A DNA stretch of 64,000 nt. Origin: Nonlabens ulvanivorans (GTDB lineage Bacteria; Bacteroidota; Bacteroidia; Flavobacteriales; Flavobacteriaceae). Positions within the stretch are counted from its first letter, which is position 1. Each line of letters opens with the position of its first letter. The translations under genes and the position numbers were made by a program. The notes under the pieces were generated by a model. The model was given only the letters and a program-made list of their open reading frames with translations, was not told where the DNA came from and ran no database searches. This document shows positions 1 through 64,000 of the stretch, in pieces. The DNA is taken from NCBI RefSeq assembly GCF_000732625.1, contig NZ_JPJI01000026.1, positions 649,024 through 713,023 of the forward strand. The letters run 5' to 3'.

Positions 1-674
1 TTGGACGTAATTTCATAGACCTTTTCACTAAACCACACCACGTCATTAATGGATATATAAAAGGTGCCCGCATGAACTATGTAGACGCCATACGATATGT
101 CTTTATCGCTATTTTCATGAGTGGTATCTATATGTTTGTTGTGAAAACTTTTAATATCGACATAACCGCAGGCCTTGCCAATAACGATGAATTTTACAGA
201 TCATTAGGTTATACTGAAGAAAGAATAGCCGAAACCAATGTAATGAATGGTAAAGTTTTTGATTTTGTCACTAAGTATCAAGGCTTAATCATTTTCATGA
301 CCTTACCTATACTAGCGTTTATAGGACGTATTACGTTCTGGAAAAACAAGAAATACAACTTTACAGAGCATCTGGTATTTCATATGTACACTTACAGTCA
401 TTTTGTAATTGTAACAACTCCTATATCAATATTATTAAGTTTTATTAATGTAGATATTTTAATGGCGTGGTCCATGATGGCATACCCGATGCTATTCATA
501 TACAATACTTATTGCTATAAAAAATGCATGTATTTAAACTGGCAAGAAGCTATCCTTAAAGCACTTATCGCTATTCTGATATCGGTTGCTCTTGCAATAA
601 CTTCATTTTTAGCAGGTATAATAATTACTATAATAGTTGTTGTTATTTATAAAAAATATGTGAATCCAGCTTAA
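1..674 (+). CDS. DUF3667 family membrane protein, 5' end outside window
   Basis: The reading frame is open from the left edge (codons from base 3) to the stop at 672-674, so the first in-frame ATG at 72 is almost certainly internal. The part before it reads LFTKPHHVINGYIKGAR, which resembles the conserved stretch of DUF3667 proteins just ahead of their membrane domain. The rest holds about four or five hydrophobic segments and ends in a hydrophobic helix with a short basic tail. The N-terminal zinc-ribbon usual in this family would lie outside the window. Function unknown; integral inner-membrane location inferred. The gene converges on the ABC exporter gene, with a palindromic repeat between them. 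Confidence 0.7.
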   Translation, partial: GRNFIDLFTKPHHVINGYIKGARMNYVDAIRYVFIAIFMSGIYMFVVKTFNIDITAGLANNDEFYRSLGYTEERIAETNVMNGKVFDFVTKYQGLIIFMTLPILAFIGRITFWKNKKYNFTEHLVFHMYTYSHFVIVTTPISILLSFINVDILMAWSMMAYPMLFIYNTYCYKKCMYLNWQEAILKALIAILISVALAITSFLAGIIITIIVVVIYKKYVNPA

Positions 675-691
675 GAATAGATTTACAAATA

Positions 692-707
692 CGCTTTCGC
701 GAAAGCG
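692..707. repeat. GCTTTCGCGAAAGC palindrome, copy 1
   Basis: Perfect 16-bp palindrome CGCTTTCGCGAAAGCG between the convergent stops of the DUF3667 gene and the ABC exporter gene. First of 15 copies in the window. Confidence 0.9.
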
Positions 708-730
708 AACTCACAACAAGGTATTTGAAA

Positions 731-2512
731 TTATGCGACCTCTTCTTGAGCAAATTGAACCTCATAAAGATTTTTGTAATAGCCATCTTCCTTTTGAAGA
801 AGTTCTAAATGCGATCCTATTTCAACAATTTGACCAGAATCCATCACAATAATCTTATCGGCTTTTTTAATAGTAGCCAGCCTATGAGCTATAACTATTG
901 AAGTACGGTTCTTTGTAATCTTTTCTGTAGCAACTTGTATTAATTGCTCACTATAACCATCTACAGAACTTGTTGCTTCATCTAATACGAGAATACTAGG
1001 ATTAGACACATATGCCCTTAAAAAGGCGATTAACTGTCGCTGACCAGAGCTTAACATCACGCCACGCTCCTTAACATTATAGTGGTATCCACCAGGTAAT
1101 GACGATATGAATTTATGGACACCTATTTCTTTAGCAGCATTTACAACGTCATCTTCTGTTATATTAATATCGTTGAGTGTAATGTTATTAAGTATCGTGT
1201 CTGCAAACAGGAAAACATCTTGAAGGACCACAGCAATTTCTGATCGCAAGCTGTATAAATCATAGTCCTTTGTATTTACACCATCAATTAAAATATCGCC
1301 AGCATCTATCTCATAAAACCTAGATAGCAAATTAATGATTGTTGATTTACCAGCACCTGTAGCCCCAACAATAGCAACAGTGTTTCCAGGATTAACTTTA
1401 AAACTAATACCTTTGAGTACAAGTTCATCATCAACATAACTAAATTTTACGTCTTCAAAAACAATTTCACCTTTAAGATGATTAGCCTGCACATTACCAG
1501 TGTTTTCAATAGTAGAGTCTGTGTCTAATATACCAAATACTCTATTTGCTGCCACCATACCCATTTGCAGCGTGTTAAACTTATCTGCGATCTGTCGTAG
1601 TGGTCTAAAGAGCATTTGAGCTAGCTGTATAAACATTACAATGGTACCAATTTGCAAACTAGCATCTTCTAATGTTTCACTAGAAACCATCAACTTAAAA
1701 CCTAAAAACACAATTAGTGCTATCGTTATACTTGAAGCCATTTCGGCAATAGGGAAGAATATAGAATTATACCACACCGTTTTAACCCATGCATTACGAT
1801 GCTTATCATTAATTTCTTTAAACTGGTCGTACTCTACTTTTTCACGATTAAAAATCTGAACGATTTTCATTCCAGTTACTCGTTCTTGAACAAAAGAATT
1901 TAAATTACTTACCTGATTACGCACATCTTCAAATGCCTTTTTCATTGCCTTTTGAAAAACCCGAGTTGCATAAAGTATAAAAGGCATTACAATTAGAGAA
2001 ACTAAAGTTAGTTGCCAGCTAGAAATACCCATAAAAACAAGAACTACAAGCATTTTTAATAAATCAGATATAATCACAAATAGTCCTTGTGAAAAAATAC
2101 TTGCTATAGTCTCTATATCACTTACAGCTCTCGTTACCAATTTACCGACAGCACTTTTATCAAAGTACTTCATTTTAAAACTGAGCATGTGACTAAATAG
2201 TTTTAACCTCAAATCTCTAATCACCTGTTGACCTAACCAGTTTGCATAAAATATAAATGAAAATTGTAATAACACCTCAAGTAACAGAGCAGCGATCATT
2301 ACACAAATCACTATATAAATACCACTTAATTCTTGTGGGATAATGTAGTCATCTATTAAAACTTTAATTAAATATGGCATTGCAATAGCAAGACCTGAAA
2401 GTAAAATAGCAGAAACAGCTACAAAATAATATGTAGTCTTATATGGTTTTGTATAAGAGATCAGCCTCTTAAACAATTTAAAGTTAAATGCATTACCTGT
2501 AGTAGATGCCAT
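731..2512 (-). CDS. ABC exporter, fused permease-ATPase (MsbA-like)
   Basis: 593 residues, the usual length of a half-transporter that works as a homodimer in the inner membrane. The first ~320 residues hold about six membrane segments (ABC transporter type 1 domain). The ATPase domain follows from ~345, with Walker A GATGAGKST near 383, signature LSSGQRQ near 487, Walker B ILVLDEATSS near 504 and the H-loop IAHRLA. These motifs look intact, so the protein should be active. The substrate cannot be read from sequence; lipid or drug export is usual for MsbA-like proteins. It is the last gene of the truA operon, starting 5 bp after the small membrane protein gene ends. Confidence 0.9.
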   Translation of the reverse strand: MASTTGNAFNFKLFKRLISYTKPYKTTYYFVAVSAILLSGLAIAMPYLIKVLIDDYIIPQELSGIYIVICVMIAALLLEVLLQFSFIFYANWLGQQVIRDLRLKLFSHMLSFKMKYFDKSAVGKLVTRAVSDIETIASIFSQGLFVIISDLLKMLVVLVFMGISSWQLTLVSLIVMPFILYATRVFQKAMKKAFEDVRNQVSNLNSFVQERVTGMKIVQIFNREKVEYDQFKEINDKHRNAWVKTVWYNSIFFPIAEMASSITIALIVFLGFKLMVSSETLEDASLQIGTIVMFIQLAQMLFRPLRQIADKFNTLQMGMVAANRVFGILDTDSTIENTGNVQANHLKGEIVFEDVKFSYVDDELVLKGISFKVNPGNTVAIVGATGAGKSTIINLLSRFYEIDAGDILIDGVNTKDYDLYSLRSEIAVVLQDVFLFADTILNNITLNDINITEDDVVNAAKEIGVHKFISSLPGGYHYNVKERGVMLSSGQRQLIAFLRAYVSNPSILVLDEATSSVDGYSEQLIQVATEKITKNRTSIVIAHRLATIKKADKIIVMDSGQIVEIGSHLELLQKEDGYYKNLYEVQFAQEEVA

Positions 2513-2517
2513 AATTA

Positions 2518-2979
2518 TTATAATAAATGTGCAATACTAGATTGCAATTCTTTTTCTTTTTGTGTACCGATTACATATTGACGATCAGCCATTTTGATAT
2601 GCAATCCTTTTGAGCCAGTTACATTGTAAACGGTTCCATAATTAGTCCATAATCTTATTCCCCATCCACCTACAAAACCATAGTCAATCACTTGTGCTTC
2701 TGACAATTCAGACCATTTAAACACCTTTTTAATAAAAGGAATATATCTAACGGTAATTTCATCGTCCGTTATTGTCGTTGTCAAGGTGAGTGATAAAAAT
2801 AAAACCAAAATAAAACCTATAATAACACTTGGCATAACTTTATCAATAGTGAGTTGACCTAGAAGATCTTCATCCCAATTAAATTGGAACGTTATGACTA
2901 CTACTAAACCTGCAATTATCAGCCACAACCACCACTGCGTAAAACGTTGCTTTTCTTGAAATATAATTTTACCTTTCAT
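2518..2979 (-). CDS. Small two-helix membrane protein, PH-like
   Basis: 153 residues. Two hydrophobic segments near residues 15-33 and 45-67 are followed by a soluble part of mostly beta character (ITVRYIPFIKKVFKWSEL and a later GSKGLHIK stretch). That plan, a helical hairpin plus a small beta domain, resembles bacterial PH-like membrane proteins. Function unknown. Its start overlaps the end of truA by 4 bp and its stop is 5 bp before the ABC exporter start, so the three genes are surely cotranscribed. It might be an accessory subunit of the exporter, but only position supports this. Confidence 0.75.
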   Translation of the reverse strand: MKGKIIFQEKQRFTQWWLWLIIAGLVVVITFQFNWDEDLLGQLTIDKVMPSVIIGFILVLFLSLTLTTTITDDEITVRYIPFIKKVFKWSELSEAQVIDYGFVGGWGIRLWTNYGTVYNVTGSKGLHIKMADRQYVIGTQKEKELQSSIAHLL

Positions 2980-3731
2980 AAAAACAGCTCCTCTGGATAA
3001 TGAATTTTAGTAAGAAACAATCCTCCTGCAGGAGCACTTGCGCCAGCATTACTACGATCTTTAGAAGCAATTATTTCGCGTAAATCTTCAATTGTTTTTT
3101 TACCATACCCAATGTCTAATAAAGTTCCTACTACTGCCCTAACCATATTACGTAAAAATCTATTTGCAGTGATATGAAAAATCACTTTATGATCTTTAAA
3201 TTCAAAATAGGCCTCTGTTAGATCACAGATATAAGTCTTTACATCAGTATTAGACCTTGAGAAACATTCAAAATCTTTATACTCTGGTAAAATGGCTGCA
3301 GCTTCCTGCATTAATTTAAAATCAGGTTTTCTAAACAGGACATAAGCCTGCATTACCTGAAAAGGATCCGGTCTTAATAAAAAATGATATTCATAGGATC
3401 TTTTATAAGCATGGAATCGCGCATGTGCATTTTCTACAACAGGTTTCACTTCGTACACAGCAATATCTTTAGGCAACCACCTATTTAATCTATAAACTAG
3501 ATGTTCTAGATCTATTTCTCCTTTATAATCAAAATGGGCTACCATAAATGCCGCGTGCACACCAGCATCAGTCCTACCAGCACCTTGAACCGCTATTTTT
3601 TCTCTCAGCATTTTATTCAATCCATCTTCTAAGACTTCTTGCACAGAAATACTTTGTGGTTGTCGTTGCCATCCATGATAAGCTGTCCCATCATAAGCGA
3701 GCTCAATAAAATAACGTCTTTTCTCTTGCAT
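2976..3731 (-). CDS. truA: tRNA pseudouridine(38-40) synthase TruA
   Basis: TruA isomerises uridines 38-40 in the anticodon arm of many tRNAs. The catalytic signature GAGRTDAGVHA is seen near residue 50, containing the nucleophilic Asp, and the N-terminus (YFIELAYDGTAYHGWQRQ) is canonical. I chose ATG at 3731 rather than GTG at 3737: the GTG overlaps the last base of a TAnnTTTG promoter element (3737-3744), and the ATG lies 5 nt past that element, giving a 251-residue protein. First gene of a three-gene operon with the small membrane protein and the ABC exporter. Confidence 0.95.
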   Translation of the reverse strand: MQEKRRYFIELAYDGTAYHGWQRQPQSISVQEVLEDGLNKMLREKIAVQGAGRTDAGVHAAFMVAHFDYKGEIDLEHLVYRLNRWLPKDIAVYEVKPVVENAHARFHAYKRSYEYHFLLRPDPFQVMQAYVLFRKPDFKLMQEAAAILPEYKDFECFSRSNTDVKTYICDLTEAYFEFKDHKVIFHITANRFLRNMVRAVVGTLLDIGYGKKTIEDLREIIASKDRSNAGASAPAGGLFLTKIHYPEELFL

Positions 3732-3736
3732 CAACA

Positions 3737-3744
3737 CAAAGATA
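3737..3744 (-). promoter_or_regulatory. -7 element of truA (leaderless arrangement)
   Basis: TATCTTTG on the minus strand, an exact match to TAnnTTTG, ends 5 nt before the chosen ATG of truA. No clear -33 TTG at the usual distance. Confidence 0.6.
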
Positions 3745-3847
3745 AGTGGATATGTCGAATAATGAACCAGTTTTACAACTAGTAAAGACCTAAGAATGAC
3801 AGGAAGTATAAACCATTACAAAACTCTATCAACACATATTCTCACAC

Positions 3848-3855
3848 TATCTTTG
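3848..3855 (+). promoter_or_regulatory. -7 element of the YfcE-like gene (leaderless arrangement)
   Basis: TATCTTTG on the plus strand ends 4 nt before ATG 3860. It is divergent to the identical element of truA; the two boxes lie about 100 bp apart. Confidence 0.6.
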
Positions 3856-3859
3856 AATT

Positions 3860-4348
3860 ATGAAAATATTACTTCTTTCAGATACACATAGTCATATTGA
3901 TGATTTCATCATTAAGTATGTAAAACAAGCAGATGAGGTCTGGCACGCTGGCGACATCGGTGATTTAAAGGTCACTGATCAGATTGCAGCAATAAAACCG
4001 CTACGTGCGGTATGGGGAAATATTGATGATGATAAAGCAAGAATGCAGTTCCCAGAACATAATCGCTTTAAATGTGAAGGTATGGACGTATGGATTACCC
4101 ACATAGGTGGTTATCCTGGCAGGTACAACCAGCGAGTAAGACCAGAGATTTATAATAATCCACCAGATCTATTTATTTGTGGCCACTCACACATTCTTAA
4201 AGTAATCAACGATAAAAAAATTAATTGTCTACATATCAATCCCGGAGCTATCGGCATACATGGATTTCATAAGAAACGCACCATGTTGCGGTTTGAAATT
4301 AATGAGGGAAAGATTTCAAATTTAGAATTAATAGAGAAAGATCGTTAA
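3860..4348 (+). CDS. YfcE/MJ0936-type metallophosphoesterase
   Basis: 162 residues, the length of the small calcineurin-like phosphodiesterase family. The metal-binding motifs appear in order: LLSDTHSH at the N-terminus, HAGDIGD near 30, GNIDD near 53, a His near 82 (WITHIGG) and CGHSHILK near 111. All ligand positions are present, so an active two-metal phosphodiesterase is expected; the natural substrate is not known for most members. Monocistronic, with its own promoter just upstream of the ATG and a hairpin terminator at 4401-4433. Confidence 0.88.
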   Translation: MKILLLSDTHSHIDDFIIKYVKQADEVWHAGDIGDLKVTDQIAAIKPLRAVWGNIDDDKARMQFPEHNRFKCEGMDVWITHIGGYPGRYNQRVRPEIYNNPPDLFICGHSHILKVINDKKINCLHINPGAIGIHGFHKKRTMLRFEINEGKISNLELIEKDR

Positions 4349-4378
4349 AATTGAAAGAGTACAGATGGTAATAATGAC

Positions 4379-4392
4379 GCTTTCGCGAAAGC
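4379..4392. repeat. GCTTTCGCGAAAGC palindrome, copy 2
   Basis: Exact 14-bp core between the convergent YfcE-like and DUF4293 genes, next to their shared terminator. Confidence 0.9.
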
Positions 4393-4400
4393 ATAAAAAC

Positions 4401-4433
4401 AAAAACCTGCAAGGTGGCGCCTCGCAGGTTTTT
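4401..4433. terminator. Bidirectional hairpin terminator
   Basis: A perfect 10-bp stem, AAAAACCTGC pairing with GCAGGTTTTT, has A and T tracts on either side, so it can serve both convergent genes. Confidence 0.85.
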
Positions 4434-4458
4434 CACTAAATAAACTAAGATACAGTGT

Positions 4459-4869
4459 TTAACGAAAACGATCTGCAGATTTTACGAGTTGCTCATCCCT
4501 ACGAATAGCTCTGTTTGCCAGAACTAAAAAAACGATAGATATGATAGGTAAAAGCATCCCAATGCCTTTCTCAGAAACCGCCGTTTCTCCAGACATAGTT
4601 AGCGATCGATAAACGAAAACTCCTAGCAAAATAAGGTTCAATAAAATATTAAGACGGTTAATTACCGTTTGTAACTTTCTGTTATTGTAAATAAATATAG
4701 CCACTAGTGATAACAGCGCACTAGCAACAAAGGCACCAAAATAGCTAGACTCATCCATGGCCACAACTTCATTACCTTCTCCATCAATCCATAAACTCAC
4801 TAAAAAAATAAGACCACCAGAAACAGCTGCTGCTAGTATTAAATAAATGGTTTGAATACGTTGTATCAT
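4459..4869 (-). CDS. DUF4293 family membrane protein
   Basis: 136 residues with four hydrophobic segments. The start MIQRIQTIYLILAA is the typical opening of DUF4293 proteins, which are conserved in Bacteroidetes and have no assigned function. The C-terminus is short and charged (RRDEQLVKSADRFR). Its ATG lies 4 nt past TACTTTTA (4874-4881, minus strand), one mismatch from TAnnTTTG, so it may be transcribed leaderless. It is divergent from rho across about 200 bp. Confidence 0.85.
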   Translation of the reverse strand: MIQRIQTIYLILAAAVSGGLIFLVSLWIDGEGNEVVAMDESSYFGAFVASALLSLVAIFIYNNRKLQTVINRLNILLNLILLGVFVYRSLTMSGETAVSEKGIGMLLPIISIVFLVLANRAIRRDEQLVKSADRFR

Positions 4870-5072
4870 AAAATAAAAGTAGGCTATTAGCTTTCCTTAA
4901 CTATTGCCAAAAATAATATATATCCTTAAAAAAGCATAGCCCATATTAATATTTATATGTATTATTGTATCACCGATTGGTTAACCATCTCTTACTAGGT
5001 TAACTAACCCCAAAATAATTTCTTATTCTTTCGGTTCATCTATAGAATGATATATCACACACATTATAATTT

Positions 5073-6767
5073 ATGTTTCAAATCGCTGATTTAAAATCAA
5101 AAAAGCTACCTGAATTACAGGAAATAGCCAAAGGACTTAACGTACCTAAATACAAGCAGCTCAGAAAGTTAGACCTCGTATATAAAATACTAGATCTTCA
5201 AGCCGCAAATCCAGATGTGGTGAAAAAACTAGATGTTGAAGCTACACCTGCTCCAGTCGAAAAAGCACCTGTTGCTGAGAAAAAAGAAGCTCCTAAGCAA
5301 CAGCGCAAGCCCAATCCAAGACCTAGAAAAACGGCTGAAAAGAAAACAGAACCTAAAGAAAACAAGACAAACTCTAATAAAGAGGAAACTAATAAAAAGG
5401 AAGATTCCCCTAAAAAAGAGGCTCGCACACCACGTCCTAAGCAAAACGACAATCGTAATGAAAAGTCTGATCGCTCAAATGACAAAAAGACTAAGAACTC
5501 TCAAAACGATAAACGCAATGATCAAAACGGCGATCGCAACGATAGAAATGATCGTAATAGCCGTAATAAAAATCAGCGCAACAATAATCAAAACAACGTT
5601 CCCAAAGGCAATAAAGATACCCGTAATCGCTATCGTGATCCTGATTTTGAATTTGACGGAATTATAGAAAGTGAAGGATGTTTAGACATGATGCCTGATG
5701 GATATGGATTCTTGCGCAGTAGTGACTATAACTACCTCGCTTCACCAGATGACATTTATGTATCACAATCGCAAGTACGCCTTTTTGGACTTAAAACTGG
5801 TGATACCGTATTAGGAATGGTTCGTCCTCCTAAAGAAGGAGAAAAATATTTTCCACTAATTAAAATCATTAAGATTAATGGATTAGATCCTAGTGTAGTT
5901 AGAGACCGCGTGTCTTTTGAACACTTAACACCACTATTTCCTGATGAGAAGTTTAACATTGCAGAACGTCAATCATCCCTTTCAACACGAATAATGGATC
6001 TTTTTGCACCTATCGGTAAAGGTCAACGTGGAATGATTGTAGCGCAACCTAAAACTGGTAAAACGATGTTACTAAAAGACATCGCAAATGCAATCGCAGC
6101 AAATAATCCAGAAGTTTACCAACTAGTTCTACTTATTGATGAGCGCCCTGAAGAAGTTACGGACATGCAACGTAATGTTGATGGAGAGGTCATTGCTTCC
6201 ACATTTGATAAAGAGGCTCATGATCACGTAAAGGTGGCAAATATAGTTTTAGAGAAAGCAAAACGTATGGTAGAATGTGGACACGATGTTGTGATTCTAT
6301 TAGACTCGATAACACGTCTTGCTAGAGCTTATAACACTGTCCAACCTGCTAGTGGTAAAGTATTATCTGGTGGTGTAGATGCAAATGCATTACACAAGCC
6401 AAAACGATTCTTTGGAGCAGCACGTAACATTGAAGGCGGCGGATCATTAACAATTATTGCTACCGCATTAACAGAAACTGGCTCTAAAATGGACGAGGTT
6501 ATCTTTGAAGAATTCAAAGGAACAGGTAATATGGAATTACAATTAGATCGTAATATATCAAACAGACGTATTTTCCCAGCTATAGACTTGACTTCCTCTT
6601 CTACAAGACGTGATGACTTACTACTAGATGAACAAGCTATCAAACACATGTGGATTCTAAGAAAGTATCTTGCTGACATGAATGCTGTTGAAGCCATGGA
6701 ATTTATTTCTCAAAGAATGAGACAAACTCGCAATAACGAAGAGTTTATCGCTACGATGAATAGCTAA
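5073..6767 (+). CDS. rho: Transcription termination factor Rho with long disordered insert
   Basis: 564 residues against about 420 in E. coli. Order: Rho_N helical domain ~1-50; a low-complexity insert ~52-189 very rich in Lys, Asn, Arg, Asp and Gln; the cold-shock-like RNA-binding domain ~190-275 ([13 protein letters not shown]); then the RecA-like motor with Walker A AQPKTGKT near 324 and Walker [17 protein letters not shown]. Rho is the hexameric RNA helicase that ends transcription of untranslated RNA. Bacteroidetes Rho proteins commonly carry such an insert, and in Bacteroides it has been linked to phase separation. Followed by its own hairpin terminator. Confidence 0.97.
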
Positions 6768-6790
6768 CGATAAACAAATCAAATTTTTAA

Positions 6791-6824
6791 AAAAGAGCTT
6801 ATTATTTAATAAGCTCTTTTTTTT
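6791..6824 (+). terminator. rho terminator
   Basis: A perfect 13-bp stem (AAAAGAGCTTATT with AATAAGCTCTTTT) with a 4-nt loop and a run of T, 24 bp after the rho stop. Confidence 0.88.
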
Positions 6825-6938
6825 TATGCATTTGTAAAAAGGGTAAACTTTCAAACTAATGGATTAGTACTAATAGATTAGATATTAAAAACAAATAATC
6901 ACTATTTTTAAGGGCATTTTACCCTAAAAATCAAAAAA

Positions 6939-7526
6939 TTGAAACACACCACATTAATACTTAGTTCTTTATTATGTTTAAATGCCTTGGCTCAGGAAAA
7001 CGAACCTATCCAAGAGATAACAACTATCAAAGCGAAATTTGAGCAAACAATTGACGAAGCAAATCGCTATCAAGATTTTAAAGTAATTAAACAAAGTAAG
7101 CTTCAAGAACTTAAAAAACAGACCGTAGAGCGCATCGATGGCCTTAAGGACTCTATAAAGGTATTAGAAGAACAAATAGTAACTAAAGATAAAAAAACGA
7201 TAGCTTTAGAAGATCAGATCACATCAAAAGATGCTGAATTAGAAAAAATAGACCAAGAAAAAGATTCTATTTCTTTATTCGGTATTATGCTTGACAAAGT
7301 CACTTACAATTTAATACTATGGTCTATAATTGGCATACTGCTATTAGCACTCGTTATTTTTATATTTAAATATCGTAGTAGCAATGAAATCACCAACGTA
7401 TCACAGACCAATTTAAAACTTGCAGAAGAAGAACTTGAAAGTTATAAACGTAGATCTTTAGAAAAGGAGCAACAATTAAGTAGACAATTAATGGATGAGC
7501 GCAAGAAAAATACTGGGAATAATTAA
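6939..7526 (+). CDS. Exported coiled-coil protein with one membrane helix
   Basis: 195 residues starting at TTG (frame-matched signal peptide MKHTTLILSSLLCLNALAQ). Residues ~25-110 are heptad-rich coiled coil, ~122-142 form one strong membrane helix (LILWSIIGILLLALVIFIF), and the tail is a second coiled coil with many Glu and Lys. So the first coil is probably periplasmic and the second cytoplasmic. Homologues in Flavobacteria are, as far as I recall, often mislabelled tRNA (guanine-N1)-methyltransferase; no methyltransferase motif is present here. Function unknown; a structural or tethering role is a guess. Followed by a hairpin at 7552-7587. Confidence 0.75.
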   Translation: MKHTTLILSSLLCLNALAQENEPIQEITTIKAKFEQTIDEANRYQDFKVIKQSKLQELKKQTVERIDGLKDSIKVLEEQIVTKDKKTIALEDQITSKDAELEKIDQEKDSISLFGIMLDKVTYNLILWSIIGILLLALVIFIFKYRSSNEITNVSQTNLKLAEEELESYKRRSLEKEQQLSRQLMDERKKNTGNN

Positions 7527-7551
7527 ACATAGTTTTACACTCCTTAAACTT

Positions 7552-7587
7552 AAAAAAGGTCGTTATGTTCAGAATGACCTTTTTTTT
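7552..7587 (+). terminator. Terminator of the coiled-coil protein gene
   Basis: The stem AAAAAAGGTCGTT / AATGACCTTTTTT, with one mismatch, is followed by a T run about 25 bp past the stop at 7526. The ~130 bp from here to 7720 hold nothing I can identify. Confidence 0.75.
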
Positions 7588-7720
7588 ATTTAGACCATTA
7601 TCATAAAAAATTAAAAAGTATTTATAAAAATAACATTCTAAAATATAAGGAATAGGATTACTTTTTAAATAGGATCAACTTTGATAACAAACATATAAAT
7701 CCCTCTGACTGACAGAAAAC

Positions 7721-7750
7721 AAAAAAGCCTTTCATAAATGAAAGGCTTTA
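7721..7750 (-). terminator. rpsT terminator
   Basis: The stem AAAAGCCTTTCAT / ATGAAAGGCTTT, read on the minus strand, ends in a T run 21 bp past the rpsT stop. Confidence 0.8.
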
Positions 7751-7770
7751 AATTTTAAAAGTAACAAATA

Positions 7771-8022
7771 CTATAACGCATTAACAAACTTGGCAAGTTT
7801 TGACTTAATATTAGAAGCCTTGTTATCATGTATGATATTACGCTTAGCAAGCTTATCTACCATAGAAGTAACTTCTACATAAAGCTTCTGAGCCTCAGAC
7901 TTATCTTCAGTCTCACGTAATTTTTTAATAGCATTACGAGTTGTTTTGTGCTGGTACTTATTTCTAAGTCTAGCAACTTCGTTTCTTCTAATTCTTTTTA
8001 AAGCACTTTTATGATTTGCCAT
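7771..8022 (-). CDS. rpsT: Small ribosomal subunit protein bS20
   Basis: 83 residues, Lys/Arg-rich and all helical, with the typical start [16 protein letters not shown]20 binds the 5' domain of 16S rRNA early in 30S assembly. It lies 39 bp downstream of tRNA-Glu in the same direction, with no terminator between, so the tRNA and the mRNA are probably made as one transcript and separated by tRNA processing. Confidence 0.97.
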
Positions 8023-8061
8023 ATACTTTCTAAATGTGGTTTTTTAAAACCTAATTTGTTG

Positions 8062-8133
8062 TAGCCCGTAGGGGAATCGAACCCCTCTTACATGGATGAA
8101 AACCATGCGTCCTAGCCGATAGACGAACGGGCC
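8062..8133 (-). tRNA. tRNA-Glu (anticodon TTC)
   Basis: On the minus strand the acceptor stem GGCCCGT pairs with ACGGGCT (one G-T wobble). The anticodon stem CATGG/CCATG encloses loop TTTTCAT, giving anticodon TTC. The T arm is GAGGGGTTCGATTCCCCT, with the canonical TTCGAT loop. No 3' CCA is encoded. 72 nt long, between proS and rpsT. Confidence 0.95.
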
Positions 8134-8219
8134 ATTAATGTTTTGCTCGTTTAGCGGATGCAAAAATAAGTACTTTTTTCAATCTCGCAAACATCAAAGG
8201 CAACTTTTTTTAAAAAATT

Positions 8220-9698
8220 TTAATAAGCCTTTGCAAATAACACCCTTTTTGAAGATTTATTACCGCTAAAAACACAAATACCTTCCTCATTATCAGCATC
8301 TAAAGGCACACACCTGATTGTAGCTTTAGTAATTTCTTTTATTTTATCTTCTGTTTCAATTGTTCCATCCCAATGCGCAGAAATAAACCCACCTTTTGTC
8401 TCAAGCACATCTTTAAACTCTTCAAAAGTATCCACTTTGGTGGTATGTGTATCTTTATACTCCAATGCTCGATTATATAACGACGACTGTATTTCTTCTA
8501 AAAGACCCACTACTTTATCCTCTATACCAGCTATAGCAGTTGTCTCTTTAGAAAGGGTATCTCGCCTCGCTAATTCCACCGTTCCATTCTCAAGATCTCT
8601 AGCTCCTATAGCAATTCTTAACGGAACACCTTGTAATTCATGCTGAGCAAATTTTGCACCTGGTCTTAAAGTGTCTCTCTTATCATACTTCACAGTAACA
8701 CCTTTTGATCTTAAAGATTTTATCAATCCATTTACCACATTTGTAATCTCATCAAATTGCTCTTCTGTTTTAAAAATAGGGACAATAACTACTTGATTAG
8801 GCGCTAAGTTTGGCGGTAAAACCAATCCTTTATCATCACTGTGAGTCATGATAAGCGCACCCATTAAACGCGTGGAAACACCCCAAGAAGTTGCCCACAC
8901 ATATTCTTGCTTACCTTCATTTGAAGTAAATTTCACATCAAAAGCCTTAGCAAAATTTTGACCCAAAAAATGTGATGTTCCTGCTTGCAATGCTTTACCA
9001 TCCTGCATTAAAGCCTCAATACAATAAGTTTCGTCTGCCCCAGCAAAACGCTCACTCTCAGTCTTAAGCCCTTTGACCACTGGTATCGCCATAAAGTTTT
9101 GAGCAAACTCTGCATAAACATCATTCATCTGCTCTGCTTCAGCAATCGCCTCATCTCTTGTTGCATGAGCCGTATGTCCTTCTTGCCATAAAAACTCTGC
9201 TGTACGCAAAAATAATCTAGTACGCATTTCCCATCTTACGACATTAGCCCATTGATTAATCAGTAATGGTAAATCTCTATAAGATTGAATCCATCCTTTA
9301 TAAGTATTCCATATTATAGCTTCACTTGTAGGCCTTACCACTAACTCTTCTTCAAGTTTTGCCTCAGGATCAACTCTTAACTTACCAGGATTATCAGGAT
9401 CATTTTGTAATCTATAATGAGTTACAACAGCACATTCTTTTGCAAATCCTTCAGCATTTTTCTCTTCAGCTTCAAAAAGGCTTTTAGGAACAAAAAGTGG
9501 AAAGTAAGCATTTTGATGTCCTGTTTCCTTAAACATACGATCCAACTCTGCTTGCATCTTTTCCCATATTGCATAGCCATATGGTTTAATAACCATACAT
9601 CCTCTAACCGCACTATTTTCTGCTAGATCTGCTTTAACAACTAGCTCATTATACCATTTTGAATAGTCTTCACTTCTACTGGTTAAGTTCTTTCCCAT
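8220..9698 (-). CDS. proS: Proline--tRNA ligase, archaeal/eukaryotic type
   Basis: 492 residues. It is a class II synthetase that charges tRNA-Pro. Short length, lack of the ~180-residue editing insert of the bacterial long form, and the C-terminal Tyr (AKAY) mark the archaeal/eukaryotic-like ProS used by Bacteroidetes. Motif 2 ([20 protein letters not shown]) and motif 3 ([17 protein letters not shown]) are both present. The C-terminal anticodon-binding domain starts near 290 (NQVVIVPIF). Upstream of tRNA-Glu and rpsT on the same strand. Confidence 0.96.
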
Positions 9699-9807
9699 GT
9701 ACTTTATTTTGGCACAAAACTTGATGATTATTATTAAGTTTTGTTAAAAGGTTTATTTAGCCCTCAAAACTACTTATTTTTATACTATCATCATAAATTA
9801 TTACGCT

Positions 9808-10830
9808 ATGAGAACATCTACTTTAAAATTTCCAAAATTATCGAGCATTTATGCCCTATTGGCACTGATGATAATTATAACATCATGTGGCTCGTTTGAT
9901 GCGGTATCCTATAATGATGGAATTTACGGCGATAGTTACGAAGACGAAGAAATAGATCAAGTGAGCTATGAAGAGAATAGCGGATCTTATTATAAAAATT
10001 TATTTGCTGAAAAAGCTGAACAATATGGACAAAACTTTGGTCAAGACAGTGTGTTTACAGATGTAGACAGTTATTCTTCTCAAAGCTATGATCAATCTAA
10101 TCCAGACTATACCTCAAATTATGGCGGTGGAGAAAGTGGTTTTGGTGAAACTCCAAGTACGGTAGTTATTAACTATTACGATAACGGATGGAATAATTGG
10201 GGCTGGAATACTGGATTTGCATGGGGATGGCAACCAGGTATAGGTTGGAATAGCTGGAATCGACCTTTAGGATGGAATCGACCTTTTGGATGGAACACAG
10301 GTTACGTTTGGGGAAATCCATGGTTTAGAGCCTATGGTTGGAATTCTGGCTTTGGCTGGAATGGATTTTACGGAGGTTGGAATGGTTTTTATGGAGGCTG
10401 GAATAATGGATGGGGCAACTATTACAATAGAAATAATTACGCATTTGTAAATGGTAATAGAAATTTCTATTCTAGAAATTCCATAGGAGATACTTCAAGA
10501 AACTCTAGAGGAACAACGTCGGTGAACAATAGAAACACAACAAGACGTAACGTAGGTAGAGGTACTAACGGTGTAAGTCGAGGTCGCTCAACAACTGCAA
10601 CGAACTCTCGTAGTACTAGTAGAAATAGCACAGGAGTATCAAGACGTAGTTCTACGAGGTCAAGAAGTAATACAACAGCTAGAAACAACTCTTCTAGTCG
10701 CTCCTCTAGAAGCAGTACTATGGGGCGTTCAAGCTCTAGTAGCAGAAGCTCTTCAAGTTCTACAAGATCATCTAGTGGTTCATCTGGAAGATCATCTAGC
10801 GGAACAAGATCTAGTGGTCGTAGAGGATAG
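9808..10830 (+). CDS. Lipoprotein with GWN-rich repeats and Ser/Arg-rich tail
   Basis: 340 residues. A signal peptide ends in the lipobox ITSC near residue 30, so the mature protein should be lipidated. Residues ~130-210 are a low-complexity tract of Gly-Trp-Asn repeats (WNGFYGGWNGFYGGWN). The last ~120 residues are Ser, Arg, Asn and Thr with almost no hydrophobics. I know such proteins in Flavobacteria only under misleading labels such as vitellogenin-like. No catalytic motif. It precedes the FadL-like gene by 21 bp, so the two are probably an operon. Confidence 0.75.
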   Translation: MRTSTLKFPKLSSIYALLALMIIITSCGSFDAVSYNDGIYGDSYEDEEIDQVSYEENSGSYYKNLFAEKAEQYGQNFGQDSVFTDVDSYSSQSYDQSNPDYTSNYGGGESGFGETPSTVVINYYDNGWNNWGWNTGFAWGWQPGIGWNSWNRPLGWNRPFGWNTGYVWGNPWFRAYGWNSGFGWNGFYGGWNGFYGGWNNGWGNYYNRNNYAFVNGNRNFYSRNSIGDTSRNSRGTTSVNNRNTTRRNVGRGTNGVSRGRSTTATNSRSTSRNSTGVSRRSSTRSRSNTTARNNSSSRSSRSSTMGRSSSSSRSSSSSTRSSSGSSGRSSSGTRSSGRRG

Positions 10831-10851
10831 TTTTAAACTCATTATTTTATT

Positions 10852-12372
10852 ATGAAAAAATCAATAATATTATGCGCTTGCCTTTTAGGCGCAGTAAGCA
10901 GTTACGGGCAAACGATAGCTGATGGATTACTATATGGCCAACAAGGCTCATATGGAACCGCTCGCTATCGTAGTATGAGTGGAGCCTTTGGAGCCTTAGG
11001 AGGAGACCTTACAGCCATAGGAAGCAACCCTGCAGGATCTGTCATATTTGCTAACCATTACGCAAGTGTCTCGCTAGGGTATACCGGTAATCAGACAGAC
11101 AGTAATTTCAACAGCTCATCTGCAGAAAATAACGATAATGACTTTACCTTAAACCAAGCTGGAGCTGTTTTAGTATATAAAAATCAAAATGAGAACGCAG
11201 CTGTAACAAAGTTCTCGTTTGGACTTAATTATGACGATACTCGTAATTACGATAACAATCTTTTTATAGCTGGCACTAATAATATCTCTATTTCTGAATA
11301 TTTTTTAAGTTTTGCAAATGGAGTCGAACTCGATAATTTTCAATTAAGGCCTGATGAAACCGTTTCTGGTCTTTATCGATTCTTAGGTGAAGATCAAGGA
11401 TTTGGAGCTCAACAGGGTTTTTTAGGTTATCAATCTTTTGTCATTGATGCCGTTGATAACAACGATGAATTTAATACTGCCTATGTTTCTAATACTGGGA
11501 CAGGAACATTTGACCAACAACTTTCTCAAAACACTTCTGGATATCAAAGTAAATTATCTTTTAATGGAGCGTTAGAAATTAAAAACAAATTGAGTTTAGG
11601 ACTCAACATAAACACTCATTATATAGACTATCAACGTTCTACATCATTTTCAGAACAAAATAACAATGGAGCATTAGTAGATGCTGTAAGATTTAATAAT
11701 TATCTAGATGTTCAAGCCTCTGGTATCTCTCTTCAAGTAGGCGCTATAGCAAAATTAACAGACGCCATAAGAATAGGTGCTGCTTATGAATCGCCTACAT
11801 GGTATGATGTAGAAGAATCTATCACACAATCTGTATCTGCAAGACGTGCTGATGGAAGTGGTGGCACCATAACTGAGATTATTGACCCTAATGTAGTTAA
11901 TATCTTTGCACCTTACGATTTAAGAACACCTGGCAGTATCAGTGGAAGCCTCGCTTACATCTTTGGAAAGAAAGGTCTAATAAGCATAGATTACAGTTCA
12001 AAAAACTACTCTAGTCTAAAGTTTAAGCCTTCCAGCGATCCTCTTTTTGCTGAAAACAATCGACAAATAAATCAAGATTTAACGAATGCTGGTACGTTAC
12101 GTATAGGTGGAGAATACCGAGTTAGCAATTGGTCATTACGTGCAGGATACCGTAATGAGCAGTCTCCTTATAAAAACAAAGATATCATGGATGATCTAAC
12201 TGGATACAGCTTAGGTTTAGGATACACTTGGGGACAAACTACGCTAGACATCTCTTACGATCGTGCAGAAAGAGATTACAGCCAGCAACTATTTGAGTCT
12301 GGCTTAACTTCTAGCGCTGCAATTAATAATGTTCAAAATAACATTATCGCTACCATAGGTTTTAATTTCTAG
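10852..12372 (+). CDS. FadL/OmpP1-type outer-membrane protein
   Basis: 506 residues with signal peptide MKKSIILCACLLGAVSSYGQ. The mature start (GSYGTARYRSMSGAFGALGG, then DLTAIGSNPAG) is the hatch-like conserved N-terminus of the OmpP1/FadL/TodX family. The rest alternates short amphipathic strands, as in a beta-barrel, and ends in a C-terminal aromatic (IIATIGFNF), usual for Bam substrates. The family moves hydrophobic compounds across the outer membrane; the substrate here is unknown. Ends in a strong bidirectional hairpin shared with the convergent T9SS cargo gene. Confidence 0.85.
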   Translation: MKKSIILCACLLGAVSSYGQTIADGLLYGQQGSYGTARYRSMSGAFGALGGDLTAIGSNPAGSVIFANHYASVSLGYTGNQTDSNFNSSSAENNDNDFTLNQAGAVLVYKNQNENAAVTKFSFGLNYDDTRNYDNNLFIAGTNNISISEYFLSFANGVELDNFQLRPDETVSGLYRFLGEDQGFGAQQGFLGYQSFVIDAVDNNDEFNTAYVSNTGTGTFDQQLSQNTSGYQSKLSFNGALEIKNKLSLGLNINTHYIDYQRSTSFSEQNNNGALVDAVRFNNYLDVQASGISLQVGAIAKLTDAIRIGAAYESPTWYDVEESITQSVSARRADGSGGTITEIIDPNVVNIFAPYDLRTPGSISGSLAYIFGKKGLISIDYSSKNYSSLKFKPSSDPLFAENNRQINQDLTNAGTLRIGGEYRVSNWSLRAGYRNEQSPYKNKDIMDDLTGYSLGLGYTWGQTTLDISYDRAERDYSQQLFESGLTSSAAINNVQNNIIATIGFNF

Positions 12373-12390
12373 AAACTATTGGACATAACA

Positions 12391-12426
12391 AAAAAAGCCT
12401 TTGAGAAATCTCTCAAAGGCTTTTTT
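12391..12426. terminator. Bidirectional hairpin terminator
   Basis: A perfect 16-bp stem (AAAAAAGCCTTTGAGA with its complement) and a 4-nt loop, flanked by A and T tracts, between two convergent genes. Confidence 0.9.
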
Positions 12427-12468
12427 TGTTAACGAAGATTAAAAGATTCATATTGGTAATATGATTTT

Positions 12469-12482
12469 GCTTTCGCGAAAGC
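12469..12482. repeat. GCTTTCGCGAAAGC palindrome, copy 3
   Basis: Exact core between the terminator and the stop of the T9SS cargo gene, in a convergent intergenic region. Confidence 0.9.
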
Positions 12483-12497
12483 GAAATACAAACTAAT

Positions 12498-15400
12498 CTA
12501 TCGTTTCAATGCAAAGTGACCAGTTGCTTCACCTCTTCTTCCATCTTGTTCATACTCTATCTTAAACCAATAATCTGAGCTAGGTAATGGCTGTCCATTA
12601 TAATTCCCGTCCCATCCAGGTCCTACGGTATCTAGTTGTTTTAACAATTTACCATATCTATCAAAGATGTATAGGGTTGTAATAGGTAATCGATCTGCAC
12701 CGATGATATTCCAAGTATCATGATAACCATCATTATTAGGTGTAAAGTAGTCCGGATAACCAAATACAAACACCTCAACGATTATTTCACCACAACCAGA
12801 ACGTTCAGCTATCGTTACATTATGTAATCCTGGTGATACGTTATTAAACACTCCATTGTTTACATATGGTCCATCATCAAGTCTAAACCAGTATTCATCT
12901 GGTCCTGTTGCAGTCGCGATTATCTGATGATCTACTGCATAGGTTTCTGTTGTTACGTCGACACTATATGCTGTAGGAATACCTGATTGTCTCACATTGG
13001 TCGTAGTGGAATTATCACATCCAGTAGCAATGTTAGTAACGATTACTTCATAGTCACCAGGCTCTATTGCATCGTGTGAAGCACTGTTAGAACCTGCGAT
13101 AACTGCTCCATTTAAAAACCACTCAAAGGTATAATCTGTGTTGTTCAAACCAGTGTCCAGAACCTCTGGACCATTTAATAAAACTCCATTATTATCAATA
13201 CATAAAACGTATTGTGACAACAAGCTAGGCTGTGGTAATGGATCGATAATTAAATTAACTGTGGTAAAACTTACACAATCTGTGTTATCATCTTCTACCC
13301 TTATGAATAAAGTGGTATCTGAACTGTAAGCATAAGTGGATGTTACTACATTTGAATCATTGTCAGCATCGGCTTGTGACTCATGATAACTCACAGTAAC
13401 ACCTGTTTGATTACCGATAACTTGAGTAGTAACCGGTGCTAAATCTGCAATAGCGTTTCCAGTACCATCGTCACAATTATTTACATCCATAGGAGTAATT
13501 ACCATTGGTGCCGCAACTGCTTCAATAATAAAGTCCCCTATTGCATAACAGCCAGAAGCATTAGTTAGTCTATAACTTATAGTTTGAGGATTTGCGGTAT
13601 TAGAATAAGAGTTTTCATCTAATGCATTGGTATTATTTAAAGCATCTGCATTAGAAGCATAATATAATACAGTCACACCGGTCTGGCCATTTATAATATC
13701 GGACTCTCGATCGCTTAAAGAAAATAACGCAACCGTATCACCATCTTCATCACATTCCTCAAGATTAGAAACGGCTGCTATAGCAGGAATAGCATCTACT
13801 ATTAAATCAAAACTAGTGGTGTTATAACATCCTGTATTAATGTTTTCTACTCTTACATAAATTGTTTCTGGCGAGGATGTGTTATCATAAGCGGTTGCAA
13901 TAGATGGCGCATCAGCATCTGCATTTGCTTGACTCGTATGGTAGGTAAACATAAAATCTGCTGGTACTAGACCATTAAGAATTGCAGTTTCATTAACCGT
14001 TAAATCAAAATTCTCTACACCATCACCACTAGGATCATCACATAATTGTAAATCTGCAGCAGCTGCAATAGTAGGTGCTGGATTTAATATTAAATCAAAA
14101 CTTGTCGTTGTATAACAATCAGTATTATTAACATTTTCTGCACGAACATAAATTGTTTGTGGACTTGAAGTATTAGGATAGTTTAAGGCTAAAGATCCTG
14201 TGTCCGCATCAGCATCTGCTTGTGATGCATGATAAGTCACCTCAACATCAGCAGGTAATTGTGTTCCTAATACCGTTGCTGTTTGTGTAGATAAGTCGAA
14301 TACTTCAGTACCATCATTTGAAGAATCATCACACAATGTCATATCAGTAACAGGATTTGCAACAGCTGTAGGACTTACTTCAATATCAAAGGTACCCGTT
14401 GCATAACAATTCACGTTTCCATTAGGAGAAATTCTAACATAAATGGTTTCAACAGCTGTTGAAATATTAGTATAACTTCCTGGATTAGGAATGGACGCCG
14501 TATTCATATCTGCATCCATCTGAGTATTATGATAAGTAATCGTAAAATCTGTTGGATTTTGAGTTCCTAAAATATCAGTTTCATTGCTTGTTATATCAAA
14601 AATTTCAAAACCATCGTTAGAAGTATCATCGCACAAATTGATAGTTTGAGCCGTATTAAACACAGCTTGAGGATCAACTCTAATTAAAAATGAAGTTGTG
14701 TTATAGCATTCATCGTTAAGTACACTTTCTATACGAACATAAATCGTTTCAGGACCAGTACCTGCATTCATATAACCACTACTAGTTAAAGCTGCTGTAT
14801 TTGAATCTGCATCAGCTTGAGTACTGTGATAAGAAATACTAAAATCTGTTGGGTTTTGAGCTCCTAACACCATACTATTTCTAGACGAAAGAATAAACGT
14901 TGCTATTCCATCATTAGACACATCATCACACGCAATTATATCCATAGGAATATTTGCTATTGGTGTAGGAGAAACAGTGATATCAAAACTTCCTGTATCA
15001 TTACATGTAGCATCTGTAACACTTTCTATACGCGCATAAATTGTTTCTGCTGGTGTCTGCACATTTACATAACTAGTAGGATTAGGTATAGCATTTATAC
15101 CAGCATCAGCATCTAGTTGAGTAGTATGATAAGTAACGGTAAAATCCATAGCCGATTGACTACCCAAGATACCAGCCTCTTGTGAAGTTAAATCAAAAAT
15201 CTCAAACCCATCATTACTAGGATCGTCACATAAGTCAATGTCTGGAACTGTATTATAAGCTGCACTACCCACAGAGATATCAAATGATTCAACAACCACA
15301 CACATAGTTGTGCTATCTGTGATTGCTGCATAAATAGTTTGTGGATTTGATGTGTTTGTATATGCCGTAGGAGTTGTTATTGCTCCTACTCCATTCTCTG

Positions 15401-17078
15401 CATCTGACTGTGTCAAATGATAAGTAATAGGAAAATCTGTTGCTGCAAGACCATTTAATATCTCTACATCACGAGTTGTTAAATCTACTGTAGCGGCTGT
15501 TCCTGTAGGATCACAAATGACAAATCCAGATGGAACACCGTTAGTTATTTCTGGAAGTACAGTAATACAAACCGTATCAGTATAGGTACATCCAAAATTA
15601 TCGATAAATTCATAAGTATAACAATTCACACCTTCAGCAGTAGGCGTTACTGTTATCGTACTTCCTACCGTATTAGTTATAGAAGGATCTGCTAGCCATT
15701 GCTCACTGGTCGCGTTAGGTGTAAATGATAAGTCTGCTGGGATAATTGCTGGATTAAAATTAAGTCCCCAATAAAAAATATAACCATTATCAGACGACAA
15801 ATTATCTGTAATGTTTATACACCATTGTCCATTAAGCGGTGTACCTACAAAGGTACTGTAAGGATCAACTGGCAAATAATCACCTGCTGGCAAAGTAGTT
15901 ACACCAGCCTGAGCTTGCGCCCAAGTTTGCGTTGCACTTTCTGTAAAAACATAATCAAATCCAGTACCTGGATTTAAATCAGTATCAATATCAATAGGTA
16001 CTCCTAAGAAAGTATTTCCACCACCACTTCCATAAGTGTGTAAAGAAACAGTTGCTCCGTTAGGTGCAGTAACTGATATATCTAAATCACCTAAATAGGA
16101 GTGCTCCATATTTAAGAAGATATCTACTAGATCAGATGCGTTAGTCATCGTCGCTCCAGGTGGGAACAAATCAACACTCACACAAGTTTGATAACTGGTT
16201 GTCCCATTATCATCTGGTAAAAATGTTCTACCAGTAATAGGTGGTGATGGCGTTATTGCAAATTCTATAGGTGTTACATTACCATTAATATCAGTAGACT
16301 CTCCATAACAGATGGTATTATCTACCGCTGCGGTTCCTGTAAAATCTGGATCTGTAGATACATGAACAACGACATCTCTAGATTCTCGATCAGAACAACC
16401 GGTTGCATCAGTAACTACAAAGTCTATTAAATAAATACCAGATGTGGTATAAGTTTCACTTTGAATTGCTCCAGCATTTAATCCTCCACCGTTACCTAAA
16501 TCCCACTCATAGGTAGCTCCAGTTCCGTCAACACTAAAGGTTGCAGACCCATCAAAGTTTACAATATCACCTTGACAAATACGAACAATCCCATCTGCAT
16601 CGGGTGCTGGTGTTGTTAAAATTGTAGTGCTTATCGCTTGACAAGGATCAAAACAGCTTATCCCAGCTCTCCATCCTGCACCAGTTCCACTACCATTAGA
16701 AGTAAAGGTCACCGTTAAACAACCCGTAGGGTTTCCTGCGCTAGCCTGAAACATTCCTGGTGCGGTAGTCGTATTAGTAAAAGTTCCTAATTGCGGCGCT
16801 GCTGTAGAATCACCATCATAGATGGTTAACACATCTCCGGTTTGGATAATCATTTGGATAAAGTTGAGCTGCATCCTATCGGTCTGTATACCTGGACAAA
16901 AAACGGCATAACCATTTATATTATTTCCATAATCTCCATTTTGACCATCATCATTAAAGGAACCACTACAGGTTACAAACCTAGTAGGAACGCCGTTATT
17001 ATCGGGCATATTAATAATTCCTTGACCAGTGGCAAATAACCCTATAAAGATTATCGCAATTGTTAATAAATATCTCAT
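12498..17078 (-). CDS. Giant T9SS cargo protein: CUB, PKD, P-domain, eight repeats, type B sorting domain
   Basis: 1526 residues with a signal peptide (MRYLLTIAIIFIGLFATGQG). Order: CUB-like domain ~25-145; PKD-like domain ~165-240 (FDGSATFSVDGTGATYEWDL); proprotein-convertase P-like domain ~290-445 (LVDIFLNMEHSYLGDLDISV); eight tandem ~90-residue units ~510-1285, most beginning CDD.SNDG and containing TYH.SQADAD and ETIYVR; an Ig-like stretch; and a C-terminal CHU_C/type B sorting domain (YFTPNNDGYHDTWNI). No protease triad is visible, so it is probably a structural or adhesive surface protein. Paralogous to the gene at 22198-24858. Confidence 0.88.
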   Translation of the reverse strand: MRYLLTIAIIFIGLFATGQGIINMPDNNGVPTRFVTCSGSFNDDGQNGDYGNNINGYAVFCPGIQTDRMQLNFIQMIIQTGDVLTIYDGDSTAAPQLGTFTNTTTAPGMFQASAGNPTGCLTVTFTSNGSGTGAGWRAGISCFDPCQAISTTILTTPAPDADGIVRICQGDIVNFDGSATFSVDGTGATYEWDLGNGGGLNAGAIQSETYTTSGIYLIDFVVTDATGCSDRESRDVVVHVSTDPDFTGTAAVDNTICYGESTDINGNVTPIEFAITPSPPITGRTFLPDDNGTTSYQTCVSVDLFPPGATMTNASDLVDIFLNMEHSYLGDLDISVTAPNGATVSLHTYGSGGGNTFLGVPIDIDTDLNPGTGFDYVFTESATQTWAQAQAGVTTLPAGDYLPVDPYSTFVGTPLNGQWCINITDNLSSDNGYIFYWGLNFNPAIIPADLSFTPNATSEQWLADPSITNTVGSTITVTPTAEGVNCYTYEFIDNFGCTYTDTVCITVLPEITNGVPSGFVICDPTGTAATVDLTTRDVEILNGLAATDFPITYHLTQSDAENGVGAITTPTAYTNTSNPQTIYAAITDSTTMCVVVESFDISVGSAAYNTVPDIDLCDDPSNDGFEIFDLTSQEAGILGSQSAMDFTVTYHTTQLDADAGINAIPNPTSYVNVQTPAETIYARIESVTDATCNDTGSFDITVSPTPIANIPMDIIACDDVSNDGIATFILSSRNSMVLGAQNPTDFSISYHSTQADADSNTAALTSSGYMNAGTGPETIYVRIESVLNDECYNTTSFLIRVDPQAVFNTAQTINLCDDTSNDGFEIFDITSNETDILGTQNPTDFTITYHNTQMDADMNTASIPNPGSYTNISTAVETIYVRISPNGNVNCYATGTFDIEVSPTAVANPVTDMTLCDDSSNDGTEVFDLSTQTATVLGTQLPADVEVTYHASQADADADTGSLALNYPNTSSPQTIYVRAENVNNTDCYTTTSFDLILNPAPTIAAAADLQLCDDPSGDGVENFDLTVNETAILNGLVPADFMFTYHTSQANADADAPSIATAYDNTSSPETIYVRVENINTGCYNTTSFDLIVDAIPAIAAVSNLEECDEDGDTVALFSLSDRESDIINGQTGVTVLYYASNADALNNTNALDENSYSNTANPQTISYRLTNASGCYAIGDFIIEAVAAPMVITPMDVNNCDDGTGNAIADLAPVTTQVIGNQTGVTVSYHESQADADNDSNVVTSTYAYSSDTTLFIRVEDDNTDCVSFTTVNLIIDPLPQPSLLSQYVLCIDNNGVLLNGPEVLDTGLNNTDYTFEWFLNGAVIAGSNSASHDAIEPGDYEVIVTNIATGCDNSTTTNVRQSGIPTAYSVDVTTETYAVDHQIIATATGPDEYWFRLDDGPYVNNGVFNNVSPGLHNVTIAERSGCGEIIVEVFVFGYPDYFTPNNDGYHDTWNIIGADRLPITTLYIFDRYGKLLKQLDTVGPGWDGNYNGQPLPSSDYWFKIEYEQDGRRGEATGHFALKR

Positions 17079-17212
17079 CGTTTTAAATTTGCTTTTTTCA
17101 CTTTTTCATCTGCTTCTACAAATATGCAGAAAATCCTTAACATCATCTTAACGCAACATCACTTTTCTTTAGTCTAAATCCCTTAAAACACTCGTATTAC
17201 ATCCGTATTCCA

Positions 17213-17220
17213 TACCTTTG
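17213..17220 (+). promoter_or_regulatory. -7 element of folE
   Basis: TACCTTTG, an exact match to TAnnTTTG, 13 nt before ATG 17234. Confidence 0.5.
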
Positions 17221-17233
17221 CTTTTTAATATTT

Positions 17234-17932
17234 ATGGCTCCTTTTAGAGCAAATGTGCACATGAAAATAGAAGACTTAATTAATAATGTAGATGATCACG
17301 ATCATTTATCATCAAATGAACAAACACCTTTACGACCTGACGCTTTTGAAAAAAGCGATGCAGAAAAAATAGAACTCATCAAAAAAGATGTCCACAACAT
17401 CCTTGAAACTCTAGGAATGGACATGACTGATGATAGCTTAAAGGGCACACCCAATCGTGTTGCCAAAATGTTTGTAAAAGAAATTTTTGGCGGTTTACGT
17501 CCAGATGCAAAACCTAGTGCATCAACCTTTGACAACAAGTATAAATACGGCGAGATGCTCGTAGAAAAGAACATTGTACTTTATTCTACCTGTGAGCACC
17601 ACTTACTTCCTATAGTAGGTAGAGCACACGTTGCTTATATCTCAAACGGATCTGTCGTTGGACTTTCTAAAATGAACCGTATTGTAGATTATTATGCAAA
17701 ACGTCCACAGGTTCAAGAACGATTAAACATACAGATTGTACGTGAACTGCAACAGGTCATGAATACAGAAGATGTAGCCTGCGTTATCGATGCAAAGCAC
17801 TTATGCGTTAATAGTCGCGGTATACGTGATATAGAAAGCAGTACGGTGACCGGTGAATTTGGCGGTGCGTTTAAAGATCCTATTGTACGTCGAGAATTTC
17901 TCGATTACATTAAAATGGAAACAAAATTTTAA
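17234..17932 (+). CDS. folE: GTP cyclohydrolase I
   Basis: 232 residues. FolE turns GTP into 7,8-dihydroneopterin triphosphate, the entry to folate and, through QueD, to queuosine; queE is also in this window. The zinc and catalytic segment STCEHHLLPIVGRAHVAYI is intact, as are the second Cys (AKHLCVNSRG) and the C-terminal ETKF-type end. ATG at 17261 (MKIEDLINN) is an alternative start that would remove nine residues; homologues vary in this region. A TAnnTTTG element lies 13 nt upstream of the longer start. Confidence 0.95.
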   Translation: MAPFRANVHMKIEDLINNVDDHDHLSSNEQTPLRPDAFEKSDAEKIELIKKDVHNILETLGMDMTDDSLKGTPNRVAKMFVKEIFGGLRPDAKPSASTFDNKYKYGEMLVEKNIVLYSTCEHHLLPIVGRAHVAYISNGSVVGLSKMNRIVDYYAKRPQVQERLNIQIVRELQQVMNTEDVACVIDAKHLCVNSRGIRDIESSTVTGEFGGAFKDPIVRREFLDYIKMETKF

Positions 17933-18004
17933 TTAGTATAGAATCGTAAGTTTGTAGATAGTTTTGCCCCATAAATTTTATTGGGTAAAAAGCTTTTATA
18001 TTAT

Positions 18005-18018
18005 GCTTTCGCGAAAGC
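18005..18018. repeat. GCTTTCGCGAAAGC palindrome, copy 4
   Basis: Exact core in the folE-cysS gap, about 50 bp ahead of the cysS start; one of the few copies upstream of a gene. Confidence 0.9.
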
Positions 18019-18068
18019 GTATTTTTAAAAATCAATCACCTACAACTACTTCAAATAATATATAAATC

Positions 18069-19553
18069 ATGGTGCGATATCAAGATCAAAAGCTCCAATT
18101 GTACAACTCTCTTACGGGAGAAAAAGAAATTTTTAAATCTATAAACGAAGGTCTAGTAGGCATGTATGTCTGCGGTCCTACGGTATATAGCAATGTACAT
18201 TTAGGAAACTGTCGTACGTTCATTTCTTTTGACATGATTTATCGTTATTTACAGCATTTAGGTTATAAAGTGCGTTATGTGCGCAATATTACAGATGCTG
18301 GTCATCTAACTGATGATGCTGATGAAGGTGAAGATAAAATATCAAAAAAGGCTCGTGTAGAAAAACTAGAACCTATGGAAATCGTACAGCAATACACGCT
18401 AGATTTTCATAACGTTCTAAATAAATTCAACAATCTACCGCCTAATATTGAACCTACAGCAACTGGTCATATCGTTGAACAAATAGAAATTATCAAAACA
18501 ATTATTGATAACGGATATGCTTACGAACGTAATGGATCTATCTATTTTAATGTTCTTAAATTTAATGAGGACCATGAGTATGGTAAACTAAGCGGTCGTA
18601 AGTTAGAAGATATGATTGCTAATACTCGGGCGCTAGATGCGCAGAGTGAAAAAGATAATCCACAGGATTTTGCATTGTGGAAAAAAGCAAGTCCAGCACA
18701 CATCATGCGATGGCCTAGTCCATGGGGCGATGGTTTTCCAGGATGGCATCTAGAGTGTACTGTTATGAGTTCAAAATATCTAGGAGAGACTTTTGACATA
18801 CATGGTGGCGGTATGGATTTAAAATTCCCACATCATGAATGTGAGATTGCACAAGGTGAGGCAGCGCATGGCCACAGTCCAGTAAATTACTGGCTGCACG
18901 CTAACATGTTAACGCTTAACGGTAAAAAGATGTCTAAATCTACTGGTAATTCTATATTACCAGAAGAACTCTTTACTGGCGATAATGACTTTATGGAAAA
19001 GGCATTTTCACCTAGTGTCGTACGTTTCTTTATGATGCAAGCGCATTATAGAAGTGTTTTAGACTTTAGTAACGATGCGATCCTAGCAGCAGAAAAAGGA
19101 TTCAATAGATTAAGTGAAGCCATTAAAACTATCGCTGATCTAACATCAAGTAAAGAAACCAGCATAGATGTGCCTGCATGGGTAGAGCGTTGTTATGCAG
19201 CCATGAATGATGATTTTAATTCGCCTATTCTTATTGCCGAGCTTTTTGAAGGTGCCAAAATGATTCATGCGGTTAAAGAAGGTAAACAAACAGCTACAGC
19301 TGCTGACATAGAATTGATTAAGGAAACATTTAATGCATTTTTCTATGATGTGTTGGGTCTAGAAACCAGTTCAAAAACGGGCTCTACAGACTCTAAACAC
19401 CTGGATGGCGCGATGCAATTAATTATAGATTTAAGAACGCAAGCAAGAGCTAATAAAGATTGGGCCACTAGTGACCAAATTAGAGACCAATTAGTTGCTG
19501 CAGGTATTCAATTAAAAGATGGTGCAGACGGCACTACTTATACCGTAAAATAA
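18069..19553 (+). CDS. cysS: Cysteine--tRNA ligase
   Basis: 494 residues, a class I synthetase. The N-terminal zinc Cys lies in YVCGPTVYS, the HIGH-type motif is HLGNC, the [10 protein letters not shown] segment is present, zinc-binding HHECE follows, and the KMSKS loop reads [10 protein letters not shown]. The C-terminal helical DALR and anticodon parts are complete. All catalytic motifs are intact. yidD starts 2 bp after its stop, so the two are cotranscribed. Confidence 0.97.
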
Positions 19554-19555
19554 AA

Positions 19556-19780
19556 ATGAAGTATTCGATACTGGCATATCCGTTATTGTGGATTGTAAGG
19601 TTTTATCAAGTTGCGATATCTCCTTTCACACCAGCGAGTTGCCGGTACTCGCCTACTTGCTCTCATTATGCTGTCGGTGCCTTAAAAAAACATGGTGCTT
19701 TTAAAGGTGGCTGGCTAGCCCTTAAAAGAATACTGAGCTGTCATCCATGGGGCGGCAGTGGTTATGATCCGGTTCCCTGA
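19556..19780 (+). CDS. yidD: Membrane protein insertion efficiency factor YidD
   Basis: 74 residues. The family signature is complete: [20 protein letters not shown], then [12 protein letters not shown], then [13 protein letters not shown] with conserved Cys residues. YidD is a small amphipathic inner-membrane-associated protein that aids YidC-dependent insertion; it usually sits near rnpA/yidC, whereas here it follows cysS. The stop is followed directly by a TTTAAG microsatellite. Confidence 0.95.
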
Positions 19781-19828
19781 TTTAAGTTTAAGTTTAAGTT
19801 TAAGTTTAAGTTTAAGTTTAAGTTTAAA
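19781..19828 (+). repeat. TTTAAG hexamer microsatellite
   Basis: Seven perfect TTTAAG units plus a TTTAAA unit in tandem, beginning at the base after the yidD stop. The remaining ~240 bp up to lgt are AT-rich and show no further element I can name; lgt must be transcribed from here or by read-through. Confidence 0.95.
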
Positions 19829-20071
19829 AGCTACAGATTTTCCTTTTACTCACTTACAAGTTATTATACCATAAAATAGAAATATATCTAGGTCTCGACT
19901 GTAGCTAAACCAAACACGGCTTTTACTTTTATAATAATCATATTATATAACAACTTTAAAATCCGAAAATATCTTAGCCCACATTTTCATTCTTATTGCA
20001 AGACAAACTCACTACTCAAAAACTAAAACCTCACAACTAAAATCCTTAATTTAGCCACTCAATAAAAGCAT

Positions 20072-21031
20072 ATGTATTCATTAAAAGTTATCTGGAACCC
20101 ATTAGAAGGGATTGATCTAGGATTTTTTACCATTCATTTTTACAGTTTATCTTATGTCATTGCCTTTGTACTAGGCTGGTATATCATTAAACCAATTTTT
20201 AAGCGCGATGGTGTAGGAATGGATAAGTTAGATCCTTTGTTTATGTATACCGTTATAGGTTGCCTTGCTGGTGCGCGTATCGGGCATTATCTTTTTTATG
20301 AGACAGAGGTACTTTTTAATGACCCATTACACGTTTTACTACCTTTTTCTTTAGACCCATTTGAATGGACGGGATTTGCTGGTATGGCTAGTCATGGTGC
20401 AGCATTAGGAATCATCATAGCCATGTTTTTTTACAGTAGAAAACATTTAAAAAAACATATGTTTTGGGTATTAGACCGTATTGTAATCCCTACCGCAATA
20501 GGAGGAACTTTTGTACGATTAGGAAACCTATTCAATAGTGAGATTAACGGAAAGGAAAGTGGAGATTTCTGGGCTGGATTTAAATTTGTAAGGGATACGT
20601 CAGATCCACATGTGGCTGCCGCATTACAAAAAACGGGCTATACTGATACCGATAAAGCCATAGATACGGTCGTAAATAATCCGCAATTTACTGAGGTTCT
20701 AGAGTCCATACCTTTTAAACATCCTGCGCAGTTATATGAAGCTATATGTTATGTCGGTGTATTTGTGATTTTATATCTGGTTTATTGGAAAACAGAGAAA
20801 CGTCATAAACTAGGTTATATCCTTGGCCTTTTCTTTGTGCTCTTATTTACAGTACGTTTCTTTATAGAGTTTATCAAAGCTTCGCAAACAAACGCAGATC
20901 AAGAACTACTTTTAGAATACGGTTTAAATACTGGTCAATTCTTAAGTATACCGTTTATACTAATCGGACTCTTTTTAATGTTTAGTCCTAAAGGGCTATT
21001 CAAAAACCAAGAACCTAAAGCCAATGCGTAA
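20072..21031 (+). CDS. lgt: Prolipoprotein diacylglyceryl transferase
   Basis: 319 residues with about seven membrane helices. Lgt transfers diacylglycerol from phosphatidylglycerol to the lipobox Cys of prolipoproteins in the inner membrane. The conserved parts are seen: GARIGHYLFYE, GFAGMASHGAALGI, an Arg/Asn segment TFVRLGNLFNSEI and HPAQLYEAICYV. A ~45-residue stretch around 170-215 (after EINGKESGDFWAGFKF) is longer than in E. coli. Its 3' end overlaps the DUF192 lipoprotein by 8 bp, so enzyme and a substrate lipoprotein are coupled. Confidence 0.95.
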   Translation: MYSLKVIWNPLEGIDLGFFTIHFYSLSYVIAFVLGWYIIKPIFKRDGVGMDKLDPLFMYTVIGCLAGARIGHYLFYETEVLFNDPLHVLLPFSLDPFEWTGFAGMASHGAALGIIIAMFFYSRKHLKKHMFWVLDRIVIPTAIGGTFVRLGNLFNSEINGKESGDFWAGFKFVRDTSDPHVAAALQKTGYTDTDKAIDTVVNNPQFTEVLESIPFKHPAQLYEAICYVGVFVILYLVYWKTEKRHKLGYILGLFFVLLFTVRFFIEFIKASQTNADQELLLEYGLNTGQFLSIPFILIGLFLMFSPKGLFKNQEPKANA

Positions 21032-21500
21032 TTCAATCTTTACTATTATTATTGCTACTATGGCACTTACAGGTTGTCGCGATGAAAAATCTGCTTCCTT
21101 AAGTACTGACGAAATCTCTTTCACCAAAGAAGCTACAGGTTACTTGATCAAAAAAGCTACTCGAGATACGATACAAACTCTAGAGGTTGAAATTGCCGAT
21201 ACGGATTATGATATTCAAACAGGATTGATGTACCGTACCAGCATGAATAATGATCAAGCGATGTTATTTGTTTTTAAAGAAGAACAAGAACTTTCTTTTT
21301 ACATGAAGAATACGCAAATCGCTCTTGACATCATCTATCTTAAAGCAGATGGCACTATTGTAAGTTTTGTAGAGAACGCAAAACCTATGGATGAAACACT
21401 GTTACCTAGTGCTGGACCTGCACAATATGCCTTAGAAATAAAAGCTGGCCTTGCAGAAAAATGGGGCCTAGATGTAGGTGATGTTTTTGTTTGGGAATAG
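21024..21500 (+). CDS. DUF192 family lipoprotein
   Basis: 158 residues. Signal peptide with lipobox MALTGC near residue 18, so a membrane-anchored lipoprotein. The DUF192 domain covers ~50-157: VEIADTDYDIQTGLMYRTSM, FVFKEEQELSFYMKNTQ, LDIIYL and a final AEKWGLDVGDVFVW. The biochemical function of DUF192 is unknown. Translationally coupled to lgt (8-bp overlap). Confidence 0.9.
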   Translation: MRNSIFTIIIATMALTGCRDEKSASLSTDEISFTKEATGYLIKKATRDTIQTLEVEIADTDYDIQTGLMYRTSMNNDQAMLFVFKEEQELSFYMKNTQIALDIIYLKADGTIVSFVENAKPMDETLLPSAGPAQYALEIKAGLAEKWGLDVGDVFVWE

Positions 21501-21528
21501 AAATAATCATGTCTTACTAAGAAATATT

Positions 21529-21642
21529 CTGTCATACTGAGTTTATCTCAGCATCTGATTTTACAGCGATGAAGACTTATTTTGCAACTCAATCTCTAGC
21601 TTTTCATGATCAGCAGATTCTGAAACAAGTTTAGAATGACAG
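21529..21642. repeat. 114-bp REP-like double-hairpin repeat, copy A
   Basis: It runs from CTGTCATACTGAG to AGAATGACAG. Its two ends are imperfect inverted repeats of each other, and each end can also fold into its own hairpin (CTGA..TCAG, and ATTCTGAAAC..AGAAT). It is in the same orientation and of the same length as copy B at 21995. It ends 15 bp before the stop of the GIY-YIG pseudogene. Confidence 0.85.
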
Positions 21643-21656
21643 ACCTAATTTTAATA

Positions 21657-21962
21657 TTATAAAACCCAATTTTTAGATAAATCATCCCAATAAGGATTAT
21701 CCTTTTCAATAAGATTTATTTTCCACTGTCGATGCCAATTTTTAATTTGTTTTTCACGAGTAATAGCATCATTAACATATTGAAATTCTTTAAAATAGAC
21801 CTACTTACTAGCGTTGTATTTTTTAGTAAACTTGGATCCTTGCCCTAAACGATGCCTCAATAATCTATCGTCTAATCCTCCAGTCATGCCTGTATATAGT
21901 ACTCCTAATTTTTTATTGGTTAAGATATAAACAGTATAATTATGAAGAGCTCTTTTTGGCAT
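21657..21962 (-). pseudogene. GIY-YIG endonuclease-like (UPF0213 type) gene with in-frame amber codon
   Basis: Read on the minus strand from ATG 21962, the frame gives NYTVYILTNKKLGVLYTGMT, then RLLRHRLGQGSKFTKKYNAS, the opening of UPF0213-type GIY-YIG proteins. A TAG at 21803-21801 stops it after 53 codons. The same frame goes on without a shift (VYFKEFQYVNDAITREKQIK, then NWHRQWKINLIEKDNPYWDD) to TAA at 21659-21657. So a ~101-residue family-length protein is broken by one nonsense codon, at a place where homologues usually have Leu. The protein would be a small single-domain nuclease; whether suppression occurs is unknown. Bracketed by the two 114-bp repeats. Confidence 0.85.
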
Positions 21963-21994
21963 AAACTTTAAATTTACTAAAAAAGACATAAGAC

Positions 21995-22108
21995 CTGTCA
22001 TGCTGAATTTATCTCAGCATCTCATTTTATAGCGACGATGGATGATCATATAAAACAAAACTCAGTTTTACAGCACCAGCAGATTCTGAAACGAGTTCAG
22101 AATGACAG
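21995..22108. repeat. 114-bp REP-like double-hairpin repeat, copy B
   Basis: CTGTCATGCTGAATTTATCT to TTCAGAATGACAG, same length and orientation as copy A. Outer arms match in about 22 of 28 positions as an inverted repeat. The right arm alone has a perfect 8-bp stem, ATTCTGAA/TTCAGAAT. It lies 32 bp upstream of the GIY-YIG start and so covers its likely promoter region. Confidence 0.85.
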
Positions 22109-22111
22109 TAT

Positions 22112-22147
22112 AAAAAAAGAGCCTCTCAAATGAAAGGCTCTTTTTTA
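22112..22147. terminator. Hairpin terminator
   Basis: The stem AAAAAGAGCCTCTCA / TGAAAGGCTCTTTTTT, with one C-A mismatch, has A and T tracts on both sides. Serves the T9SS cargo gene ending at 22198 and possibly read-through from the left. Confidence 0.8.
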
Positions 22148-22166
22148 AAATTCAGATGTCTGTGAT

Positions 22167-22184
22167 ACGCTTTCGCGAAAGCGT
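22167..22184. repeat. GCTTTCGCGAAAGC palindrome, copy 5
   Basis: Perfect 18-bp version ACGCTTTCGCGAAAGCGT, just past the 3' end of the 886-residue T9SS cargo gene. Confidence 0.92.
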
Positions 22185-22197
22185 AATTACTACAGTA

Positions 22198-24858
22198 TTA
22201 ATAGTTGATATAAACCCAACTAGCTACATCTTCTGTTTCGGCATCGTTGTACTTAATTACATAGAAATAGGTTCCTACTGGAAGAAGTCCGTCGCCTGCT
22301 AATGCTCCTTTATTAGGCACACCAGCAAACTCTTCATAATTAGATGCTTTAGTTTCATAAACAGTACTACCGTTTCTATTAAATACGGTAAGCTCAAAAT
22401 TAGGATATTGTTCTAAATTAGGAATAGAGAACGTGTCGTTGATTCCGTCATTATTAGGCGAGAATCCTTCTGGTATCACTACTTCACATACTTCAACAGT
22501 AATGTTGAATGAGGTGTAGTCAAAACATCCTGTAGCGTTGTCTGTAATACGTGCATAGATCGTTTCTTGATCTGTTGATGCATAAGGCGAGCTTAATGCA
22601 CTTGCTCCACTTTGTGCATTTGCCTCACTATTGTAGTAAGTAATAGTGTAGGCTGCTGCGCTCTGTCCATTTAATACTGCGGCGTCATAGTCTGCAAGTA
22701 CTAGATCTAATTGATTTGTGATAGGATTAGTAGCACAGTCAGACACGTCTGACACTGCTCCTATCGCTGGAGCGCTTAATACTTCTATATTAAATTGTCC
22801 TGTCTGGTAACAATCTTGATCTTGAGCGTTTGAAACACGAACATATATGATTTCTGGATTAGAAACATTATCATATGCTGCAGGAGTTGTAATCGCTCCT
22901 GTATTAGCATCGGCATCTGCTTGGCTATTGAAAAAGGCAATATTAAAGTCTGCAGATGACTGTGAACCTAATATGCCTGCAATTTGAGATGTTAAGTCAA
23001 ATGTCTCTACTTGATCTGCAGATAAATCATCACAAAGTTCAAGATCTGCAACGGTATTATAATTCACTTCTTGGAAAGTAACATTTACTTGTTCTGTTTT
23101 AAAGCAAGAATTTACATTATCAAATACTCTTGCCCAAACCGTAGTACTAGTAGTAACCGCAAAAGCATCTGGTGTTAAAATAGGGTTCATGTCTGCTTGT
23201 GCGTCTGCATCACTATTGAAATAGGTCACATCATAATCTGTAGCGACTAGGCCATTTCTGATCTCATCATCTTTGGCTGTTAAGTCAACCGTAACAGATC
23301 CTGTATTTTGACAAACAATAATATCTGCTGGTTGAACACTTGTAATTTCTGGTGCCACATCGATACAAACTGTTTCTGTATATGTACAACCGAAACTGTC
23401 TGTTAATTCAAAATCATAACAATTCTGACCTGCAACGGTAGGAGTAACAGTAATATCTGATCCATTAGTAGCAGTAATGTCGGCATTTGTAAGCCATTGT
23501 TCAGTTACTTCTCCGGGCTCAAATCTTCCAGCCGCTGGTATAATCACTGGATTAAAATTAATTCCCCATTCAAAAATAAAACCATTATCGCTTCCTATAT
23601 TATCGACAATTGTAAGGCACCAAAGCCCATTAAGAGGTGCTCCAATAAATGCAGAGAAAGGATCTTCTGTTCTATAGTCACCTGCCGGCAAAGTAGTTCC
23701 AAAACCTCCAGCGGCTTGAGCAAGAGTCTGAGTAGCTGTTGTTGCCTCAGTAAAAGTGTATATGAATCCAGTTCCAGGATTTAGATTTGTATCTACATCA
23801 ATTGGTACACCCAAAAATGTACCTCCACCACCATTAGGATATGTAATTATTTGAATACTCGAACCATCCGGTGCTGTTAATGATATATCTAAGTCACCTA
23901 AGTAAGAATGCTCCATATTTATAAAGAAATTCAATAAATCAGAAGCATTTTGAAAAGTTGAACCTGCAGGAAAACCAGTTACATCGATACATGTTTGATA
24001 GGAAACTCCACTACCATCTGGTAAAAAAGTGGTACCAGCAATAGGCGGAGCTACATCTGCAACAAACTCAACTGTTTCTACCATTCCTGTAATTATTGTT
24101 GATTCTCCAAAACAAATTGAAGTATCGGCAGCTAGCGTTCCTGTAAAATCTGGAGTCGTTGATACCTGGATCACTACGTCATCAAAAAATCTATCTCTAC
24201 AACCGTTAACATCAAATGTTACATAATCTGCTCTATAGATACCAGCATTTGGATATGATTTAGAAGCTGTATTGCCCGCAACAACAGTTCCATCATCAAA
24301 TCTCCACTCACTAGTTGCACCAGTACCATCTACACTAAATACGGTAGTTGCTGAGAAATTTATCGTTTCACCTTGACAAATTCTTGTAATTCCATCACCA
24401 TCAGCTGCTGGAGTGGATGTCACAGTATTTGCTATTGTTTGACAATTATCAATACATAAAACAGCAGCTTGCCAGCCGTCTGCAACACCAGTAGCACCTG
24501 AAATAAATCTAAATGTCAAACAGTTCGTTGCGGAAGAAGTTATCAAACCAGGAACATTTGTAGTGCTATATACAGCAAGAGGACTACCTGTTGCCATATC
24601 TCCATCATAAACTAATAAAATATCTCCTACACCCAAATCCCAAAAAGTAAAATTTAAGGACATAAAATCAGTATCAAAAGGAGAACAGATTGTAAATATG
24701 GAGTTTTCGCTATTTTGATAATCTGCCGTTGGTCCACCAGAATCAGAAAAAGTTCCTGAACAAGTGACTATACTTCCATCAGCCATTGGAAAATCCTGAG
24801 CTGTCGCTATCGTGGCTGTAAACAACAAGCTTAAGGTTAAGAGTAATAATTTTTTCAT
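22198..24858 (-). CDS. T9SS cargo protein: CUB, PKD, P-domain, three repeats, type B sorting domain
   Basis: 886 residues with signal peptide MKKLLLLTLSLLFTATIATA. Same plan as the 1526-residue protein: CUB-like ~25-137, PKD-like ~155-232, P-like domain ~275-440 (LLNFFINMEHSYLGDLDISL), then only three ~85-residue repeats (LCDDLSADQVETFDLTS, then SQADADANTG), then a gliding-motility type C-terminal domain (VIPEGFSPNNDGINDTFSI). Expected at the cell surface after T9SS export. No enzyme motif; an adhesin or matrix role is inferred. Confidence 0.88.
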   Translation of the reverse strand: MKKLLLLTLSLLFTATIATAQDFPMADGSIVTCSGTFSDSGGPTADYQNSENSIFTICSPFDTDFMSLNFTFWDLGVGDILLVYDGDMATGSPLAVYSTTNVPGLITSSATNCLTFRFISGATGVADGWQAAVLCIDNCQTIANTVTSTPAADGDGITRICQGETINFSATTVFSVDGTGATSEWRFDDGTVVAGNTASKSYPNAGIYRADYVTFDVNGCRDRFFDDVVIQVSTTPDFTGTLAADTSICFGESTIITGMVETVEFVADVAPPIAGTTFLPDGSGVSYQTCIDVTGFPAGSTFQNASDLLNFFINMEHSYLGDLDISLTAPDGSSIQIITYPNGGGGTFLGVPIDVDTNLNPGTGFIYTFTEATTATQTLAQAAGGFGTTLPAGDYRTEDPFSAFIGAPLNGLWCLTIVDNIGSDNGFIFEWGINFNPVIIPAAGRFEPGEVTEQWLTNADITATNGSDITVTPTVAGQNCYDFELTDSFGCTYTETVCIDVAPEITSVQPADIIVCQNTGSVTVDLTAKDDEIRNGLVATDYDVTYFNSDADAQADMNPILTPDAFAVTTSTTVWARVFDNVNSCFKTEQVNVTFQEVNYNTVADLELCDDLSADQVETFDLTSQIAGILGSQSSADFNIAFFNSQADADANTGAITTPAAYDNVSNPEIIYVRVSNAQDQDCYQTGQFNIEVLSAPAIGAVSDVSDCATNPITNQLDLVLADYDAAVLNGQSAAAYTITYYNSEANAQSGASALSSPYASTDQETIYARITDNATGCFDYTSFNITVEVCEVVIPEGFSPNNDGINDTFSIPNLEQYPNFELTVFNRNGSTVYETKASNYEEFAGVPNKGALAGDGLLPVGTYFYVIKYNDAETEDVASWVYINY

Positions 24859-25034
24859 GGGTTAGAGTTTAATCTCAGTTAGTAATAGAGTGTTCTTGCT
24901 CTCGCTAAAACACCATGCAAAATAATAAAATAGTATGACACCAAGCTATATCATGAATAATTCTATTAACTTATTATTAAGAATGAACTTTTGCGTTAGA
25001 TAAAAAGTGAAAAAAAGCTATTAATGGATATAAA

Positions 25035-25064
25035 AAAACCGCTGTGAAAAATCACAGCGGTTTT
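25035..25064 (-). terminator. secDF terminator
   Basis: A perfect 13-bp stem, AAAACCGCTGTGA/TCACAGCGGTTTT; on the minus strand its right-hand T run follows the secDF stop by 20 bp. Confidence 0.88.
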
Positions 25065-25084
25065 AAATTTAGAGGAAAATGTTC

Positions 25085-28000
25085 TTATAATTCTTCCTTA
25101 GCCGGTTTAGGCTCTTTAGGAAGTAATTTACCATTTGACTTCTCCATAGTATCAAACATGATAGGAGTTGCAATAAATACAGATGAATACGTACCTACTA
25201 AAACACCGATAATTAATGCTAACATAAATCCTTGAATAGACTCACCACCGAATGTAAAAATAGCAAGAAGTACAATTAATGTTGTTAACGATGTATTCAA
25301 TGTTCTAGAGATAGTACTGCTGATTGCTGCATTTACCGTACGTGCAAATTCCCAGTTTGTTCTCTCGTTAATAAATTCACGAATTCTATCAAATACAACT
25401 ACCGTATCATTCAGTGAGTAACCAATAACCGTTAGTATAGCTGCAATAAAAGCTTGATCAATCTCCATATTGAATGGTAGAATATCATAAGTTAAAGAGA
25501 ATATACCTAATACTATTAATACATCATGGAACACAGCGATAACCGCTCCTAAAGAGAACTGCCATTTACGGAAACGAATTAAGATATAAAGGAATACTAC
25601 AATTAGAGAACCAAAAATAGCATATAGCGATCCTGTTAAGATATCATCTGCAATTGTAGGTCCTACTTGGAAGTTAGACATAATCCCATATTGCTTATCG
25701 TCTTTACTCACATCAACAAACGTAGCCATATCCATATCGGCTGGCATATATTGCTTCAAGTTTGCAAATAATTTGTCTTCAATCTCTTTAGTAACCTCAG
25801 CATCTACTCCATCAATACCATACTTTGTACTAATTTTTAATTGATTATCTGAACCATAAGTCTTAGCCTCTGCACTTCCGAAAACATCTTCTGCAGACAA
25901 CATTTTAGTTACTTCAGTAGCGTTAACTGGTTGTTCAAAACGAACTGTATACGTACGACCACCTGAGAAGTCAATACCAAAGTTCAAACTCTTTGTAAAT
26001 AATGAGATAGCACTAATCAATACAAAAGCAAGAGATATCATGTATGCTACTTTTCTCTTCTTTAAGAAATCAATATTTACATTTCTGAACCAGTTCTTAG
26101 TTATAGGTGTTGAAAATGCAAGCGACTTACCATTTTTACCGTATCCATCAATAAATAATCTAGTGATGAAAATTGCCGTAAATAATGAAGTAAGAATACC
26201 GATCATTAAAGTTGTTGCAAATCCTTGAATTGGACCTGTACCAAAAATGAAAAGAATTAATGCAGTAAGGAAAGTTGTAATGTTTGCATCAAGAATAGAA
26301 CTTAAGGCGTTATTAAAACCATCTTTAATACTATCTGCTTGAGATTTACCTTTTGCTAATTCCTCCCTAATACGTTCAAAAATCAGAACGTTTGCATCCA
26401 CAGATATACCTATGGTCAATACGATACCGGCAATACCAGGTAAGGTCAATACTGCTTTAAGAGAAGCAAGTGCACCAAAAATAAACAAGATGTTCACTAC
26501 TAATGCAATATCTGCATAAAGTCCAGCTCTACCGTAATAAAACACCATCCAAACTAATACTAGTAATAATGCAATACCAAAAGACCATAAACCACTACTA
26601 ATAGCCTCTTTACCTAAAGATGGTCCTACTACTGCTTTTTGAATAATCTCTGCTCCTGCAGGTAATTTACCAGCTCGTAAAACGTTTGCTAAATCTTCAG
26701 CATCTGCAACCGTAAAGTTTCCAGATATCTGGCTGCTTCCTCCTGTAATAGGTCCATTAGTAATACCAGGTGCACTATAAACAGTATCATCTAAAACTAC
26801 CGCTATTTGAGACCCATTTTGATAAGCCTCAGTAGTCATGTCTTCCCAGATTTTTGCTCCTTCTGAGTTCATAGACATACTTACTACTACCTGACCACTC
26901 ATTTCAAAATCTTGACGTGCATCAGTAATTACAGCTCCACCTAATGGCGCTTCACCTTCACGGTTAGAACGTATCGCATATAAGTCTGTAATTTCATATC
27001 CTAACTCATCATTTAATACTGGTAAACCCCACGCAAATTTAACGTTACGCAATTCTGCTGGTAATTTAGAACGAACTTGAGCATCATTTAAGTAACTAAC
27101 AATAACATCTTTATCTGACGCTTTAAAAGTTGCGATAACTGGACCTGTACCGTTACCTGGAGCAAGCATTCTAGATAAGATTGGGTTTTGATCATAGTTA
27201 AATTCTGCATCTTCTCCTTCAGCATCTGCTGTAGCATCATTACCTAATATATCTCCTACTGCATCTACCGCTTGATCAGCAGCATCTTGAGCAGCGTCTG
27301 CAACATCATCAGATACCGAATCAGCTTCCGTAGAATCAGCTGGTTGAGATTCTTGATTTTTTGCAGCTAACTTTTCTGCCCAGTAAGTATCTGCTTCAAT
27401 CACAAATTGTGAAACTTCTGAAGCCTTGTATACGTGCCAGAATTCTAATTGAGCCGTACTTGTTAAGATATCTTCAACACGCTTAATATCTTTTGCACCT
27501 GGTAATTCAATTAAAATACGTCCAGAATCACCTAAACGTTGAATATTAGGTTGCGTTACACCAAATTTATCAATACGCTTTCTTAGTACTTCAAAAGCAC
27601 TAACCATATATTCCTTAAGCTTCACTCTTAATTTAGGCTCAATTTCTGAGTTAGACATATTAAAGTCTATTACTCCATCCATTTCTTGATTAGAGAAAAT
27701 ATCAGGAGAACCTAGCTTTGCACCATCGATAGCATTAAATTCTTCTAAGAAGTAGTCAAAGTAATCTGCCTGACCATCTTTTATACGCTCATCTGCTCGC
27801 TCTAAAGCTGTTCTGAAATCTGGATCTTTAGATCCATCTGCCATACCTATTAATAGATCCTTTACAGAAATTTGAAGAATTACGTTAATTCCTCCTTTAA
27901 GGTCTAGTCCTTTTTGAAGTTCCTGTTCCTTTGCGTCGGCATAGGTAGTATATCCACCCCATACGTCTTTAGACGCAATAGAATCTAGATAAGATTTTGT

Positions 28001-28171
28001 AGCCTCATCTCTTAGTGTGGCTGCATTTTGATCATCTGCGTTTACAATTGTATTTGCATACGTATCTGCATCTCCTTCTACTTTATTAGTAATAAAAGTA
28101 TAGGTTAATTGGTAAATACTTACCAATGCAAAAACGATCGCAAAAACTCTGATCAGTCCTTTATTTTGCAT
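25085..28171 (-). CDS. secDF: Protein translocase SecDF, fused
   Basis: 1028 residues joining SecD (~1-690) and SecF (~700-1028). SecDF uses the proton gradient to pull preproteins out of the SecYEG channel on the periplasmic side. Conserved parts: DLKGGINVILQI near 90; GISVDANVLIFERIREEL in the SecD membrane domain; GIDFSGGRTYTVRFEQP at the start of the SecF part; and GYSLNDTVVVFDRIRE near the end. About twelve membrane helices. A feature of this copy is a very acidic Ala/Asp-rich insert at ~275-330 in the periplasmic part of SecD. The N-terminal helix carries an unusually long linker. Confidence 0.96.
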   Translation of the reverse strand: MQNKGLIRVFAIVFALVSIYQLTYTFITNKVEGDADTYANTIVNADDQNAATLRDEATKSYLDSIASKDVWGGYTTYADAKEQELQKGLDLKGGINVILQISVKDLLIGMADGSKDPDFRTALERADERIKDGQADYFDYFLEEFNAIDGAKLGSPDIFSNQEMDGVIDFNMSNSEIEPKLRVKLKEYMVSAFEVLRKRIDKFGVTQPNIQRLGDSGRILIELPGAKDIKRVEDILTSTAQLEFWHVYKASEVSQFVIEADTYWAEKLAAKNQESQPADSTEADSVSDDVADAAQDAADQAVDAVGDILGNDATADAEGEDAEFNYDQNPILSRMLAPGNGTGPVIATFKASDKDVIVSYLNDAQVRSKLPAELRNVKFAWGLPVLNDELGYEITDLYAIRSNREGEAPLGGAVITDARQDFEMSGQVVVSMSMNSEGAKIWEDMTTEAYQNGSQIAVVLDDTVYSAPGITNGPITGGSSQISGNFTVADAEDLANVLRAGKLPAGAEIIQKAVVGPSLGKEAISSGLWSFGIALLLVLVWMVFYYGRAGLYADIALVVNILFIFGALASLKAVLTLPGIAGIVLTIGISVDANVLIFERIREELAKGKSQADSIKDGFNNALSSILDANITTFLTALILFIFGTGPIQGFATTLMIGILTSLFTAIFITRLFIDGYGKNGKSLAFSTPITKNWFRNVNIDFLKKRKVAYMISLAFVLISAISLFTKSLNFGIDFSGGRTYTVRFEQPVNATEVTKMLSAEDVFGSAEAKTYGSDNQLKISTKYGIDGVDAEVTKEIEDKLFANLKQYMPADMDMATFVDVSKDDKQYGIMSNFQVGPTIADDILTGSLYAIFGSLIVVFLYILIRFRKWQFSLGAVIAVFHDVLIVLGIFSLTYDILPFNMEIDQAFIAAILTVIGYSLNDTVVVFDRIREFINERTNWEFARTVNAAISSTISRTLNTSLTTLIVLLAIFTFGGESIQGFMLALIIGVLVGTYSSVFIATPIMFDTMEKSNGKLLPKEPKPAKEEL

Positions 28172-28337
28172 AATTAATTGTTTTTAATAAAATTTTTCAA
28201 TCCGGCAAATATATAGTGAGCCATAGGATTGTATGTGATTTTTTTGATATAAATAATGGTATTCTTTAACGGTAAGAAATAGTTAAAGAAATAGACCTTG
28301 GTTAAAGGTTATAAAAAACAGAAAGAAATAGTCTTTC

Positions 28338-28946
28338 TTAAGATAAAATGGGTCCAGCTCTCACAGCGGGAACAGCATATGGACGATTTGCTATAGTATG
28401 ACCTAAAACACAATTTGTGTCCTGCAAAGAATCTATAAAAACAGTAATTGAACTTGGATATAATTCACCAGAAAAAAATGGGTGACTTACTTGAGAACCA
28501 CGTGAATAATCCTGTTTGATTTCAAATAATAGTGCATTATCAGTATCTGCAAATCCACCTGCATCTTGCTGGATATCATACACATCCATTAACAACACCA
28601 CTTCATCATCCTGAACAGGAACATCAGATAAAGGTGATTGTTGATTTATAAAGCCAGTAAATGCATCAACATCGATATGATTTTTAATACTAGTAACGCT
28701 AAGATCGCTATGGTAACTAATTTTGTAACCACCACTAGGTTGTAGTTCAGTTTTAATATCAACAACTCCAACATCGGTAAGTTGATTCTTCAATAAACTG
28801 AGAGAACACTGAACGTCTTCTGTAGAAATTGCATCATTATTAAAGTGTAATACAATTTCCTGATTAGGCACCATAGATTCCTGTTGCTGAACAACAAAAA
28901 TTGAAATAAGGCCAATAAATATGCCTATGTACCATTTAAAACTCAT
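28338..28946 (-). CDS. Small N-terminally anchored protein of unknown function
   Basis: 202 residues. One N-terminal hydrophobic helix (WYIGIFIGLISIFVV) without a lipobox, then a soluble part that should be periplasmic. Residues ~30-95 (VLHFNNDAISTEDVQCSLSL, GGYKISYHSDLSVTSIKNHI) look like an alpha/beta fold with a helix followed by a beta hairpin; the pattern faintly recalls the periplasmic SecD lobe next door, which is only an impression. Two Cys residues. I do not recognise the family. TATATTTG ends 4 nt before its ATG. Confidence 0.65.
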   Translation of the reverse strand: MSFKWYIGIFIGLISIFVVQQQESMVPNQEIVLHFNNDAISTEDVQCSLSLLKNQLTDVGVVDIKTELQPSGGYKISYHSDLSVTSIKNHIDVDAFTGFINQQSPLSDVPVQDDEVVLLMDVYDIQQDAGGFADTDNALLFEIKQDYSRGSQVSHPFFSGELYPSSITVFIDSLQDTNCVLGHTIANRPYAVPAVRAGPILS

Positions 28947-28950
28947 GCGG

Positions 28951-28958
28951 CAAATATA
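28951..28958 (-). promoter_or_regulatory. -7 element, leaderless arrangement
   Basis: TATATTTG on the minus strand, exact TAnnTTTG, ends 4 nt before ATG 28946. Confidence 0.6.
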
Positions 28959-29042
28959 ACAAAATAGAACGTTCTAGAAATGATGGGCAAAAAGCTAATT
29001 CTTCTGCTTACGATAATGATATACCAAGCTGTCTTTTAACTC

Positions 29043-29060
29043 ACGCTTTCGCGAAAGCGT
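29043..29060. repeat. GCTTTCGCGAAAGC palindrome, copy 6
   Basis: Perfect 18-bp version ACGCTTTCGCGAAAGCGT between the mdh terminator and the start region of the 202-residue protein. Confidence 0.92.
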
Positions 29061-29100
29061 AATACCAGTAACCACTGAAGAATAACATTTCTTCCATAAA

Positions 29101-29128
29101 AAAACCGCTCTAAAAATAGAGCGGTTTT
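29101..29128 (-). terminator. mdh terminator
   Basis: A perfect 12-bp stem AAAACCGCTCTA/TAGAGCGGTTTT with a 4-nt loop, 22 bp past the mdh stop. Confidence 0.88.
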
Positions 29129-29150
29129 AAGCTTATACCTAAGGTAAATA

Positions 29151-30071
29151 TTAGATAAGGCCGTTAGTTACCTTAACACCTTCGGCACTTTCTTGAAGTT
29201 TTGCCTTTTCTGCATCACTCAAGTTAATTTCAACAATCTTTTCAATACCGTTGCGACCTAACACAACTGGCACTCCTATACAAAGGTCAGAAAGCCCGTA
29301 CTCACCATCTAACAATACACTACATGGGAAGATTTTTTTCTGGTCACATGCGATTGCTTGCACTAATCCTGACACAGCTGCACCTGGTGCATACCATGCG
29401 CTAGTACCTAATAATTTAGTTAATGTTGCTCCACCTACCTTAGTATCTTCTAAAACTTGATTAAGTCTATCTTCACTTAAAAATTCACTAGCTGGTACTG
29501 AGTTGCGAGTAGCTAGACGTGTTAAAGGCACCATACCTTTATCACTATGACCACCGATTACCATACCGTCAACATCTGATATAGGAGCTTCAAGAGCTTC
29601 TGCCAGACGATACTTAAAACGAGCGCTATCTAAAGCTCCACCCATTCCTATGATACGGTGTTTAGGTAAACCTGTTACTTTGTGAGCTAAATAGGTCATG
29701 GTATCCATAGGGTTAGAAACCACAATAAGAATTACATTAGGCGAGTGCTCCACTAAACTAGTCGCTACCGACTTAACAATTCCTGCATTAATACCTATTA
29801 ACTCTTCACGAGTCATACCTGGCTTGCGAGGAATTCCAGATGTAATTACTGCGATATCACTACCTGCAGTTTTAGAATAATCACTAGTAGAACCAGTAAT
29901 TTTAGTATCAAAACCGTTCAAAGAAGCCGTCTGCATTAAATCCATGGCTTTACCTTCCGCAAATCCTTCTTTAATATCTAAGATGACTACTTCACTTGCA
30001 AAGTCTTTAATAGCGATATACTCTGCACAACTTGCGCCTACTGCGCCTGCTCCTACTACGGTTACTTTCAT
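29151..30071 (-). CDS. mdh: Malate dehydrogenase
   Basis: 306 residues of the LDH-like MDH group. It oxidises malate to oxaloacetate with NAD in the citric acid cycle. Seen: N-terminal Rossmann motif VVGAGAVGASCAEY; the Asp that ends the second strand (VILDIKEG); the substrate loop GIPRKPGMTREELI with both Arg residues; VSNPMDTMTYLA; and the catalytic His in VIGGHSDKGMVPL. All catalytic residues are present. Monocistronic, with its own terminator. Confidence 0.95.
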   Translation of the reverse strand: MKVTVVGAGAVGASCAEYIAIKDFASEVVILDIKEGFAEGKAMDLMQTASLNGFDTKITGSTSDYSKTAGSDIAVITSGIPRKPGMTREELIGINAGIVKSVATSLVEHSPNVILIVVSNPMDTMTYLAHKVTGLPKHRIIGMGGALDSARFKYRLAEALEAPISDVDGMVIGGHSDKGMVPLTRLATRNSVPASEFLSEDRLNQVLEDTKVGGATLTKLLGTSAWYAPGAAVSGLVQAIACDQKKIFPCSVLLDGEYGLSDLCIGVPVVLGRNGIEKIVEINLSDAEKAKLQESAEGVKVTNGLI

Positions 30072-30198
30072 TATTATATTTTTTAAATTTATTAAATTAA
30101 ATGGTCTATCTGTTGGACTTCCAGCAGATTGTAAAAATACAAAACGGCAACCACAAATTAGAATTAGAGCTTATGAAATAAGGAATATATTAACAGGA

Positions 30199-31287
30199 TT
30201 AAATTCTGAAAAATATACTGGCTGTTGCTGTACTATATTCTCCAAAAGTATAGTCTGCATTAATGTTAAATGCTCCTAGAGTAAGCTTTACACCTGCAGT
30301 TCCTAAAAAGCCATTGATATCTGTATCTACTGATATTGGATCTTCAACAGTTGCAGCTATAGGAAATATAACTGTATTAGAGGCAAATGTATACGTACCT
30401 AGTAAGTCCGTTTGAGTTGTTCCTCTATAATAATTTAAACCACCATAAAAATTAAGAACCTTATAATTAGTACTAACTATTGCTGATAGATTTAAACTAC
30501 TAATTTGTGTCTCTATGGACTGATTTGCTCCATCAACGACAACTCCATCTTCAAAATCATAGGAAGCGTCTAAACGAGTATAACCAGCAAGAAATGATGC
30601 CGCTATAGGTAGCGTTGAATCATCACTAGGTTGTAAAAGTTTAGTAAATTCCCATTGTAGTCCTACCCCATACAAACTGGTTTCTGCCTCCTCAAAGGTT
30701 ATTTTAGGAACTAACCTTGCTTTTAACTCTAGTCCAGCACCTAATCCTACACCAGCTTGTAAAAAAGCAGTAGGAACAAGATCTAAACCTTCATTACCTA
30801 AACCATTTGGTAAATTAATCACATCTTCTTGTAATAAAATCCCACTTGTAGCCTCTCTACTCCTTATTATTAATTGTTGTTCCATAGCGTTTTCTCCTAA
30901 AGCTGTCGCAATAGAACGTGGTGCTGTAGAGCCATCGCCAAAACTAACTTCTATATTTGCCGGCGGATTATTAGTGTTATCATAGCTATCTTGAATAATA
31001 GCCTCATATTCAGCAGGATCTAGAAGAAAATTCTTTTTACTATCAGGTGCAAATGTACCGTGGGCTTTAACCTGAATTTTAAATTTACCAGGCTTTAAAA
31101 CTCGCGCGTCATCGTACCATCCAGAACTTAAGTTAAAACTTAATGCCTCACCTGCTGGTGCCATGTAGGAATTTGAATAACGTTCTCCAGCTTCTACACC
31201 AGCGGCTAGTATGTCTGAGAATCCGTCTTGAGCAGTTGTAATAATAGAACCTAATAAAACACTTAATAATAAAAAGAACTTTTTCAT
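30199..31287 (-). CDS. DUF6588 family outer-membrane-like protein
   Basis: About 362 residues from ATG 31287 (signal peptide MKKFFLLLSVLLGSIITTAQ); an upstream ATG at 31296 would add only MIG. The mature start has the DUF6588 pattern (LAAGVEAGERYSNSYMAPAG, then FNLSSGWYDDARVLKPGKF). The second half alternates short beta-strands (LGAGLELKARLVPKI, GVGLQWEFTKLL) and ends in a C-terminal ASIFFRI, as expected of an outer-membrane barrel. Function unknown. It lies between mdh and gyrB with its own start region. Confidence 0.75.
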   Translation of the reverse strand: MKKFFLLLSVLLGSIITTAQDGFSDILAAGVEAGERYSNSYMAPAGEALSFNLSSGWYDDARVLKPGKFKIQVKAHGTFAPDSKKNFLLDPAEYEAIIQDSYDNTNNPPANIEVSFGDGSTAPRSIATALGENAMEQQLIIRSREATSGILLQEDVINLPNGLGNEGLDLVPTAFLQAGVGLGAGLELKARLVPKITFEEAETSLYGVGLQWEFTKLLQPSDDSTLPIAASFLAGYTRLDASYDFEDGVVVDGANQSIETQISSLNLSAIVSTNYKVLNFYGGLNYYRGTTQTDLLGTYTFASNTVIFPIAATVEDPISVDTDINGFLGTAGVKLTLGAFNINADYTFGEYSTATASIFFRI

Positions 31288-31343
31288 ACCAATCATATTT
31301 TGTTTAATAATTACGAAAATAAAGAGTTAATGGTTCAATTAAT

Positions 31344-31379
31344 GAAAAAGGCCCTTTAAATATAAAGGACCCTTTTTAT
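31344..31379 (-). terminator. gyrB terminator
   Basis: The stem AAAAAGG-CCCTTTA / TAAAGGA-CCCTTTTT, with a small bulge, sits 25 bp past the gyrB stop; T run on the minus strand. Confidence 0.75.
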
Positions 31380-31403
31380 TAAAATAATAAGAAACAACAA
31401 TTA

Positions 31404-33404
<2,001 letters not shown>

Positions 33405-33515
33405 TTATAGGCTTTTGAGCCTTATTTATGACCCTAAGTTATTAACAAATTATTAATATCAAATCTCTTTTTAATTGTTGAATTTTATAACTTACAGTCA
33501 CTTAAACATCACCAC

Positions 33516-34055
33516 ATGAAATACTTTGTTTTTATATTTTCTTTTTTCACGGCAATTAGTGCTACTCAAGCTCAAGAAATAGCTTTTTCTAAAATAGATA
33601 AAAGCCCACTAGACGTGGTTATTCACAGAGACAACAATAATCAAGCTATCGCTCGCGTGATTTACAGTAGGCCTGCAAAAAGAGACCGCACTATTTTTGG
33701 AGAATTGGTAAAATACGGAGAAGTATGGCGTACAGGCGCAAATGAAGCTACAGAAATAGATTTCTTTTATGATGTAACCATAAACGGAAATTTAGTAAAA
33801 GCTGGCGCATACTCTATATACACAATCCCTGGCGAAGATAAATGGACCTTCATTCTTAACTCACAGACTAATCAATGGGGAACAAAACACGATCCTGAAA
33901 AAGATGTTTTAAAAGTAACGATGGATAGCATGCCGTCACCGCAAACCATAGAAGAATTCTCAATCAGTTTTGTTGAAGATCCAGATGGACTTATTTTGTT
34001 TATGGGATGGGATGACACGCTAGTGAACTTACCTATACAAGTTGCCCAACTTTAA
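33516..34055 (+). CDS. DUF2911 family exported protein
   Basis: 179 residues with signal peptide MKYFVFIFSFFTAISATQAQ. The DUF2911 pattern is clear: VIYSRPAKRDRTIFGELVKY, GEVWRTGANEATEIDFFYDV, LVKAGAYSIYTIPGEDKWTF and LNSQTNQWGTKHDPEKDVLK. A beta-rich periplasmic or surface protein of unknown function, common in Bacteroidetes. Its stop overlaps the stop of convergent queE by 4 bp, with no terminator between. Confidence 0.88.
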   Translation: MKYFVFIFSFFTAISATQAQEIAFSKIDKSPLDVVIHRDNNNQAIARVIYSRPAKRDRTIFGELVKYGEVWRTGANEATEIDFFYDVTINGNLVKAGAYSIYTIPGEDKWTFILNSQTNQWGTKHDPEKDVLKVTMDSMPSPQTIEEFSISFVEDPDGLILFMGWDDTLVNLPIQVAQL

Positions 34056-34684
34056 GGTATATTTAAATACTTGTGTGTTTGTAAAGAGACGTGCCATTCT
34101 GGATTATCCATTACAAACTCTGTAATTAAAGGAATCATCTTTTCACGTACAGACCATTCTGGTTGCAAATAAAGCTTACAGTTTGAGGAAACTTTTTCGG
34201 CTTCCACTTTCGCGAAAGCGAAATCATGCTTGTTAAATATTATCACCTTAAGTTCGTGAGCTGCCTCATAGACTTCAGGCAATGGCATTTTCATTTTTTT
34301 AGGAGATAGACAAATCCAATCCCAAGAACCTGAAAGCGGATAAGCACCGCTGGTCTCAATATGAACCTGCATTCCTTCACTTTTAAGCCCTGTAGTTAAG
34401 GGCCCCATATCCCATGTTAAAGGTTCTCCACCAGTAACAACGATAGTCTTACTGTATTTTGCCGCATTAGCAACAATAGCATCAACCGCTGTAGGTGGAT
34501 GTTTTTCTGGGTCCCAGCTTTCCTTCACATCACACCAGTGACAACCTACATCACAACCACCTACTCTTATGAAGTATGCTGCTTTTCCTGTATGACTACC
34601 TTCACCTTGAATTGTATAAAACTCTTCCATAAGCGGAAGCATTTCACCCTTTTCAACTGCTTGAGAAATTGATTTTTCTAACAT
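34052..34684 (-). CDS. queE: 7-carboxy-7-deazaguanine synthase QueE
   Basis: 210 residues. This radical-SAM enzyme makes 7-carboxy-7-deazaguanine from carboxytetrahydropterin for queuosine; its pathway begins with FolE, encoded at 17234. The cluster motif is CDVGCHWCD near residue 45 (CxxxCxxC), and VVTGGEPL is the SAM-binding GGE segment. The palindrome copy 7 lies inside the gene and encodes FAFAKV near residue 155. ATG 34684 lies 4 nt past TATTTTTG. No queC/queD next to it. Confidence 0.92.
   Translation of the reverse strand: MLEKSISQAVEKGEMLPLMEEFYTIQGEGSHTGKAAYFIRVGGCDVGCHWCDVKESWDPEKHPPTAVDAIVANAAKYSKTIVVTGGEPLTWDMGPLTTGLKSEGMQVHIETSGAYPLSGSWDWICLSPKKMKMPLPEVYEAAHELKVIIFNKHDFAFAKVEAEKVSSNCKLYLQPEWSVREKMIPLITEFVMDNPEWHVSLQTHKYLNIP
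34205..34220. repeat. GCTTTCGCGAAAGC palindrome, copy 7 (inside queE)
   Basis: CACTTTCGCGAAAGCG, one mismatch from the full 16-mer. Read in the queE frame it gives FAFAKV, frame GCT-TTC-GCG-AAA. Confidence 0.88.
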
Positions 34685-34688
34685 ACTG

Positions 34689-34696
34689 CAAAAATA
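34689..34696 (-). promoter_or_regulatory. -7 element of queE, leaderless arrangement
   Basis: TATTTTTG on the minus strand, exact TAnnTTTG, ends 4 nt before ATG 34684. Confidence 0.6.
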
Positions 34697-34785
34697 AGAC
34701 TTATATATAATCGGCGACCATTTATATTCTAGTTAAATTTTTGATCTTCATTTTAATTGAAAATCTTTTATCTTTTATTTGCAAA

Positions 34786-35478
34786 ATGAAAAGAAATATA
34801 CTGGTACACATTTTATTATTAATAAGTTTTTTGAGTGCTGCGCAGGTAGGAATTAATACAGACACACCTGATGATGGTAGCGCATTACAAATAGAAAGCA
34901 CTACTGGTGGTTTGGTGCCTCCCAGAATGAACACCTCTCAAATGATTTCTATACCTACACCACTCGAGGGCAGTATTATTTTCAACACGACAGAATCTGC
35001 GCTTTTTATTTTCAACAATGGAAGTTGGGAATCAAAGAAAAATAATTCTAGCGTTGTACTTAACAGAAACTTTGCTGGTTCTGAAACGATTCCATCAAAT
35101 GGCACCTTCAACAATTTACCTATAGGAGCGTCAACATCAGAAATAGTTGAAACAGACACTGCTGACTTTACAATAAATGGTGACAGCAGCATTACCGTAT
35201 TGAAAAACGGCATCTATCAGATATCTGGCGGTATATCTATACGCAGTATGACCGCTGGAACTCATAAATATATATTGGCAGCTTTTATAAACGGCTCTCG
35301 ATCTGGTTATTTAAGTAGAGGTTATACAACTTTACCTAGCTCAGATTACTGGGGTACATCAGGCACAGTAACACTTAAGTTAAATGCAAATCAGACCATC
35401 ACGGTTGAATTTTGGCTAAATAGCGGCAGTACAGAGAACCTGGACTTTTGTAATATCAGTATCGTAAAACTGAATTAA
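34786..35478 (+). CDS. Exported protein with jelly-roll-like C-terminal domain
   Basis: About 230 residues from ATG 34786 (signal peptide MKRNILVHILLLISFLSAAQ); an upstream TTG at 34741 would add residues ahead of a good signal peptide, so I reject it. The mature start VGINTDTPDDGSALQIESTT and GLVPPRMNTSQM is the common opening of Bacteroidetes surface proteins with a tail-fibre-like head. The C-terminal ~130 residues (NGIYQISGGISIRSM, TVTLKLNANQTITVEFWL) resemble a C1q/TNF-like beta sandwich. A surface or structural role is inferred. TTTATTTG (one mismatch) ends 4 nt before the ATG. Confidence 0.75.
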   Translation: MKRNILVHILLLISFLSAAQVGINTDTPDDGSALQIESTTGGLVPPRMNTSQMISIPTPLEGSIIFNTTESALFIFNNGSWESKKNNSSVVLNRNFAGSETIPSNGTFNNLPIGASTSEIVETDTADFTINGDSSITVLKNGIYQISGGISIRSMTAGTHKYILAAFINGSRSGYLSRGYTTLPSSDYWGTSGTVTLKLNANQTITVEFWLNSGSTENLDFCNISIVKLN

Positions 35479-35524
35479 ACTGCCGAGTTCATTGTCTCAT
35501 AAATTTACAAATTCCCAGACGGGC

Positions 35525-35532
35525 TAACTTTG
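35525..35532 (+). promoter_or_regulatory. -7 element of the HerA-like gene
   Basis: TAACTTTG, exact TAnnTTTG, 43 nt before ATG 35576. A 15-bp palindrome, TTGATTT-T-AAATCAA, lies between promoter and start. Confidence 0.5.
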
Positions 35533-35575
35533 TTACGTCTTAATTTGATTATTTTTGATTTTAAATCAACTTATA

Positions 35576-37093
35576 ATGTCAGATAAAGATTCTTTACATA
35601 AAATAATAACTGAAGGTTATAACCCAAAAGGTGACTCAATCATCATGGGTGCAGCCATGCTCAACGGTGAAACCTTAACGGGTGCACATGTAAAAATCCC
35701 ACTTAAGACCATGAACAGACATGGCCTTATCGCTGGTGCAACAGGAACTGGTAAAACTAAAACCCTGCAAATCATAGCAGAACAGCTTTCTCAAAAAGGA
35801 ATTCCATCTTTATTAATGGATATTAAAGGTGACTTATCGGGTATAGCTGCCGCTAGTGATGGACATCCTAAGATTGATGAACGCCATGAAAAAATAGGCC
35901 TTGATTATACCGCACACAACTCTCCTGTCGAAATCATGACAATCTCTGAGCAAGAAGGAATAAGAATGAGAGCAACGGTCAGTGAATTTGGGCCAGTATT
36001 ACTTTCGCGAATTTTAGACGTAACAGAAACTCAGGCAGGAATTATTTCGGTAGTATTTAAATATTGTGACGATAATAAATTACCACTATTAGATTTAGAA
36101 GATCTTAAAAAAGTATTACAATATGCTACTGGAACAGGAAAAGAAGAGTTTCAAGCAGAATATGGGCGTATATCAACTTCTTCAACAGGAGCGATTTTAA
36201 GAAAAATTATTGAACTAGAACAACAAGGTGCAGATCAATTCTTTGGTGAACGCAGTTTTGAAGTAAAAGATTTAGTACGTAGAGACAGAGAAGGACGTGG
36301 TTATGTTAATGTAATACGTCTGACAGATATTCAAGATAGACCTAAATTATTCTCAACATTTATGTTGAGCCTACTGGCGGAGATTTATAGCACATTCCCT
36401 GAGCAAGGTGATGCAGATCAACCGGAACTCATCATGTTTATTGATGAAGCGCATTTGATTTTTGATCAAGCGAGTGGTGCATTATTAGATCAAATAGAAA
36501 GTATTGTAAAGTTAATACGATCAAAAGGTATAGGTCTTTATTTTGTAACTCAAAATCCTACGGATATACCTGAAGGTGTTTTGAGTCAGTTAGGTCTTAA
36601 AATTCAACATGCATTACGTGCATTTACAGCCAAGGATCGTAAAGCTATTAAACTGACTGCTCAAAACTATCCTGAAACAGAATTTTATGATACTGCCGAA
36701 GTATTAACTTCTTTGGGAATTGGAGAAGCTTTAATATCTGCTCTAGATGAAAAAGGAAGACCAAGTCCACTTGCGGCAACTCTTTTAAGAGCACCAGCGA
36801 GTAGAATGGATGTATTAACCGACAGAGAGTTAAGCGACCTCATCGCAGACTCTGAACTGACTGATAAGTACAATGAAGAAATCAATCGTGAAAGCGCTGA
36901 AGAAATTCTTCAAGAGAAAATAGAAAAAGCAAACGAAGACGAAATAAAAGAAAAGGCTAAAGTAGAAAAAGCCAAAGCTAAAAAAAGCTCCTCTAGACGC
37001 ACTAGCACTAGACAAAATCCTATTATTAAAGTGCTTACTAGTGCCAGTTTCATAAGAGGTGTCATGGGAATATTAGGAAAAGCTCTCAAGTAA
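35576..37093 (+). CDS. HerA-like ATPase, DUF853 family
   Basis: About 505 residues from ATG 35576 (MSDKDSLHKIITEGYN); TTG 35555 is in frame but falls in the leader. The motor of the FtsK/HerA type has Walker A GATGTGKTKT near residue 60 and Walker B LIMFIDEAHLIFD near 290. A conserved LYFVTQNPTDIPEGVLSQLG segment follows. A Lys/Glu-rich coiled coil covers ~435-480, and the C-terminus is short and hydrophobic (FIRGVMGILGKALK). Function of DUF853 proteins is unknown; DNA translocation or helicase activity is inferred from the fold. Confidence 0.88.
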   Translation: MSDKDSLHKIITEGYNPKGDSIIMGAAMLNGETLTGAHVKIPLKTMNRHGLIAGATGTGKTKTLQIIAEQLSQKGIPSLLMDIKGDLSGIAAASDGHPKIDERHEKIGLDYTAHNSPVEIMTISEQEGIRMRATVSEFGPVLLSRILDVTETQAGIISVVFKYCDDNKLPLLDLEDLKKVLQYATGTGKEEFQAEYGRISTSSTGAILRKIIELEQQGADQFFGERSFEVKDLVRRDREGRGYVNVIRLTDIQDRPKLFSTFMLSLLAEIYSTFPEQGDADQPELIMFIDEAHLIFDQASGALLDQIESIVKLIRSKGIGLYFVTQNPTDIPEGVLSQLGLKIQHALRAFTAKDRKAIKLTAQNYPETEFYDTAEVLTSLGIGEALISALDEKGRPSPLAATLLRAPASRMDVLTDRELSDLIADSELTDKYNEEINRESAEEILQEKIEKANEDEIKEKAKVEKAKAKKSSSRRTSTRQNPIIKVLTSASFIRGVMGILGKALK

Positions 37094-37134
37094 AATTTAT
37101 AATCATTTTAATCGTTTGTTATCATAACTAAAAG

Positions 37135-37142
37135 TAGTTTTG
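37135..37142 (+). promoter_or_regulatory. -7 element of the small lipoprotein gene
   Basis: TAGTTTTG, exact TAnnTTTG, 21 nt before ATG 37164; a TTG lies 16 bp upstream of it at 37116-37118, close to the usual -33 spacing. Confidence 0.6.
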
Positions 37143-37163
37143 CAACTTCAAAAAATCCACCGC

Positions 37164-37709
37164 ATGAAAAAGACTCTCTTATTACTTATCCTAGTCATAG
37201 CAGTAGCATCCTGTACTAAAAAACAAAATCCATTTGCTTGGAACAAAGATCGAGTAGGACATCTAACTAAAGAAATGATGGTTTATCAATTAGACAGCTT
37301 ATACTCTAATGATAGTATTGTAAAAAACATCAAAGGTGATGAATTCAGTAATGGACCAAGTGCTATTGAAATTTATGAAAAAGGCGGTAAACATTTGTTG
37401 ACACTTACACCTGTGGAAGAGGATAGCACATCTACAATCGAATATGTGCGCATAAGGGATAATCGTTATACTACAGAAAAAGGCATCACTATTGAAAGCG
37501 ATTATAAAACGATAAGTGCTGCATACAATGTATCTAGTATTGATAATATGATAAAAGATGCCGTCGTAAGAATAGACGATCAAAATTTTTACTTTACGAT
37601 AAGTAAAGACTTGTTGCCACCAGAAATCAGATTTGATATGACAGCACCTATTGAAAAAACAATGATTCCTGATACAGCCGCGCCTAAATATGTTTTTGTA
37701 AGTTGGTAA
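37164..37709 (+). CDS. Lipoprotein of unknown function
   Basis: About 181 residues from ATG 37164 (MKKTLLLLILVIAVASC), with the lipobox VASC near residue 17. A longer frame from TTG 37140 overlaps the -7 element and is rejected. The mature part is small and beta-rich with a region NRYTTEKGITIESDYKTI; I recognise no family. It precedes the alpha/beta hydrolase gene by 9 bp and is likely cotranscribed with it. Confidence 0.7.
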   Translation: MKKTLLLLILVIAVASCTKKQNPFAWNKDRVGHLTKEMMVYQLDSLYSNDSIVKNIKGDEFSNGPSAIEIYEKGGKHLLTLTPVEEDSTSTIEYVRIRDNRYTTEKGITIESDYKTISAAYNVSSIDNMIKDAVVRIDDQNFYFTISKDLLPPEIRFDMTAPIEKTMIPDTAAPKYVFVSW

Positions 37710-37718
37710 AATTATTTC

Positions 37719-38561
37719 ATGAAACAATTATTACAAAAAGCCATACCTAAACTGTATGGCTTTTATTTTAACATCATTAGCCTATTCTCTAAGAAAAAGG
37801 CAGCACAATTAGCTCTAGAAGTTTTCAGTACTCCACGTAGAGGTCGTATTCTAGAACATCAAGCTACATTTTTAAACACGGCACGTCAACAGCGCATCAC
37901 GTCTGAAGATTGTCTCTATATGCTTTATCATTGGAAAGGTAATGGTCCTACTGTCTTATTAAACCATGGATGGGAATCAAACGCTTTTAGATGGAAATAT
38001 TTATTTGATGATTTAAAGAAATTAGATTTAAACATTATTGCTGTAGATGGACCTGCTCATGGTAATTCTAGCGGCAAATTATTCACCGCTATTAAGTACT
38101 CAAAGGTTATCAAATCTACCATTGAATTGTATGAACCAGAAATAATCATTTCTCATAGTGTAGGCGCGATGGCGACCATTTATAATGAATACCACCATCC
38201 TTCTCCTAGTCTTAAAAAATTAATTTTATTAGGTGGCCCTAACTCACTAGAGACAATTATGCAAGACTATCAAAAGCTACTCAGTTTCAATAACCGTGTT
38301 TATAATGGGTTAAACGCAACGCTAAAAGAGAAATTTGGTTATGAAATAGAGAAATTTAATGCGGCAGATTTTGCAGTAAATATAGAGGCTGACACATTAT
38401 TATTACATGCTCAACAAGACGCAATAGTTCCTTGCTCAGCGAGTAAAGCTATTGCAGGACGCATGAAAAATGCTACCTATATTGAGACACAAACAGGTGG
38501 CCATAGTTTGCATACTGAAGAAAACACTAAGCACATTCTTGATTTCTTATCAAAAGCTTAA
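37719..38561 (+). CDS. Alpha/beta hydrolase
   Basis: 280 residues. The oxyanion segment VLLNHGWESNAFRW, the nucleophile elbow SHSVGAMATIY (Ser near 147), an Asp in LLLHAQQDAIVPCS and a His in GGHSLHTEE give a full catalytic triad. The N-terminal ~80 residues are a helical lead that is longer than in minimal hydrolases. No signal peptide, so probably cytoplasmic; substrate unknown. Follows the lipoprotein gene closely. Confidence 0.85.
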   Translation: MKQLLQKAIPKLYGFYFNIISLFSKKKAAQLALEVFSTPRRGRILEHQATFLNTARQQRITSEDCLYMLYHWKGNGPTVLLNHGWESNAFRWKYLFDDLKKLDLNIIAVDGPAHGNSSGKLFTAIKYSKVIKSTIELYEPEIIISHSVGAMATIYNEYHHPSPSLKKLILLGGPNSLETIMQDYQKLLSFNNRVYNGLNATLKEKFGYEIEKFNAADFAVNIEADTLLLHAQQDAIVPCSASKAIAGRMKNATYIETQTGGHSLHTEENTKHILDFLSKA

Positions 38562-38615
38562 TTAGAGTCATTTTAACAGAGTTATTATTGAGATTGAATT
38601 ATCTTAAAAATAAAA

Positions 38616-38849
38616 ATGGATTCAATTAAGAATAGAGATCAGTATGAAGCCTTGCGTGACCAAGGTTACTCTAAAGAAAAAGCGGCTCGCATTGCTAATA
38701 CTAAAAAAGCTGGTGAAAAAGGCGGTAAAGCTAGTAACTATGAGTCTAGAACAAAAGATGAACTCTACCAGAAAGCTAAGGAAATAGACATAGATGGTAG
38801 GTCCAATATGAATAAACAAGAACTTATAGACGCCTTGCGTAATAACTAA
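38616..38849 (+). CDS. Small Rho-N domain-like protein
   Basis: 77 residues, basic and helical. The second half (SRTKDELYQKAKEIDIDGRS, then MNKQELIDALRNN) is the SAP/Rho_N-like helix-extended loop-helix fold found at the N-terminus of Rho, here as a free-standing protein; the first half reads YEALRDQGYSKEKAARIANT. Small nucleic-acid-binding role inferred. A permease gene starts 3 bp after its stop. Confidence 0.8.
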   Translation: MDSIKNRDQYEALRDQGYSKEKAARIANTKKAGEKGGKASNYESRTKDELYQKAKEIDIDGRSNMNKQELIDALRNN

Positions 38850-38852
38850 CCT

Positions 38853-39875
38853 ATGTCTCGTCAAATCCCTACGATTAAAATACGTCAGATATTTATTCTG
38901 ATTGTGATAATGTACATCCTTTACCTTATTGGTAAAGAGCTAGCACCATACCTAGGTGGTTTGCTAGGTGCGATTACTTTATACGTGCTATTAGAACCAG
39001 TGCAAAAATGGTTAGAAGCAAAAAAATGGAAACCGTCTGTAGCCTCTTCACTTCTTATCGCATTTTCCTTTGTAATCATATTACTACCTATAGTAGGTAT
39101 AGGTTTAATGATGAGTTCAAAGGTAAAGACCGCTATTGATAATAGTACTCAAATCACAGAAACCATAAAGTCAAAAGTGGCAGAAACAGAGAATCTTATA
39201 GGAGTGAATGTGTCTGAAAACATCAATACTGAAGAAGTCAGCAGTTGGGTTTCTAGTAATGTTCAAAATCTTGCCAACTCTAGCCTTGCCGTTTCCATTT
39301 CTATAGGGATCATGTTTTTCTTATTATACTTCATGCTGGTGGATCGTAAAAAATGGCTTGAAGCAGCATTAGTATATATGCCATTAAAAGAAAAGAATTT
39401 AAAAATCATTGGTAAAGAAAGTATCGACTTAGTAAAATCTAACGCTATAGGCATACCGCTAGTGGCGTTATTACAAGGTATAGTCGCACTGATTGGTTAC
39501 TTCATTTTTGGAGTTGAAAATCCGTTTTTCTGGTTTGTAATTACAGTTATAGGAAGTATGATACCTTTTGTAGGAACAGCATTGGGTATCTTACCAGTGA
39601 CTATATTATTATTTTCTCAAGGAGAAACTGCAGCGGCAATCGGTATATTAATATACGGCGTGATTGTCGTAGGCTCTACAGACAACCTGTTCAGACTCGT
39701 TGTTCAAAAAAGACTCGCAGATGTACATCCTTTGGTAACATTAATAGGTGTCGTTGTAGGCGTGCCTTTATTTGGATTCATAGGTTTAATTTTTGGACCA
39801 CTTTTGGTTAGCTTATTTTTGCTACTTCTAAAAATTTATAAAAACGAATACGGTAAAGAAGGTGAGACCATATAG
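38853..39875 (+). CDS. AI-2E family transporter (PerM/TqsA type)
   Basis: 340 residues with about eight membrane helices. The periplasmic part around 85-135 is soluble and helical. The C-terminal conserved stretch (GSMIPFVGTALGILPVTILL, PLVTLIGVVVGVPLFGFIGL, IFGPLL) is typical of the family. Members include transporters of autoinducer-2 and Na+/H+ antiporters, so the substrate cannot be told. Cotranscribed with the Rho_N-like gene. Confidence 0.88.
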   Translation: MSRQIPTIKIRQIFILIVIMYILYLIGKELAPYLGGLLGAITLYVLLEPVQKWLEAKKWKPSVASSLLIAFSFVIILLPIVGIGLMMSSKVKTAIDNSTQITETIKSKVAETENLIGVNVSENINTEEVSSWVSSNVQNLANSSLAVSISIGIMFFLLYFMLVDRKKWLEAALVYMPLKEKNLKIIGKESIDLVKSNAIGIPLVALLQGIVALIGYFIFGVENPFFWFVITVIGSMIPFVGTALGILPVTILLFSQGETAAAIGILIYGVIVVGSTDNLFRLVVQKRLADVHPLVTLIGVVVGVPLFGFIGLIFGPLLVSLFLLLLKIYKNEYGKEGETI

Positions 39876-39937
39876 TCTTGTTAAATCGGTAATTATTTTT
39901 TTTAGATTCCTTATTTTTAACACTTAAATAAAATTGA

Positions 39938-40480
39938 ATGAGCAAAACATCTAAACTTCAAGATAAGATAGATAATGTCCATATAGAACAACGTAAAATT
40001 TTTATATGGGGAATGGTTAATGATCAAACTGCAAAGCATTGTGTAGATAGATTACTTTATCTAGATTCAGTAAGCCATGAAGAAATTACATTTGTCATCA
40101 ATAGCCCAGGTGGTTATGTGACTTCAGGTTTCTCCATTTATGATACGATGCAGCAAATTAAAAGTCCAGTAAGCACGGTATGCTCTGGTCTTGCCGCATC
40201 TATGGGATCTCTTTTACTTTCTGGAGGAGAAAAAGGACGCCGTTTTATTCAAAAGCACGGTCGTGTTATGATACACCAGCCTAGTGGTGGAGCACGTGGA
40301 ACAAGTGCAGATATAGAAATCACAGCTGCCGAAATTCTTAAAACTAAAGAACTAAGCGCCCACATTCTTGCAGACAATTGTGGCCAAACATTTGAAAAGG
40401 TAATGAAAGACTTTAATCGTGATTACTGGATGGGAGCAGATGAAGCTGTTGCATATGGTATTGTAGATGGAATCGTTTAA
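39938..40480 (+). CDS. ClpP-like serine protease (second type)
   Basis: 180 residues. The catalytic triad of ClpP is present: Ser in GLAASMGSLLLSGG, His in RVMIHQPSGG and Asp in KDFNRDYWM. INSPGG is the oxyanion region. The N-terminus (MSKTSKLQDKIDNVHIEQRK) differs from canonical ClpP and there is no clpX or tig beside it. This suggests a paralogue of the housekeeping ClpP, perhaps forming mixed rings or acting on its own. Has its own hairpin terminator at 40502-40533. Confidence 0.88.
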   Translation: MSKTSKLQDKIDNVHIEQRKIFIWGMVNDQTAKHCVDRLLYLDSVSHEEITFVINSPGGYVTSGFSIYDTMQQIKSPVSTVCSGLAASMGSLLLSGGEKGRRFIQKHGRVMIHQPSGGARGTSADIEITAAEILKTKELSAHILADNCGQTFEKVMKDFNRDYWMGADEAVAYGIVDGIV

Positions 40481-40501
40481 TAAAACATTTCAAGATATTT
40501 T

Positions 40502-40533
40502 AAAAAGCCACCTTATATTTAGGGTGGCTTTTT
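40502..40533 (+). terminator. Terminator of the ClpP-like gene
   Basis: The stem AAAAAGCCACC / GGTGGCTTTTT, flanked by a T run, lies 20 bp past the stop. Confidence 0.85.
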
Positions 40534-40547
40534 AAATTTATGCTATT

Positions 40548-40964
40548 ATGAAATTAACACCTTTCCACCTTGCTATTCCTGTTAAGGAAATCACCACTAC
40601 CCGTGCATTTTATCGCGATACTTTAGGTTGTGAAGAAGGACGTAGTTCAGACCATTGGGTAGATTTTAATTTCTTCGGTCATCAACTCGTGATTCATATT
40701 TCTGACAATGCTCCTGTAAATGCAACAAATGCCGTAGATGGAAAAGCTGTGCCAGTTCCTCATTTTGGTGTGGTGCTAGAGTGGGATGTTTTTCACGCTT
40801 TCGCGAAAGCGGTTCAAGAAAAAGGCATCGAGTTCATCATAGAACCATACATAAGATTTGAAGGATTGCCAGGTGAGCAAGCCACTATGTTCTTTAAAGA
40901 CCCTAGTGGCAATGCATTAGAATTCAAAGCGTTCAAGGATATGAGTCAGGTATTTGCTACTTAG
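40548..40964 (+). CDS. VOC superfamily protein (glyoxalase/dioxygenase-like)
   Basis: 138 residues, one pair of beta-alpha-beta-beta-beta modules. Likely metal ligands: His in FHLAIPVKE, His in [11 protein letters not shown] and Glu in [13 protein letters not shown]. Family members include glyoxalase I, extradiol dioxygenases and fosfomycin-resistance enzymes; nothing here picks one. The palindrome copy 8 lies inside the gene and encodes HAFAKAVQ near residue 84. The stop overlaps the convergent amidohydrolase stop by 8 bp. Confidence 0.85.
40796..40811. repeat. GCTTTCGCGAAAGC palindrome, copy 8 (inside VOC gene)
   Basis: Perfect 16-mer; in the gene frame it is read GCT-TTC-GCG-AAA-GCG, giving AFAKA. 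Confidence 0.92.
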
Positions 40965-42591
40965 ACTCATAAACCTGTTCTCCATTTATGAAGGTTGACT
41001 TTACAGTTGCCTGATGTAATTGAGTTACTGGAATCTCCATGATATTATCATTCAATATCACAAAGTCTGCGGCTTTTCCTGGCTCTAGACTTCCTTTTTC
41101 TGTTTCTTCAAAATTGAAATAAGCCGCCCAAATAGTCATACCTCTTAAGGCATCTTCTCTACTTAAGGCTTGTTCTGGTAAAAAGCCACCTTCTGGATAA
41201 CCACTCGTATCTTGACGAGCTACGGCAGCATAAAATGTCAAAAACGGATTTACTTGCTCCACTGGATAATCTGTTCCTAGTGCGATTCTTTTAGATTGCT
41301 TGAGCAATGTTTGATAAGCATAAGCTCCTTTGATACGGTCTGCTCCTACTCGATCTTGTGCCCAGTACATATCACTGGTCGCATGTGTAGGCTGTACAGA
41401 TGGCAGAATATTCTCTTCATCAAAAAGATTGAAATCTGCAGAGTCAACGATTTGAGCATGTTCAATTCTCCAGCGTCTGTCGGTTTTATCTTTTAATAAT
41501 TCTTGGTAGGTTTTTAAAACCACGTAGTTAGCGCTATCACCTATGGCATGCGTGTTCATTTGGTATTCTGTTGCTGCTATACGAGCTGCGGTTTCTTTAA
41601 TGGTAGCGATAGGACTAAGTAGCGCTCCATAATGATCGTGTCTGTCAGAATATGGCTCTTTCATCGCTGCACCACGACTTCCCAAAGCACCATCTGCATA
41701 AAACTTAACAGATCTTACATTTAAACGATCTGTTTTTATGATTCCTTTATTGAGGTAATAATCTAGATTCTTTGGCGTGTTGCTAATCATCGCATACATC
41801 TTAACTTTTAAATCTCCAGCTTGTTGTAAACTGTCTATTAACTCTATAGTTTCTCTATATAATCCTGCATCATCTACCGTGGTTAAACCATAACTCAAAT
41901 TGATGTCTTGTGCCGCCATTAACGATGCGATAGATTCTTGAGTAGTTTCTTTAGGAAAAACAGCCTCTACTAATTCCATAGGATTATCAACTAAAATCCC
42001 TGTGAGTTTGCCATCTTTAATCTCAATAGCTCCGCCAGATGCGTCTGTAGTTGTGGTTATTCCTGCTGCGTCTAGTGCGGCCTGATTTGCAATCATGGCG
42101 TGACCGTCTATACGAGTAATGGCTACTGGTGTGTCAGGAAACATTTCATTAAGCTCTTGATTTGAAGGGAATTCTTGAATTTCCCAGTCGTTTTGATCCC
42201 AACCACGACCTATGATAAAAGATTTATTTTTCTCTTTTTGGAAACTAGAGATTCTTTCTAGCACCTCATCATAGCTTTTAGTTCCTACTAGATCTACGCG
42301 TTGTAATTGCTGTCCTAATCCATAGAAATGGCAATGCCCATCTATCAATCCTGGAACGATGGCTTTTCCTTGTGCATCTATGATTTGTGTTGTGCTATAG
42401 GCTGCCATATCAGCATCAGTTCCTGTTGCGAGGACTTTGCCATCTTTTACAGCCATTGCTGTTGCCATAGAGAAGTCATTATCTACGGTATAAATTTTTG
42501 CATTGGTAATAACTAAATCGGCAGTTGCTTGCTGCTCCTTATTACAAGAAATTAAAATAATAGATAGTGCGAGTAGGTAGATTTTTTTCAT
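40957..42591 (-). CDS. Amidohydrolase of the YtcJ type, lipoprotein
   Basis: 544 residues. Lipobox ISC near residue 16 ([20 protein letters not shown]), so anchored in a membrane on the outside of the cytoplasm. The TIM-barrel hydrolase has the metal His pair in [13 protein letters not shown], later metal or catalytic His residues ([19 protein letters not shown]) and an Asp in [13 protein letters not shown]. YtcJ-like proteins hydrolyse amides or similar; substrate unknown. ATG 42591 lies 4 nt past TAATTTTC, one base from TAnnTTTG. Confidence 0.9.
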
Positions 42592-42627
42592 GACCGAAAA
42601 TTAAGCCATAGAAAACGAACAGAAATA

Positions 42628-42658
42628 TAAAATGCTGTGAAAGTTTCACAGCATTTTA
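42628..42658 (-). terminator. Terminator of the barrel-TPR operon
   Basis: A 15-bp perfect inverted repeat, TAAAATGCTGTGAAA with its complement. Placed 40-70 bp past the stop at 42700 and just before the start region of the amidohydrolase. Confidence 0.85.
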
Positions 42659-42678
42659 TAATAAGATAATAAGTCATA

Positions 42679-42694
42679 CACTTTCGCGAAAGCG
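42679..42694. repeat. GCTTTCGCGAAAGC palindrome, copy 9
   Basis: CACTTTCGCGAAAGCG, one mismatch from the 16-mer and identical to copy 7, between terminator and stop of the barrel protein gene. Confidence 0.88.
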
Positions 42695-42699
42695 AAATT

Positions 42700-44442
42700 T
42701 TAAAAATCAAACTTATATACAGCACCACCTAAAATCTGTAAATTCTGTACTGGATAATCTAGGTAGTACTGATAATTACCACCAGTAAGGTTGTGACCTC
42801 TTAAGAAAGCGGTCAACTTAGGATTAATTTTGTAATTGATATCTAGGTTCAAATCTATAAAAGAATCTAAAGTTTCAGTTGCCGTTGTGTTACCGGTTCT
42901 GAAAACATCACGTTCTCCGACGAAGTATAGCGTTGTACCGATGTTCCATTTATCATTGATATCATAGTTACCGACAATATCTGCCGTAAAGGTTGGTAAC
43001 TGCGATGCTACGTTATCAAAATCGTCGCCATTAGCGACATCATAACTCATGAACTGAGTATTTAAAGTTAGATTAAATTGAGTATTTAAATCCACACTTG
43101 CAGATCCTCCAAAAGTCAATGTGTTTAAATCACCATATTGAGTCGCAAATGTATTTGCATAATTGTAGGATGGTCGCTCAACTCCGATTCCTGTAAAAAT
43201 GGCATTATTATCTTTAGTATAGAAATATCTGTTTTCTTCTAAGCTATATCCTCCGTAAAGCTTGTAACCAAAATTAGAAGATAGCTTTCCTTTGATCCCT
43301 AATTGTGCATCTACTTGACGATTAGTAGGCGCTACGGTTATTGCTGGAGCGATAAATACGTTCTCATCTGCAAAATTTTGTAATGTATTCATATCTAATC
43401 CACCACCGATGACCGTATAAGCAATCACTTTTTCTTCCATCAATATATAGCTGGCATTAATATCTGGATAGACATAAAAGTTACTTTCAGAATTCTCACT
43501 GTCTGTGATATAATTTAATCGAGCTCCTAACTCTACTTTATACTTATCGCCATAAAGATTGATACTAGGATTTGCTCCGATGTTTAAATAAGAATATGCG
43601 TCTGGCGCTGGTTGCGATCCTTCTGTATCAAAAGAACCGGTTAAGTAATCTACCTCTACTCCTAATGCAATTTCTTCCTCAAGCACTTCAAATGCTAATT
43701 GTGGTTGTAATCTTACTCGAGTTTCTGAACCATCATTACCAGAACTTATATTAGAAAGCCCTACCTCAACTTTTTCTAAAACAGAATCAAAGAACTGTGC
43801 TTTACCAGACAGGCCTATCGTTAAATAAGAAGTTCCAGCATCTACCTCTATACCAGTAGGAACACTAGATAACGCTACTGGTGCTACACCATACCAGTTT
43901 GCGGTTTGATACCTACCACCAGCGGTAATTCCCCAATTTGAATCGCGGTTGCGTTTTCCATAAGATATGTCTAGAGACGTATCTGAAAAATCATCGTCAA
44001 AAGCAATGTCATCGATACCACCTTGCGATGAGTTATGATTAAAAAACACGCCTACGTCTGAGTCTCTATCTATTTCAAAATTACCTGCAAACTCTCCTAA
44101 GATGTTCACGTAATTACCAACACCTAATCGTGCATAATTATCAAAGAATTTTGCTCTTTTAGGAGCTTTGCGTCTAGACAATTTTCCTTTGGCTGGTGTA
44201 AAAGTAGATGCTACCGGCACAGAGAAAATGCTATAGGTAACTGGCTTTTTCTTAACCTTGGTCGTGTCATTTACTGATGGTGTGCTTTTAACTTTAAACG
44301 CATCACTAATGGTAGGATCATAAGGTTTTACAACCGTAATGGTTCCACCATTCAATTCACTTTCTTCTTCTACTTGTGCCTGCACATTGCTAAAAGCTAT
44401 TAATGCGATGACAACTGATATATATGATTGATATAATTTCAT
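42700..44442 (-). CDS. Outer-membrane beta-barrel protein (TonB-receptor-like barrel, no plug)
   Basis: 580 residues with signal peptide (MKLYQSYISVVIALIAFSNV, cleavage near AQA). A ~90-residue N-terminal part contains a proline/threonine region and a basic stretch (KLSRRKAPKRAKF). The rest is alternating strands (LDISYGKRNRDSNWGITAGG) ending in AVYKFDF, a C-terminal aromatic as needed for Bam. No plug domain or TonB box, so not a full TonB-dependent receptor. It begins 11 bp after the TPR protein gene, so the two probably work together at the outer membrane. Confidence 0.8.
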   Translation of the reverse strand: MKLYQSYISVVIALIAFSNVQAQVEEESELNGGTITVVKPYDPTISDAFKVKSTPSVNDTTKVKKKPVTYSIFSVPVASTFTPAKGKLSRRKAPKRAKFFDNYARLGVGNYVNILGEFAGNFEIDRDSDVGVFFNHNSSQGGIDDIAFDDDFSDTSLDISYGKRNRDSNWGITAGGRYQTANWYGVAPVALSSVPTGIEVDAGTSYLTIGLSGKAQFFDSVLEKVEVGLSNISSGNDGSETRVRLQPQLAFEVLEEEIALGVEVDYLTGSFDTEGSQPAPDAYSYLNIGANPSINLYGDKYKVELGARLNYITDSENSESNFYVYPDINASYILMEEKVIAYTVIGGGLDMNTLQNFADENVFIAPAITVAPTNRQVDAQLGIKGKLSSNFGYKLYGGYSLEENRYFYTKDNNAIFTGIGVERPSYNYANTFATQYGDLNTLTFGGSASVDLNTQFNLTLNTQFMSYDVANGDDFDNVASQLPTFTADIVGNYDINDKWNIGTTLYFVGERDVFRTGNTTATETLDSFIDLNLDINYKINPKLTAFLRGHNLTGGNYQYYLDYPVQNLQILGGAVYKFDF

Positions 44443-44453
44443 AATGCTTCTTA

Positions 44454-47400
44454 TTAATTTCCTGCAGGAACTACTGATGAATTTGTTTTGGCAGCGTTAG
44501 TTTTTATAGCGTCTAATTCTGCTTGAGCGCTAGCGACTACTTCTGGGTATTGAGCAAAATTACCAACGACATATTCTAGTATAGTAGTTGCATTTAATGT
44601 TTGTCCTTGTGCGTTATAACATTTACCCATAATTACTAAACCTTTTGAGGTCCATAATTTATAACCAGCATAGTTTTTAGTAAGACTTTGCACAGTAGCG
44701 ATGGCAGCGTCATAATTACTTGCTTTATGTTCAAAATAAGCTTTAAAGTAAGTAGCCTCTGCCGCTAGTGTACCACTTGCATTCAATCTTACCGCTTCAT
44801 AAGCTGTTTTTGCAGCAGCTTCATTTCCTGTTTTCCAACTTGAGCGAGCAATAATCACGTTTGCATCTGATCTTACATTATCACTTATAGTAACGTCTGA
44901 CAACACCTTATTTGCATAACTCACAGACTGGTTATAATTTTCTTGCTCATAATATGCTTTCATCAGGTTAGATTGTGCATAAATCACATTTTGAGGAAAA
45001 TCTGCTAGTTGTTCTAATTGAGTGAGCACTGGAATCGCTTTTGCATAAGCTTTATCGCCCAAGTAAATCTCACTTAAACGTGCCAAAGCTTGTTCTGTAA
45101 ACTCACTGCGTTCTTTATTAATCACATATTCATAACTAGCGATAGACTCTTGTTTTTTATCTTGAGAAAACAATGCTTGTGCTAGATAAAAGTGTGCTTG
45201 TAATGCGTGTTTACCATTAGGATATTCTGCTAGATATTTTCTCATAGAACGTGTTGTTCCAGACATATCATTTTGCAGATAAGGCTGCTCTGCACTTTCA
45301 TAAGCCGTATCATCCAACTCAGAATCGCTCACATCTACAAAGTCCAGTGTGCGCACCCATGCAGCATAGTCATTAGTACGGTTTTGATCCACATAAATCA
45401 ATCGTGCACTACTTACCGCTTCATTTGCTTGTGGTGTACCTGGATATTTTGCTACAACATCTTTAAACACTACTAATGCATCATCTAGTTTTGAATCGTT
45501 ATAAAGCTGTAACCCTTTACGCATCATCGCTTGCGAGGTGTAACTACTTTGTGGAAATTCATTAATTAATCGGTCATAGGTCTGTATACCTTTATCAACA
45601 TTATTTGTATTGATGTATGTATTTCCTAATTCATACAACACGTCATCGCGATAAGCAGATTTATTGAATTTATTTAAAAAACCGTTAAGATCTTCAATCT
45701 TACGATCATTCTTACCTACAAATCCATAGGAAATAGCTTTTTGAAATGCCGCATAATCTGCATTAAAACCATTCATTGAAATGGATTTATTATAAGCCTC
45801 CATTGCTGGCCAGTATTGCTTACTTACAAAGTTTGCATCACCTATACGCAGGTAAGCATCATTCAATCTAGCTGGCTCATTATCAATACCAGATTGCTTT
45901 GTATAAGCCGTGAATGTATTGATAGCATTAGTATAATCTTTAAGTTTAAACTGCGTGTACGCTAGATCATAATTTAATAAATTATCTTCTTCAATACTAT
46001 TATTCATTTTCTTCACAGCATTAAAAGCGGTAAGTGCTGCCGGAAAATCATTGAGTTCATAATAACTTTCTGCCTTCCAAAAAGTTGCTTTCTTTTTTAA
46101 ATCTGCAGACTGCGCATATTGAATGGTTTTATTAAGGTTTTCAATAGATTTTTTATAATCTCCTGATTTAAATTGACTCAAACCTTCATAAAGCGCCACT
46201 TTACCATATACATCTTCATTACCAGCAATACGTCCATCTTCCATAAGGCGCAAAGCCTCTGTATAGTTTTTTGAAGAGAAGTATGAATCGATTAAGAATT
46301 CATTCATCTCTGCATTTTTATCCGTGTCTGGATATTTTTCTAGATAAGCCAGTATTACAGCAGGCACACTATCATATGGATTGCCGTATTCATAACTGAT
46401 CTTAGCATAGTTGTAACTCGCATCTTGCTGGATCTGAGCGTCAAAATCCATCTCACTCGCTTTCTTAAAAGCATTCAATGCATCTTCGCTTTTATTAAGT
46501 TTAATATAGCTTTGCGCTAGATGGTAGTATGCATTTTGTGCCGTTTTATTCTCACCATCTACGATTTTATTAAAAGTCTCTACAGCCTTTTCATAATCGC
46601 CTTGTTTATAATAAGCATATCCTAGCTGATAGTAATCGTTATTATTCAACCTACCGCGCACACCTTTATATTCTTGTAAATAAGGTAGTGCTTGATCATA
46701 TTTACCTTGATTAAAAAGACTTTGTCCTATAATTCTATTTAGTTCAGACTGTTCTTGCTTTGTAGATTTAGGCATTTGCTCGGTCGCTAGAGCTATTGCT
46801 TTATCAAAATTCCCCAACTTATAATTTAAATCTGCCTGATAGTAAGAAAGCTTTTCATCCTCATCAGGTGATTCTCCAGCTTCATCAAATAAATCACTAG
46901 CCTCTTGATAATCGTCGCCTTCATAAGCGATGTATCCTAAATAATATTTAGCCTGCGAGCCATATTCTGGATCATCACTAACTCGATTTAGATAAGGTTT
47001 TGCCTCTTCATACTTTTTGCTTTGTACAAGAGTATATCCAGTATTGAAATTGTATCTGTTTTTTTGCTTTCGCGAAAGCGTGCTCTCATCAACCTTTTCA
47101 TACCATTTTGCTGCCTGGTTGTATTTACCATTGTCAAAATAGAAATCTGCCACATCGATAAAAGCCGTATTGCGTTTTGTAGAAGTAGGGTACTCTTCAA
47201 CGAAAGACTCCATAAGCGCGTCTGCATTGCGCTGGTTCAAACGCACGGCACAATTTGCGATGTAATATGCCGCATTACCTTGAATGGCATCATCTTCTAC
47301 CTGATTTTTTACTTTTTCAAATAAACGTTGCGCTGCAATGTATTGCTGCTCTTGATATAAATCAATCGCCTGATTATAAGTGCGCAGGTCATCTGTAAAT

Positions 47401-47474
47401 ATTTTGGACTGTTGTGCGTTAACCTCTATAAAAGAAGTAGCAGCCAGCAACAGAGTAAGCACGATTTTTTTCAT
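44454..47474 (-). CDS. Large exported TPR protein
   Basis: 1006 residues with signal peptide MKKIVLTLLLAATSFIEVNA. Nearly the whole mature chain is TPR-type helical repeats (ADFYFDNGKYNQAAKWYEKV, NRIIGQSLFNQGKYDQALPY, YAYYKQGDYEKAVETFNKIV and many more), roughly two dozen units. Such solenoids bind partner proteins; here probably in the periplasm. The palindrome copy 10 lies inside, encoding TLSRKQ near residue 135. First gene of an operon with the beta-barrel protein. Confidence 0.88.
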   Translation of the reverse strand: MKKIVLTLLLAATSFIEVNAQQSKIFTDDLRTYNQAIDLYQEQQYIAAQRLFEKVKNQVEDDAIQGNAAYYIANCAVRLNQRNADALMESFVEEYPTSTKRNTAFIDVADFYFDNGKYNQAAKWYEKVDESTLSRKQKNRYNFNTGYTLVQSKKYEEAKPYLNRVSDDPEYGSQAKYYLGYIAYEGDDYQEASDLFDEAGESPDEDEKLSYYQADLNYKLGNFDKAIALATEQMPKSTKQEQSELNRIIGQSLFNQGKYDQALPYLQEYKGVRGRLNNNDYYQLGYAYYKQGDYEKAVETFNKIVDGENKTAQNAYYHLAQSYIKLNKSEDALNAFKKASEMDFDAQIQQDASYNYAKISYEYGNPYDSVPAVILAYLEKYPDTDKNAEMNEFLIDSYFSSKNYTEALRLMEDGRIAGNEDVYGKVALYEGLSQFKSGDYKKSIENLNKTIQYAQSADLKKKATFWKAESYYELNDFPAALTAFNAVKKMNNSIEEDNLLNYDLAYTQFKLKDYTNAINTFTAYTKQSGIDNEPARLNDAYLRIGDANFVSKQYWPAMEAYNKSISMNGFNADYAAFQKAISYGFVGKNDRKIEDLNGFLNKFNKSAYRDDVLYELGNTYINTNNVDKGIQTYDRLINEFPQSSYTSQAMMRKGLQLYNDSKLDDALVVFKDVVAKYPGTPQANEAVSSARLIYVDQNRTNDYAAWVRTLDFVDVSDSELDDTAYESAEQPYLQNDMSGTTRSMRKYLAEYPNGKHALQAHFYLAQALFSQDKKQESIASYEYVINKERSEFTEQALARLSEIYLGDKAYAKAIPVLTQLEQLADFPQNVIYAQSNLMKAYYEQENYNQSVSYANKVLSDVTISDNVRSDANVIIARSSWKTGNEAAAKTAYEAVRLNASGTLAAEATYFKAYFEHKASNYDAAIATVQSLTKNYAGYKLWTSKGLVIMGKCYNAQGQTLNATTILEYVVGNFAQYPEVVASAQAELDAIKTNAAKTNSSVVPAGN
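47066..47079. repeat. GCTTTCGCGAAAGC palindrome, copy 10 (inside TPR gene)
   Basis: Exact core; in the gene frame it is read ACG-CTT-TCG-CGA-AAG, giving TLSRK, a different frame from copies 7, 8 and 13. Confidence 0.92.
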
Positions 47475-47600
47475 AACGGGTTATGTTATTTATAGGAAAG
47501 TAAAGTTAAAATCTTACGATACTATAACGTCATAAAGTCTGTTTAATTATTCATAATCTTATTCACAGCATTGTGTAACTTTACAGCAAAACCTATACTT

Positions 47601-48284
47601 ATGTCAGACCACGTTTTATCATTGAACCATGTAGACATCTACCAGCAAGAAAATCTGATACTTAAGGACGTCAACTTGAGTATTAAGAAAGGTGAGTTTG
47701 TCTATCTTATAGGTAAAACAGGTAGTGGTAAAAGTTCTTTAATGAAGACACTTTATGGCGATATACCACTTAAAAAGGGCGAAGGAACCATAGTAGAACA
47801 CAATCTATCGACCTTAAAAGAGCGTGACATACCGTATTTAAGACGTAAACTAGGTGTGGTTTTTCAAGATTTTAAACTCTTAACTGATCGTACAATTAAG
47901 GACAATCTCAAATTTGTTTTAAAAGCCACTGGCTGGAAGAAAAAGGCAGAGATGGAAGAGAAAATTGATCAAGTACTGGATAAAGTAGGTATGAAAACGA
48001 CCGGATTTAAATATCCGCACGAGCTATCTGGTGGAGAACAACAACGCATTGCCATTGCAAGAGCACTTTTAAATGACCCAGAACTTATCATTGCAGACGA
48101 GCCTACAGGAAACCTAGACCCACAAACTAGTGTCGAGATTATGGAAGTATTACAACAAATCAATAAAAATGGAAATACCATTCTTATGGCGACACATGAT
48201 TATGCATTGCTATTGAAATATCCGTCAAAAACTTTAAAATGCGATGGTGGCGAAGTATTTGAAGTAGTTCAAAAAACACTATAA
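47601..48284 (+). CDS. ftsE: Cell-division ATP-binding protein FtsE
   Basis: About 227 residues from ATG 47601; an in-frame TTG at 47571 lies in the promoter region and is rejected. ABC ATPase with Walker A GKTGSGKSS near 37, signature LSGGEQQRIAIARAL near 140 and Walker B LIIADEPTGNLDP. FtsE drives FtsX, which controls peptidoglycan hydrolysis at the septum. ftsX is not next to it, unlike in many bacteria. A near -7 element, TAACTTTA, sits 17 nt before the ATG. Glycosyltransferase genes follow 10 bp later. Confidence 0.9.
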   Translation: MSDHVLSLNHVDIYQQENLILKDVNLSIKKGEFVYLIGKTGSGKSSLMKTLYGDIPLKKGEGTIVEHNLSTLKERDIPYLRRKLGVVFQDFKLLTDRTIKDNLKFVLKATGWKKKAEMEEKIDQVLDKVGMKTTGFKYPHELSGGEQQRIAIARALLNDPELIIADEPTGNLDPQTSVEIMEVLQQINKNGNTILMATHDYALLLKYPSKTLKCDGGEVFEVVQKTL

Positions 48285-48294
48285 GTTCATACAG

Positions 48295-49038
48295 ATGCAA
48301 GAAGTTCGCCCATTTTTTAGCATCATTATACCAACATATAACGCGTCTTCAACTCTTGCTACAGCTATAGACAGTATTCTTTCTCAAACCTTTACTAGTT
48401 TTGAAATTATAATCATGGACGGCGAGTCCAGCGATACTACTGTACAGATTGCCAAGTCTTTTTTGAATCTTGACCATTCTATTTCTATCACCTCGCAATC
48501 AGATGATGGAATTTATGATGCTATGAATAATGGAATTAAAAAGGCACGTGGCCTATATCTTTATTTTTTGGGCGCAGACGATTATCTTATCGACACTACA
48601 GTTCTAGCAGACATTCACCAGCAATTCATCTTAACCAGTACAGATGTTATATATGGTAATGTACATAGCCCATCATTAGGCTCTAGCTATATGGGTAAAT
48701 GCGACGATCAATTGATATTTCACAAAAACATTGCACATCAATCGATCTTTTTTCACAGAAGAGTTTTTGAACTCACTGGCTATTTTAATTTAAAATATAG
48801 AACTCACGCAGACTGGGCTCATAACATCAATTGGTTTTTTAATTCTGAAATAACAAATCAGTATTTCAACAGAGTTATTGCACATTATGCAGATGGTGGA
48901 TACAGTTCTAGAACAAATGATCATTACTTTAGAAAAGACTTGTTTTCAATTTATTATCTTAACGCAATAAATAGAAACAGTAAATTAAAAGTTATTTTTA
49001 ATATAACGAAAGGATTGTTTTCAAGAATAACTCGATGA
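48295..49038 (+). CDS. Family 2 glycosyltransferase
   Basis: 247 residues. N-terminal nucleotide-sugar fold: FSIIIPTYNASSTLATAIDS, then MDGESSDTT; the donor and metal region is FLGADDYL near residue 98. This resembles WcaA/WcaE-type colanic-acid transferases. No membrane segment, so cytoplasmic face of the inner membrane. The start of the next gene overlaps its stop (ATGA), showing translational coupling. It is 10 bp after ftsE. Confidence 0.88.
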   Translation: MQEVRPFFSIIIPTYNASSTLATAIDSILSQTFTSFEIIIMDGESSDTTVQIAKSFLNLDHSISITSQSDDGIYDAMNNGIKKARGLYLYFLGADDYLIDTTVLADIHQQFILTSTDVIYGNVHSPSLGSSYMGKCDDQLIFHKNIAHQSIFFHRRVFELTGYFNLKYRTHADWAHNINWFFNSEITNQYFNRVIAHYADGGYSSRTNDHYFRKDLFSIYYLNAINRNSKLKVIFNITKGLFSRITR

Positions 49039-49976
49039 GTAACCCTAACATACTTGTTATTATACCTGTGTACAATAAACAGGCTACTATTGAACGTGCT
49101 ATAAATTCAGTTTTAGAACAAACTGTTTCTTGTGATTTACTAGTTATAGATGACGGTTCTACAGACTATAGCGCATCAGTTGTTGAAAAATTCAACAATC
49201 CTAGACTATCCTATATATCACAACCTAATCATGGTGTGAGTTTTACTAGAAATAGAGGAATTAAAACAGCTATTAAAAAAGGTTATGATTTTGTGGCTTT
49301 TCTAGACGCAGATGATTACTGGTTGGATAATCACATGGAGCAAATAGAACAGCTGATTGAAAAATTTCCTGAAGCTTCTGTATTTGCAAATAACTATCAC
49401 CTTAAAATAGGTGAATCGCGATGGAACCGAACTAAATTCAGCAACCTTAAAGATCAAGAATCTCAAATAGTGAAACCTTTTTTTAAGGCAAACTACCTCA
49501 ACTCTATTTTAAGCTCTTCTAGTTACTGCATGCGTTTAATAGGAAACGATCCTATTTATTACAATGAAGAACTGACGCATACTGAGGACACTGATTTTTT
49601 AATAAAAGTCGGATTAACAAAAACTGTTGCTTTTAATAATAAAGCTACTGTAATTATTGACAAACAAGCAGATAACAGATCTGATGCTGTACACATTCTT
49701 AAAAGAACGGTAACCAACTTTGACTGTTATGAAGAAAACTATGGAGCCGTTGAAGGATTAAAAAAATATCTAGACATTAATAGGTTCTCAATAGCAGTAA
49801 ATTATAGAATGTACGGCCTTATAGAAAGAGCTGTATATTATCAAAGAAAAATCGACTTGGACCATCTATCATGTAAACAACAACAGTTATTAAAAATGAG
49901 TCGTTTGCAACTTAAAGCACTTCACAAGACCAAAAAAATTCTTGAAGTAATTGGGTTAGATTTAAGAACTGGCTAA
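49035..49976 (+). CDS. Family 2 glycosyltransferase
   Basis: 313 residues. GT-A domain ~1-210: LVIIPVYNKQATIERAINSV, LVIDDGSTD and the DxD-type FLDADDYW near 95. The C-terminal ~100 residues are helical and less conserved. Coupled to the preceding transferase by a 4-bp overlap. Its 3' end overlaps the convergent FdtA-like gene by 15 bp, with no room for a terminator between. Confidence 0.88.
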   Translation: MSNPNILVIIPVYNKQATIERAINSVLEQTVSCDLLVIDDGSTDYSASVVEKFNNPRLSYISQPNHGVSFTRNRGIKTAIKKGYDFVAFLDADDYWLDNHMEQIEQLIEKFPEASVFANNYHLKIGESRWNRTKFSNLKDQESQIVKPFFKANYLNSILSSSSYCMRLIGNDPIYYNEELTHTEDTDFLIKVGLTKTVAFNNKATVIIDKQADNRSDAVHILKRTVTNFDCYEENYGAVEGLKKYLDINRFSIAVNYRMYGLIERAVYYQRKIDLDHLSCKQQQLLKMSRLQLKALHKTKKILEVIGLDLRTG

Positions 49977-50357
49977 GTCTTTAAATTCATTATAGTCTCT
50001 GATGTAGTCATCTTCACTAAACTCCATAGAAGCAACAACCATACATACAGAGCCACTAGAGAAATTCTCTAATTCGCGCCAAACCATGGTAGGTATTAAC
50101 AGACCTTTATCTGGCTTATTAAGCGTGACAGTTTTTTGCTCATTACCATCATCTAGGACTACATCAAAGCTACCACTTAACGCTACAATAAGCTGTCTCA
50201 ACTCTTTATGCGCATGACCACCACGTTGTGATGAGCTAGGAACATCATATAAATAGTAGACGCGTTCCATTTTAAAAGGAATGGTATCACCTTCTATGAC
50301 CGCAAGATTTCCTCTTGGGTCTGTAATTTTAGGAATATCAATAATTTTTACATCCAT
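49962..50357 (-). CDS. FdtA/WxcM-type sugar 3,4-ketoisomerase
   Basis: 131 residues, a single cupin. The family motif GGHAHKELRQLIVALSGSFD has the two His residues used in the isomerisation of dTDP-4-keto-6-deoxyglucose to the 3-keto sugar, leading to dTDP-Fuc3N or Qui3N. The N-terminal IPKITDPRGNLAVIEG is canonical. The partner aminotransferase and the dTDP-glucose genes are not in the window. It follows the minus-strand glycosyltransferase gene by 13 bp. TATATTTA, one mismatch from TAnnTTTG, ends 4 nt before the ATG. Confidence 0.9.
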   Translation of the reverse strand: MDVKIIDIPKITDPRGNLAVIEGDTIPFKMERVYYLYDVPSSSQRGGHAHKELRQLIVALSGSFDVVLDDGNEQKTVTLNKPDKGLLIPTMVWRELENFSSGSVCMVVASMEFSEDDYIRDYNEFKDLASS

Positions 50358-50370
50358 GTGGTAAATATAA

Positions 50371-51216
50371 CTATAAGTCTGGATGACCTATACGATGACC
50401 TTCAAAACCAGTCAAGTAATCATTCATGCCGTGATTAAAAACCATGTATTTATCATATAAATTGCGCCAACCTTTCACATAGCCTTTACGCCACAAGAAA
50501 AATACATATTTAAACTGCTTCATTTGTGCTGTCCATAGATTTTCTCTAGCCGCTAGTGCTCCACGTGCATAAATCACTCGATTATTTACTGGTTCATCAC
50601 TGCTGGTATGAGCATCATGTATAACAATGGTTTGTGGTACAAATTGAACTCTTAGATTCTTATCAATAGTATCAGTCAAGAATACATAATTCTCACTATC
50701 TCCAAATTGAGCACCTAATCCAAATCTTGTGTCAAATTGAATTGAACTCTCATGAATAGATTCTCTTTTAAAAGTTATTTCTGGAGAAAGCACATTTTCT
50801 ACTTGCTTACGCGAAAGCGTTTCTTCAACAACAGCATAGTTTCTAAAAAGTAAATCTTTCCTTATCGCTGTCCGAAAAGTAATTATCTCGTGTTCACAAT
50901 GGTTATGAGCTGCAATAACTTTGTCAACAGCATTATCCATAAGAACACAGTCATCATCTAATATCCAACAAATAGCAGTAGAAGCTTTTTCAATAGCAAG
51001 GTTGCGACTGCGAGAAAGACCAAAACTGTGATCATTAATAACCAGAATGTTGTCGTATTCTGAGCTAAGGTTTGCGGTTTTAGACTGATTAACAACAATA
51101 AGGTGATACTTAATCTCACTTACCTTACATTGAAACATAGCCTCAAGAAAAGACAGATCGCTCCTATTCATCGTTGCGATAAGGATTTGTAAATCTTGAT
51201 TAGTGTATGAATTCAA
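50371..51216 (-). CDS. Family 2-type glycosyltransferase
   Basis: 281 residues from a TTG start at 51216 (TTG-AAT-TCA), which lies 16 nt past an exact TAnnTTTG. GT-A features: LQILIATMNRSDLSFLEAM, SFGLSRSRNLAIEKAS, and the metal site WILDDDCVLMD near residue 97. The C-terminal part contains FFLWRKGYVKGWRNLYDKY, seen in capsule transferases. The palindrome copy 11 lies inside it. Cotranscribed with the FdtA-like gene. Confidence 0.82.
   Translation of the reverse strand: MNSYTNQDLQILIATMNRSDLSFLEAMFQCKVSEIKYHLIVVNQSKTANLSSEYDNILVINDHSFGLSRSRNLAIEKASTAICWILDDDCVLMDNAVDKVIAAHNHCEHEIITFRTAIRKDLLFRNYAVVEETLSRKQVENVLSPEITFKRESIHESSIQFDTRFGLGAQFGDSENYVFLTDTIDKNLRVQFVPQTIVIHDAHTSSDEPVNNRVIYARGALAARENLWTAQMKQFKYVFFLWRKGYVKGWRNLYDKYMVFNHGMNDYLTGFEGHRIGHPDL
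50805..50818. repeat. GCTTTCGCGAAAGC palindrome, copy 11 (variant, inside glycosyltransferase)
   Basis: GCTTACGCGAAAGC, one mismatch from the core. In the gene frame it gives TLSRKQ, the same frame and peptide as copy 10. Confidence 0.8.
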
Positions 51217-51232
51217 CAGTGTATCTTTACGT

Positions 51233-51240
51233 CAAAGATA
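51233..51240 (-). promoter_or_regulatory. -7 element of the minus-strand glycosyltransferase
   Basis: TATCTTTG on the minus strand, exact TAnnTTTG, 16 nt before TTG 51216. On the plus strand TAACTTTT (51239-51246) abuts ATG 51247, so the two divergent genes may have overlapping promoters. Confidence 0.5.
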
Positions 51241-51246
51241 ACTTTT

Positions 51247-52386
51247 ATGCGCATTTTGCTCATAGGCGAGTACAGTGGTTTTCACAATTCTCTTAAATAT
51301 GGACTTCAACAATTAGGTCACGAGGTAACCCTTGTGGGCGATGGTGATGGTTTTAAAAAATTTCCTGTAGACATAGAAGTAGGTAGTGATTACTTTAGAA
51401 GAGACTGGTTAAGAGAAAAAGTTAAAGTAGCCTGGTGGAAACTCACCGGTCATAATCTAGAGGATAATATCCGTTTAGCACGCTTCCGCGAAAGCGAGCA
51501 TCTTATGAAAGGTTATGATATCGTTCAATTTATCAATTCAAACGCGCTGGGTTGTGAACCACCGATCGAGTGGCAAATGATTGATTATCTTCTTAAAAAT
51601 AATAACAAAGCTTTTTTAGTAGCTTGTGGAGATGACTATCCATATGCACAGTTTCTAACCGAAAAACATCAAGGCTACAGTATACTGACACCATATCTAG
51701 AAGACACTTCTCTAAAAAACCAATATCTCCATACTTTTAAATACCTTAAAAAAGGATATCGAGAGAATTATGATCGATTATTAAGCAAGTGCAGAGCCAT
51801 CATACCATCTCATACTGATTTTCAAATGGCATTAAGTGACGAGTCTAAATGTGCTCATATGATTCCCAGTGCAGTGATTATGGAGCAACTTGAATTGCAT
51901 CAAAATCATATCGCGCAACCTATAGAAATTTTTATGGGAATTAATAGAGGTAACTATTTTAAAAAAGGGATTCCTTATTTTGAAAAAGCTCTTGATATTT
52001 TAAAATCTAAATATGGCCAAAAAGTAAACATCACTATTGCCGAAAATTTGCCTTATGATGAATATATCAAATCCTATCGAAAAAGTCACATCTTACTAGA
52101 TCAAGCCCTTAGTTATGATCAAGGTTATAATGCACTAGAAGCTATGGCACAAGGTAAAGTTGTTTTTGCAGGAGCTGGGACGCCATTTTTAAAGGCTTAT
52201 GAACTTGAAAAGGCTCCACTTATAGATGCAAAACCAGATGTTAATTATCTAGTGCAAGAACTATCTAACCTCATCGAACATCCTGATGAAATTTTTAAAT
52301 TAGGTAAAGAAGCTAGAGAATTTGTAGAGAGACATCATAATGCTATTGACACTGCTAGAAAGTATCAGGCTTTATATATCGCTTAA
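51247..52386 (+). CDS. Glycosyltransferase, GT-B fold (family 4-like)
   Basis: 379 residues. N-terminal MRILLIGEYSGFHNSLKYGL fits a GT-B acceptor domain. The C-terminal donor domain has GINRGNYFKKGIPYFEKAL and DQGYNALEAMAQGKVVFAG near 295, equivalent to the EX7E donor motif with the first Glu altered (Asp-Gln-Gly-Tyr). No signal peptide or membrane segment. Last gene of the glycan group. The palindrome copy 12 lies at its residue ~79 and encodes RFRESE. Confidence 0.85.
   Translation: MRILLIGEYSGFHNSLKYGLQQLGHEVTLVGDGDGFKKFPVDIEVGSDYFRRDWLREKVKVAWWKLTGHNLEDNIRLARFRESEHLMKGYDIVQFINSNALGCEPPIEWQMIDYLLKNNNKAFLVACGDDYPYAQFLTEKHQGYSILTPYLEDTSLKNQYLHTFKYLKKGYRENYDRLLSKCRAIIPSHTDFQMALSDESKCAHMIPSAVIMEQLELHQNHIAQPIEIFMGINRGNYFKKGIPYFEKALDILKSKYGQKVNITIAENLPYDEYIKSYRKSHILLDQALSYDQGYNALEAMAQGKVVFAGAGTPFLKAYELEKAPLIDAKPDVNYLVQELSNLIEHPDEIFKLGKEAREFVERHHNAIDTARKYQALYIA
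51481..51496. repeat. GCTTTCGCGAAAGC palindrome, copy 12 (variant, inside GT-B gene)
   Basis: CGCTTCCGCGAAAGCG, one mismatch from the palindrome. In the gene frame it gives RFRES, the third reading frame of the element. Confidence 0.85.
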
Positions 52387-52410
52387 AAAAGAAATCCAAA
52401 AATAACTGGA

Positions 52411-52695
52411 TTATCTATTCTTCCACTGGATATCGATACCATTAAAATCTGTCGCAGCTTGTTCTTTTGCCTGTTTAGAAATCATAAATTCGAATTCTAA
52501 GACCACTTCTAGACCATCATCTAGATAGAACAACATGGTTTCTTCGCCTTCATAATCACAGATAACAACAGCGTGAATTTCATGAACATTGAAATATTCG
52601 TCCTTCACTTCTTGTGGCTCTACAAACTCAAAATAATGCAGTACCCTAGCACCTTTAAAGTAATCGATTTGCTGTAAGTAGATATCTTTTTCCAT
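52411..52695 (-). CDS. Small acidic protein of unknown function
   Basis: 94 residues, acidic and likely alpha/beta (YLQQIDYFKGARVLHYFEFV, VVICDYEGEETMLFYLDDG). No signal peptide or membrane segment, so cytoplasmic. I do not recognise the family. Convergent with the GT-B gene; its ATG lies 4 nt past an exact TAnnTTTG, so a real expressed gene is likely. Confidence 0.65.
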   Translation of the reverse strand: MEKDIYLQQIDYFKGARVLHYFEFVEPQEVKDEYFNVHEIHAVVICDYEGEETMLFYLDDGLEVVLEFEFMISKQAKEQAATDFNGIDIQWKNR

Positions 52696-52699
52696 GTGA

Positions 52700-52707
52700 C
52701 AAAGGTA
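52700..52707 (-). promoter_or_regulatory. -7 element, leaderless arrangement
   Basis: TACCTTTG on the minus strand, exact TAnnTTTG, ends 4 nt before ATG 52695. Confidence 0.6.
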
Positions 52708-52761
52708 AGGTGTTTTTAAGTAATTGTTTATGAATCATGAGTTATGAAACCTAAGTAAATT

Positions 52762-52795
52762 GAAAAACCGCTTCAGAATACTGAAGCGGTTTTTC
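52762..52795 (-). terminator. Terminator of the E2 gene
   Basis: A perfect 15-bp stem GAAAAACCGCTTCAG with its complement and a T run on the minus strand, about 30 bp past the stop. Confidence 0.88.
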
Positions 52796-52826
52796 TATAA
52801 AAATATGATAAAGTAATTATTTAATT

Positions 52827-54146
52827 CTAGATCTCACGTTTATCATCAAATCCTTCTAATAATTGCGCTACTCGTTGAACAAACTGTCCACCTAGCGCTC
52901 CATTGACTACTCTGTGATCATAACTGTGTGATAAGAACATCTTCATACGTATTCCTATAAAATCACCTTGTGGTGTTTCTACAACCGCAGGAACTTTTCT
53001 GATTGCTCCTAGCGCAAGAATACCTACTTGCGGTTGATTGATAATAGGAGTTCCTAATACAGATCCAAAAGTACCGACATTAGTAACTGTATAAGTTCCA
53101 CCTTGTGTATCATCTGGTTTTAACTTACCATCTCTAGATCTTCTAGCCAGGTCATTTACAGCCTTTGCCATTCCCATAAGATTTAATTGATCAGCATTTT
53201 TAATAACTGGTACAATTAAATTACCATCTGGTAGAGCAGCTGCCATACCTAGATTAATATTCTTGCGCTTGATAATGTTATCACCATCTACCGCTATGTT
53301 CATCATTGGGAATTCCTTGAGCGCCTTAGCAACGGCTTCCATAAAAATAGGTGTGAACGTCAGGTTTTCTCCTTCTCTTTTTGCAAAGGCGTCTTTATGT
53401 TTCTTTCTCCAGTTCCAGATATTAGTAACATCACATTCAATAAAACTTTGAACATGAGCACTAGTTTGAACTGATGCAATCATGTGATGAGAAATAAGTT
53501 TTCCCATACGCGTCATTTCAATTATCTCATCACCACCGTTTACACTAACTGGCGCCGCTGGTTTTTGAACTGGCGCACTGGCTGGCGCAGTTGTTTTAGC
53601 TTGTGGTGCAGCAGCGGTAGTTGTTTTACCAGCTTTCTTATCTGCTACGTAACTAAGTATATCATTTTTAGTCACACGACCATTACTACCAGTACCTTTT
53701 ATAGACTCTAGTTCTTGCAAAGAAATATTTTCTTCTTTGGCAATGTTTTTAACTAATGGAGAATAAAAACTATCTGAATCAGTATAATCTACTGGTGCAG
53801 CAGTTTCCATACCTTTTTCTACCTGTGCACTTGCTGTCTCAACAGTTGTCGCTGCTGGCGCAGTAGTTTCTGTTGCAGCTGGTGCTGGTGCAGATGCGTT
53901 ATCGCCATCTGTCTCAATAATAGCTATCGTCTGGCCTACTTGAACTACATCATCTACTTGAAAGAGTACTTCTACAAGCGTTCCATCCACTTCACTAGGG
54001 ACTTCACTATCTACCTTATCTGTTGCGATTTCAAGAATGGCCTCATCAGCCTCTATCGTGTCACCTACATTTTTAAGCCATGAAGTAATTGTAGCCTCAG
54101 CCACAGACTCACCCATTTTAGGTAATTTAAGTTCAAATTTTGCCAT
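52827..54146 (-). CDS. 2-oxo acid dehydrogenase E2 (dihydrolipoyl acyltransferase)
   Basis: 439 residues. Lipoyl domain ~1-76 with the lipoylated Lys in EIATDKVDSEVPS; an Ala/Thr/Pro linker; the E3-binding domain ~128-168 (SPLVKNIAKEENISLQELES); a second linker; and the catalytic domain ~205-439 with the active-site HSYDHRVVNGALGG. One lipoyl domain and overall sequence suit the branched-chain or 2-oxoglutarate E2; I cannot say which acyl group. E1 and E3 genes are not here. A TAnnTTTG lies 36 nt upstream. Confidence 0.92.
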   Translation of the reverse strand: MAKFELKLPKMGESVAEATITSWLKNVGDTIEADEAILEIATDKVDSEVPSEVDGTLVEVLFQVDDVVQVGQTIAIIETDGDNASAPAPAATETTAPAATTVETASAQVEKGMETAAPVDYTDSDSFYSPLVKNIAKEENISLQELESIKGTGSNGRVTKNDILSYVADKKAGKTTTAAAPQAKTTAPASAPVQKPAAPVSVNGGDEIIEMTRMGKLISHHMIASVQTSAHVQSFIECDVTNIWNWRKKHKDAFAKREGENLTFTPIFMEAVAKALKEFPMMNIAVDGDNIIKRKNINLGMAAALPDGNLIVPVIKNADQLNLMGMAKAVNDLARRSRDGKLKPDDTQGGTYTVTNVGTFGSVLGTPIINQPQVGILALGAIRKVPAVVETPQGDFIGIRMKMFLSHSYDHRVVNGALGGQFVQRVAQLLEGFDDKREI

Positions 54147-54181
54147 ATCGTATAGTAACTATATCGTTTTCTTAGAAGTTG

Positions 54182-54189
54182 CAAAAGTA
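54182..54189 (-). promoter_or_regulatory. -7 element of the E2 gene
   Basis: TACTTTTG on the minus strand, exact TAnnTTTG, 35 nt before ATG 54146. Confidence 0.5.
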
Positions 54190-54248
54190 AGAATTCTAAA
54201 GAAAGAAAAGCACAATTTATCTCGCGTTAGGACTATTTTAAGTTTCAG

Positions 54249-55358
54249 CTAATCAAGTATCAGCTCTTTAACCTCTCCACGAGAAGAACTACTATCACTT
54301 CCTATAATCAAATTACGTTTAAAATTTAAGAAACGATAGGTATATTGTGAGGATATATTGCCGGCCATAAAGTTGATTATTTCATCAAAGGATAGTGTGG
54401 CCGTATCCCAGATAAATTGTGTTTGAGAATTCCACTTAAGATCAGACAACTGCTTATAAGTAGCTACCTTATCACAAAGACCTATTTGAAGCTTATTATC
54501 ATTGGTAACCAAAACTCTATATGAGTTACTTGTACTTACAACGCTTTCATTTTCAATAGATTTTGTAGCAATAATACCTTTTAAAGCCAAATCTACCAAT
54601 GCTTTTTCAATTTTAGACTTCTTAAAATGTTTATTGTAAAACAGCCCCATGGCACCATAAAAACGCTCTAAGTATTTTCTATCCTTTACAGTACTTTCGC
54701 CTTTAAAATGTATGACTTTAAGCTTGCCTAAATAATAATTCTGATAGCCATGTTGTAACGCAGTGTAACTTAGATCAATGTCCTCACCATACATAAAATA
54801 CATTGGGTCAAAACCACCTAATTCTTCAAAAACCAACTTTTTACAAACCATCATTGCTCCTACTAAGACTTCAACCTCACCATTATCATCTTTTTGTAAA
54901 TGGCTAGCATAATATTTAGAATCATTACCTAAAATCTTTTGTCTAGCTATTTGTGGAGTTGGGACGTTGCGCTTGCTTTCTGGCAGGTAGGTTCCGGTAC
55001 CATCTATAAGCTGTGTAGTAGTAAATGCTATTTGTGGATTCGCTTTCGCGAAAGCGAGAACCTCATCAAACACAGTTTCTCCAACAACCGTATCGGGATT
55101 AAGAATGCATAGGTAATCACCTTGCGCGTGTTGCACTCCAATATTATTACCTTTTGAAAACCCTAGATTTTCATGATTTGTAATCAACTTAACTTGTGGA
55201 AAATTGTGTTGCAACATCTCAACACTGTGATCTGTAGAGTCGTTATCAACCACAATTACCTCTGCATCAATATTGTTGACCGCTTTTAGAACACTATATA
55301 AACACTGCTCTAGAAAAGCTGCAGCATTATAATTAAGTATGATAATGGATAAATCCAA
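54249..55358 (-). CDS. Family 2 glycosyltransferase, rhamnosyltransferase-like
   Basis: 369 residues. GT-A domain: LSIIILNYNAAAFLEQCLYS, VIVVDNDSTDHSVEML, FSKGNNIGVQ and the donor site LCILNPDTVV; then FMYGEDIDLSYTALQHGY, the acceptor segment of this subgroup. The last ~100 residues are a small beta-rich domain. It starts 2 bp after recR ends, so the two are one operon, an arrangement without obvious meaning. The palindrome copy 13 encodes LAFAKANP near residue 105. Confidence 0.9.
   Translation of the reverse strand: MDLSIIILNYNAAAFLEQCLYSVLKAVNNIDAEVIVVDNDSTDHSVEMLQHNFPQVKLITNHENLGFSKGNNIGVQHAQGDYLCILNPDTVVGETVFDEVLAFAKANPQIAFTTTQLIDGTGTYLPESKRNVPTPQIARQKILGNDSKYYASHLQKDDNGEVEVLVGAMMVCKKLVFEELGGFDPMYFMYGEDIDLSYTALQHGYQNYYLGKLKVIHFKGESTVKDRKYLERFYGAMGLFYNKHFKKSKIEKALVDLALKGIIATKSIENESVVSTSNSYRVLVTNDNKLQIGLCDKVATYKQLSDLKWNSQTQFIWDTATLSFDEIINFMAGNISSQYTYRFLNFKRNLIIGSDSSSSRGEVKELILD
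55041..55056. repeat. GCTTTCGCGAAAGC palindrome, copy 13 (inside glycosyltransferase)
   Basis: Perfect 16-mer; in the gene frame it gives AFAKA, the same as copy 8. Confidence 0.92.
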
Positions 55359-55360
55359 AT

Positions 55361-55978
55361 TTAGTTTTTTAGCGAGTTTTCATAAGGAACACGGTGTAAG
55401 ATACTGCGCCCCAAAGTAACCTCATCTGCAAATTCTAGTTCATCTCCTACAGCGATTCCTCTTGCTATGGTAGATGTGTTCACCTCTAAACCATTGAGCT
55501 GTTTAAATATATAAAAATTAGTCGTGTCACCTTCTATAGTTGGACTGAGCGCAAAAATTAGTTCTTGAACTCCATCATTCTGAATGCGTTGTATCAAAGA
55601 CTTAATATTTAAATCTTGTGGACCTATACCGTCCATCGGGCTTATTTTTCCACCAAGAACATGGTATAAACCTCTATACTGGCTGGTATTTTCTATCGCC
55701 ATTACATCGCGTATATCTTCTACCACACAAACGATGGTTTTATCTCTATTATGACTGGCACATATCTCACAGATATCGACATCACTTACATTATGACAGT
55801 TTTTACAAAATTTTAAATCATGACGCATATTAGTAAGCGCTTGTGATAAAACGTCTGTCTGATTTGCGGGCTGTCGCATTAAATGTAATACTAATCGCAA
55901 GGCCGTGCGCTTACCTATACCTGGTAATTGCGAGACTTGATTAACAGCTTCTTCTAATATTTTTGAGGAAAAATTCAT
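55361..55978 (-). CDS. recR: Recombination mediator RecR
   Basis: 205 residues. Helix-hairpin-helix start ([18 protein letters not shown]), Cys4 zinc finger [16 protein letters not shown] near residue 57, and a Toprim domain with [12 protein letters not shown]. With RecO it loads RecA onto SSB-coated gaps. All motifs intact. ATG 55978 lies 6 nt past TATATTTG. Confidence 0.96.
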
Positions 55979-55984
55979 GTGCTA

Positions 55985-55992
55985 CAAATATA
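55985..55992 (-). promoter_or_regulatory. -7 element of recR, near-leaderless
   Basis: TATATTTG on the minus strand, exact TAnnTTTG, ends 6 nt before ATG 55978. The rest of the ~215-bp gap to the symporter gene shows nothing else I can identify. Confidence 0.6.
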
Positions 55993-56194
55993 AGAGATGT
56001 GTTATTAGCGATAAGTCTTGTGTGGTAAGGAATTGATCAATTTTAATTTACCCATGAAACGCATCCTATTTAGATATTAAAAAAGTAGTTATTAAATACA
56101 CCTATAAATAAAACCAGCAATATCACTAAATCACTAAAGCGTTTGTCTCTAAAATTAAAAATTCTATCAGTATTTTAGCATTAAAATTCAATCT

Positions 56195-57646
56195 GTGTCT
56201 TCTACTCAAATTCTTATAACCATTGCGGTATACTTTGCCGTGCTTATTTTGATTTCTTTCATTGTAGGTCGTAAAGGCGATAGCGCTACATTTTTTAGAG
56301 GTAATCGCAGCTCGCCGTGGTATGTAGTAGCTTTTGGGATGATAGGCGCTTCATTAAGTGGTGTGACTTTTATATCTGTGCCTGGCGCGGTAGAACTGGG
56401 CGCAATGAATTATTTTCAAGTGGTGCTGGGCTATATATTAGGCTATGTGGTTATAGGATTAGTACTGTTACCACTGTACTATCGGATGAACCTAACTTCT
56501 ATTTATAGTTATTTGAACGACCGTTATGGAAGTGCAGCACAATACACAGGTTCTAGTTTCTTTTTATTATCTAGAGTCGTAGGTGCGAGTTTCCGCCTTT
56601 ACTTAATTGCTGGAGTTTTACAGGATTTTGTTTTTGAAAGTATGGGAATTCAGTTCTGGCAAACGGTTACATTAACGGTTATACTTATATGGCTATATAC
56701 GTTCAAATCTGGAATCAAAACGATTGTCTGGACTGATACATTGCAAACTCTCTTTATGCTTATTGCTGTAGGAGTTGCCATCTATTTTGTGTCGGACGGA
56801 CTAGGTTTAAATGGAATAGGAGAAATCACCTCTTTTATAGGTGATAGTGAGATGTCACAAATATTCTTTTGGGATGACTGGAAAAGCGGTCAACATTTTG
56901 TCAAACAATTTATGGCTGGTGCCTTTATCGCTATAGTTATGACAGGACTGGACCAGGACATGATGCAAAAGAACTTAACCTGCCGTAGTTTAAAAGAGGC
57001 ACAAAAGAACATGTTTTGGTTTACCATCGTATTGACCTTTGTCAATCTGATCTTTTTAGGATTAGGAGTTCTATTGACAGAGTATGCTTTATCAACTGGA
57101 ATAGATGCTCACAAAGACGCCTTATTCCCTACAATCGCATTACAGACCAAAATGGGAATAGGTCTAGGCCTCGTATTTATATTAGGTTTAATTGCTGCAG
57201 CTTATTCTAGCGCAGACAGTGCACTTACATCACTTACCACTTCATTTTCTGTCGACATCTTAAAAATAGAAGAACGCTATGAAGTAAAAAAGCAAAACCT
57301 ACTGCGCAAATTGATACATGTAAGTTTTTCAGTAATTCTTATTCTAGTTATTGTGAGTTTTGAATACCTGATAAAAGATGATAGCGTTATTAATAAGCTG
57401 TTCACATTTGCAGGTTATACTTATGGCCCATTACTGGGGTTATTCTCTTTCGGAATCTTGACGAGACTCAAAGTACATCATATCGCAACGCCATTTATAG
57501 CTATAGCATCACCATTTATAGCCTATATATTAAGTTGGCTAGCTCTTGAAATGTTCGGGTTTGAATTTGGCTTTTTTATCTTGCTACTTAATGGAGCAGT
57601 GACGTTTATTGGACTACTAACTGCATCCTTATTTACAAAAAACTAA
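56195..57646 (+). CDS. Sodium:solute symporter (SSS family)
   Basis: 483 residues from a GTG start, with about thirteen membrane helices. Family signatures: GASLSGVTFISVPGAVELGA near the start, LSRVVGASFRLYLIAGVLQD and AAAYSSADSALTSLTTSFSVD, the Na2-site region with Ser-Ser-Ala-Asp. The substrate (sugar, amino acid, sialic acid, proline and others in the family) cannot be decided. The stop overlaps that of the CoA-binding gene by 4 bp. Confidence 0.9.
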   Translation: MSSTQILITIAVYFAVLILISFIVGRKGDSATFFRGNRSSPWYVVAFGMIGASLSGVTFISVPGAVELGAMNYFQVVLGYILGYVVIGLVLLPLYYRMNLTSIYSYLNDRYGSAAQYTGSSFFLLSRVVGASFRLYLIAGVLQDFVFESMGIQFWQTVTLTVILIWLYTFKSGIKTIVWTDTLQTLFMLIAVGVAIYFVSDGLGLNGIGEITSFIGDSEMSQIFFWDDWKSGQHFVKQFMAGAFIAIVMTGLDQDMMQKNLTCRSLKEAQKNMFWFTIVLTFVNLIFLGLGVLLTEYALSTGIDAHKDALFPTIALQTKMGIGLGLVFILGLIAAAYSSADSALTSLTTSFSVDILKIEERYEVKKQNLLRKLIHVSFSVILILVIVSFEYLIKDDSVINKLFTFAGYTYGPLLGLFSFGILTRLKVHHIATPFIAIASPFIAYILSWLALEMFGFEFGFFILLLNGAVTFIGLLTASLFTKN

Positions 57647-58005
57647 TATTGTCCTGTACCTAAAAGTACTAAGGTACAAGCTACCTCAGATGCAATACCA
57701 GCTTGATTTAATTTCTCATAGAACTCTGGATTCTCAGTTCCTGGATTAAATATAACGCGTTGAGGCTTTAAACTTATGATGTAATCATAATACTGAGGTT
57801 GACGTTGTGCATTAAGGTATAGTGTTACCGTATCAACACCTATAAATGGCAATAGTTCTTTATGAATTTTTACATCGTCCACCATACCTGTGCGCATACC
57901 TATGGCCACAGTCTCAATATTAAACTTGCGCAATCTATAGATAGCGATATTTGAATAACGTTCTTCTTTAAGTGACGCTCCTAGTACTAATGTTTTTTTA
58001 GACAT
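57643..58005 (-). CDS. CoA-binding domain protein (YccU-like)
   Basis: 120 residues. A Rossmann-like CoA-binding domain with MSKKTLVLGASLKEERYSNI at the start, a central VDTVTLYLNAQRQPQYYDYI and RVIFNPGTENPEFYEKL. This is the small stand-alone version of the CoA-binding fold of succinyl-CoA synthetase alpha, but without the ligase half. Function unknown. Confidence 0.88.
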   Translation of the reverse strand: MSKKTLVLGASLKEERYSNIAIYRLRKFNIETVAIGMRTGMVDDVKIHKELLPFIGVDTVTLYLNAQRQPQYYDYIISLKPQRVIFNPGTENPEFYEKLNQAGIASEVACTLVLLGTGQY

Positions 58006-58172
58006 ATTTTAAGATAATTGCTGTAACAATAATACAAATGTATCGTCTTTTAGATGAAGAGGTTGATTACCCTTTGATTTATTTGATTAAGATTGAATTT
58101 TATGAAAAAGAAAAGTTCAAGATAACAATCGTATGATTCATAATTAATGGTTAGTGTTATTATACGATTTAG

Positions 58173-58200
58173 AAAACCCGAGCTTGCAGGCTCGGGTTTT
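58173..58200 (-). terminator. fabH terminator
   Basis: A perfect 11-bp GC-rich stem AAAACCCGAGC/GCTCGGGTTTT, with a T run on the minus strand, 31 bp past the stop. Confidence 0.9.
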
Positions 58201-58231
58201 TGATTTTATAAAATAAGCGGTCGTAATTATT

Positions 58232-59239
58232 TTACCATTTGATCACAGCACTAGCCCATGTAAATCCACTACCAAAGGCTGCTAATACAACCGTATCACC
58301 TTCCTTAACCTTACCTTCTTCCCATGCCTCACATAAAGCGATAGGAATGGAAGCCGCAGTGGTATTACCATATCTCTGGATGTTATTGTAAACCTGATCG
58401 TCTGATAACTGAAATTTCTTTTGAATAAATTGAGAAATACGCAAGTTCGCTTGGTGTGGAACTAGCATATCAATATCACTCACCTCAAGATTGTTTGCCT
58501 TTAAACCTTCCATAATCACCTCGCTAAAACGTACAACTGCATTTTTAAACACAAACTGACCGTTCATATATGGATAGTAAGGAATATCCTCTTGCGGATT
58601 TTCTTCAATTAATTGAGGTACCCAATGGTTAGTAGATGGACCTTTGAGCGATAACTCCAGCGCATGTTTACCTTCACTATGTAAATGTGTAGAAAGAATT
58701 CCGTGACCTTCCACTTCACTTCTTGAAAGAACTGCAGCTCCTGCACCATCACCAAAAATCACTGACACAGATCTACCACGAGTCGTAAAATCTAATCCAC
58801 CGCTATGATTCTCTGATCCTATCACGAGTACATTTTTATACATACCGGTTTTAATAAATTGATCTGCAACTGACAGAGCATATACAAAACCACTACACTG
58901 GTTGCGCACATCTATCGCCGGACAGGTATGAATACCCATCAATTCTTGAACTTGTACACCACAACCAGGGAAATAATAATCTGGCGATAAGGTGGCAAAC
59001 ACGATCATATCGATGTCATCTTTCGAGATCTTAGCACGTTCTAATGCCATTTCTGCAGCTTTAACACCCATCACAGCAGTAGAATTTCCGTCACCTTTTT
59101 TAATATGACGTCTTTCCTTAATACCAGTGCGTTCCTGAATCCACGCGTCGTTAGTATCCATTAATTTGGAAAGGTCATCGTTAGTAACTATATTTTCTGG
59201 GACATATTTTCCCATTCCGGTAATGCGAGAAGTATACAT
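58232..59239 (-). CDS. fabH: 3-oxoacyl-ACP synthase III (FabH type)
   Basis: 335 residues. The catalytic triad is seen: Cys in AIDVRNQCSGFVYAL near 115, His in LVPHQANLRI near 255 and Asn in YGNTTAASIPIAL near 290. FabH condenses acetyl- or branched-acyl-CoA with malonyl-ACP to start fatty acid synthesis. The N-terminal MYTSRITGMGKYVPENIVTN is typical. Flavobacteria often have several FabH-like proteins; plsX, rpmF and accB, the usual neighbours of the primary copy, are absent, so this may be a second copy. Confidence 0.88.
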   Translation of the reverse strand: MYTSRITGMGKYVPENIVTNDDLSKLMDTNDAWIQERTGIKERRHIKKGDGNSTAVMGVKAAEMALERAKISKDDIDMIVFATLSPDYYFPGCGVQVQELMGIHTCPAIDVRNQCSGFVYALSVADQFIKTGMYKNVLVIGSENHSGGLDFTTRGRSVSVIFGDGAGAAVLSRSEVEGHGILSTHLHSEGKHALELSLKGPSTNHWVPQLIEENPQEDIPYYPYMNGQFVFKNAVVRFSEVIMEGLKANNLEVSDIDMLVPHQANLRISQFIQKKFQLSDDQVYNNIQRYGNTTAASIPIALCEAWEEGKVKEGDTVVLAAFGSGFTWASAVIKW

Positions 59240-59314
59240 ATTTATCTTTGTAAGGGTCGCAAGATAAGACCTACTCTACATAAGGTACTAGAAGTTTTCC
59301 TTAATTTAATATGC

Positions 59315-59920
59315 ATGCATAACAATTTGTTCCCATCAGATTTTCCGGATATACCAGATGCTCAAGTGCATTATGATGGTAACTTTTACGCTTTCGCGGA
59401 AGCGCAACAACTACTATCCAAACTACTTAACGAAACACCATGGAGACAAAATAAGATTACGGTTTATGGTAAAGAACACGACGAACCTAGACTAACGCAA
59501 CTCTATGGCGATCCAGGAATAAAATATGGATACAGCAATATCTCTTATGATGCCTTACCATGGACTACCACATTACAAAAAATCAAAGAAGATGTTGAAA
59601 AAGCTACAGGCGCAACTTTTAATATATGTCTAATCAACAGGTATAGAGATGGACAAGACTCCAACGGCTGGCACGCAGATAATGAAAAAGAACTAGGCAT
59701 TAATCCCATAATTGCTTCTATAAGTCTAGGTCAAGAAAGGTTTTTTCATTTAAAACATCATCATAATAAAGACTGGAAATTTAAATTCCCACTACAACAT
59801 GGTAGCTTATTAGTTATGGCAGGTCAAACACAACATACCTATAAACATCAAATTGCCAAAACGAAAAGACTTATTGATGAACGCATCAACCTTACTTTTA
59901 GAAAGATCGTTCAACCATAG
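59315..59920 (+). CDS. AlkB-like 2-oxoglutarate/iron dioxygenase
   Basis: 201 residues. The HxD of the iron site lies in WHADNEKELG near 122, the distal His in QHTYKHQIAK, and Arg in INLTFR binds 2-oxoglutarate, so the centre is complete. ALKBH2/3-like bacterial members repair N-alkylated DNA bases. The palindrome copy 14 lies near residue 27 and encodes YAFAEA. ATG chosen at 59315; the overlapping ATG at 59311 runs into a stop. Confidence 0.92.
   Translation: MHNNLFPSDFPDIPDAQVHYDGNFYAFAEAQQLLSKLLNETPWRQNKITVYGKEHDEPRLTQLYGDPGIKYGYSNISYDALPWTTTLQKIKEDVEKATGATFNICLINRYRDGQDSNGWHADNEKELGINPIIASISLGQERFFHLKHHHNKDWKFKFPLQHGSLLVMAGQTQHTYKHQIAKTKRLIDERINLTFRKIVQP
59389..59404. repeat. GCTTTCGCGAAAGC palindrome, copy 14 (variant, inside alkB-like gene)
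   Basis: CGCTTTCGCGGAAGCG, one mismatch. It is the reverse complement of the variant seen in copies 12 and 15. Encodes YAFAEA. Confidence 0.85.
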
Positions 59921-59992
59921 TTTAGATAAGTATTAACGTTAAGAAAAATCTAGTGATTGTAAATTAGTAATCTAGTTTACGACAACTTACTT

Positions 59993-60289
59993 ATGGCAAG
60001 AGCAAAAGATATTTTAAAAGACCTAGATGAAAGAGCAATAGACCGTATTATAGAAATGGGCTGGGAAGATCGTACACCTTTTGATGCTATCGAGGCACAG
60101 TTTGGTGTTACAGAAAGTCAAGTCATTAAAATCATGCGCAACCAGATGAAGGAAAGTAGTTTCCGTATGTGGCGAGCACGAGTGCAAGGTCGATCTACAA
60201 AACATGTCGCACAACGTGATCCAGAAATGGACCGTTTCCGCTGCTCTAGACAACGTCATATATCAAATAATAAAGTATCAAAACGATAA
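59993..60289 (+). CDS. TIGR03643 family protein
   Basis: 98 residues, basic. The middle part (RIIEMGWEDRTPFDAIEAQF) and a helix-turn-helix-like GVTESQVIKIMRNQM precede RMWRARVQGRSTKHVAQR, all matching the TIGR03643 pattern as I know it. Function unknown; nucleic-acid binding is plausible from the basic HTH-like part. Own hairpin terminator at 60313-60343. Confidence 0.85.
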   Translation: MARAKDILKDLDERAIDRIIEMGWEDRTPFDAIEAQFGVTESQVIKIMRNQMKESSFRMWRARVQGRSTKHVAQRDPEMDRFRCSRQRHISNNKVSKR

Positions 60290-60312
60290 TTATAATTCTT
60301 TTATAAGGAGCT

Positions 60313-60343
60313 AAAGGAGCAAACTAAGTTTGCTCCTTTTTTT
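60313..60343 (+). terminator. Terminator of the TIGR03643 gene
   Basis: A perfect 13-bp stem AAAGGAGCAAACT/AGTTTGCTCCTTT and a T run, 24 bp past the stop. Confidence 0.88.
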
Positions 60344-60388
60344 ATGGCTATTATTTTCAATTAGATTGTTTTCTTAAAAATCATCAAA

Positions 60389-60405
60389 TAATTTGTAACA
60401 AATTA
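60389..60405. promoter_or_regulatory. 17-bp palindrome upstream of the sdpR-like gene
   Basis: TAATTTGT-A-ACAAATTA, perfect around a central A. It overlaps the start of a near -7 element (TAGTTTTA, 60404-60411). A candidate second operator site. Confidence 0.5.
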
Positions 60406-60420
60406 GTTTTATTACATACT

Positions 60421-60442
60421 TATTTAGAAATTTGTCTAAATA
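60421..60442. promoter_or_regulatory. 22-bp operator-like inverted repeat before sdpR
   Basis: TATTTAGA-N6-TCTAAATA, perfect 8-bp arms, ending 9 nt before the GTG start. It contains GAAATTTG (60427-60434), one base from the -7 consensus. Binding here would block transcription, as expected for an autorepressor. Confidence 0.6.
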
Positions 60443-60451
60443 CCTAATTAA

Positions 60452-60706
60452 GTGAATAGCCTTTTTAAAGCCTTAAATGATCATACCAGAAGAGCGATTC
60501 TTGAGCTTCTCAAAGAAAACGACCTCAACGCTGGAGAAATAGCAAATCATTTTGATATTTCTAAACCCAGTATATCGCATCATCTCGATTTATTAAAGCA
60601 AGCTGGTTTAGTAACGGCTATAAAAAATGGGCAGTACATCACCTACTCTATTAACACTATAGTTATGGATGAGTTAGTTCAATGGATTATGAAACTTAAA
60701 GACTAA
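60452..60706 (+). CDS. ArsR-family autorepressor, SdpR type
   Basis: 84 residues from a GTG start. A winged helix: FKALNDHTRRAILELLKEND, recognition region GEIANHFDISKPSISHHLDL, wing ITYSINTIV. The length and motifs match SdpR, which represses its own operon with sdpI in Bacillus and is released when SdpI binds it. No metal-binding Cys pair, so not a metal sensor. Two palindromes lie just upstream. The SdpI-like gene follows 5 bp later. Confidence 0.88.
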   Translation: MNSLFKALNDHTRRAILELLKENDLNAGEIANHFDISKPSISHHLDLLKQAGLVTAIKNGQYITYSINTIVMDELVQWIMKLKD

Positions 60707-60711
60707 AAAAA

Positions 60712-61365
60712 ATGAGAAATTCATCTTTACAAGAAACGGTTATTATCATCCTTACACTGATTCCCTTTATCTATCTAGGACTGGTTTATAGCGATTTACC
60801 AGACACCTTACCTATGCATTGGAATGCACAAGGTGAAGTGGACCGTATGGGTAACAAAAGAGAACTATGGTTAATTCCTATCTTACTTACTGGTTTGATG
60901 TATGTTATTTTAAAATATGTACCTAAACTAGATCCAAAAGGTCAAATTAAAAAAATGGGTAATAAATTTGGCCATTTAAGAGTTGCTATAACTATATTTC
61001 AGACAGCACTTGCGGTAGGTATTATATATATGTCTACCACTTATAAGGACGGTGATACCAGTTCACCTACGTGGATTTTTATGCTCATCGGACTATTATT
61101 TATAGTTTTAGGGAATTACATGCCAGCTATGAAACCTAACTATTTTGTAGGCATAAGAACACCATGGACACTTGAAAATGAGAATGTATGGCGCAAGACA
61201 CATCGTGTAGGTGCTATTTTATTTATTACATCTGGCATTATAATACTGATCACGTCATTGCTATTTGATATGCAAATCGCTTTCTATGCAACCATTGGCA
61301 CAGCATTTGCCATAGTAGCATGGACCTTTATTTATAGTTACACACTTTATAAAAAACTACAGTAA
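60712..61365 (+). CDS. SdpI-like membrane protein (DUF1648)
   Basis: 217 residues with about six membrane segments. The DUF1648 signature LPMHWNAQGEVDRMGNKREL is near residue 30 and the SdpI segment KPNYFVGIRTPWTLENENVW near 140. In Bacillus subtilis SdpI gives immunity to the SdpC toxin and sequesters SdpR at the membrane. No toxin gene is near here. Second gene of the operon; the hydrolase gene starts 2 bp after it. Confidence 0.9.
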   Translation: MRNSSLQETVIIILTLIPFIYLGLVYSDLPDTLPMHWNAQGEVDRMGNKRELWLIPILLTGLMYVILKYVPKLDPKGQIKKMGNKFGHLRVAITIFQTALAVGIIYMSTTYKDGDTSSPTWIFMLIGLLFIVLGNYMPAMKPNYFVGIRTPWTLENENVWRKTHRVGAILFITSGIIILITSLLFDMQIAFYATIGTAFAIVAWTFIYSYTLYKKLQ

Positions 61366-61367
61366 TC

Positions 61368-62318
61368 ATGAAAAAAATAATCATTTTATTCGCACTACTT
61401 CCTCTAATGGGTTTTTCACAAAACCTATTTGATAAAGGCAATAAAGAAGTAGAAAAAGATCCTACAGAATTAAACATTACAGAAAATGTTCAAGGAACAC
61501 TATGGTTACCTGATGGAGAGTCTAATCCACCTCTAGTGATTATGTTAACTGGTAGTGGTCCTAATGATAGAGATGGTAATAGTGTAATGACTAAAAACGA
61601 TAGTCATAAACAACTTGCACTAGCCTTGAAAAAAGAAGGTATTGCTACCTATCGATATGACAAGCGAGTAGTAACACAAATGAAAAAGAAAAAAGTAGAT
61701 CCTAATACTAGCTTTGACGATTTTATCACTGATGCACGTGATGTCGTTGCATATTTTGAGAAAGACAAACGCTTTTCAAAGATTTACATCGCCGGTCATA
61801 GTCAAGGTTCATTAGTAGGCATGCTAGCCATTAATAAAAATATTGACGGATTTATATCACTAGCTGGTGCTGGAGAAGTTATTGATAACGTCATTGTCTC
61901 TCAAATAGCAGCACAAAGTCCCGGACTGGACACCATCGCGAGAACTACTTTTGATAAAATGCGTGCTCAAGAAGAAATTGTAGAAGATGTAAATCCTTAT
62001 TTGATGCAATTACAAGGTCCGCAAATGCAACCTTTTATGGAGTCCTGGATGGCGTATGATCCAGCAATAGAAATCGCAAAATTAAAAACACCTGTTTTGA
62101 TTATTAATGGAGATCGCGATTTTCAAGTATCTATAGAACAGGCAAAAATGCTACATACTGCAGCACCTTCTAGTCAATTAGAAATCATAGAAGGACTGAA
62201 CCATGTACTTAAAAAAGTAGGTAGCGATGATATAGAAGCTGCCAAAAGTTATACCGATGTAAATTTCCCAATTCATCCTGTTTTAATAGAAAAAATGGTC
62301 GCCTTTATAAAGGAATAA
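61368..62318 (+). CDS. Exported alpha/beta hydrolase
   Basis: 316 residues with signal peptide (MKKIIILFALLPLMGFSQ). Oxyanion segment MLTGSGPNDRDGNSVM, nucleophile elbow YIAGHSQGSLVGM (Ser near 142), Asp in LIINGDRDFQV near 245 and His in EGLNHVLKK near 282: full triad. This type is often found with SdpI in Flavobacteria-like operons as far as I can tell from position; substrate unknown. Third gene of the sdpR-sdpI operon, periplasmic or surface. Confidence 0.85.
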   Translation: MKKIIILFALLPLMGFSQNLFDKGNKEVEKDPTELNITENVQGTLWLPDGESNPPLVIMLTGSGPNDRDGNSVMTKNDSHKQLALALKKEGIATYRYDKRVVTQMKKKKVDPNTSFDDFITDARDVVAYFEKDKRFSKIYIAGHSQGSLVGMLAINKNIDGFISLAGAGEVIDNVIVSQIAAQSPGLDTIARTTFDKMRAQEEIVEDVNPYLMQLQGPQMQPFMESWMAYDPAIEIAKLKTPVLIINGDRDFQVSIEQAKMLHTAAPSSQLEIIEGLNHVLKKVGSDDIEAAKSYTDVNFPIHPVLIEKMVAFIKE

Positions 62319-62331
62319 TTTCTTAATAATT

Positions 62332-62349
62332 ACGCTTCCGCGAAAGCGT
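62332..62349. repeat. GCTTTCGCGAAAGC palindrome, copy 15 (variant)
   Basis: ACGCTTCCGCGAAAGCGT, one mismatch from the perfect 18-mer; between the hydrolase stop and the hairpin before the DUF819 gene. Confidence 0.85.
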
Positions 62350-62370
62350 GATTTCAACCACACAATATAT

Positions 62371-62410
62371 ATAAAGTCGTATTTTGCAATCATTCAAAAT
62401 ACGACTTTAT
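62371..62410 (+). promoter_or_regulatory. 16-bp hairpin overlapping the start codon of the DUF819 gene
   Basis: ATAAAGTCGTATTTTG pairs perfectly with 62395-62410 around an 8-nt loop. The first two bases of ATG 62409 are in the stem. A short T run (GATTTTT) follows. It could be a terminator of the sdpR operon, or an RNA structure that hides the start in read-through transcripts. Confidence 0.7.
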
Positions 62411-63737
62411 GATTTTTCAAGAGATAGTAGAAAAGGCCATCGACACAACTCCTTTCATCACTAAGGACACCATCGTTTTTGGTTTATTGATGATATGTCT
62501 CGCATTGGTATTTTATTCTTCTTCTTTAAAAAAAGGCTTTTGGGCTGGATTTTATAAAATTGTTCCGGCTTTACTAATGTGCTATTTATTACCATCTATC
62601 TTAAGCTCGCTGGGAATTATTGCTCCAGAATGGACTACTATAGCTGAGGATGGTACGGTTATCGAGAATAGCTCATCTTTATATTACATGGCGTCGCGTT
62701 ACTTATTACCAGCAGCACTAGTGTTGATGACCTTATCTATAGACTTAAAGGCCGTATTTAATCTAGGACCTAAGGCACTTGTAATGTTTCTTACAGGAAC
62801 GGTAGGAATTGTTATAGGTGGACCAATCGCTATTTTAATTATAGGTTCCTTTTCTCCGGAGACAGTCGGTGGCGAAGGTTTTGACGCAGTATGGCGCGGA
62901 CTTTCTACTCTTGCTGGAAGTTGGATAGGTGGTGGTGCAAATCAGACAGCCATGCTTGAAGTTTATGAGTTTAATCAAGCAAAGTATGGCGGTATGGTAC
63001 TGGTTGATATAGTGGTGGCTAACTTGTGGATGGGAATTCTTCTTTTTGGGATAGGGAAAGCTGTAAAAATAGATCGATGGTTTGGTGCGGACAGTCGTGC
63101 GATAGAAGATCTTAAAAAACGAGTATCCGATTATACAGCAAGTGTAAAACGAGAAGCTACTTTTACGGATACAATGGTAATGTTAGGAATCGGTTTTGGA
63201 GCTGTCGCCATAGCTCATTTTGGAGCAAATTATCTATCTGATTTAACAAGTAACATCGATGGAATTTCTGATAATATTTATTTAAGCTTTTTAACCAGTC
63301 AATTTTTCTGGATGATATCTATTGCTACATTGATAGGTATCATATTATCCTTTACACCAGCAAAGAGTTATGAAGGCACTGGTGCTAGTAGTATAGGAAG
63401 TATTTTTATTTATGTGCTAGTAGCAACGATAGGAATGAAAATGGACTTGACACAAATTGTAGAAAACCCATTATTAATTTTAGTAGGTATAGTATGGATG
63501 GCTATCCATGCTGGATTATTAATCCTTATGGCTAAGCTGATTAAAGCTCCCTATTTTTTCCTTGCGGTAGGATCACAGGCAAATGTAGGTGGCGCCGCAA
63601 GTGCTCCTATAGTTGCGGCCGAATTTCATCCTTCACTGACTAGTGTCGGTGTATTACTAGCAGTATTTGGTTATGTTGTAGGTACTATAGGTGCTCTTAC
63701 CTGTACGATTCTAATGCAAATTGTAGCGACATCTTAA
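62409..63737 (+). CDS. DUF819 family membrane protein
   Basis: 442 residues with about eleven membrane helices. Typical DUF819 (YjcL-like) segments: ASRYLLPAALVLMTLSIDLK, LAGSWIGGGANQTAML, and near the C-terminus FLAVGSQANVGGAASAPIVA. These Gly-rich paired repeats resemble those of GltS-type carriers, so a secondary transporter is inferred. The substrate is unknown. The start codon is partly inside a perfect hairpin; ATG gives a good N-terminus (MIFQEIVEKAIDTTPF). Confidence 0.88.
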   Translation: MIFQEIVEKAIDTTPFITKDTIVFGLLMICLALVFYSSSLKKGFWAGFYKIVPALLMCYLLPSILSSLGIIAPEWTTIAEDGTVIENSSSLYYMASRYLLPAALVLMTLSIDLKAVFNLGPKALVMFLTGTVGIVIGGPIAILIIGSFSPETVGGEGFDAVWRGLSTLAGSWIGGGANQTAMLEVYEFNQAKYGGMVLVDIVVANLWMGILLFGIGKAVKIDRWFGADSRAIEDLKKRVSDYTASVKREATFTDTMVMLGIGFGAVAIAHFGANYLSDLTSNIDGISDNIYLSFLTSQFFWMISIATLIGIILSFTPAKSYEGTGASSIGSIFIYVLVATIGMKMDLTQIVENPLLILVGIVWMAIHAGLLILMAKLIKAPYFFLAVGSQANVGGAASAPIVAAEFHPSLTSVGVLLAVFGYVVGTIGALTCTILMQIVATS

Positions 63738-63819
63738 AGATTTTTAGAATAACAATTTCAAATGACTATATGGTATAAGTCAAACTTATACATCATATTT
63801 GCAGCCCAATAAAAAGCTC

Positions 63820-64000
63820 ATGAAAAACACATTTATAGCCATAATTACTTTATTAATTTTAACTTCTTGCGGTAATGATAAGAACGGTAATCTGATTGTT
63901 AATGGAACCGTAGATGGACTTAAGATAGGTAAGTTATACTTACAACAATTGCAGGATACTACTTTAGTAAACGTAGATTCTGTTATTGTAGATGGAGAAG
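63820..64000 (+). CDS. Lipoprotein with DUF4369-type N-terminus, 3' end outside window
   Basis: 60 codons are visible. Signal peptide with lipobox LTSC (MKNTFIAIITLLILTSCGND), then NLIVNGTVDGLKIGKLYLQQ, LQDTTLVNVDSVIVDGE. That is the opening of DUF4369, which in Bacteroidetes is often followed by a thioredoxin-like domain as in TlpA/ResA proteins. The rest is outside. CATATTTG, one base from the -7 consensus, ends 18 nt before the ATG. Confidence 0.75.
   Translation, partial: MKNTFIAIITLLILTSCGNDKNGNLIVNGTVDGLKIGKLYLQQLQDTTLVNVDSVIVDGE

Follow-up and report, generated by a model that had tools for sequence, protein, structure and literature searches.

The 3.21-Mb genome of Nonlabens ulvanivorans is studded with a 16-bp palindrome, CGCTTTCGCGAAAGCG, and the best reading of it, with roughly an even chance of being right when judged from genome comparison, is that biased uptake would have spread it as a signal for DNA uptake or self-recognition. 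Among the roles listed in the initial annotation, that of a putative uptake signal would best fit the spacing of the sites, their enrichment and their absence from an island. Genome-wide, the exact 14-mer form occurs 566 times and a reversed control 0 times, so that the excess holds outside the window, by which we mean the whole stretch of 64,000 nucleotides analysed here.

Fifteen copies had been claimed for the window, and all 15 are there, within 2 bp of where they were first placed, but only nine are the exact 14-mer originally quoted, the other six carrying mismatches; in 100 dinucleotide shuffles of the window the exact 14-mer was never found. Measured against CGCTTTCGCGAAAGCG, five sites are perfect, nine have one mismatch and one has two, and no further position in the window comes within three mismatches. 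The division into eight intergenic and seven genic copies was recovered unchanged against the ORFs. The intergenic sites, which like the others are given no strand, are site 1 (692..707, exact, 17 bp past ORF 72-674), site 2 (4378..4393, one mismatch) and site 3 (12468..12483, one mismatch), all three in convergent settings, site 4 (18004..18019, one mismatch, between folE and cysS), sites 5 (22168..22183) and 6 (29044..29059), both exact, site 9 (42679..42694, one mismatch) and site 15 (62333..62348, one mismatch, 14 bp past ORF 61368-62318). Within ORFs are site 7 (34205..34220, one mismatch; radical-SAM, 34052-34684, minus strand), site 8 (40796..40811, exact; glyoxalase family, 40548-40964, plus strand), site 10 (47065..47080, one mismatch; TPR protein, 44454-47474, minus strand), three sites in glycosyltransferase ORFs, namely 11 (50804..50819, two mismatches; 50371-51216, minus strand), 12 (51481..51496, one mismatch; 51247-52386, plus strand) and 13 (55041..55056, exact; 54249-55358, minus strand), and site 14 (59389..59404, one mismatch; 2OG-Fe(II) oxygenase, 59315-59920, plus strand).

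Over 720 kb, 162 sites (93, 51, 13 and 5 with none, one, two and three mismatches, respectively) are spaced about 4.4 kb apart, with a gap-length CV of 0.62 over 161 gaps, and avoid each other below about 2-3 kb. Only three of these gaps are shorter than 1 kb, against about 33 expected under an exponential null, 35 under a null that preserves the coding and intergenic proportions, and 23 (minimum 10 in 2000 simulations) with one site per gene or gap. In G227, a carrier from another genus, 2 of 31 gaps are this short (8.5 expected), and the variance-to-mean ratio of site counts in 20-kb windows is 0.34 in our own contig, 0.50 in G010 and G004 pooled, and 0.62 in G211, the other carrier outside Nonlabens. 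The motif TTTCYGAAGC shows enrichment on both strands in about 20 of 235 genera, the carriers not among them. It was considered as a dialect of CGCTTTCGCGAAAGCG and rejected as a different phenomenon, since in G122 and G033 it lacks extended flanks and is spaced nearly at random (CV 1.00 and 0.92); this spacing shows that evenness does not follow from gene layout.

If the palindrome is an uptake signal, a putative competence protein at the cell surface or in the periplasm would bind the core in a symmetric complex. Fragments bearing a site would be preferentially taken up and then recombined, and sites would accumulate by drive. A second site near an existing one would gain little, which we propose as the origin of the exclusion zone. 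According to PMC7811141, uptake sequences are distributed fairly evenly and are under-represented in coding sequence and in segments of recent acquisition, both of which are expected from uptake-biased drive. Karlin et al., quoted in PMC1939737, took even spacing to point to a function in replication, repair or compaction. The main rival, which we regard as unlikely though well worth keeping in view, is that a chromosome-organising, segregation or nucleoid protein other than ParB binds the sites inside the cell, one every few kb; short-range exclusion has no obvious reason under this explanation.

Sites are 5.7 times denser between genes (0.70-0.94/kb) than in coding sequence (0.15/kb), and many lie just past gene ends. 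Together with a possible RNA stem-loop (-9.3 kcal/mol for the 24-nt consensus), the latter would suit a REP- or MITE-like insertion element, likewise a palindrome often just past genes, or a transcription terminator. Either is very improbable, since 98 of the 162 sites fall in ORFs and site density differs little with gene orientation (codirectional gaps 0.92/kb, convergent 0.94/kb, divergent 0.70/kb), with no preference for convergent gene pairs across the 720 kb. No insertion signature was found either: in alignments to site-less homologues, 15 of 20 (9 of 13 proteins) were ungapped at the site and none had a gap of palindrome size, although gaps near the site were commoner than in control windows (5/20 versus 13/180). 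These alignments disfavour the self-spreading micro-repeat initially suggested, at least one moving by insertion, and show that sites originate mostly by base change. The largest of the three site-free gaps >12 kb, and the one whose content was read, spans 27 kb. In it lie genes for type I R-M, SIR2/STAND, reverse transcriptase and serine recombinase.

Around the core, composition is biased symmetrically over about 50 bp, reaching some 25 bp from the centre in either direction; on each strand, the DNA 5' of the core is rich in T and G and poor in C. At 17-25 bp the flanks are biased in composition without base-by-base conservation (identity 0.867 versus 0.898 at 51-150 bp), a point against the uptake reading. 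Pairing between the arms does not exceed what composition predicts, so the site is probably read as double-stranded DNA; pairing of the flanks is likewise no higher than expected, a further point against an insertion element or terminator. Reading of double-stranded DNA would also agree with an organising protein, and a symmetric core with bilateral flanks suggests that such a protein would bind as a dimer or larger complex. From ori to ter, the sites showed no gradient in the two closed chromosomes sampled, a result that can be set on either side of the account of an organising protein. We know of, and found, no protein that organises a chromosome through such sites. The palindrome contains TTTC...GAAA, as do the consensus of parS (TGTTTCACGTGAAACA, few sites per genome) and that of NBS, the Noc-binding site, but differs from both in how far the half-sites lie from the centre, in its hundreds of sites and in the lack of a gradient. 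An extra ParB- or Noc-type binder is disfavoured: whether or not they carry the palindrome, all 30 genomes searched encode a single ParB of about 300 aa (extra copies of about 600 aa occur in three carriers and one non-carrier), and G010 has separate classical parS sites at about 961.6 kb (1 mismatch) and 963.5 kb (exact). The early proposal of a nucleoid or segregation site stands as the main rival, its ParB/Noc form being the less favoured.

HIP1 of cyanobacteria, GCGATCGC, is an octamer palindrome found genome-wide in and between genes, and our repeat resembles it in all these respects other than length. A palindrome kept in the same way by an orphan DNA methyltransferase or restriction system is nonetheless quite improbable. 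Unlike HIP1, the Nonlabens sites have a 16-bp core within a zone of about 50 bp, short-range exclusion and no conserved methylase of PF00145 or PF01555, the two families searched (C5 and N6/N4, in 20 Nonlabens, G211 and G227): PF00145 had no match in 9 of the 20 Nonlabens and in G211, PF01555 had none in 8 of the 20 and in G227, and both are missing in G009, G010 and G022. Phage contigs, moreover, do not appear to avoid the motif. The N. ulvanivorans genome does have a type I methylase, on an island. Within the two families searched, the methylation target also put forward at the outset is therefore disfavoured.

At least two exact sites occur in 11 of 30 viral contigs, one of the 11 being host-like, and two site-bearing phage contigs encode an integrase, which an organising protein would accommodate. 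H. influenzae phage HP1 may carry uptake signal sequences, but our literature search on this phage and these sequences gave no support for it. Two related Nonlabens phage isolates have no sites. Phage carriage, a spacing of one site every few kb and T/G-rich, C-poor DNA 5' of the core on both strands are also what a Chi-like self-mark for recombination or nucleases might show, at which an end-processing enzyme would pause and leave a T/G-rich 3' tail, in both directions because the mark is palindromic. We consider this improbable, since Chi motifs are shorter (5-8 nt) and asymmetric, whereas this one is long and palindromic with bias on both sides, and since two related Nonlabens phages go without it, an objection softened by the ERF- and YqaJ-type recombination genes that these phages themselves encode.

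The motif is carried by each of the 23 Nonlabens genomes searched (288-857 copies) and, in a sample of 299 Flavobacteriaceae genomes, by two other genera (408 and 857 copies). Site 4 recurs in G227 and at every one of the 22 Nonlabens folE loci retrieved, and 46 of 47 alignable sites are common to the nearest species, G003, the exception being site 11. The initial annotation had named a lack of conservation in close relatives as grounds for refutation, and the sites are conserved there. This conservation and the presence on phages would suit a functional protein site as well as an uptake signal. In a folE+cysS tree of 104 loci G211 joins G227 (support 0.93), and the pair joins Nonlabens with a support of 0.234, too weak to show a single origin of the signal.

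Stray copies, 1-19 each, occur in 56 more genomes, some on efflux genes common to carriers; those with 16-19 copies (G072, G097, G307) were examined at their folE loci. The stray copies cluster, and a spacing of 933 bp recurs in G108, G122, G099 and G236. Eight proteins typed at clusters, from 5 of 20 fetched loci, comprise seven for efflux or metal transport and one AraC-type regulator, and five of the eight contain sites. An outer-membrane efflux protein is 94-100% identical across G108, G122, G236, five Nonlabens and G227; the remaining 21 of the 30 genomes have a less similar protein or none. A conserved centromere or parS was rejected for the clusters, given such genes and their near-identity between genera; they are best read as transferred DNA, probably moving out of Nonlabens.

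Like the DUS and USS of Neisseriaceae and Pasteurellaceae, the Nonlabens signal has hundreds of near-perfect copies, evenly spaced and found both within genes and, at higher density, between them; its flanks are semi-conserved and it is absent from a new island. Its extended flanks recall the extended H. influenzae motif (PMC1939737). It belongs to another phylum and is sparser (about 0.23/kb, whereas USS lie about 1 kb apart on average according to PMC7811141). It is also palindromic with bias on both sides, whereas known uptake sequences are not palindromes according to the same portion of PMC1939737, and this symmetry counts against membership of their class. ComEC, the competence gene searched for, was found in 22 of 22 carriers and in 8 of 8 non-carriers, and is thus no more than permissive for uptake. 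Neither a receptor nor a gene specific to the carriers emerged among the families searched. The flavobacterium R. columbina prefers its own DNA in transformation, a preference tied to no motif in the sections of PMC7965970 available, where the top words of the k-mer table are only A/T-rich. Our literature searches found no report of an uptake-type signal in Flavobacteriaceae or Bacteroidetes, no experiment on competence or uptake in Nonlabens and no match to the motif letters; TTTCGCGAAA with the word 'palindrome' matched one paper.

Should the sites serve chromosome organisation, they would represent an abundant, evenly spaced architectural element. ComP of Neisseria is a type IV pilin. The sequence comparisons make it tenable, with somewhat less than an even chance, that Bacteroidota have a palindromic uptake or self-recognition signal whose symmetric footprint covers about 50 bp, present in some marine Flavobacteriaceae and colonising temperate phages, which would imply a sequence-specific receptor unlike ComP. 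Uptake sequences have been discussed for Pasteurellaceae and Neisseriaceae, and the reason for their existence is debated in the parts seen of PMC7811141 and PMC1939737. If true, the uptake reading would offer an independent test of the molecular-drive idea from another phylum, an assay in marine bacteria and a starting point for finding a new DNA receptor, and the palindrome could serve as a marker for phage-host links and for gene flow out of Nonlabens, such as that of efflux and metal-transport genes.

All 15 copies of the palindrome that the initial annotation had claimed for the window were recovered, and its division of them into eight between ORFs and seven within ORFs also holds. The 14-mer as quoted was exact in 9 of the 15 and inexact in the rest; all 15 lie within two mismatches of the 16-mer CGCTTTCGCGAAAGCG, and at three mismatches or fewer the window contains nothing further. 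The window's FolE has its closest matches in Nonlabens species (97% to N. ulvanivorans JCM 19298), which places the window in this flavobacterial genus. Genome-wide, GCF_000732625.1 carries 566 exact copies of the 14-mer (none of the reversed control) and 436 of the 16-mer. In 720 kb of its contig NZ_JPJI01000026.1 we found 162 sites at up to three mismatches (93 with none, 51 with one, 13 with two and 5 with three). At the same mismatch level, six of eight altered palindromes gave 10 matches or fewer in these 720 kb, and the other two, with 154 and 147, recover the true sites because they differ from the motif at only two positions. The letters of the palindrome were not found in the open-licence PMC papers searched, and a term search of PMC4390886 gave neither Bacteroidetes nor this motif.

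The sites are strongly conserved, as judged at alignable places, which are biased toward conserved genes. Alignment with the nearest species, G003 (DNA identity 89%), shows 46 of 47 alignable sites in both genomes, and in reverse all 44 alignable sites, out of 48 in G003, have a counterpart. The 45 sites that align fully have an identity of 0.972, and their flanks 0.897. The more distant Nonlabens G010 and G004 share 9 of 11 and 9 of 9 alignable sites with our contig, in which 9/15 and 8/14 of theirs are matched. Of the six sites left unmatched in each genome, two in G010 carry three mismatches and one in G004 carries two, and because of these mismatches they may be chance matches. The site between folE and cysS is present in every one of the 22 folE loci retrieved from Nonlabens (L182-L203; a further genome, G014, the 23rd, matched at paralogue level only and is left out), though the surrounding intergenic DNA varies widely; it recurs in G227, from another Flavobacteriaceae genus, and is absent from the folE loci of G211, G072, G097 and G307. 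Site-bearing proteins were aligned with homologues in 41 cases. In 20 of these (13 proteins) the homologue has no site, and 15 of the 20 (9 proteins, one supplying 6 of the 15) are ungapped there, which suggests, within the limits of so small a set, that copies arise mostly by base changes. The five gapped alignments have gap sizes other than that of the palindrome; the gap rate at the site (5/20) is higher than in control windows (13/180), some alignments being weak.

Base composition beyond the palindrome is also biased. At 282 sites with up to two mismatches, pooled from three Nonlabens (our contig, G010 and G004), A (and C) is enriched and G depleted on both 3' sides to ~25 bp from the centre, with peaks at +11 and +17. 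Coding and intergenic sites alike show this bias, and when coding sites are read along the coding strand it is seen on both sides; in G227 (27 sites) it is equally strong, in G211 (67 sites) weaker. Arm pairing at +10 to +30 shows no excess over compositional expectation save a small one at +21, with another at +9, and therefore a hairpin is not what is conserved.

All 23 Nonlabens genomes examined carry 288-857 copies. At least one copy occurs in 61 of the 299 genomes of the family sample, and only three Nonlabens, G211 (408) and G227 (857) exceed 19; in the order sample the 16-mer occurs in 8 of 196 genomes, our own alone having more than two. The stray copies of 17 genomes all fall inside ORFs of at least 80 aa (39/39), and of eight proteins typed at such loci seven are efflux or metal-transport proteins and one a regulator. 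Palindrome-bearing genes at L041, L042, L045, L046 and L048 encode RND/outer-membrane efflux, CusB-like and heavy-metal P-type ATPase proteins, and G108, Altibacter lentus G122, G236, five Nonlabens and G227 have one outer-membrane efflux protein in common at 94-100% identity. The best reading of the stray copies is export of DNA from carriers. Separately, about 20 of 235 Flavobacteriaceae genera have an excess of the 8-10-mer TTCYGAAG/TTTCYGAAGC on both strands (in G084, 239+262 against 9+24), and TTCCGAAG occurs 181 times in G033 against 5.8 expected; in G122 (L272-L281) and G033 (L282-L291) the 8-10-mer has no flanks and near-random spacing.

The 16-mer was also found in viral contigs (41 stretches on 30 contigs), 11 of which hold at least two exact sites. 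One of these, 2841145138, with transporter and restriction genes, looks like host DNA, several of the rest represent a single phage in near-identical copies, and single matches on G+C-rich contigs may be due to chance. Of ten viral proteins from six loci tested by family matching, seven match portal, terminase, head, sheath or tape-measure families, one matches a tape-measure family weakly, one belongs to a family of unknown function and one has no match. Two site-bearing contigs encode an integrase, and the terminase of one contig group is 54.5% identical to that of Peternella_1, a Winogradskyella phage whose record annotates transposase and Mu-like genes and which has no sites. L320 has three sites, two and one of which lie at the matching place in two relatives (terminase identity 74%). 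The related phages L320, L321 and L322 (G+C 0.46, 0.39 and 0.45) have some site positions in common and may infect different carrier genera. The Nonlabens phage isolates P12024S and P12024L (35.7 kb each, no integrase annotated), which as relatives count as one observation, have no site at up to three mismatches against about 8 expected at host density; P12024S has one place at four.

Within the 720 kb, 98 of the 162 sites lie in ORFs (0.15/kb; ORFs were defined by their length and not with a gene finder), in AFAKA-type (49), LSRK (25) and RFRES (24) frames, and 64 in gaps between them (codirectional 0.92, convergent 0.94 and divergent 0.70/kb). Mean spacing is 4.4 kb. Site pairs at 0-1, 1-2 and 2-3 kb number 3, 15 and 28 against about 39, 36 and 36, a deficit that persists under a null model allowing one site per gene or gap; past 3 kb, counts of 24-50 scatter around 34-37, with the maximum at 4-5 kb. 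Two closed genomes hold 1-6 sites per 20-kb stretch with no gradient (25 stretches in G010, 20 in G211). Binding by a candidate chromosome-organising protein would account for the fidelity and uniformity of the sites, but offers no obvious account of the exclusion zone. A conserved PF00145 or PF01555 methylase and a ParB paralogue of ~300 aa were looked for and not found. In G010, the classical parS TGTTTCACGTGAAACA and a copy with one mismatch (L237:1579-3487) lie about 1.4 Mb from parB (at 2.38 Mb).

The longest stretch of the contig free of sites, 27 kb, holds genes for type I R-M, SIR2/STAND, a reverse transcriptase and a large serine recombinase (L013:8010-19584 and L014:952-11815); two more gaps span about 12 kb each, the gene content given here being that of the 27-kb gap. 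Some force maintains this long palindrome with high fidelity at intervals of a few kb and with short-range redundancy. Uptake-biased transformation with recombination would account for the fidelity, the even spacing, the intergenic bias and the lag in new islands.
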